A DNA stretch of 34,045 nt from Pseudomonadota bacterium. GTDB lineage: Bacteria > Pseudomonadota > Gammaproteobacteria > Burkholderiales > Rhodocyclaceae. The DNA lies in the NCBI GenBank assembly GCA_021849505.1, contig JAJZSW010000024.1, forward strand, positions 1 to 34,045, given 5' to 3'. Position 1 is the stretch's first letter; each line of letters starts with the position of its first letter. A model generated the notes under the pieces. The model worked only from the letters and a program-made list of their open reading frames with translations. It had not been told where the DNA came from and did not search any database. A program made the position numbers and the translations under genes. Positions 1 to 34,045 of this stretch are shown piece by piece.

Positions 1-259
1 ATCTGTCAAGGTGCTCTCGGCCGCCGACGCGGTGCTGCTCGCCGAGGTCTATGCCGCCGGCGAAGCGCCCATCGTCGCCGCCGACGGCCGCTCGCTGGCG
101 CGTGCGCTGCGCGTCGCGGGCAAGGTCGAACCGCTCTTCGTCGAAGACATCGCCGCGCTGCCGCAGGCCATCCTCGATGCCGCGCAGGACGGCGATGTCG
201 TCATCACCCTCGGCGCCGGTTCGATTGGCTCGGTACCCGCAAAACTGGTGCACGGTTGA
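1..259 (+). CDS. murC: UDP-N-acetylmuramate--L-alanine ligase, C-terminal end (partial)
   Basis: This is the last ~85 codons of MurC, the cytoplasmic ATP-dependent ligase that adds L-Ala to UDP-MurNAc. The reading frame is open from the window edge (first full codon at base 2) to a TGA at 257-259. The visible part is the Mur-ligase C-terminal domain. It contains a stretch close to [13 protein letters not shown] followed by DGRSLARAL, typical of this end of MurC, and a C-terminal [12 protein letters not shown] that is the family's usual close. The N-terminal UDP-binding and central ATPase domains lie outside the window. The stop overlaps the murB ATG (TGATG, one shared base), so the two are translationally coupled within the division/cell wall cluster. 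The assignment rests on the domain end and on the following murB-ddl-ftsQAZ order. Confidence 0.93.
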
Positions 260-1134
260 TGGATATTCGCCCTGACGAACCGATGGCAGGACACGTCACC
301 TGGCGCGCCGGCGGCCTGGTGGCCAAGGCCTGCTTCCCGCGCGACATCGACGATCTCGCGACCTTCATGGCCGGCATGCGCCACGACGAGCCGCTGCTGA
401 TGGTCGGCCTCGGCTCGAACCTGCTGATCCGCGACGGCGGTTTCGACGGCACTGCGATCTTCACCCATGGGGCGCTGGACGTGCTGCGGCTGGACACGGA
501 CGGCACGATCTACGCCGAAGCCGGCGTATCCGCGCCGAAGGTCGCGCGCTTCGCCGCGAACCACGGCTGCGCAGGTGCCGAATTCCTCGCCGGCATCCCC
601 GGCACGCTGGGCGGCGCGCTGGCGATGAACGCCGGCTGCCACGGCGGCGAGATCTGGTCCTTCGTCGAGCGCGTGCGCATGCTGAACCGCAAGGGCGAAC
701 TGATCGAGCGCACGCCCGCCGACTTCGCCATCGCCTACCGCCATTGCGGCCTCAAGGCAGCGACCGACGAGATCTTCGTCGCGGCCTGGCTGCGCTTCCC
801 TCCCGGCGACGCGGCGACCGCCCGCGCGACGATCAAAACGCTGCTCGAAAAGCGCATCGCGACACAGCCTTTGCAGCTGCCGAACGCCGGATCGGTGTTC
901 CGCAATCCGCCCGGCGATCACGCCGCGCGCCTGATCGAAGCAGCCGGATTGAAGGGGGTCGAAACAGGCGGCGCGCGGGTGTCCGAAAAGCATGCGAATT
1001 TCATCGTTAATCCGGGGGGCAAAGCGAGCGCTGCCGCGATAGAAAGCTTAATCGGCCGAATTCAGGCCGAGGTAAGGGAACAATTCGGCGTGGAACTGGT
1101 GCGCGAGGTGCGCATCCTCGGGGCGGCAAGGTGA
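259..1134 (+). CDS. murB: UDP-N-acetylenolpyruvoylglucosamine reductase (MurB)
   Basis: MurB is the FAD flavoenzyme that reduces enolpyruvyl-UDP-GlcNAc to UDP-MurNAc with NADPH, in the cytoplasm. The 291-residue product has the FAD-binding GLGSNLLIRDGG at residues 50-61 and GIPGTLGGALAMNAGC from residue 112. NAGSVFRNP follows, with the catalytic Ser at 212, then EKHANFIVN and a C-terminal REVRILG carrying the conserved Glu at about 283. Length and motif spacing fit the shorter MurB class. I chose the ATG at 259, which overlaps the murC stop; the TTG directly before it is less likely. The gene is second in a run with murC and ddlB, and its stop overlaps the ddlB ATG by one base, so polycistronic expression with dcw genes is inferred. 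Confidence 0.97.
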   Translation: MDIRPDEPMAGHVTWRAGGLVAKACFPRDIDDLATFMAGMRHDEPLLMVGLGSNLLIRDGGFDGTAIFTHGALDVLRLDTDGTIYAEAGVSAPKVARFAANHGCAGAEFLAGIPGTLGGALAMNAGCHGGEIWSFVERVRMLNRKGELIERTPADFAIAYRHCGLKAATDEIFVAAWLRFPPGDAATARATIKTLLEKRIATQPLQLPNAGSVFRNPPGDHAARLIEAAGLKGVETGGARVSEKHANFIVNPGGKASAAAIESLIGRIQAEVREQFGVELVREVRILGAAR

Positions 1135-2066
1135 TGACGAGCAATTTCGGCAAGGTGGCGGTGTTGATGGGCGGCAGTTCCGCCGAGCGCGAGATTTCGC
1201 TGATTTCGGGCCAGGCGGTGCTGGCGGCGCTGCTCGCCGCCGGCGTCGACGCCTTCGCCTTCGACCCGGCCATGCAGCCGATCTGGACCCTCGCCACACA
1301 GAAGCCCGACCGTGCCTTCATCATTCTGCACGGCGGTGATGGCGAGGACGGCACGGTCCAGGCCGCGCTCGACCTGATGAAGATTCCCTACACCGGCAGC
1401 GGAGTGCTCGCCTCGGCGCTGGCGATGGACAAGATCCGCACCAAGCTGCTCTGGCAGGCGGCCGGCATTCCGACCCCGCGCTCGCGGCGCGTCGGCTCCG
1501 CCGCCGAAGCCGCCGCGGTAATCGCCGAACTCGGCCTGCCCCTGATCGTCAAGCCGGTGCGCGAAGGTTCGTCGCTCGGGGTCACGAAGATCGCCAAGCC
1601 GGAGGAGTTCGCCGCAGCCTTCGCCGCCGCCGCGACCTTGCCCGACGGCCGTCAGGAGGAGGTGATGGCCGAGGAATTCGTCGCCGGTACCGAACTGACT
1701 GCTGCGGTGCTTGGCCACACTGCCCTGCCGCTGGTGCGCATCGAGGCACCCGAGGGACGTTACGACTATCAGAACAAGTACTTCACCGACGTCGTGCAGT
1801 ACCACTGCCCGTCCGGCATCGACGCCGCCAGGGAAGCGGAGATCGGCAGGACGGTGCTGGCCGCCTTCGATGCGCTCGGCTGCCGCGGCTGGGGACGCGC
1901 CGACCTGATCCTGCGCGCCGACGGCAGCTACAGCCTGCTCGAAATGAACACCGCGCCCGGCATGACCGGCCATTCGCTGGTGCCGATGGCCGCGCGCGCG
2001 GCCGGCATCGACTTCGGCACGCTGGTGCTGCGGATTCTCGCGGAGGCACGCTGTGGCCAAGGCTAG
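1134..2066 (+). CDS. ddlB: D-alanine--D-alanine ligase
   Basis: This ATP-grasp ligase makes the D-Ala-D-Ala dipeptide for the peptidoglycan stem peptide. The 310-residue protein starts with VAVLMGGSSAEREISLISG, the N-terminal substrate loop of Ddl. It has HGGDGEDGTVQ around residue 65, the ATP-grasp core IVKPVREGSSLGV, and the C-terminal metal and D-Ala site LLEMNTAPGMTGHSLVP. Length is normal for the family. The ATG at 1134 overlaps the murB stop by one base (TGATG); a GTG just upstream would also be in frame. Its 3' end overlaps ftsQ by 14 bases. The murB-ddlB-ftsQ order matches the dcw cluster of proteobacteria, which is why I use ddlB rather than ddlA. Confidence 0.96.
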   Translation: MTSNFGKVAVLMGGSSAEREISLISGQAVLAALLAAGVDAFAFDPAMQPIWTLATQKPDRAFIILHGGDGEDGTVQAALDLMKIPYTGSGVLASALAMDKIRTKLLWQAAGIPTPRSRRVGSAAEAAAVIAELGLPLIVKPVREGSSLGVTKIAKPEEFAAAFAAAATLPDGRQEEVMAEEFVAGTELTAAVLGHTALPLVRIEAPEGRYDYQNKYFTDVVQYHCPSGIDAAREAEIGRTVLAAFDALGCRGWGRADLILRADGSYSLLEMNTAPGMTGHSLVPMAARAAGIDFGTLVLRILAEARCGQG

Positions 2067-2868
2067 GGCGAACACCCGCAACGCCGAACCAGGCGGGCTG
2101 TGGCACCAGCCGACGCTGCTGAATCTGCTGGCGGACGTGCTGATCGTCCTCGGCATCGCCGGACTGGCCTGGGCCGCCCTGACGGTCCTGCAGCGCCTTC
2201 CCCTGTTCCCGCTGCGCGAGGTGGTGCTGGCGGAAAAGCCGCAACGCGTATCCACGGAACAAATCGCCCACGTCGCGCGGACCACCGTAGCGGGAAACTT
2301 CTTCACCGTCGACCTCGAAACGGCACGCACCGCCATAGAAAAGCTGCCCTGGGTACGCAGCGCCGCCGTGCGCCGCCTGTGGCCGGATGGGCTTTCCCTT
2401 ACCGTGGAGGAGCATGAGGCCGTCGCGCAGTGGCGGCATCTCAATGGCGACCATGCGCTGGTCAACAAACAGGGCGAAGTCTTCGTCGCCGACCTGCCGG
2501 AGGATGTCCCTGCCCTCCCCCGCTTCAGCGGTCCGGAGGGCACGGCCGCCGAAATCCTCGCTCGGCATGACGAGTTCAACCGGGCCCTGGCCAGCATCGG
2601 CCGCAGCGTCACCACGGTTGGTCTGTCGCCGCGCCGCGCCTGGCGCCTCCGGCTCGACGACGGCATCGCCATCGAACTCGGACGCGACGAGGAGCGTCAT
2701 CCCCTGACGGAGCGTCTGACGCGCTTTGCCGCGCATTACGACAGCGTCAAGCTGCGGCTCGGCACGGCCCGCGTCGCCGACATGCGCTATCCCAATGGAT
2801 TTGCTCTCGCGGGCATCGAACGGACCACGCTCCCGCCGCAGCCCGCAGCAGCAGGACGGAAGTCATGA
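2053..2868 (+). CDS. ftsQ: Cell division protein FtsQ
   Basis: FtsQ is the bitopic inner-membrane protein that links early and late divisome parts and recruits FtsB/FtsL. The 271-residue product has a short cytoplasmic N-terminus and one transmembrane segment at about residues 25-46. A POTRA domain follows at about 52-121, with a conserved WVRSAAVRRLWPDGLSLTVEE stretch near 100-120, and then the FtsQ beta domain. The start is a GTG at 2053, inside the last codons of ddlB (14-base overlap). This start leaves a typical cytoplasmic tail before the membrane helix. The stop overlaps the ftsA ATG (ATGA). Position between ddlB and ftsA is the classical one and supports the call, since FtsQ is poorly conserved in sequence. 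Confidence 0.95.
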   Translation: MAKARANTRNAEPGGLWHQPTLLNLLADVLIVLGIAGLAWAALTVLQRLPLFPLREVVLAEKPQRVSTEQIAHVARTTVAGNFFTVDLETARTAIEKLPWVRSAAVRRLWPDGLSLTVEEHEAVAQWRHLNGDHALVNKQGEVFVADLPEDVPALPRFSGPEGTAAEILARHDEFNRALASIGRSVTTVGLSPRRAWRLRLDDGIAIELGRDEERHPLTERLTRFAAHYDSVKLRLGTARVADMRYPNGFALAGIERTTLPPQPAAAGRKS

Positions 2869-4103
2869 GCAAGGAAAAGAACCGCGACCTGATCGTCGGG
2901 CTCGACATCGGCACCTCGAAGATCGTCGCGATCGTCGCCGAAGTGGATCCGGAGGGCCAGCTCGCGATCCTCGGCCTCGGCACGCAGGACACCCAGGAAG
3001 CACGCGGCCTCAGGAAAGGCGTCGTGGTCAACATCGAGGCGACGGTCAACAGCATCTCGAAGGCCATCGCCGAAGTCGAGATGATGGCCGGCTGCAAGGT
3101 CAAGGAAGTCTATACGGGCATCGCCGGCGGCCACATCAAGAGCAAGGACTCCAACGGCATGGCGGTGGTGAAGGACAAGGAGGTCACGCAGTACGACGTC
3201 GCGCGCGCCATCGAGGCTGCCAATGCGACGCCGATCTCCGCCGACGACCAGATCCTCCACACGCTGGTGCAGGAGTTCATCGTCGATGGGCAGGACGGCG
3301 TCAAGGAGCCGATCGGCATGGACGCGCGGCGCCTCGAGGTGAAGGTGCACCTCGTCACCGGCGCGGTCACCGCCGTGCAGAACATCGTCAAGTGCGTGCG
3401 CCGCTGCGGGCTCGAGGTCGTCGACCTCGTGCTCCAGCCGCTCGCCTCGGGCAACGCGGTGCTGACCGACGACGAAAAGGATGTGGGGGTTTGTCTGGTC
3501 GACATCGGTGGCGGCACCACCGACATCGCCGTGTTCAGCCAGGGCGCGATCCGCCACACCGCCGTGATTCCGATCGCCGGCGACCAGATCACCAACGACA
3601 TCGCGATCGCGCTGCGCACCTCGACGCAGGACGCCGAGGAGATCAAGCTGCGCTACGGCGTCGCCCTGCATCAACTGGCCGACCCCGAGGAGATGCTCGA
3701 GGTGCCCGGCGTCGGCGACCGCCCCGCGACCAGCCTGTCGCGCGCGACGCTGGCGGGCTTCATCCAGCCGCGTGTCGAGGAGATTTTCCAGAAGGTGCAG
3801 GACGAGCTGGTGAAGAGCGGCTATGCGCGCCTGCTGCGCGCCGGCATCGTGCTGACCGGCGGCAGCGCGCAGATGCCCGGCATGGCGGAACTGGGCGAGG
3901 AGATCTTCCACAACACGGTCAAGGTCGGCATGCCCCATTACGCCGGCAACCTGCGCGACTTCGTCAAGAACCCGCGCTACGCGACGGCGATGGGCCTGCT
4001 GATGGAAGGCGTGGCGCAACGGCAGCGCGGCAGCAAGGCACCGCCGCTGAGCATGGGACAGGTATTCGGGCGCATGCGCGCCTGGTTTGCACGCAATCTG
4101 TAA
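2865..4103 (+). CDS. ftsA: Cell division protein FtsA
   Basis: FtsA is the actin-like ATPase that tethers FtsZ filaments to the inner membrane and recruits downstream divisome proteins. The 412-residue product opens with the phosphate-1 motif GLDIGTSK at residues 12-19. It contains the SHS2/1C subdomain region, VGVCLVDIGGGTTDIAVF as phosphate-2, and an adenosine-type motif IVLTGGSAQMPGM. The C-terminus, GRMRAWFARNL, is an amphipathic basic/aromatic helix expected to be the membrane-targeting sequence. Translation begins at the ATG at 2865 overlapping the ftsQ stop. A gap of 39 bases separates it from ftsZ, the only clear spacing in this operon, which carries a good ribosome site for ftsZ. Confidence 0.97.
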   Translation: MSKEKNRDLIVGLDIGTSKIVAIVAEVDPEGQLAILGLGTQDTQEARGLRKGVVVNIEATVNSISKAIAEVEMMAGCKVKEVYTGIAGGHIKSKDSNGMAVVKDKEVTQYDVARAIEAANATPISADDQILHTLVQEFIVDGQDGVKEPIGMDARRLEVKVHLVTGAVTAVQNIVKCVRRCGLEVVDLVLQPLASGNAVLTDDEKDVGVCLVDIGGGTTDIAVFSQGAIRHTAVIPIAGDQITNDIAIALRTSTQDAEEIKLRYGVALHQLADPEEMLEVPGVGDRPATSLSRATLAGFIQPRVEEIFQKVQDELVKSGYARLLRAGIVLTGGSAQMPGMAELGEEIFHNTVKVGMPHYAGNLRDFVKNPRYATAMGLLMEGVAQRQRGSKAPPLSMGQVFGRMRAWFARNL

Positions 4104-4142
4104 ATTTCAGCAACCGTTTTTGGCAACAACAGGAGAGGCGAA

Positions 4143-5354
<1,212 letters not shown>

Positions 5355-5370
5355 GCCGGCAACACGGGAA

Positions 5371-5405
5371 ACGCCCGGGGGATCGCCTCCCCCCGGGCGT
5401 TTTTC
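5371..5405 (+). terminator. Rho-independent terminator of ftsZ, between convergent ftsZ and rsmA
   Basis: An 11-bp perfect GC-rich stem (5371-5381 pairing with 5390-5400; left arm ACGCCCGGGGG) with an 8-base loop is followed directly by a T run at 5400-5404. It begins 16 bases after the ftsZ stop. The rsmA stop codon on the other strand lies at 5404-5406, so the hairpin also sits at the rsmA 3' end. On that strand the following sequence has only a weak T run (TTCCC), so termination is expected to be stronger for ftsZ. Confidence 0.9.
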
Positions 5406-6306
5406 ATTTCCGCGTCGCGCTCAGCGCGTTGCTCAAGCGCACGTAGGCATCGACCGGCAGCGTTTCGGCGCGTGCGGTCGGCGCGATGCCCTGCGCCTCC
5501 AGCAAGGACTCGCCGCCGAACTCCTTCAGGGTATTGCGCAACATCTTGCGCCGCTGGGAAAACGCCGCAGCCACCAGGCGGGCGAACAAATCGGGATCCC
5601 GTGCCGTCCTGTCAGCACCGACTTTGTTGGCCCCCCACGCTCGCAACCCCGGCTCGCTGCCCCCCACAGGGGGGGCGTCGGCTTGGGACGGCCCGTCGCC
5701 GACTTTCGCGAAGTCGATGGGGATCATGCGCACGATGGCCGAATCGACCTTCGGCGCCGGATCGAAGGCGCCGGGCGGCACGACGAACAGCCGCTCCATG
5801 TGGAAGCGGTACTGCAGCATCACCGAAAGGCGCCCGTAGTCGCCCGACCCCGGCGCGGCGACCATGCGATCGACGACTTCCTTCTGCAGCATGAAGTGCA
5901 TCTCGGCGACGCGGTCGGCGATCTCGGCCAGGTGGAACAGCAGCGGGCTGGAGATGTTGTAGGGCAGGTTGCCGACGATCTTGAGCGGGCCCGCGCCCTT
6001 GAGCGCGCCGAAATCGAAAGTGAGCGCGTCGCCTTCGTGAATGACCAGCCGCTCGGGCGAAAAGCGTTCGCGCAGGCGCGCGATCAGGTCGCGGTCGATT
6101 TCGACGACATGCAGGCAGTCGATGCGTTCGAGCAACGGAGCGGTCAGCGCGCCGAGGCCGGGGCCGATCTCGACGAGGGTGTCGCCGGCGCGCGGCGCGA
6201 TCACCTCGACGATCTTGCGGATGATGCCGGGCGAAACGAGGAAGTTCTGGCCGAAGCGCTTTCTGGCTCGATGGCCCTGATGGCCATTTAAATCATGCTC
6301 TCTCAT
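5404..6306 (-). CDS. rsmA: 16S rRNA (adenine1518-N6/adenine1519-N6)-dimethyltransferase, with an in-frame insertion
   Basis: RsmA (KsgA) dimethylates two adjacent adenines near the 3' end of 16S rRNA with SAM, late in 30S assembly. The 300-residue product has RKRFGQNFL at 16-23, the SAM site [11 protein letters not shown] at 45-55, the acidic VVEIDRDL at 67-74, the catalytic NLPY at 113-116, and the C-terminal [14 protein letters not shown] at 247-260. The ATG at 6306 overlaps the pdxA stop (ATGA), so the genes are coupled. Residues about 201-235 (KVGDGPSQ through KVGADRTA) are not part of the usual family sequence. They are encoded by about 105 bp bounded by two copies of a dispersed repeat. 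Reading frame and flanking motifs are intact, so the enzyme is probably functional. Confidence 0.96.
5601..5624 (-). repeat. Dispersed 24-bp repeat, copy 1 (in rsmA)
   Basis: Read on the - strand this is AAAGTCGGTGCTGACAGG plus ACGGCA. It differs from the fully matched copies at 16620-16643 and 27785-27808 at three positions. Within rsmA it is read in the frame giving KVGADRTA. Confidence 0.8.
5602..5706 (-). repeat. In-frame insertion in rsmA flanked by repeat copies
   Basis: This ~105-bp block (35 codons) lies between the conserved parts of rsmA. On the rsmA strand it begins with a partial repeat copy (AAAGTCGGCGACGGG, 5706-5692) and ends with a near-complete copy (5624-5601, encoding KVGADRTA). 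Between them is a perfect 7-bp hairpin of C and G runs (5659-5665 with 5670-5676, 4-base loop). The start also has a GTCGGC/GCCGAC pairing around an internal GACG-CGTC dyad. The absence of such a segment from ordinary RsmA proteins is recalled family knowledge, not a computed alignment. Confidence 0.75.
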
Positions 6307-7265
6307 TGCCTGCGTCGCAGTGCCATGTCGATGGCGGCGTCGACCGCGGCGAACAGGCTGGTCGGCGAGGCCTGGCCGGTGCCGGCCAGGTCGAAAGCCG
6401 TGCCATGGTCTACCGAGGTGCGGATGATCGGCAGGCCCAGCGTGACATTGATTCCTTCGTCGAAGGCGGCATACTTGAGCACCGCCAGACCCTGGTCGTG
6501 GTACATGGCGAGCTGGGCATGGGAGCCCGCCAGCACGTTTTTCGTGAACAGCGTGTCGGCCGGCAGCGGACCGACCAGATCCATGCCTGCGGCCCGCAGC
6601 TTTTGCAGCACCGGCGTGATGACCTCGATCTCTTCGCGTCCCATGTGGCCGTCCTCGCCGGCATGCGGGTTGAGGCCTGCCACCAGTATGCGCGGATGCG
6701 CAAAGCCGAACTTCGTGCGCAGATCCGCATGCAGGATGCGGATCGTCGTTTCGAGTTCCTGCGGCGTGATGGCCGCCGGGACATCCTTCAATGGCAGATG
6801 GGTCGTCGCCAGCGCGACGCGTAGCCCCGCGCCCGCGAGCATCATCACGACGCGCGGCGTGCCGGTCTTGCCGGCGAGATATTCGGTGTGGCCGGTGAAG
6901 GGAATGCCGGCATCGTTGATGACGCCTTTGTGCAGCGGACCGGTCACCAGCGCGGCATACTCGCCGGAGACGCAACCCGCCAGCGCCCGGTCCAGCAGCG
7001 CGAGTACATAGCCGGCGTTACGCACGTCCAGCTTGCCGGGTGTACTCGGCGCCGCCAGCGGAGTGTGCAGGATCTCGAGTCCGGCGGTGCTGCGGCCGAG
7101 CAGACGCGCACGCTCCTCGATCAGTTGCCGGTCGCCCAGCACGAGGAGTCGCGCCGGGAACTCGCGCTCAGTCAGCGCCAGGCACAACTCCGGTCCAATC
7201 CCGGCGGGCTCCCCCGAGGTAACGGCAATGACCGGCTTAGCGGTCTTCAAGCCGGTACTCGACAT
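6303..7265 (-). CDS. pdxA: 4-hydroxythreonine-4-phosphate dehydrogenase
   Basis: PdxA is the NAD-dependent, metal-requiring dehydrogenase that oxidises 4-phosphohydroxy-L-threonine in the DXP-dependent route to pyridoxal phosphate. The 320-residue product carries [16 protein letters not shown] at the N-terminus and the metal-binding histidine regions [21 protein letters not shown] and [13 protein letters not shown]. It ends with the characteristic [19 protein letters not shown]. The ATG at 7265 lies inside the 3' end of surA (29-base overlap) and the stop overlaps the rsmA ATG, so lptD-surA-pdxA-rsmA form one transcriptional chain. The same surA-pdxA-ksgA order is known from Escherichia coli. 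A TTG five codons downstream is a less likely start. Confidence 0.97.
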
Positions 7266-8526
7266 AGGCGCGGTCGCGCAGCTGGCGCAGCCAGTCTTCG
7301 TAGGCCTCGTCGGACTTGCGTTCGCGCAGCGCCTGGCGCGCCATCAGGCGCTTGCGCTCGTCGCCGGGCTCGGCATTCTTGCGCTCCAGCACCTGGATCA
7401 GGTGCCAGCCGAAGGGCGACTGCACGGGCGCACTCACTTCGCCGAGCTTGAGCGCATCCATCGCGCGCTCGAAATCCGGCACGGTGTCGCCCTGGTAGAG
7501 CCAGCCCAGGTCGCCGCCCTTGGCGGCAGACAGATCGTTCGAATACAGCCGCGCCAGCTCGGCGAAATCGGCGCCGTTATCGAGCCGCTCCTTGAGTCCC
7601 GCCAGCTTGTGGCGCGCCTCGTCGGACGACACCAGCTCATTGACCTTGATGAGGATGTGCCGTGCCTGGGTCTGCCGGAAGGTACCGCCGACGCTGCCGC
7701 CCTTGCGTTCGAAGAGCCTGACGATGTGGAAGCCCGCCGGACTGCGCAGGATCTCGCTGACCTCGCCAGGCTGGAGCTTCGCCACCGCTTCGGCGTAAAG
7801 CGTCGGCAGGCGATCCACCGGCCGCGGCTCGAGGATGCCGCCCGCCAGCGCATCGGGCGCTTCGGAATAACTGGCCGCGACCTGGCCGAAATCCTGGCCG
7901 GACTTGATGCGGGCGAGCGCTTCCTCGGCCCGCTGGCGCAACTGGCTCAGCCGCGCGGGATCCACCTGCTCGGGTACGCGGATGATGATGTGTCCCAGCG
8001 CGACCAGTGCCGTCTGGTTCGCCTGTTCCGGATGGGCGAGGTAGTTGTCGATCTCGCCATCGGAAACGACGATGCGGCTTTCGACCTCGCGCTCGCGCAA
8101 GCGGGAGAGCGTGATTTCCTCGCGGATCTCCTCGCGGAAGCGCTTCCAGGTGATGCCGTCGCGCTCCAGCGCGGCGCGGAACTCCGCAAGCGACAGCCGG
8201 TTGTTGTCGGCAATGCGGCGCATTGCAGCATCCAGTTCAGCATCGGCGATCCGCAAGCCGCTTTCCCTGGCGAACTGCACCTGCAGGCGATCGACGATCA
8301 GCCGCTCCAGCAGCTGCTTTTCCAGCACCTCGGACGGCGGCAGCGGCGTGCCGCGGCTGCGCAGCTGGCGCGTCACCGTCGCCAGTCGTTCGCGCAGTTC
8401 ATTGAGGGTGATCGCCTCGTCATTGACGACCGCAACGACGCGGTCGACTGCGATCGGCTGGCGCGACTGCGCAATGGCCAGAGCGGGCAGCAGGGTAAAC
8501 AGCGTGATGAGAACTAGTCGCTTCAT
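7237..8526 (-). CDS. surA: Periplasmic chaperone/peptidyl-prolyl isomerase SurA
   Basis: SurA escorts unfolded outer-membrane proteins through the periplasm, LptD being one of its best-known clients in E. coli. The 429-residue protein starts with a cleavable signal peptide (about residues 1-19, hydrophobic, ending ALAIA before QS). Next come the SurA N-terminal chaperone domain (about 25-165) and two parvulin (PpiC) domains at about 174-275 and 286-388, containing GHIIIRVP and ARHILIKV strands and [11 protein letters not shown] and [11 protein letters not shown] ends. A C-terminal helix completes the fold. The ATG at 8526 is 24 bases after the lptD stop; no strong ribosome site is visible. 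Coupling with lptD fits the shared role in outer-membrane assembly. Confidence 0.96.
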
Positions 8527-8550
8527 GGTCGATGATCAGTTTGCGCCGAA

Positions 8551-11412
8551 TCAGTTTTCGCCAAATACCGGATCGGCGGTCGGTTGGTTGATGACGCCGT
8601 AGCCCGGGATGCTGCGGCGCAGGAGCTGCATGGGATTGGACCCGATGCGCGAGAAATCGTTGAGTTCCAGCTGGAAGAAGAGCGCGGTCGTCGGCTGGTC
8701 CGCAATCGTCGCCAGGCGCTGGACGACGAAGCGTCCGACCCAGCAACCGGCATCGTACTCGACGCCGCCGATGATCTCGATGACGCGCCGTTCCTTGGTC
8801 GAGTAGTTGTAGCGTCCGACGCCGTGCCAGCCGCCGGACAGCGGCCATTGCGCCGACACGTCGATCTGGCCGAGCAGATCGCGCGCGTAGCGGTAGCCCG
8901 CATTGACGACCTTGCCCGCTTCGGGACGATAGCGACCGCCGAAGGTCAGTCGTTCGGTACGTTCGTCGCGCGGGTTGTAGAGCCAGCCGATGTCGGCATA
9001 GGTATGCGGCAGCACCTGTCCTGCCAGCGTGGCCAGAATGTCGGCGGCGCGTTCGGTGCGCGCCGTCTCGCCCGGCAGGGTCACGGACTGGTCGCTGAAG
9101 TAGTAGCGCGTACCCAGCGTGGCACGCAGCAGGTCGGCACCGCTGGCGGGATCAAGCAGGCGGGAGGTCACCGCGAGGGTCAGCTCGTTGGCATCGCCGA
9201 TGCGGTCGCCGCCGGCATAGCGGTTTTCCGAGAACAGCTGGGCATAGTTGAAGGCGGTGAGACCGGTATCGAAGACCGGGATCCTGCTCTGGTCGCGGCG
9301 GGGCACATTCAGGTAGTAGGCACGCGGCTCGAGCGTCTGGACCAGCGACTTGCCGAACCAGTCGGTATTGCGCTCCATGACGAAGCCGCCATCGACGCTG
9401 AAGATCGGCAATACCCGGCTCTGGCTGGCGGGCACCCCCGACCAGCTCACGAGACCGTCCTGGCCGGGTCGCTGCAGCTGATCGAGCGAGTACTGCGTCG
9501 AATGGATGCCGATCTTGGGCGTCAGCGAAAACGCCGTGGTGGCCAGCGGCAAGGACAGTTGCGGATACAGCGTCGTGCGCTTGCCGAGCAGGTAGTTCGG
9601 GTGGTCGAAGCTGACGAACTCGGCATTCAGGTTGAACGCGAGACCGAGCGGCAGATCGTAGCGAAACGCGCTGGCGGTCAGTTGCGGCATGCGCCGGTAG
9701 GGTGAGCTCAGGTCGCCCAGCGTCTGGTAAGTCTGGACATTGAGGGCAGCGATATACCATGGGCCGCCATAGGTCAGGATGCCCTGGCGCAGCAGGTTCC
9801 CCTGCGAAACCTGCCCTACGCGCGTGGAGAGGTCGCTGAAGTAATTGTCGTCGGAAACGCCGTTCAGGTTGAGGTTCGCGGTGAATCCCTGTCCCAGATA
9901 CTGGTTGTGCTGGAGCGCATAGCCGTAGCGGTCGCGGCCGGCCACGTTGTCGCCGGGCAGATATTCGAGGCGGATCTGGCCCCTGTCGGGCAAACCCGGG
10001 TTCAGGCGATTCTGCCGGCTGTCGAGCAGGTAGCGGAACTCGGTATTGAGCTGCAGGCCGCGCCGGGACATGAGGCGCGGGGTAATCGTCGCATCCATGT
10101 GCGGGGCGATGTTCCAGTACCAGGGCGCGGTCACCTCGAGGCCGCTCTTGCTGGTCGAGCCGATCGTCGGCGGCAGGAAGCCACTCTTGCGCTGGTTGTT
10201 GAGCGAGAAGCTCATCCAGGGTAAATAGAAGATCGGCGCATCCTTGAAGCTCACGACGGCGCCGCGTCCAGTACCGGTTTCCCTGGTGTAGTCGAGATCG
10301 AGCGCGTCGATGGAAATTTCCCAGTCGCGCTTGCCGGGCGCGCAGGTGCTGTAGGTCGCATCCTCGAGGTGATAGTGATCCTCGCCGCGGAATTCGAGCC
10401 GTTTCGCCACCCCGCTGCCCGTGACCACGGGACGCTCGAGATTCCGGCCGGTCGTCGCCAGCACCTGGCCGCTTTCGCTCATCGCCGGCAGGCCGAGCAG
10501 GGTGAGCGCCGGCTCAAGCACCGGGGCCGGCTTGTGCCTGATGCTGTATGCCGGGGTTTCGAATTCGCCCGTACTTTCCTCCAGGCGCATGCGCAGGCGC
10601 GGGCCGCTGATTTCGGTATCGGGCGATCTCAGGCGGACGTTGCCGATCGCCTCGACCTCGTCGTCGAGTTGGCGATAGACGATCCGGTCGGCGCTGAGTG
10701 TGTCACCGGCCCGCTCGAGCACGACATCGCCCTCTGCGACCAACTCGAAATCGTTGACGCCGTCGATCTTGCGCGCCGTGACATGGGTGGGCGCGGCGTT
10801 CTTGTCGGTGGCGGAAAATGGCGTGGTCGCCGGATGCGGGTAGACGCTGACGACCCTTGCAGCGGGACTATCAGGCAGCGCCACGCGGGCCGCCGGGGCT
10901 GCGGCACTGGCGACAGGGGCCGGCACGGGCGCCGTGGCAGGACGGCCGAGCAAGCCGGGATCCACGCGCAGCGGCGGCAGATTCCGTGCCATGACCGGCG
11001 GAGCGGGACGTGCAGCCGGCGGCTGCGGCACAGGCGCCGCAGCCGGTGCCGCTACCGATTTCTCGCTGGGCGCGGCAACTGGCGCAGCAGCGGGTGAAGG
11101 AGCAGACGCCGGAGCAGCCGGCGTTGCAACTTCCCGCACTGGCGGTGCACCCGCGGTTGATGGTTCGGCAGCCCTGCGCTCCGTTGCGGCCGTCTCGACT
11201 GGCGGCAGGGAGCGGACTTCCATGGCCGGCTCTGCAACGGGTTTCGCGGGCGGTTGCGCCGGCGGCTTCACTGGGGACGCTGCGCCGCCGAGCAGGCTCG
11301 GATCGACCCGCAGCGGCTCGAGCTGGTCCGCGGCAACGGACCCGCCGCAAGCGAGCGCCAGCAGCGTGCCGCCGATGATCCTTCCTCCTTGCCCGAGCCA
11401 TGCCAAAGACAT
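8551..11412 (-). CDS. lptD: LPS-assembly protein LptD with a long Pro/Ala-rich N-terminal linker
   Basis: LptD, with LptE, is the outer-membrane translocon that inserts LPS into the outer leaflet. From the ATG at 11412 the product is 953 residues: signal peptide 1-28 (ending SVAA), an unusual Pro/Ala-rich stretch about 44-200, an OstA/LptA-like beta-jellyroll about 205-295, and a C-terminal 26-strand-type barrel region to 953. The motif PLRVDPxLLG occurs twice, at about 33-42 and 147-156, flanking the low-complexity stretch. The mature part has only two cysteines, C357 (in CAPGKRDWEI, matching E. coli C173 by context) and C890 (GCWVGR), so a single disulfide is expected. An upstream TTG at 11463 is in frame but would spoil the signal peptide. 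It is the first gene of the lptD-surA-pdxA-rsmA operon. Confidence 0.94.
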   Translation of the reverse strand: MSLAWLGQGGRIIGGTLLALACGGSVAADQLEPLRVDPSLLGGAASPVKPPAQPPAKPVAEPAMEVRSLPPVETAATERRAAEPSTAGAPPVREVATPAAPASAPSPAAAPVAAPSEKSVAAPAAAPVPQPPAARPAPPVMARNLPPLRVDPGLLGRPATAPVPAPVASAAAPAARVALPDSPAARVVSVYPHPATTPFSATDKNAAPTHVTARKIDGVNDFELVAEGDVVLERAGDTLSADRIVYRQLDDEVEAIGNVRLRSPDTEISGPRLRMRLEESTGEFETPAYSIRHKPAPVLEPALTLLGLPAMSESGQVLATTGRNLERPVVTGSGVAKRLEFRGEDHYHLEDATYSTCAPGKRDWEISIDALDLDYTRETGTGRGAVVSFKDAPIFYLPWMSFSLNNQRKSGFLPPTIGSTSKSGLEVTAPWYWNIAPHMDATITPRLMSRRGLQLNTEFRYLLDSRQNRLNPGLPDRGQIRLEYLPGDNVAGRDRYGYALQHNQYLGQGFTANLNLNGVSDDNYFSDLSTRVGQVSQGNLLRQGILTYGGPWYIAALNVQTYQTLGDLSSPYRRMPQLTASAFRYDLPLGLAFNLNAEFVSFDHPNYLLGKRTTLYPQLSLPLATTAFSLTPKIGIHSTQYSLDQLQRPGQDGLVSWSGVPASQSRVLPIFSVDGGFVMERNTDWFGKSLVQTLEPRAYYLNVPRRDQSRIPVFDTGLTAFNYAQLFSENRYAGGDRIGDANELTLAVTSRLLDPASGADLLRATLGTRYYFSDQSVTLPGETARTERAADILATLAGQVLPHTYADIGWLYNPRDERTERLTFGGRYRPEAGKVVNAGYRYARDLLGQIDVSAQWPLSGGWHGVGRYNYSTKERRVIEIIGGVEYDAGCWVGRFVVQRLATIADQPTTALFFQLELNDFSRIGSNPMQLLRRSIPGYGVINQPTADPVFGEN

Positions 11413-11473
11413 CTGCGCCGCTTTTCTTGTTGGTGACGCGCCGCGGCGAGGCCCGCAGCGCAAAATAAGCCAA

Positions 11474-11496
11474 TGGTAGAATTTGCAATTCTATCA
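11474..11496. promoter_or_regulatory. Symmetrical face-to-face extended -10 promoters between lptD and amgK
   Basis: The core TAGAATTTGCAATTCTA (11477-11493) is a perfect inverted repeat with 7-base arms. On the + strand it reads TGGTAGAAT (11474-11482), an extended -10 element pointing to amgK. On the - strand it reads TGATAGAAT (11496-11488), pointing to lptD. Predicted start sites would leave about 27 bases of leader for amgK and about 70 for lptD. No convincing -35 boxes are visible, which suits extended -10 promoters. The same palindrome could instead be, or also be, an operator. Confidence 0.55.
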
Positions 11497-11515
11497 TTCG
11501 ACCGGAAATCCTTGC

Positions 11516-12523
11516 GTGGAGCGGATCAAGCAGATTCAGGACTGGCTGGCGTCGCTGTTTCCCGGGCGGACCTTCACGCTCGCCCCGGCCTCGGCGGATG
11601 CCAGTTTTCGCCGCTACCTGCGTGCCTGTTTCGCGGATGGCAGCACCCGTATCGTCATGGACGCCCCGCCGGCCCACGAGGACGTCCGCCCCTGGCTGCA
11701 TGTGCAACAGCTGTTCCGGGCCGCCGGCGCGCATGTGCCCGAGGTGCTGGCGCAGGATGTCGAACGCGGTTTCCTGCTGCTGACCGATCTCGGCTCGACC
11801 ACCTACCTCGCCGCCCTGACGGATGGCGCCGATGCCGACGCGCTCTATCGCGCCGCCCTCGACACGCTGATCGCCATCCAGCGCGTCAGCCGTCCGGACG
11901 CGCTGCCCGCCTACGATCGGGTTCTGCTCAAGCGCGAACTCGACCTGTTTCCCGACTGGTACATCGGCAAGCATATCCCCATCGATTTCGGCGCGACGGA
12001 ACGCAACATGCTCGCAGCCGTGTTCGAGAAAATTATCGCCGTCAATCTCGCCGAGCCTTGCGTATTCGTCCATCGTGACTACCACTCGCGCAACCTGATG
12101 GACGACGGGGATAAACCGGGTGCGCCGGGTGTAATTGACTTCCAGGACGCGGTTTACGGCCCGATCACCTACGACCTCGTCTCGCTATTCAAGGACGCCT
12201 ACATCGAGTGGGAGGAGGAACGCACGCTCGACTGGCTGGCCCGCTACTGGGAGACGGCAAGAAAGGCGGGGTTGCCGGTGCGTGCCGACTTCGGCGATTT
12301 CTTCCGCGACTACGAGTGGATGGGCGTGCAGCGTCACGTCAAGGTGCTCGGCATCTTTGGGCGCCTGTTCCATCGCGATGGCAAGGACGGCTATCTGGCG
12401 AACATGCCACTGGTGGCTAAATACCTGCGCGCCGCCTGCGCCCGCTACGGCGAACTGACGCCGCTGCTGCGTCTGCTCGACAAGCTCGAAAACCGTCAGG
12501 TGCAGGCGGGCTACACATTTTGA
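11516..12523 (+). CDS. amgK: N-acetylmuramate/N-acetylglucosamine kinase (AmgK), aminoglycoside-phosphotransferase fold
   Basis: AmgK phosphorylates the anomeric hydroxyl of MurNAc (and GlcNAc) recovered from peptidoglycan turnover, bypassing de novo UDP-MurNAc synthesis. The 335-residue protein has the APH-family catalytic loop HRDYHSRN at 186-193 and the metal-binding IDFQDA at 207-212, followed by GPITYDLVSLFKDAY typical of this subgroup. I chose the GTG at 11516; the frame is open upstream to a TTG at 11483, but that lies inside the predicted promoter. The gene is divergent from lptD and followed by murU, the arrangement known in Pseudomonas where AmgK and MurU confer a fosfomycin-tolerant recycling route. 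Function is inferred from fold plus this context; a generic small-molecule kinase cannot be excluded from sequence alone. Confidence 0.87.
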   Translation: MERIKQIQDWLASLFPGRTFTLAPASADASFRRYLRACFADGSTRIVMDAPPAHEDVRPWLHVQQLFRAAGAHVPEVLAQDVERGFLLLTDLGSTTYLAALTDGADADALYRAALDTLIAIQRVSRPDALPAYDRVLLKRELDLFPDWYIGKHIPIDFGATERNMLAAVFEKIIAVNLAEPCVFVHRDYHSRNLMDDGDKPGAPGVIDFQDAVYGPITYDLVSLFKDAYIEWEEERTLDWLARYWETARKAGLPVRADFGDFFRDYEWMGVQRHVKVLGIFGRLFHRDGKDGYLANMPLVAKYLRAACARYGELTPLLRLLDKLENRQVQAGYTF

Positions 12524-13402
<879 letters not shown>

Positions 13403-13411
13403 CATCGATTC

Positions 13412-14719
13412 ATGAATTACGCCCCCTTTCAGTTACGCCGCAACGCGCTGCTCGCCCGCATGGGCGCAGCAGGCGGGGGGGTGGCGCTCATCCCCACCGC
13501 GCCCGAGCGCATCCGCAACCGCGACACGACATTCCCCTATCGCGCCGACAGTTACTTCCACTACCTGACCGGCTTCCCCGAACCCGAAGCCGTATTGGTG
13601 CTGGTCGGCGGGGACCAACCCCAGTCGCTGCTGTTCTGTCGCGACAAGGATATCGACAAGGAAATCTGGGATGGCTATCGCTTCGGGCCCGCGGGAGCAC
13701 GTGAAGCCTTCGGTTTCGATGCCGCCCACCCGATCGGCGAACTCGATGCGAAACTGACCGAATTGCTCGCCGACCAGCCCGCGCTCTGGTACTCGCTCGG
13801 CCATGACGCCGCCTGGGATGCGCGCATCAGCGCCGCGCTGAATGCCGTGCGCGCGCAGACGCGGGCCGGCAAGCGCGCGCCGGCCATGATCCACGACATC
13901 CGCGCCACGCTCGATGAAATGCGCCTCGTCAAGGATGCGCATGAAATCGACCTGATGCGCAGGGCGGCAGCGATTGCAGGCACCGCCCATCGACGCGCGA
14001 TGCGTTTCGCTGCACCGGGAAAATTCGAGTACGAAGTCGAGGCCGAATTTCTCCACGAGTTCCGCCGCCAGGGCAGCCAGTATCCGGCGTATTCGCCGAT
14101 CGTCGCCGGCGGCGCCAACGCCTGCGTGCTCCACTATGTCGGCAATGATTGCGTGCTGAAGGACGGCGACCTGTTGCTGATCGACGCCGGCTGCGAACTT
14201 GACGGCTACGCTAGCGACATCACGCGCAGCTTCCCGGTCAACGGCAAGTTCAGCGGCCCGCAGGCCGACGTCTACGACCTCGTGCTCGACGCCCAGGCCG
14301 CCGCCATCGCCGCGACCCGGCCCGGCGCCACCTTCCTCGCCCCCCACGAAGCAGCGGTGCGCGTGCTCGCGCAGGGCATGCTCGACCTGAAGCTGCTCGA
14401 AGGCAGCCTGGCCGGCGTCATCGAATCGGAAAGTTACAAGCGCTTCTACATGCACCGTACCAGCCACTGGCTCGGCCTGGACGTGCACGACGCCGGCGAG
14501 TACCGCAGCGGAGAGGAATGGTCCAGGCTCGTACCCGGCATGACGCTCACCGTCGAGCCCGGCTGCTACATCCGCCCGGCCGACGACGTTCCTGCCGCCT
14601 TCCACAACATCGGCATCCGCATCGAAGACGACGTTCTCGTGACGGCCACCGGCAGCGAGATACTGACCGCCGACACGCCGAAGAAGATCGCCGACATCGA
14701 AGCCTTGATGAAGAGATGA
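13412..14719 (+). CDS. pepP: Xaa-Pro aminopeptidase (PepP, M24 family)
   Basis: PepP removes N-terminal residues that precede proline, using a dinuclear manganese centre in the cytoplasm. The 435-residue protein has the aminopeptidase P N-terminal domain, with RNRDTTFPYRADSYFHYLTG, and then the pita-bread catalytic domain. Metal ligands are recognisable in LLIDAGCELDGYASDITR (two Asp), MHRTSHWLGLDVHD (His), TVEPGCYI (Glu) and GIRIEDDVLV (Glu). The C-terminal TADTPKKIADIEALM is typical. The gene begins 9 bases after murU and its stop overlaps the ubiH ATG (ATGA). A pepP-ubiH pair is a familiar proteobacterial arrangement, so co-expression is inferred without implying a shared pathway. Confidence 0.96.
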   Translation: MNYAPFQLRRNALLARMGAAGGGVALIPTAPERIRNRDTTFPYRADSYFHYLTGFPEPEAVLVLVGGDQPQSLLFCRDKDIDKEIWDGYRFGPAGAREAFGFDAAHPIGELDAKLTELLADQPALWYSLGHDAAWDARISAALNAVRAQTRAGKRAPAMIHDIRATLDEMRLVKDAHEIDLMRRAAAIAGTAHRRAMRFAAPGKFEYEVEAEFLHEFRRQGSQYPAYSPIVAGGANACVLHYVGNDCVLKDGDLLLIDAGCELDGYASDITRSFPVNGKFSGPQADVYDLVLDAQAAAIAATRPGATFLAPHEAAVRVLAQGMLDLKLLEGSLAGVIESESYKRFYMHRTSHWLGLDVHDAGEYRSGEEWSRLVPGMTLTVEPGCYIRPADDVPAAFHNIGIRIEDDVLVTATGSEILTADTPKKIADIEALMKR

Positions 14720-15816
14720 GCGAGCCTGTTTTCATCGTCGGTGGCGGACCGGCGGGCATGGCGCTGGCGCTGGCCTTGCACCGCGGCGGCGTGGCGAGCC
14801 GCATCGTCGATGCGCGGCCGCGCGGCGCGGCGCAGAGCGACGCGCGCATCCTCGCGCTGTCGCACGGCTCGCGCCTCTCGCTCGAGATGCTCGGGGTCTG
14901 GCAGGACATTCCCCACCAGCCGATCACCACGATCCACGTTTCCCACCAGGGCGGACTCGGGCGCACCCTGATGCGTGCCGCGGAAGAAAACGTTCCCGCG
15001 CTCGGTTACGTGCTGGCCGCCGGCGACCTCGCCGCTGCGCTGGACCAGGCGGTCACCGCCGCCGGCATCGCCTACCAGGACAACACGCCGGCGCCGGAAC
15101 AGGCCGTTGCATTGCTCACGGTGCATGCCGAAGGCCGCATCGAAGATTCAGAAAACATCCGTACCCACGACTACGGCCAGCACGCTGTCATCTGCATGGC
15201 AAGTGCGGCCACACCGCATCGCGGCACCGCCTGGGAACGCTTCACCCCCGCCGGCCCGGTTGCCCTGCTGCCCCTCAGTTGCCAGGGTGGGGATGAATAC
15301 GCCATCGTGCTGACCTGTCCCGCCGCCGCCAGCGAGGAGATTGCCGCGCTGGACGACAGCCGCTTTCGCGCGCTGCTCCAGGAGCGCTTCGGCCCGCGCG
15401 TGAAGCTGATGGGAGTCGGCCCGCGCCGCGTCTATCCGCTTGGCCTGCGCGTGCGCCGCCAGCCGGTCGGCGATCGCGCGGTCTGGATCGGCAACGCCGC
15501 GCAGACATTGCACCCGGTGGCCGGCCAGGGCTTCAATCTCGCGCTGCGCGACATCATGGAGCTCGCCGACACGCTGACCGATGCCAATGGTGCCATTGAT
15601 CCGGGCGACCCCGCCCTGCTCGCGCGCTACGCCGCTCGCCGCCGCCTCGACCGCGCGGGCACCATCGGCTTCACGGACGGCCTGGTCCGGCTGTTCTCCA
15701 ACGCCATTCCCCCGCTGCTGCACGTACGCGGCGCCGGCCTGCTGGCCCTCGATCTCTTCCCGCCGGCGCGGTCTTTCCTGGCACGGCGCATGATGTTCGG
15801 CGCACGCGGATGGTAA
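14716..15816 (+). CDS. ubiH: UbiH/COQ6-family FAD-dependent ubiquinone biosynthesis hydroxylase
   Basis: This is a flavoprotein monooxygenase that hydroxylates the ring of a ubiquinone precursor with O2 and NAD(P)H. The 366-residue product has the Rossmann motif FIVGGGPAGMALALAL (GGGPAG at 9-14), the DARILALSHGSRLSLEMLG stretch, and the second FAD motif GNAAQTLHPVAGQGFNLALRD from residue 259. All are hallmarks of the UbiH/UbiF/UbiI group. The start is the ATG at 14716, overlapping the pepP stop; upstream in-frame sequence is a shadow of pepP. The protein is slightly short for the family. Which ring position it hydroxylates cannot be told from sequence; the pepP neighbour favours UbiH. Confidence 0.88.
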   Translation: MSEPVFIVGGGPAGMALALALHRGGVASRIVDARPRGAAQSDARILALSHGSRLSLEMLGVWQDIPHQPITTIHVSHQGGLGRTLMRAAEENVPALGYVLAAGDLAAALDQAVTAAGIAYQDNTPAPEQAVALLTVHAEGRIEDSENIRTHDYGQHAVICMASAATPHRGTAWERFTPAGPVALLPLSCQGGDEYAIVLTCPAAASEEIAALDDSRFRALLQERFGPRVKLMGVGPRRVYPLGLRVRRQPVGDRAVWIGNAAQTLHPVAGQGFNLALRDIMELADTLTDANGAIDPGDPALLARYAARRRLDRAGTIGFTDGLVRLFSNAIPPLLHVRGAGLLALDLFPPARSFLARRMMFGARGW

Positions 15817-15827
15817 GTAGGCAATAA

Positions 15828-15867
15828 GGGGGCGGCAAGCGTTAAAATCCGCCTCCCGCTTTTTTTT
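15828..15867 (+). terminator. Possible terminator between ubiH and dusB
   Basis: An 8-bp stem with one G-U pair (15828-15835 with 15849-15856) and a 13-base loop is followed three bases later by eight T residues (15860-15867). It starts 12 bases after the ubiH stop. The loop holds TAAAAT (15843-15848), which could be a -10 element for dusB, so the stretch may serve both ends. Confidence 0.5.
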
Positions 15868-15885
15868 CCTCCCCCGCCTCCGCTC

Positions 15886-16896
15886 ATGAACTACCTCGGC
15901 TTCCAGCTGCGCAACAACCTGTTCGTCGCGCCCATGGCCGGGGTGACGGACCGGCCGTTCCGCCAGCTCTGCAAGCAGCTCGGCGCCGGTCTTGCGGTAT
16001 CGGAGATGGTCACCTCGAACTCGCTGCTCTACGGCAGCGCCAAGACGCGCCGTCGCGCCGACCATGCGGGCGAGGTGGCACCGATCGTCGTGCAGATCGC
16101 CGGCGCCGATCCCGAGCTGCTCGCCCAGGCGGCGCGCTACAACGTCGAGCGCGGCGCGCAGATCATCGACATCAACATGGGCTGCCCGGCGAAGAAGGTC
16201 TGCAACGTCATGGCCGGCTCGGCGCTGATGCAGAACGAGCCGCTCGTCGCGCAGATTCTTGAGACCGTCGTCGCGGCCGTGCCCGACACGCCGGTTACTC
16301 TCAAATTCCGCACCGGCTGGAACCGCGAAAACAGGAACGCCCCGGTTATCGCGCGCATCGCGCAGGAATCCGGCGTGCGCGCCATCGCCATCCACGGCCG
16401 CACGCGCGCCGACCAGTACATGGGCGAGGCCGAATACGACACCATCGCCGACGTGAAGACGCGCGTGAAGATCCCGGTGATCGCCAACGGCGACATCACG
16501 ACGCCCGAGAAGACGAAGTTCGTGCTCGACTACACCGGCGCGGACGGCGTGATGATCGGCCGCGCCGCACAAGGAAAGCCCTGGCTGTTCCGCGAGATCG
16601 AGCATTACCTCAAGACCGGTGCCGTCCTGCCGGCGCCGACTTTTGCCGAGATCCACGCGATCCTGCGCGGCCACATGGCCGACCTCTATGCCTTCTACGG
16701 CGAAGACACCGGCGTGAAGATCGCGCGCAAGCACATCTCCTGGTACACCAAGGGCATTGTCGGCGCGGCGCGCTTCCGCCATGCGATGAACCAGCTCGAG
16801 GACGTGGCGGCGCAACTGGCCGCCACCGACGAATTTTTCCTCGCTCACTCCAACCACAGCGCGAACGACGCCATTCGTTACATGGAGGCTGCATGA
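15886..16896 (+). CDS. dusB: tRNA-dihydrouridine synthase B
   Basis: DusB is an FMN enzyme that reduces uridine to dihydrouridine in the D-loop region of tRNA. The 336-residue product begins with FVAPMAGVTDRPFRQLCKQL, has the catalytic Cys100 in INMGCPAKKVCN, an FMN-site IAIHGRTRADQYMGEA, IANGDITTPE, and the phosphate-binding GADGVMIGRAAQGKPW. A C-terminal helical domain starts at IARKHISWYTKG. The stop overlaps the fis ATG, the dusB-fis operon known from enterobacteria. The leader directly before the ATG is a pyrimidine run (T8 then C/T-rich) with no Shine-Dalgarno sequence. Codons 245-253 coincide with an exact copy of the dispersed repeat, without changing the usual protein length. Confidence 0.96.
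   Translation: MNYLGFQLRNNLFVAPMAGVTDRPFRQLCKQLGAGLAVSEMVTSNSLLYGSAKTRRRADHAGEVAPIVVQIAGADPELLAQAARYNVERGAQIIDINMGCPAKKVCNVMAGSALMQNEPLVAQILETVVAAVPDTPVTLKFRTGWNRENRNAPVIARIAQESGVRAIAIHGRTRADQYMGEAEYDTIADVKTRVKIPVIANGDITTPEKTKFVLDYTGADGVMIGRAAQGKPWLFREIEHYLKTGAVLPAPTFAEIHAILRGHMADLYAFYGEDTGVKIARKHISWYTKGIVGAARFRHAMNQLEDVAAQLAATDEFFLAHSNHSANDAIRYMEAA
16620..16643 (-). repeat. Dispersed 24-bp repeat, copy 3 (antisense in dusB)
   Basis: Read on the - strand this is base-for-base identical over 24 positions to 27785-27808. On the dusB strand it encodes part of GAVLPAPTF. Protein length around it matches ordinary DusB, so here the repeat does not look like an insertion. Confidence 0.85.
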
Positions 16897-17123
16897 GCAC
16901 CGAAATCGGCGACTGCGTCCGCCGCAGCCTCAACCGCTACTTCCGCGACCTCGACGGCGAATCCCCGCACGCGATCTACGACATGGTGATCGCCAGCGTC
17001 GAGAAACCGATGCTCGAAGTCGTCATGAAACAGTCCGCGGGCAATCAGACCATTGCCGCCGAGATGCTGGGCATCAGCCGCAGCACCCTGCGCAGAAAAC
17101 TCATTGAACACAACATTTCCTGA
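16893..17123 (+). CDS. fis: DNA-binding protein Fis
   Basis: Fis is a small nucleoid-associated homodimer that bends DNA and activates rRNA and other growth-phase promoters. The 76-residue product has the helix-turn-helix [20 protein letters not shown] at about 51-70, preceded by the dimerising helices ([18 protein letters not shown]). It lacks the N-terminal beta-hairpin of the 98-residue E. coli protein, as betaproteobacterial Fis proteins generally do. The ATG at 16893 overlaps the dusB stop, and purH starts 10 bases after the fis stop. This suggests dusB-fis-purH-purD-hemF is read as one unit. Confidence 0.95.
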
Positions 17124-17133
17124 GGAGACATCC

Positions 17134-18708
17134 ATGAAGGTTTATCAAGCGCTCATCAGCGTATCCGACAAGCGGGGCGCGGTCGATTTCGCGCGCGAGC
17201 TCGCCGCGCTCGGCGTCAAGCTGCTGTCCACCGGCGGCACCGCCAAGCTGCTGCGCGACGCCGGTCTCGCCGTCACCGACGTATCGGACTACACCGGCTT
17301 TCCGGAAATGCTCGACGGCCGCGTCAAGACCCTGCACCCGAAGGTGCACGGCGGCATCCTCGGCATCCGCGGCAACGCCGAGCACGCGGCGACCATGGAG
17401 AAGCACGGCATCCCGACCATCGACCTCGTCGTGGTGAACCTCTATCCCTTCCAGCAGACCATCGCCAGGAAGGACTGCACGCTGGCCGACGCGATCGAGA
17501 ACATCGACATCGGCGGCCCGACCATGGTGCGCGCCGCGGCGAAGAACCATGGCGACGAACAGGGCGGCTGCGCGGTCGTCGTCGAGCCCGCCGACTACGC
17601 CGACATCATCGATGAACTCAAGGCCAACGGCGGCGCCATCTCCTATGCCACCCGTTTCGCCCTGGCCAAGAAGGCCTTCGTGCACACCGCGCGCTACGAC
17701 GGCGCCATCGCCAACTGGCTCACCGCGCTCGACGCCGACAACCGGCCGGCCACCTTCCCCGAGCGCCTGCAGCTGGCCTTCGACAAGGTCGACACCATGC
17801 GTTACGGCGAGAACCCGCACCAGCAGGCGGCCTTCTACAAGGAACCCCATCCGGTCGCCGGCAGCATCGCCTCCTACGAGCAACTGCAAGGCAAGGAACT
17901 TTCCTACAACAACATCGGCGACGCCGATGCGGCGTGGGAAGCCGTGAAGGCATTCGAGGGCATGACGGCCTGCGTGATCGTCAAGCATGCCAACCCCTGC
18001 GGTGTCGCGCTCGGCGCCACGGCCCTGGAAGCCTACCGCCGCGCCTTCAGCACCGACCCGACCTCGGCCTTCGGCGGCATCATCGCCTTCAACTGCGCGA
18101 TCGACAAGGCGACGGCCGAGGCCGTCTCCGGCCAGTTCGCCGAAGTCATCATCGCCCCCGAGATCACCACCGAGGCGCGCGCCGTCTTCAATGCCAAGCA
18201 GAACCTGCGCGTGCTGGTGGTCCCGATGGGGCACACGAGCGGCGTGCTCGATTACAAGCGCGTCGGCGGCGGGCTGCTGGTGCAGACCGCCGACGAGGCG
18301 CGCATCACGCAGTCCGACATCAAGGTCGTCACCAAACGCGTGCCGACCGAGCAGGAGATGCGCGACCTGCTGTTCGCCTGGAAGGTCGCCAAGTACGTCA
18401 AGTCCAACGCCATCGTCTACTGCAAGGACGCGATGACCGTCGGCGTCGGCGCCGGCCAGATGAGCCGCGTCGACTCGGCGCGCATCGCCGCGATCAAGGC
18501 CGAGAACAACAAGCTGACCGTGGTCGGCTCGGTGGTCGCCTCGGACGCCTTCTTCCCCTTCCGCGACGGGCTCGACGTGCTGGCCAAGGCCGGCGCCACG
18601 GCGGTCATCCAGCCCGGCGGCTCGGTGCGCGACGCCGAGGTGATTGCCGCGGCCGACGAGCAGAACATCGCGATGGTGTTCACCGGCTTCCGCCATTTCC
18701 GCCATTAA
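17134..18708 (+). CDS. purH: Bifunctional AICAR transformylase/IMP cyclohydrolase
   Basis: PurH carries out the last two steps of IMP synthesis: formyl transfer from 10-formyl-THF to AICAR, then ring closure. The 524-residue protein starts [20 protein letters not shown] and has the cyclohydrolase (MGS-like) domain to about 190 with [11 protein letters not shown]. The AICARFT domain follows, with [15 protein letters not shown], the catalytic [19 protein letters not shown] and the C-terminal [15 protein letters not shown] and [18 protein letters not shown] sequence that includes the fis stop supplies a strong ribosome site for the ATG at 17134. It is followed by purD, the usual partner. Confidence 0.98.
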
Positions 18709-18720
18709 GGTCACAGCGTC

Positions 18721-19989
18721 ATGAAACTCCTCGTCATCGGTTCCGGCGGCCGCGAGCATGCGCTGGCCTGGCGGCTCGCCCAGTCCGACAAGGTGCAGAA
18801 GGTCTATGTCGCGCCAGGCAATGCCGGTACCGCACATGAGGATGGCCTGGAAAACCTGCCCCTCACGGACATCCACCAGTTGGCGGCCTTCGCCCGCGAC
18901 AACGCCATCCACGCCACCGTCGTCGGTCCCGAGGCGCCGCTCGCCGCCGGCGTCGTCGATGCCTTCCGCGCCGCCGGGCTACGCATCTTCGGTCCGACCA
19001 AGGCCGCCGCGCAACTCGAGAGTTCGAAGGACTTCGCCAAGCAGTTCATGAGCCGCCACGGCATCCCGACGGCAAAGTTCTCCACCTTCACCGCTGCCGC
19101 CGCGGCACACGCTTATATCGATGCCGAAGGCGCGCCGATCGTCATCAAGGCCGACGGTCTCGCCGCCGGCAAGGGCGTGGTGGTGGCGATGTCCGCCGAC
19201 GAGGCGCACCGCGCGATCGACGACATGCTCGCCGGCAACAAGCTCGGCAGCGCCGGCAGCCGGGTCGTGATCGAGGAGTTCCTCGATGGCGAGGAAGCCA
19301 GCTTCATCGTCATGGCCGACGGTCATCATGCGCTGGCGCTCGCCACCAGCCAGGACCACAAGCGCCTCAAGGACAACGACGAGGGGCCGAACACCGGTGG
19401 CATGGGCGCCTACTCGCCGGCGCCGGTCGTCACCCCGGCGATCCACGCGCGCGTGATGCGCGAGGTGATCATGCCGACCATCCATGGCATGGAGAAGGAC
19501 GGCATCCTGTTCACCGGCTTCCTCTATGCCGGGCTGATGATCAAGCCCGATGGCTCGTTGAAGGTACTCGAGTTCAACTGTCGCATGGGCGACCCGGAAA
19601 CGCAACCGATCATGCTGCGCCTCAAGAGCGACCTGGTCGACCTGGTGGATGCCGCCATCGACTGCCGCCTCGACAAGATCGAGACCGACTGGGATCGGCG
19701 CGTCGCGTTGGGCGTCGTGCTCGCCGCGCACAACTATCCGGAAACGCCGCGCAAGGGCGACATCATTGCCGGCCTCGGCAGGAGCGCCGACGATGCGCAC
19801 GTCTTCCATGCCGGCACCGCCGAGAAGGACGGCCATGTCGTCACTGCCGGCGGCCGCGTGCTGTGCGTCACGGCACTCGGCGACACGGTGAAGTCCGCCC
19901 AGAAGCGCGCCTACGAGATAGCCGACGGCATCCGCTTCGACGGCATGCAATACCGGCGCGATATTGGTTTCCGGGCAATCAAGCGTTGA
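18721..19989 (+). CDS. purD: Phosphoribosylamine--glycine ligase (GAR synthetase)
   Basis: PurD is the ATP-grasp ligase that joins 5-phosphoribosylamine and glycine, the second step of purine synthesis. The 422-residue product has the N-domain motif [18 protein letters not shown], the ATP-grasp stretch [29 protein letters not shown], the PurD signature [13 protein letters not shown], and the metal site [13 protein letters not shown]. It begins 12 bases after purH. Its stop (TGA at 19987-19989) overlaps the TTG start proposed for hemF. Confidence 0.98.
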
Positions 19990-20885
19990 TCGATAGCGCT
20001 GCCGTCAAGGCTTATTTCACCGGCCTGCAGGAACGCATTGTCGGAGAGCTGGAACGCTTCGACGGCAAACCCTTCCTGCGCGACGCATGGACACGCCCGC
20101 AGGGCGGCGGCGGCATTTCCCGCCTGATCGAGGAAGGCGACTTCTTCGAACGCGGCGGCGTCAATTTTTCGCACGTCACCGGCGACAGGATGCCCGCGTC
20201 CGCAACCGCGCACCGGCCCGAACTCGCCGGCCGCAGCTGGGAAGCCATGGGCGTCTCGCTGGTGCTGCATCCGCGCAACCCCTACTGCCCGACGACGCAC
20301 CTGAACGTGCGCTGTTTCATCGCGACGAAGGAAGGCGAGGAGCCTGTCTGGTGGTTCGGCGGCGGCATGGACCTGACACCGTACTACGGATACGAGGAAG
20401 ACTGCGCCCACTTTCACCGCACCTGCAAGGCTGCGCTCGAACCTTTCGGCACCAACGTGCATGCGCGTTACAAGAAATGGTGCGACGAATACTTCTTCCT
20501 CAAGCACCGCAACGAGCCGCGCGGCGTCGGCGGCATCTTCTACGACGATCTGAATGAAGGCGGCTTCGCAAGATGCTTCGCGCTGACGCAAAGCGTCGGC
20601 GATCATTTCACCGCCGCCTACCTGCCGATCTGCGCACGGCGCCGCGACACGCCTTACGGCGAGCGCGAACGCGACTTCCAGGCCTACCGGCGCGGGCGTT
20701 ACGTCGAATTCAATCTCGTCTGGGACCGCGGCACGCTCTTCGGCCTGCAGTCGGGCGGGCGCACCGAGGCGATCCTGATGTCGCTGCCGCCGATCGTCAA
20801 GTGGCGCTATGACTGGCACCCGGCGCCCGGTTCGCCCGAGGGAAAGCTCTACAGCGACTTCCTGATTCCGCGCGACTGGAACTGA
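19986..20885 (+). CDS. hemF: Oxygen-dependent coproporphyrinogen III oxidase
   Basis: HemF oxidatively decarboxylates two propionates of coproporphyrinogen III with O2, in the cytoplasm. The 299-residue protein has [92 protein letters not shown] and the C-terminal [19 protein letters not shown] chose the TTG at 19986 because it overlaps the purD stop (TTGA) and places the N-terminus where E. coli HemF begins. No ATG or GTG occurs before the conserved region. The 3' end overlaps the convergent hemY by 37 bases. Presence of HemF implies aerobic haem synthesis. Confidence 0.95.
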
Positions 20886-22096
20886 GGTTTCATGTTCTGG
20901 CACTGGGCCGCCGCGCGATAGTGCCGGTTGGCCTCTTCGGTACGCTCCAGCCGGTCGAACAGCCGCGCCAGCTCGATGTGCCCAGCGCAACTCGGCGCGA
21001 CCGCCAGCGAAGCTTCGAGGAAGCTCTGCGCCTTCCCCCACAGTTGCTGCTGCATGCACAGCCGGCCGAGGGCTAGCAGCAGCACGGCATCCTGCGGATG
21101 CTCGTGCAGCCATTTCTCGCACTGGGCGATGCGCCCGAGCACATCGCCGCCCCGACATTCGGAATACGGCTCCAGCAGGACCGATTCCCAGCGCTCGTCG
21201 AGGCAGTCCTCGATGAGTTGCGCACTTTCCGCACAGTGTCCTGCGGTCGTCAGCGCCCAGGCGGCCCGCAGGGCCAGGCGGGTGTCGAGGCGGTCCGCCG
21301 CGGGCATGTCGCGCCAGAAGCGGGCGAGCTGGACCGGATCGTCCTGCAGGGTATCGAACATGCCGTGATAGGCATGCAGGCGCAGCGGCTGCGCCTGCTC
21401 GGGCAGCAGCACCTTGTGCTTTTCGAGCTGTCGCGCCAGGCGCAGCAGCTCGGTCCAGTCGCCCTGCCCTTGCGCCAGCCGCAAGGCGAAGCGCTGCGCG
21501 GCGACCTGGCGCCGCTCCTTCGTGCCGAGCTGATCGAGCGCGGCGCGCGCCGTCGCGAAATCGCGTGCATCGAGCGCGATGCGAATCTCGGCCATCAGGC
21601 GCGCGGTGCGCCAGCCGGCGGCATCGAGCGCTTCCGCCCGCGCCTGCCAGAAGGCGATGCGTTGCGGGTCGCGCAGCGCGTGCGCGGCCTTGAGCGCGGC
21701 CAGCGCGGCAATCCCTTGCGCATCGCTCACGGCTGCCGTCTCGCCAGCGCCGAGTTTTCCAGCGGCAACCGTCGCGGCGCTCTTCAGTACCTGGCTGTAG
21801 CGCCCCTCCCAGAACGACCGCAGCGCTTCGGCCGCGGCGCGTTCCTTGCGTTGCCGGGCGCGCCGCGCACGGAAGGCATTCACGACCGCGGGCAGGCGCA
21901 GGGTATTCACGATCAGGCGCAGCAGCAGATAGACGAGCAGCAGCGCGGCCAGCTGCAGCAGCACGAAGAGGTTGAGGGAAATCTCGGCGCGCCAGGGCGG
22001 CATCACCCAGAGCACGTAGCCGTCGGTGAGGCGGCCGAGCAGCGTGACGCCGATCGCCAGCGCGGCCAGGGTCAGCAGCCAGAAAAGCGCTCTCAT
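20849..22096 (-). CDS. hemY: HemY-type inner-membrane TPR protein of the hem operon
   Basis: This is HemY in the gamma/beta-proteobacterial sense: a membrane-anchored tetratricopeptide protein at the end of the hemCDX operon, not the FAD protoporphyrinogen oxidase. The 415-residue product has two N-terminal transmembrane helices (about 3-22 and 40-61, [20 protein letters not shown]). A basic HemY_N region follows, then a long helical TPR-like region with repeated Ala-rich helices (for example [21 protein letters not shown]). The ATG at 22096 lies 4 bases after the hemX stop. The molecular role is unproven; a scaffold for late haem enzymes has been proposed. The last ~12 codons are antisense to the end of hemF. 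Confidence 0.9.
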
Positions 22097-22100
22097 GGAT

Positions 22101-23234
22101 TCAGCGTTTCTCGCGCGCCAGCTTGAAGTTGCGCAGCGCGGCAAGGGTTTCGTTCAACTCGACCGGCTCGCGCATCACGTCGAGCCTGATCAGTCCGCGC
22201 AGGGTGGTCTGCGCATCCTGCACCGCCGGCGCCCGGGTATCGAAATACTGTCCGAGCCAGGCATCCGCCTGTTTGAGATCGGTCTGGAAACTGCGGCCGT
22301 CGCGCGCCAGCAGCGCGAGGCGGGCGGACAGCAGGCGCAGGCGCAGGTTCTCGCGCAGGAAGAATACCTCGCGCGGCGCCAGCAGGCCGGGGTCGCCAAT
22401 GCCATGGGTGTCGATGCGCTCGATGCGCACCAGCTGGCGCAGCTCGTGCCAGACTTCGCCGAGCCAGCTGCGCACCATCTGTTCGAAAGTCGGCGATGCC
22501 GGAACGGCACCGGCAGTTTCCCCGCCCGCGATGGCGGGGCTGGAGGTGGGCAGGCCTTTTTTCGGCTGCGGCTCCGCGGCGGGACGCTGCTCGAAGGCCA
22601 GCGGGAGGTTCGGCACGGCGCCGAGCAGGGCGTCGAGCCTGAGCGCGATGCCGCTCACATCGGCGCCGGGCAGTGCCTTGAGACGCTCGATGTCGCGTGC
22701 CAGCAACTTGCGCAGGGGCAGGAACTGCGGCTGGGCGCTCTTGGCGAGCCGGCCATCGGCACCCTGCAGGGCGATCAGCGCCGCCTCGACATTGCCGGCC
22801 AGCTGCAGCTGCTGCGCAGCGATGGCCACGTCCTGTTCGATTTCCGCGAGCAGGCGGTCGTCGCGCCCGCGCGACATGTCCTGATACATCGCCTGCAAGG
22901 CGAGCTGCTGACTCTGCATCTCCGCCAGTTGCGCTTCGAACGCGCCGATCTTGCCTTGCAGCGCGTCGAGCGTCTCGCGATTCTGTTTCGCGTGCGCCAG
23001 CGCTTCGCGCTGTACGGCATCGCTGTCGGCCAAGCGACGCGCCAGTTCCTGACGCGTCGCTTCGACACGTGCGTTGCCCTGCCACGCCAGCCAGCCCAGC
23101 ACCAGCACGCCGAGCAGAGCTAACAGGGTCAGGGCGGCGAGCCAGAGCGCCCATGGCGGCGAGCCTCCCGATTTTTCGGGGACGGGCGGCGGTGAAACGA
23201 GTGCAGGTTTTTCGGTAGGGTGTTCTGCGTTCAT
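22101..23234 (-). CDS. hemX: HemX-type membrane protein (uroporphyrinogen operon)
   Basis: HemX is a single-pass inner-membrane protein encoded with hemC and hemD. The older name, uroporphyrinogen III methyltransferase, is not supported by any SAM motif here. The 377-residue product has a Pro-rich cytoplasmic tail, a transmembrane helix at about 28-51, a coiled-coil stretch to about 120 (QELARRLADSDAVQREAL), then a periplasmic helical domain. A low-complexity linker at about 215-250 (KKGLPTSSPAIAGGETAG) holds a copy of the dispersed repeat and a 7-bp hairpin. The C-terminal half contains FFLRENLRLRLLSARLALL, typical of the family. The ATG overlaps the hemD stop (ATGA). Function is unknown beyond association with haem synthesis. 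Confidence 0.9.
   Translation of the reverse strand: MNAEHPTEKPALVSPPPVPEKSGGSPPWALWLAALTLLALLGVLVLGWLAWQGNARVEATRQELARRLADSDAVQREALAHAKQNRETLDALQGKIGAFEAQLAEMQSQQLALQAMYQDMSRGRDDRLLAEIEQDVAIAAQQLQLAGNVEAALIALQGADGRLAKSAQPQFLPLRKLLARDIERLKALPGADVSGIALRLDALLGAVPNLPLAFEQRPAAEPQPKKGLPTSSPAIAGGETAGAVPASPTFEQMVRSWLGEVWHELRQLVRIERIDTHGIGDPGLLAPREVFFLRENLRLRLLSARLALLARDGRSFQTDLKQADAWLGQYFDTRAPAVQDAQTTLRGLIRLDVMREPVELNETLAALRNFKLAREKR
22486..22539 (+). repeat. Dispersed 24-bp repeat, copy 4, with adjacent hairpin (in hemX)
   Basis: 22486-22509 reads AAAGTCGGCGATGCCGGA plus ACGGCA on the + strand, antisense to hemX, and encodes part of GAVPASPTF there. Ten bases on, CCCCGCC (22520-22526) pairs perfectly with GGCGGGG (22533-22539) across a 6-base loop. 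The region corresponds to a low-complexity linker in the protein. Confidence 0.65.
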
Positions 23235-24013
23235 GGCCGTGAGAAATAGTCGGTCAGGCCGGCGAGCAAACCCGCATCGGCGGGGCCGGTCAGGACCACA
23301 TTATGCAGCCCCAATGCGCGTGCCTGCTCGGCGATGCGTGCATGCGGCACGAAAGTCGGCGTGCTTTTCAGCCAGCCCTGTCCTACCTTGCCGACCATGT
23401 CATACAAATTGCGCAGGCCCTCGCTGCTGGTCACCGTCATGGCATCGAGCCGGCCCTCGCTCCAGAGCTTGAGCAAGGGCGCCGGATCGAGAGCCGGCCG
23501 GGTGCGCCGGTAGCAGCTGACGTAATCGACCGTTGCGCCGCGCTCCTTCAAGGTGTCGCCGAACAGGTCGCGGCCGGCATCGCCGCGGAAGATGACGACG
23601 CGTTGGCCTTTCACGTCGACGAATTCGGGCAAGGCCAGCAGCGCCTCGGAGTCGAAGCGTTCCTGCGGCGCCACCACCTCGGCGATGCCGTGTTGCGCCA
23701 GCGCGGCCTCGCTGCTGTGGCCGACCGTCGCGACGCGCACGCAGGCGGGCCACGGCCGCTGGGCGAGAATCACCGCCAGCGCATGGTCGACGGCATTCGG
23801 GCTGACGAACATCGCCCAGTCGTACTGGTCGAGCGCGATCGCCGCGTCGAGGATCGGCGTCACATCGGCGACCGGTTCGATCGCCAGCACAGGGTACAGC
23901 ACCGGATGCGCGCCCTGCGCGACCAGCGCCTCGGCGAGATGCGTCGCCTGGCCGGCCGGGCGAGTCACGACGATATTCTTGCCGGCGAGGGGGCCCGCCG
24001 CCGTGGGATCCAC
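23231..24013 (-). CDS. hemD: Uroporphyrinogen-III synthase
   Basis: HemD closes and inverts ring D of hydroxymethylbilane to give uroporphyrinogen III. The 260-residue product starts with a GTG directly abutting the hemC stop (TGAGTG). Family features are weakly conserved but present: IVVTRPAGQATHLAEAL near the N-terminus, DWAMFVSPNAVDHAL, VATVGHSSEAALAQHG, VVIFRGDAGRDLFGDTL, VDYVSCYRRTRP, and AMTVTSSEGLRNLYDMVG. These fit the two-domain HemD fold. HemD is a divergent family, so the position between hemC and hemX adds weight. The stop overlaps the hemX ATG. Confidence 0.94.
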   Translation of the reverse strand: MDPTAAGPLAGKNIVVTRPAGQATHLAEALVAQGAHPVLYPVLAIEPVADVTPILDAAIALDQYDWAMFVSPNAVDHALAVILAQRPWPACVRVATVGHSSEAALAQHGIAEVVAPQERFDSEALLALPEFVDVKGQRVVIFRGDAGRDLFGDTLKERGATVDYVSCYRRTRPALDPAPLLKLWSEGRLDAMTVTSSEGLRNLYDMVGKVGQGWLKSTPTFVPHARIAEQARALGLHNVVLTGPADAGLLAGLTDYFSRP

Positions 24014-24946
24014 TCAGCCGCCCAGTGCCGCCAGGATTTCGTCGGCGCCCTGGGCGCGCAAGTCGGCGACCAGCGCGAGTCCCAGGGCCTCGGGATCGGC
24101 GGCGGGACCGCTGTGCTCGGCACGGGCGATGCGCGTGCCGTCGGGGGTCGCCACCAGTCCGCGCAGCCGCAGCGTGCCATCGGCATGTTCGGCATAGGCG
24201 CCGAGCGGCACTTCGCAGCTGCCCGCCAGCGCGCGCGAGACGGCGCGCTCGGCGCGCACGCAGGCAGCCGTGGCCGGATCGTTGAGCGGCGCCAGCCATT
24301 GCGCGATCTCGGGTCGGTCGGCCAGCGCCTCGATGCCGAGCGCGCCCTGCCCGGCGGCGGGCAGCGAAGCCTCGGCGGGAAGCGTCGAGCGGATGCGCTC
24401 CTTGAGGCCAAGGCGCGTCAGGCCCGCGGCAGCGAGGATGATCGCATCGTACTGGCCCTCGTCGAGCTTGCGCAGGCGCGTGTCGAGATTGCCGCGCAGC
24501 GAGGAGACGGCCAGGTAGGGAAACATCGCCCGCAGTTGCGCCTCGCGGCGCAGGCTCGAGGTGCCGACCACCGCGCCGGGCGGCAGGTCATCGATGCGCG
24601 CGTACTTGTTGGAGATGAAGGCATCGAGCGGCACTTCGCGCGGGCCGATCGCGACCAGCGCGAATTCGGGCTCGAGCACCATCGGCACGTCCTTCATCGA
24701 ATGGACGGCGATGTCGGCGCTGCGGTCGAGCAGCGCGGTCTCGAGTTCCTTGACAAAGAGGCCCTTGCCGCCCACCTTGGCGAGCGGCCGGTCGAGGATC
24801 TGGTCGCCGCGGGTGGTCATGCCGCGCAGCTCGACGCGGCAGGCCGGATATAATTTCTGCAAAAGGCTGCGCACGTGTTCCGCCTGCCACAGGGCCAGGC
24901 GCGATTCACGGGTAGCGATAACGATGCGTTCAGGGGTAGTGGTCAC
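24014..24946 (-). CDS. hemC: Porphobilinogen deaminase (hydroxymethylbilane synthase)
   Basis: HemC polymerises four porphobilinogens into hydroxymethylbilane on a covalent dipyrromethane cofactor. The product has [32 protein letters not shown], the catalytic Asp in [41 protein letters not shown], and the cofactor-binding Cys in [10 protein letters not shown]. With the GTG start at 24946 the protein is 310 residues and this Cys is residue 244, close to Cys242 of E. coli. That is why I prefer this start to in-frame ATGs at 24973 and 25021. GGAAA lies about 8 bases upstream. It heads hemC-hemD-hemX-hemY and is divergent from ppc with only 10 bases between start codons. Confidence 0.95.
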
Positions 24947-24956
24947 TTGATTTCCG

Positions 24957-27773
<2,817 letters not shown>

Positions 27774-27784
27774 GCCAGTTCACC

Positions 27785-27824
27785 AAAGTCGGCGCCGGCA
27801 GGACGGCATCGGCGCCGACTTTTC
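27785..27824. terminator. Palindromic terminator shared by convergent ppc and pyc, built from the dispersed repeat
   Basis: AAAGTCGGCGCCG (27785-27797) pairs perfectly with CGGCGCCGACTTT (27810-27822) across a 12-base loop. T residues follow on both strands (four on +, three on -). It starts 11 bases after the ppc stop and ends just before the pyc stop at 27828-27830, so it can end both transcripts. Bases 27785-27808 are a full repeat copy identical to that in dusB; the right arm is a second, inverted half copy. Confidence 0.85.
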
Positions 27825-27827
27825 CGG

Positions 27828-30800
27828 CTACTCGAACTCGACCAGCAAGTCCTTGGCGTTCACCGCCTCGCCATGGCGGCAGTGGATCGCCTTGACGACG
27901 CCAGCACGCTCGGCGGTCAGCATGGTCTCCATCTTCATCGCCTCGATGGAAACGAGCGGGTCGCCTTTCGCCACCTTCTGACCGACCTGGGCAGCGACGG
28001 TGGCGATGGTACCCGGCATCGGCGCGCCGACATGCCTCGGATTGCCGTCCTCCGCTTGAGGCTTGGCCTTGGGGTTGGCGAGGCCGGCCTTCGGCACGCG
28101 GATCACGCGCGACTGGCCGTTGAGTTCGAAGAAGACCTTGACCATGCCTTCCTCGTCCGGCCCGGCGGTACCCTGCTGCGAGATGATCAGGTTCTTGCCG
28201 CGTTCGAGGTCGACGGTGATTTCCTCGTTCTGCTGCAGGCCGTAGAAGAAAGCCGGCGTCGGCAGCAGCGAGACATCGCTGTAATGGGTGCGGTGCGTCG
28301 CGTAGTCCCGGAACACCTTCGGGTACATCAGGTAGGACGCCAGGTCGTTGTCGTCGATCCTGCGGCCGGTCGCCTTCTCGGCCTCGACGCGCTTCGCCTC
28401 GAGATCGACCGGCGGCAGGAAATCGCCGGCGCGGCCCGCCAGCGGCTGTTCCCCTTTCAGGACCTTCTTCTGCAGCTCGGCCGGAAAACCGTCGGCCGGA
28501 AAACCCAGCTCGCCCTTCATCAGCGAGATGACGGAATCGGGGAAGGCGATCTCGCGCGCCGGGTTCCTGACGTCTTCCGGCGTCAGTCCATGCGCGACCA
28601 TGAACAGCGCCATGTCGCCAACGACCTTGGAGGTCGGCGTCACCTTGACGATGTCGCCGAACAGCAGATTCACGTCCGCATAGGCTTTGGATACCTCGCC
28701 CCAGCGATGCTCGATGCCCATCGCGCGCGCCTGCTCGCGCAGGTTGGTGTATTGGCCGCCGGGCATCTCGTGGCGATAGACGTCGGCCGTGCCCGAGCGG
28801 ATGTCCGCCTCGAAGGGTGCATAGGCACGGCGTACGCCTTCCCAGTACTGCGAGAGGCGCTGCATGGCATCGAGGTCGATGCCGGGATCGCGCTCGCTGC
28901 CGGCCAGCGCCGCGGCGATGGAGCCGAGGTTGGGCTGCGAGGTCAGGCCGCTCATCGCGTCGAGCGCGCCATCGACCACGTCGCAGCCGGCCTCCACGGC
29001 GGCCAGCACCGAGGCCGCGGCGATGCCGCTGGTGTCGTGGGTGTGGAAGTGGAGCGGCAGCCCAACTTCCTGTTTCAGGGCCGTCACCAGCGCGCGGATC
29101 GCACGCGGCTTGCAGACGCCCGCCATGTCCTTGATCGCCAGCATGTGCGCGCCGGCCTTCTCGAGCTGCCTGGCGAGGTCGATGTAGTACTTGAGGTTGT
29201 ACTTCGGCCGCGCCGCATCAAAGATATCTCCTGTATAGCAGACGGTCGCCTCGCAGATCGCGCCGGACTCGATCACCGCGTCCATCGCGACGCGCATGTT
29301 GTCCACCCAGTTGAGCGAGTCGAAGACGCGGAAGACGTCGATGCCTTCCGCCGCCGCGCGCTGCACGAAAAAGCGCACGACGTTGTCGGCATAGTTGGTG
29401 TAGCCAACCGCGTTCGAGGCGCGCAACAGCATCTGGAACAGCACGTTCGGCACCGCTTCGCGCAGGCGTGCGAGGCGTTCCCACGGATCTTCCTTGAGGA
29501 AGCGCAGCGCCACGTCGAAGGTGGCGCCGCCCCAGCATTCGAGCGAGAACAGGCCGGGCAGCATGCGCGCGTAGTGCGGGGCAATCTCCGTCAGGTCGTG
29601 GGTGCGCATGCGCGTGGCGAACAGGCTCTGGTGCGCGTCGCGCATCGTCGTGTCGGTGAGCAGCACCCGCTTCTCGTCGCGCACCCATTCGGCGAACTTC
29701 TTGGCGCCGACCTGGCGCAACCGGTCGCGCGTGCCGGCCGGCGGCACGGCGGACAGATCGCAGGCCGGCTTGATCGGTTTCGCGATCGGCAGCGGCGGCA
29801 GGGCGCGGCCCTTCATCTCCGGGTTGCCATTCACCATCACGTCGCCGAGGAAGCGCAGCAGGCGCGTGGCGCGGTCGCGACGTTTGTTGAATGTAAACAG
29901 CTCCGGCGTCTCGTCGATGAAACGCGTCGTGCATTCGCCCGACAGGAACAGTGGATGGGCGATGACGTTCTCGAGGAACAGCAGGTTGGAGGACAGTCCG
30001 CGCACGCGGAACTCGAGCAGCGCGCGCGCCATGCGGCGCGCCGCCTCGTCGGAGGTGTGACCCCAGGCGGTGACCTTGACCAGCAGCGAATCGTAGTAGG
30101 GGGTGATGACCGCACCGGAGTAGGCGGTGCCACCGTCGAGGCGGATGCCGAAACCGGCCGGGCTGCGATAGACGTTGATGCGGCCGTAGTCGGGCGTGAA
30201 ACCGTTCTCCGGATCCTCGGTGGTGATGCGGCATTGGACCGCATGGCCGTTGAGCCTGATCTCGCTCTGCCAGGGCACGTAGGAGTCCGCATCGCCGACG
30301 CATGCGCCTTCGGAGATGCGGATCTGCGCCTTGACGATGTCGACGCCGGTCACCATCTCGGTAACCGTGTGCTCGACCTGGATGCGCGGGTTAACCTCGA
30401 TGAAGTAGAACTGGTCGGTGTCCGCATCCATGAGGAACTCGACCGTGCCGGCGTGCGTGTAGTTGGCGGCGCGCGCGAGCTTCAGTGCGGCTTCGCAAAG
30501 CTGGTCGCGGCGTTCGGCGGAGAGGTAGGGGGCCGGTGCGCGCTCCACCACTTTCTGGTTGCGACGCTGCACCGAGCAGTCGCGCTCGAACAAGTGCACG
30601 AGGTTGCCGTGGGTGTCGCCCATGATCTGTACCTCGACGTGACGCGCGCGGCGTACCAGCTTTTCGAGATACAGCTCGTCATTGCCGAAGGCGGCCGCCG
30701 CCTCGCGGCGCGCCACGTCCATCGCCGGGCCGAGATCGTCTGCGGTCTCGATGACGCGCATGCCGCGCCCGCCGCCGCCCCAGCTGGCCTTGAGCATCAG

Positions 30801-31271
30801 CGGATAGCCGACTTCAGCGGCAAGCTTCTTCGCGCCGTCCAGGTCGCGCGGCAGGGCGCCAGTGGCCGGCACGACGGGCACGCCGGCCTTCTGTGCAAGT
30901 TCGCGCGCCGACACCTTGTTGCCGAGCAGGCGCATCACTTCCGGCTGCGGGCCGATGAAGGTGATCCCCGCCTTCTCGCAGGCTTCGGCGAAATCGGGGT
31001 TCTCGGACAGGAAGCCATAGCCCGGATGGATCGCATCGACCTTTGCTTCCTTGGCAATGCGGATGATGTCTTCGATGTCGAGATAGGCGGCAATCGGTTT
31101 CTTGCCGGCACCGACGAGGTAGGACTCGTCAGCCTTGAAGCGGTGCAGGGCGAAGCGGTCTTCGTTGGAGTAGATGGCGACCGAGCGGATGCCCATTTCG
31201 CTGGCGGCCCGCAGGACGCGAATGGCGATTTCGCTGCGGTTGGCGACAAGAAGCCTGCGGATCTGTTTCAT
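27828..31271 (-). CDS. pyc: Pyruvate carboxylase (single-chain)
   Basis: Pyc is a biotin enzyme that carboxylates pyruvate to oxaloacetate with ATP and bicarbonate. The 1147-residue chain holds all parts in the usual order. Biotin carboxylase spans about 1-450 (LLVANRSEIAIRVLRAASEM, ASWGGGGRGMRVIE, FIEVNPRIQVEHTVTEM). Carboxyltransferase spans about 530-800 (LLTDTTMRDAHQSLFATRMR, the lysine in MLAIKDMAGVCKP, metal-binding HFHTHDTSGI). The allosteric/linker domain follows, then the biotinyl domain with Lys1113 in EAMKMETM. Length matches the single-chain alpha4 type. The ATG at 31271 is preceded by a C/T-rich leader without a Shine-Dalgarno sequence. Both this enzyme and Ppc being present suggests flexible anaplerosis. 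Confidence 0.97.
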   Translation of the reverse strand: MKQIRRLLVANRSEIAIRVLRAASEMGIRSVAIYSNEDRFALHRFKADESYLVGAGKKPIAAYLDIEDIIRIAKEAKVDAIHPGYGFLSENPDFAEACEKAGITFIGPQPEVMRLLGNKVSARELAQKAGVPVVPATGALPRDLDGAKKLAAEVGYPLMLKASWGGGGRGMRVIETADDLGPAMDVARREAAAAFGNDELYLEKLVRRARHVEVQIMGDTHGNLVHLFERDCSVQRRNQKVVERAPAPYLSAERRDQLCEAALKLARAANYTHAGTVEFLMDADTDQFYFIEVNPRIQVEHTVTEMVTGVDIVKAQIRISEGACVGDADSYVPWQSEIRLNGHAVQCRITTEDPENGFTPDYGRINVYRSPAGFGIRLDGGTAYSGAVITPYYDSLLVKVTAWGHTSDEAARRMARALLEFRVRGLSSNLLFLENVIAHPLFLSGECTTRFIDETPELFTFNKRRDRATRLLRFLGDVMVNGNPEMKGRALPPLPIAKPIKPACDLSAVPPAGTRDRLRQVGAKKFAEWVRDEKRVLLTDTTMRDAHQSLFATRMRTHDLTEIAPHYARMLPGLFSLECWGGATFDVALRFLKEDPWERLARLREAVPNVLFQMLLRASNAVGYTNYADNVVRFFVQRAAAEGIDVFRVFDSLNWVDNMRVAMDAVIESGAICEATVCYTGDIFDAARPKYNLKYYIDLARQLEKAGAHMLAIKDMAGVCKPRAIRALVTALKQEVGLPLHFHTHDTSGIAAASVLAAVEAGCDVVDGALDAMSGLTSQPNLGSIAAALAGSERDPGIDLDAMQRLSQYWEGVRRAYAPFEADIRSGTADVYRHEMPGGQYTNLREQARAMGIEHRWGEVSKAYADVNLLFGDIVKVTPTSKVVGDMALFMVAHGLTPEDVRNPAREIAFPDSVISLMKGELGFPADGFPAELQKKVLKGEQPLAGRAGDFLPPVDLEAKRVEAEKATGRRIDDNDLASYLMYPKVFRDYATHRTHYSDVSLLPTPAFFYGLQQNEEITVDLERGKNLIISQQGTAGPDEEGMVKVFFELNGQSRVIRVPKAGLANPKAKPQAEDGNPRHVGAPMPGTIATVAAQVGQKVAKGDPLVSIEAMKMETMLTAERAGVVKAIHCRHGEAVNAKDLLVEFE

Positions 31272-31312
31272 GGCGGGAAGGAGGGAGATAAGAAAATGCT
31301 GAATTACCCGCG

Positions 31313-31318
31313 ATTCTA
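31313..31318 (-). promoter_or_regulatory. Possible -10 element for pyc
   Basis: TAGAAT on the - strand, about 42 bases upstream of the pyc ATG, matches the -10 hexamer found at lptD, amgK and hemC. It lacks the TG extension and I see no -35 box, so this is weak. The rest of the 143-base spacer 31272-31414 holds repeat copy 6 (31379-31402) and no gene. Confidence 0.35.
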
Positions 31319-31378
31319 ATAGGGCATTGCACCACCAGGGCGGTTTTTAGTCCTTTGGCTTCCGAAACTTACCTCTGG

Positions 31379-31402
31379 TGCCGTTCCGCCGGCGCCGACT
31401 TT
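31379..31402 (-). repeat. Dispersed 24-bp repeat, copy 6 (downstream of algR)
   Basis: On the - strand this reads AAAGTCGGCGCCGGCGGA plus ACGGCA, with two differences from the fully matched copies. It begins 12 bases after the response-regulator stop. It is a single copy without an inverted partner, so it does not form the long hairpin seen between ppc and pyc. Confidence 0.8.
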
Positions 31403-31414
31403 CACGCGAATGGA

Positions 31415-32185
31415 TTACAGGCCGAGTTGCGCCTTCGCCTGCGGCCACTGGCGTCGGCTCACCGCCAGCCGCTCGGGCACGTCCTTGAGGCAAAGCGCCC
31501 AGTGCGGATCGCCACTGTCGCCCTCCGTTCCGGCTTCGCGCACCACGCCGACAACGGCACCCGTTGCCACCAGGCAGTTGCGATGGATGCGCACCAAGCG
31601 CGGGGCGAACTCGGCTTCGAGCTGGGCGAGCGTTTCTTCGAGCAGGTACTCGCGTTCGCGCGTGCGGACGGTGACGTACTTCTGCTCGGCGCGCAGGTAG
31701 AGGATGTCAGCGACCGGCACCAGCAGTACCCGGCCGCGTTCGACCACCCGCAGGCGGGAACGCGCCGCCGGGGCGAGCGCCTTGAGCAGGTCCGCGCCGG
31801 GCATCAGCCGCTGCGCCTTCTTCAGCGCGTCGAGCAGGCGCGGCGCGCGCGCCGGCTTGAGCAGGTAATCGGCGGCCGCGAGCTCGAAGGCCTTGAGGGC
31901 GAATTCGTCGTAGGCGGTGACGAAGACGATCGCCGGCGGTGCAGGGAAACCGGCCAGTTGCTGCGCCAGCTCGATGCCGTCCATGCGCGGCATGCGGATG
32001 TCGATCAGGGCGATGTCGGCGGGATGCCGGAGCAACAATTCCAGGGCCGCGACGCCGTCGCCGGCTTCGCCGACCACTTGATGAGGGAACTCGCCCGCGA
32101 TGTCGGCAAGCAGATGACGCAGCCGCGACCGGGCCGGGACCTCGTCGTCGACGATCACTACGCCGGGGATGCGCGCCTCGCTCAT
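31415..32185 (-). CDS. algR: LytTR-family response regulator (AlgR-like)
   Basis: This is a two-component response regulator with a receiver domain and a LytTR DNA-binding domain. In the 256-residue protein the acidic pair is D13-D14, the phosphoacceptor D62 lies in LIDIRMPRMDGIELA, T90 and K110 (YLLKPARAP) complete the active site, and residues about 150-245 form the LytTR domain (LRAEQKYVTVRTREREYLLEETL, RIHRNCLV). AlgR of Pseudomonas governs alginate, type IV pili and virulence; the same targets cannot be assumed here. The ATG overlaps the stop of the upstream kinase gene (ATGA), so the two are cognate. A repeat copy follows the stop. Confidence 0.88.
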   Translation of the reverse strand: MSEARIPGVVIVDDEVPARSRLRHLLADIAGEFPHQVVGEAGDGVAALELLLRHPADIALIDIRMPRMDGIELAQQLAGFPAPPAIVFVTAYDEFALKAFELAAADYLLKPARAPRLLDALKKAQRLMPGADLLKALAPAARSRLRVVERGRVLLVPVADILYLRAEQKYVTVRTREREYLLEETLAQLEAEFAPRLVRIHRNCLVATGAVVGVVREAGTEGDSGDPHWALCLKDVPERLAVSRRQWPQAKAQLGL

Positions 32186-33204
32186 GCCGCCCTCCGCTCA
32201 TTGACACGTCGCGGCAGGTCGACGCAGACACAGTATCGACCGTCGCGTTCGCCACAATCGAGCCGCGCCTCGAGGTCGTAGAACAGCATCAACCGTTCGC
32301 GCAGGTTGTCGAGGGCCATGTGGTTCCCGGCACGCTGTTCCTTTGCCACCGGCACGGGGTTGTCGATTTCTATGCGCACACCGTCGCGGCTGGCGGAAAT
32401 GCGGATGCAGATCTCCCCCGCTTCCATCACCGGCTCGATGCCGTGATACACCGCGTTCTCCAGCAGAGGCTGCAGCAGCAGCGGCAAGGCGAGCGTGTCG
32501 GCGGGGCAGTCATCGATCTCCCAGCGCACCTGCAGCCGCTCCCCGAGGCGCAGCTTCTCGATGTCGAGATACTTGCGCGCCAACGCGATCTCCTCGGACA
32601 GCGGCACCAGCGCGCGGTTGTCCCGCATCAGGGCGCGGAACAGTTCGCCGAGCTCCTCGAGCGCCATCTCGGCCCGGCGCGGATCGTCGCGCATCACGCC
32701 GAGCACGGCATTCAGGCTGTTGAAGAAGAAATGCGGCCGGATGCGCGCCGTCAGGGCCGCCAGACGTGCCTCGGCAAGCGCCGGTTCCTGCGCCCGGGTG
32801 CGCAAATCGAACCAGCCCAGCAGCAGGGCCGCGCCCAGGCCGGTTGCCAGCGGGGCACGCCAGCCGATCGCGCTGCCCAGCACCCGCGCCAGCAGCGCTT
32901 CCATGCCAGCCGCCACGAGTACGGACAACACCACCACCCACAGGAAAGCGCGCCAAGGCGGCTGACGCTGCAGCCAGGGACCGAGGGTATAGAGCAGCGC
33001 CAGGATCAGCAAGAGCACCGGCTCGACGAATGCAGCCAGTTCGGCGACCTCTCCGGGCAACCGGGCCAGGGACCGGTTGCCGATCAGCGCGACGACCAGC
33101 ATCAGGCCATTCGCCGCGAGCAATAGCCGCAGCCAGATGCCCTGGTTGCGGAAGTCGGGGATGACCGGCCCAGTGATATGCAAAGGAATACTCTCGGAAC
33201 TCAA
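32182..33204 (-). CDS. algZ: LytS/AlgZ-type sensor histidine kinase
   Basis: This 340-residue membrane kinase has four predicted transmembrane helices (about 22-43, 59-78, 87-107, 117-133) and then a His_kinase domain with the H-box RIRPHFFFNSLNAVLG, His158 being the acceptor. The usual LFN of this box is FFN here. The HATPase region has LLLQPLLENAVYHGIEP as N-box and a shortened G-box region. It lies directly upstream of the algR-like gene with a 4-base overlap. The only usable start before the conserved PDFRNQGIWLRLLL segment is a TTG (33204, or a second TTG seven codons later), so translation may be weak or coupled. The signal it senses is unknown. Confidence 0.85.
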   Translation of the reverse strand: MSSESIPLHITGPVIPDFRNQGIWLRLLLAANGLMLVVALIGNRSLARLPGEVAELAAFVEPVLLLILALLYTLGPWLQRQPPWRAFLWVVVLSVLVAAGMEALLARVLGSAIGWRAPLATGLGAALLLGWFDLRTRAQEPALAEARLAALTARIRPHFFFNSLNAVLGVMRDDPRRAEMALEELGELFRALMRDNRALVPLSEEIALARKYLDIEKLRLGERLQVRWEIDDCPADTLALPLLLQPLLENAVYHGIEPVMEAGEICIRISASRDGVRIEIDNPVPVAKEQRAGNHMALDNLRERLMLFYDLEARLDCGERDGRYCVCVDLPRRVNERRAA

Positions 33205-33276
33205 GAATTCATTTGATATTACAATGGTAAGTTGATATGCGCTGCCACGCGCACACGCAAACAGAAGGGCTGCATT
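33205..33276. promoter_or_regulatory. AT-rich divergent promoter region between algZ and a sensor gene
   Basis: This 72-base spacer is much richer in A and T than the rest of the window. TACAAT at 33220-33225 is a candidate -10 for the + strand gene, and AGAAGGG at 33263-33268 is a plausible ribosome site for its GTG. On the - strand, AT-rich sequence precedes the TTG of the kinase gene, with a three-codon ATG-AAT-TCT-TGA frame whose stop overlaps that TTG. No -35 boxes are convincing. Confidence 0.4.
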
Positions 33277-34045
33277 GTGACGACTGGTTTCTCATTCGGT
33301 AAGTATCGTACGCTCGCGTTGGCCATCGCGCTTTTCATATTGCTGCAGGGTGGCGTCTTCGTCATCGACAATATCATTTCGCGGCAGCTCCGTGACGACG
33401 CGGTCTACGAGCGGTTGGCCTCTCGTCAGTTCGCCGTGCATTTGCAGGTGATCGGTGATTCCATATTGCTGCTGAAAGGCGATACGCTCACTCCCAGCGC
33501 CCGCGCCGAGCGGGTCAAGTTACTGGAACGGACCGCCAGTCAATTTGGTCGAACCCTCGAAGTCTTTACATCCGGCGGCAGCACGGTCGGCAAGCGTGAC
33601 ATCGAAGTCCAGGTTGCCGCTCTCAGCCATCCACGAGCACAAGAAATCCTGCGTAACGCCAACCTGCAATGGGTACCTGTCGCGACGACGATCAGCCAGT
33701 TGGCGGGCTCGGTGGAAGAAACTCAATTCGTGGAACTTACACAGCGCACCCTTGCCGCACTGCCCCCGCTCCGCAAGCAAATGACCGAGCTGGCGATCCT
33801 TATGGACGAGGCCGCGGCTGAACGCGCTGCACTGCTTCAACTGGCAAAAGTCGCCGCGCTTTCCCTGGCTGCCATCAACTTTCTCGCCATTCTCTTCTAT
33901 CTGGTCGTCTATTTGCGCCGCAGCGACCAGGCGCTCGAACGCGCCCAAAAGGAAACCGCCGACATCCTGCGGACGACCCAGGAGGGCCTGTTCCTGCTCG
34001 ACCCCGAATATCACATCGGCACGCAGCATTCCCGCGTGCTGGAAG
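33277..34045 (+). CDS. Membrane-anchored sensor protein with PilJ-like periplasmic domain and PAS-like start (partial)
   Basis: The frame is open from a GTG at 33277 to the window edge (256 codons), so the C-terminal output domain is missing. Residues about 12-31 (LALAIALFILLQGGVFVIDN) form a transmembrane helix. Residues 32-190 form a mostly helical extracytoplasmic domain resembling the type IV pili methyl-accepting (PilJ-type) N-terminal domain. A second helix spans about 191-213 (LAAINFLAILFYLVVYL). A short coiled linker leads to TTQEGLFLLDPEYHIGTQHS, which looks like the beginning of a PAS-type domain found in CheA/Hpt-like sensor kinases. AGAAGGG lies 8 bases before the start. The output (kinase, methyl-accepting or GGDEF) is unknown. 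Codon use includes more CTT, ACA, CAA and TTA than neighbouring genes. Confidence 0.75.
   Translation, partial: MTTGFSFGKYRTLALAIALFILLQGGVFVIDNIISRQLRDDAVYERLASRQFAVHLQVIGDSILLLKGDTLTPSARAERVKLLERTASQFGRTLEVFTSGGSTVGKRDIEVQVAALSHPRAQEILRNANLQWVPVATTISQLAGSVEETQFVELTQRTLAALPPLRKQMTELAILMDEAAAERAALLQLAKVAALSLAAINFLAILFYLVVYLRRSDQALERAQKETADILRTTQEGLFLLDPEYHIGTQHSRVLE

Follow-up and report, generated by a model that had tools for sequence, protein, structure and literature searches.

The window, the 34,045-nucleotide stretch of Rhodocyclaceae DNA that we analysed, carries seven copies of a 24-bp word with the consensus AAAGTCGGCGCYGGCRGGACGGCA, preferentially preceded by A or G and followed by C. 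Its borders are sharp at 24–25 bp, and two conserved blocks, TCGGCG and ACGGCA, enclose a looser centre. Seven matches were found at up to three mismatches, and none in 100 dinucleotide shuffles of the window searched with the same word at the same threshold. Five of the seven copies lie within genes (ksgA, murU, hemY, dusB, and hemX). The copies and the associated features are as follows.

5602–5625 (−): copy 1, inside ksgA (gene on −, about 5404–6306); sense, frame 0, read as KVGADRTA
13127–13150 (+): copy 2, inside murU (about 12689–13402, +); sense, frame 0, read as KVGAGGTA, in a length-variable loop
16620–16643 (−): copy 3, inside dusB (15886–16896, +); antisense, frame 2, read as GAVLPAPTF
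21734–21757 (−): copy 4, AAACTCGGCGCTGGCGAGACGGCA, inside hemY (20849–22144, −); sense, frame 0, read as KLGAGETA, in a length-variable loop
22486–22509 (+): copy 5, inside hemX (about 22101–23234, −); antisense, frame 2; the weakest copy
27785–27808 (+): copy 6, intergenic, downstream of the phosphoenolpyruvate carboxylase gene (+), whose stop is at 27773, and of the convergent pyruvate carboxylase gene (−), whose stop is at 27828
27785–27823 (no strand assigned): copy 6 together with a left half in inverted orientation, forming a long hairpin whose ends are T-rich; RNA fold −30.1 kcal/mol on +
27828–31271 (−): pyruvate carboxylase gene
31379–31402 (−): copy 7, intergenic, just beyond the 3′ end of a LytTR response-regulator gene (31415–32185, −)

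All six copies listed in the original prediction are present, with the start of the first corrected from 5601 to 5602; the total of six was one short, as the copy at 21734 (−), with four mismatches to the identical pair, had been overlooked. The mismatch pattern was described correctly: the copies at 16620 (−) and 27785 (+) are identical, those at 13127 (+) and 31379 (−) differ from them at two positions, that at 5602 (−) at three, and that at 22486 (+) at five. Four of these six copies are genic, in more than one frame and in both orientations, as had been claimed (frame 0 sense in ksgA and murU, frame 2 antisense in dusB and hemX). Direct reading of the word likewise bears out that it contains no stop codon in any of the six frames.

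Across the genome to which the window belongs (G000, incomplete, 2.75 Mb), we counted 403 copies at up to three mismatches to one consensus and 504 to another. A chance-level count and a full explanation by protein motifs had been named as the outcomes that would speak against the repeat; neither was obtained, with 403 copies against 0 for the reversed word used as a control. Near-matches exceed the reversed control in a graded fashion genome-wide. Exact matches to the degenerate word number 29 in 387 kb of this genome, a sample drawn from contigs with already listed matches, so that this density may be a little high. The complete genome G150 holds 453 copies and G527 holds 392.

We surveyed 395 sampled genomes of the family, representing 68 genera. 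Genomes with more than 100 copies occur in six genera, and the maximum elsewhere is 22. One further genus, g199, carries a dialect of the word (AAAGTCGACGCTGG…), represented by G439. A genus-mate of word carriers, G633, contains no copies and possesses ComEC, DprA, and a ComP_DUS-family pilin. Between the genus-mates G150 and G020, copies are hardly rarer in unshared DNA than in shared DNA (2.2 vs 2.5 per 10 kb for G150, 1.3 vs 2.3 for G020). Copies are spaced more evenly than expected at random in two related genomes, G150 and G020; in G000, spacing does not depart significantly from random (CV 0.86, P 0.25). Among the viral contigs of IMG/VR, 52 stretches carry one or two exact copies apiece.

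Genic copies make up 63/97 in one sample and 56/78 in another. All six frames are used with a strong bias (P about 5e-6 and 7e-6), frame 0 sense being the commonest. Intergenic copies are enriched (26/97, with 10.4 expected, P 9e-6; 15/78, with 8.5 expected, P 0.03), and among them the convergent spaces are enriched in turn (9/26, P 0.003; 6/15, P 0.001). For copies with up to three mismatches, third codon positions differ at 24 of 310 and 18 of 272 sites within the word (7–8%), compared with 519/2196 and 456/1950 in the adjacent sequence (23–24%; word vs flank, P about 4e-12). Within the word, third positions are conserved to the same degree as the others. Inside genes, the constraint acts on the DNA, not on the protein. 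The earlier argument that protein conservation cannot explain the identity of the copies therefore holds, given the use of six frames and of intergenic DNA together with the constraint on third codon positions.

Comparison of matched sites revealed how copies come and go. Within alignments, 43 of the 46 and 38 of the 41 copies that could be mapped showed a net length change of 0. Because an alignment-internal test could hide insertions at alignment breaks, flanks were also anchored separately; among the 105 copies so anchored (G020 and G150 copies overlap), 39/56 and 35/49 showed a net change of 0, and none a change of 24. Both tests covered copies with up to three mismatches, the former those inside alignments, the latter those with collinear flanks, which set aside 22 of 78 and 11 of 60. 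A wider genome set, restricted to copies with up to two mismatches and to pairs whose unaligned flank did not exceed 40 nt, gave a length change of 0 in 85 of 152 pairs and of −24 in one. The word is absent from one partner in 33 of these pairs, 8 of them without length change; dusB compared with G633 contributes five to each figure, and the dusB copy at 16620–16643 differs from word-free relatives by ungapped substitution. Copies thus arise and decay mainly through point substitution in place, and not through 24-bp insertion. From the length changes at matched sites we reject whole-unit insertion as the predominant route, with exceptions in the murU and hemY copies, which occupy loops that many relatives have in a shorter form, and in a 54-bp compound revealed by the anchored flanks.

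Taken at the level of sequence, these properties suggest that the word is probably a DNA-uptake signal, the third such system, used by part of the Rhodocyclaceae. The original prediction had raised this idea, which fits most of the sequence-level diagnostics that could be tested. We further hypothesize, with somewhat less assurance though still favouring it, that self-recognition during natural transformation relies here on a third code, next to those of Neisseriaceae and Pasteurellaceae: a two-block, 24-bp signal that has a dialect in one genus, whose receptor need not be a ComP-family pilin, and which some close relatives have lost or never acquired. The receptor, the uptake, and the drive are the parts of this reading that we infer. 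A surface DNA receptor, perhaps a minor pilin of a type IV pilus, would bind the word; kin DNA carrying it would be preferentially imported and then recombined. Round after round, biased import would favour better-matching variants, so that point mutation would gradually bring existing near-matches closer to the word at sites where the protein or intergenic DNA tolerates it. Several observations weigh against the uptake reading: the competence genes and the ComP_DUS pilin are just as frequent in word-free relatives, the carriers G439 and G527 gave no match to that pilin, spacing in G000 does not differ significantly from random, density hardly drops in unshared DNA, inverted pairs are rare, the copy number is low for such signals, the compound moves by indels, the murU and hemY copies occupy length-variable loops, and the dusB site supplies most of the word-absent pairs without length change. 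Targeted literature searches did not turn up any account of these bacteria undergoing natural transformation, and a search for AAAGTCGGCGC as a printed string returned plant papers.

The best-placed alternative, which we consider unlikely, is an architectural or maintenance site, at which a sequence-specific chromosomal protein involved in nucleoid organisation, repair, or replication binds dispersed words. Even spacing in two genomes, constraint on the DNA within genes, and lineage restriction would follow from such a role too, and, according to PMC1939737, Karlin and colleagues proposed one for DUS and USS on the strength of their regular spacing. Against it, the word is long and non-palindromic, its absence from a genus-mate and its genus dialect would be odd for an essential organiser, and its strand split shows no significant bias (216/187 in G000; 227/226 and 146/159 in two other counts). 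Chi and KOPS sites, by comparison, show strand polarity.

Less likely again is a tiny mobile element of the REP/RAYT kind or resembling Rickettsia palindromic elements; its inserted unit would be either 24 bp or the 54-bp compound, with single words left as footprints. The compound, present in a small subset, consists of the word, an inverted half, TCACCTC, and the word again, with one tandem case; three units were found in the G020 sample and seven, at six sites, in the G150 sample. It moves by indels: at several sites, 54–62 bp are present in one of G020 and G150 and absent from the other. At murU, one pair (G020 vs G684) differs by exactly 24 bp and another (G515 vs G684) by 18. Single words change mainly by substitution. 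As an account of the 24-mer itself, the mobile element of the original prediction finds no support, since a 24-bp difference occurs in only 1 of 152 cross-genome pairs and 0 of 105 flank-anchored copies, and gains and losses are mostly in-place substitutions; moreover, a dead footprint would not show the constraint seen at the word's third codon positions. Y1 transposases (PF01797, RAYT-type) occur in 14 of 36 genomes, including 4 of 15 in the window's own genus. The word-rich G000, G020, G150, G515, and G547 gave no PF01797 match, and REP/RAYT is rejected as the general cause on this ground. REP/BIME units resemble the word as dispersed short repeats, and the rare compound comes closer to them through its inverted half and one tandem occurrence; single words differ in being non-palindromic, mostly genic, and substitution-driven. 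Rickettsia palindromic elements are likewise tolerated within proteins in several frames. They are longer palindromic insertions, whereas insertion is not the main route for the word.

A role as transcription terminators or RNA-level elements is very improbable as a general explanation. The hairpin at 27785–27823 folds better than shuffles on both strands (z −3.4 on +, −3.0 on −) and is likely a bidirectional terminator, and convergent intergenic spaces are enriched. Pairing as terminators, as originally proposed, therefore describes this site and is otherwise rare: in the sample from the window's own genome, 3 copies out of 84 have an inverted half nearby, and in a stricter test 0 of 78 and 0 of 97, a scarcity on which we reject the general role. 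Most copies are genic, and of four single words tested, three do not exceed shuffles in folding (z −0.7, −2.0, 0.5, and 0.3), which also speaks against a mobile hairpin. For DUS and USS, the share in inverted pairs varies among sources, from about 10% to high numbers. Conservation of a protein motif (KVGAG.TA), which the prevalence of frame 0 sense might recall, and chance have next to no probability, being refuted by the zero counts in the reversed-word and shuffle controls, by the use of six frames and intergenic DNA, and by third codon positions as conserved as the others.

Returning to the uptake signal, we examined the candidate machinery. ComEC is present in 45 of 46 chosen genomes, and DprA scores above the cut-off in 44 of 46. 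A PF16732 (ComP_DUS) pilin occurs in 55 of 60 genomes, word-bearing or not, and in 0 of 14 controls; G439, which carries the dialect, and G527 gave no PF16732 match. In G000, this pilin heads a minor-pilin/PilY1 cluster. As markers of the word, ComEC, DprA, and the ComP-family pilin do not discriminate, being equally present in word-free relatives. A pilin alignment of 21 genomes, read with G672 and the paralogue-like G515 and G502 set aside, displayed nothing special in the word-free G633.

Uptake signals have been described in Pasteurellaceae and Neisseriaceae, and it is debated if the two have a common root (PMC12616744). Published descriptions of DUS and USS list even spacing, point-mutation origin, graded near-matches, genic copies, and a non-coding excess as their traits, and mention DUS dialects. 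One of them puts uptake signals in general at 1,000 or more copies, by which measure the number here is on the low side. If the uptake reading is true, these bacteria would provide an independent replicate in another family, in which genomes that have the code, lack it, or bear a dialect, some within one genus, would allow direct comparison of the origin, drift, and loss of such codes and of the protein that reads them. Preferential gene exchange with kin would also follow for these bacteria, most of them uncultured, and the reading suggests placing the word in constructs for transformation attempts.

Like the DUS of Neisseriaceae, the word occurs in many non-palindromic copies, genic and intergenic, on both strands and with lineage dialects; its hosts are also betaproteobacteria by label and possess ComEC, DprA, and a minor pilin of the ComP_DUS family, and the reversed word starts with TGCCGTC, as in ATGCCGTCTGAA. 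It differs in having 24 bp with two conserved blocks instead of 10–12 bp, fewer copies, and rare inverted pairs. The DUS core is given as CTG within a 10–12-mer (PMC3630211). In the word, this core is not conserved in the logos, its T falling on a variable R position, so the word is not a DUS dialect. With the USS of Pasteurellaceae it shares coding and non-coding copies, an orientation and frame bias, point-mutation origin, and, in two of three genomes, even spacing; it differs in sequence, in its lower copy number, and in its few inverted pairs. The word and USS have an AAAGT-like start in common, which we take to be probably a coincidence.

The window contains seven copies of the 24-bp word, compared with none in 100 dinucleotide shuffles; the dispersed repeat of the original prediction is thus upheld, with a count of seven in place of six. 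Five copies lie inside genes, named by family searches as ksgA, murU, dusB, hemY and hemX, and two are intergenic. Across the source genome G000 (161 contigs totalling 2.75 Mb, completeness 94%), AAAGTCGGCGCCGGCAGGACGGCA matches 403 times at ≤3 mismatches (216 forward, 187 reverse) and the reversed-word control not once, confirming an excess over chance genome-wide; AAAGTCGGCGCTGGCGGGACGGCA gives 504 matches at the same threshold. A 387-kb sample, taken from contigs with matches already listed in that genome-wide count, holds 85 copies at ≤4 mismatches to the degenerate word, including 29 exact ones. This amounts to roughly one copy every 4.5 kb, and the control has no match with fewer than 6 mismatches.

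The word logo has sharp borders, with A or G preceding and a preference for C directly after that vanishes at once beyond. Conservation is strongest at TCGGCG (positions 4–9) and ACGGCA (18–23), while the centre (15–17) and position 3 are less fixed; CGGC is present in both conserved blocks, in the same orientation and 14 bp apart. Folded with their flanks, three of four single words were no better than shuffles and the fourth reached z = -2.0, compared with z = -3.4 for the paired word at 27785. The convergent phosphoenolpyruvate carboxylase and pyruvate carboxylase genes (window 24957–31271), both encoding anaplerotic enzymes, have in common one word-built, terminator-like hairpin.

We compared 400 kb each of two genus-mates, G020 (stretches L154–L163 and L194–L203) and G150 (L164–L173 and L204–L213), which align at 88% identity over 265 kb. 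Third codon positions within the word differ at 24/310 sites for G150 copies (n = 39) and 18/272 for G020 copies (n = 34), against 519/2196 and 456/1950 within 90 nt beside it (P ~4e-12 in each direction, the directions not being independent, as sites are shared and copies were selected for matching in one genome). First and second positions within the word differ at 44/619 and 33/542. Third positions are as fixed as the others, whereas protein conservation would leave them freer, which places the constraint on the DNA; conserved protein motifs therefore do not fully explain the copies.

A tiny mobile element, also suggested originally, would add or remove whole words, and length differences of 24 bp are nearly absent. 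Inside alignments, net length change is zero at 43/46 G150 and 38/41 G020 copies; partners that no longer match (5 and 3, respectively) differ mostly by substitutions and slight shifts, and one has clearly undergone a deletion. With flanks anchored separately, which left out copies lacking collinear flanks (22/78 and 11/60), the length difference is zero at 39/56 and 35/49 copies and 24 bp at none. Extending the comparison to 152 site pairs, drawn from 108 copies, gives zero in 85 and -24 in a single pair (murU, G020 versus G684). Among word-absent pairs, 8/33 are equal in length, five of the eight being one site (dusB versus G633, a genus-mate), and the remainder are scattered. In dusB the word takes the place of TGELLPPPLV-like residues of word-free genera, ungapped; in murU and hemY it lies within loops that many relatives have in a shorter form. 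Copies thus change chiefly by substitution in place, with indels in loose regions. Perfect copies number 5 in the 400 kb of G020 and 16 in the 400 kb of G150, and copies with 2–3 mismatches are more frequent in G020, as if the word were decaying there.

Some G020/G150 sites carry indels of 54–62 bp, which trace to a compound of AAAGTCGGCGCTGGCGGAAATNANNNCGTCCCGCCGGGCGCCGACTCACCTCGN followed by the full word; the 54-bp form reads word, inverted half, TCACCTC, word. The G020 sample has three units and the G150 sample seven at six sites, including:
L172, about 9042–9145: compound, in tandem (the only such case)
L173, about 8030: compound
L211, about 14095: compound
Some units at these three sites occur in only one of the two genus-mates, and named contig L032 carries a similar compound. 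As every unit has a direct word on either side, units could be gained or lost through slippage or recombination between these words, with one word left behind.

Placement was scored with a purpose-made gene caller. Of 97 copies in G150, 63 lie within predicted genes, 8 across a gene end and 26 in intergenic DNA (10.4 expected, P 9e-6); the 78 in G020 divide into 56, 7 and 15 (8.5 expected, P 0.03). Convergent spaces are enriched, with 9/26 intergenic copies in G150 (P 0.003) and 6/15 in G020 (P 0.001). Frame use of coding copies is uneven (P ~5e-6 and ~7e-6, respectively): KVGAGETA-, AVPSAPTF- and KSALAARH-like readings are common, ESRRWRDG and VPSRQRRL rare. Copies are spaced more evenly than expected at random in G150 (CV 0.65) and G020 (CV 0.67; simulation P ≤2e-4) and not significantly so in G000 (CV 0.86, P 0.25). 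Densities per 10 kb are 2.5 in shared versus 2.2 in unshared DNA (G150) and 2.3 versus 1.3 (G020), so lineage-specific DNA is not clearly avoided in either genome.

The main rival to an uptake signal is that the word is an architectural binding site. The Neisseriaceae DNA uptake sequence (DUS) and Pasteurellaceae uptake signal sequence (USS) occur in hundreds to thousands of copies, many in genes (65% for H. influenzae and 35% for N. gonorrhoeae) with a non-coding excess, arise by point mutation with graded near-matches, are evenly spaced, lack a general orientation bias and form dialects by lineage (PMC1939737, PMC3630211, PMC2346458, PMC1852404). This set resembles the word's own, in line with the predicted uptake-signal-like character; the predicted pairing as terminators fares worse, inverted pairs being rarer (3/84 versus ~10% or high numbers, depending on the DUS/USS source). 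The word also lacks the DUS core. Weighing shared traits and both departures, we propose that it acts as a putative uptake signal of its own, not a DUS dialect. The open-licence library searched, which leaves out most subscription papers and all preprints, yielded nothing on the word.

Machinery genes do not separate carriers from non-carriers: ComEC occurs in 45/46 chosen genomes, DprA exceeds the cut-off in 44/46, and the ComP_DUS minor-pilin family is found in 55/60, with 0/14 in controls. In G000 its gene heads a cluster that also contains GspH, PilW and PilY1 family genes. G633 (87% complete; L180, L214–L218, L308) has competence genes and a minor pilin similar to the ComP-like one of G000 despite having no copies, no match with fewer than 6 mismatches and no evident replacement word in 120 kb; it is a case of natural loss or of a word never gained.

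In the order-level sample, 20/399 genomes match, and counts exceed 40 only in the source genus and one genome of another genus in the same family. The family-level sample matches in 148/395 genomes and 44/68 genera: 18/19 genomes of the source genus hold 122–661 copies, genomes with more than 100 also occur in g5, g159, g166, g192 and g215 (g159 falling as low as 12, in G628), and outside these six genera the highest count is 22 (G419). Named contigs with exact matches, among the matches listed, are mostly labelled Rhodocyclaceae; some bear the labels Sulfuritalea, Sulfurisoma, Azonexus, Casimicrobiaceae, Betaproteobacteria or Gammaproteobacteria. The nearest named stretch to G000 among those listed bears the label Sulfuritalea sp. 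(89.5% across 6.6 kb). The most over-represented 12-mers of G439 (genus g199) give a dialect, AAAGTCGACGCTGG, then a looser ...ACGGTG. In G403, of word-free genus g163 (L224–L228, L186), a different word, TTGTGGGAGCGGCGGCCT, is over-represented with its neighbours and looks like a classical REP family, the type tied to RAYT transposases; GCGCATGCGC is over-represented there too. Among IMG/VR viral contigs, 52 stretches (L234–L285) carry one or two exact copies of the word each.
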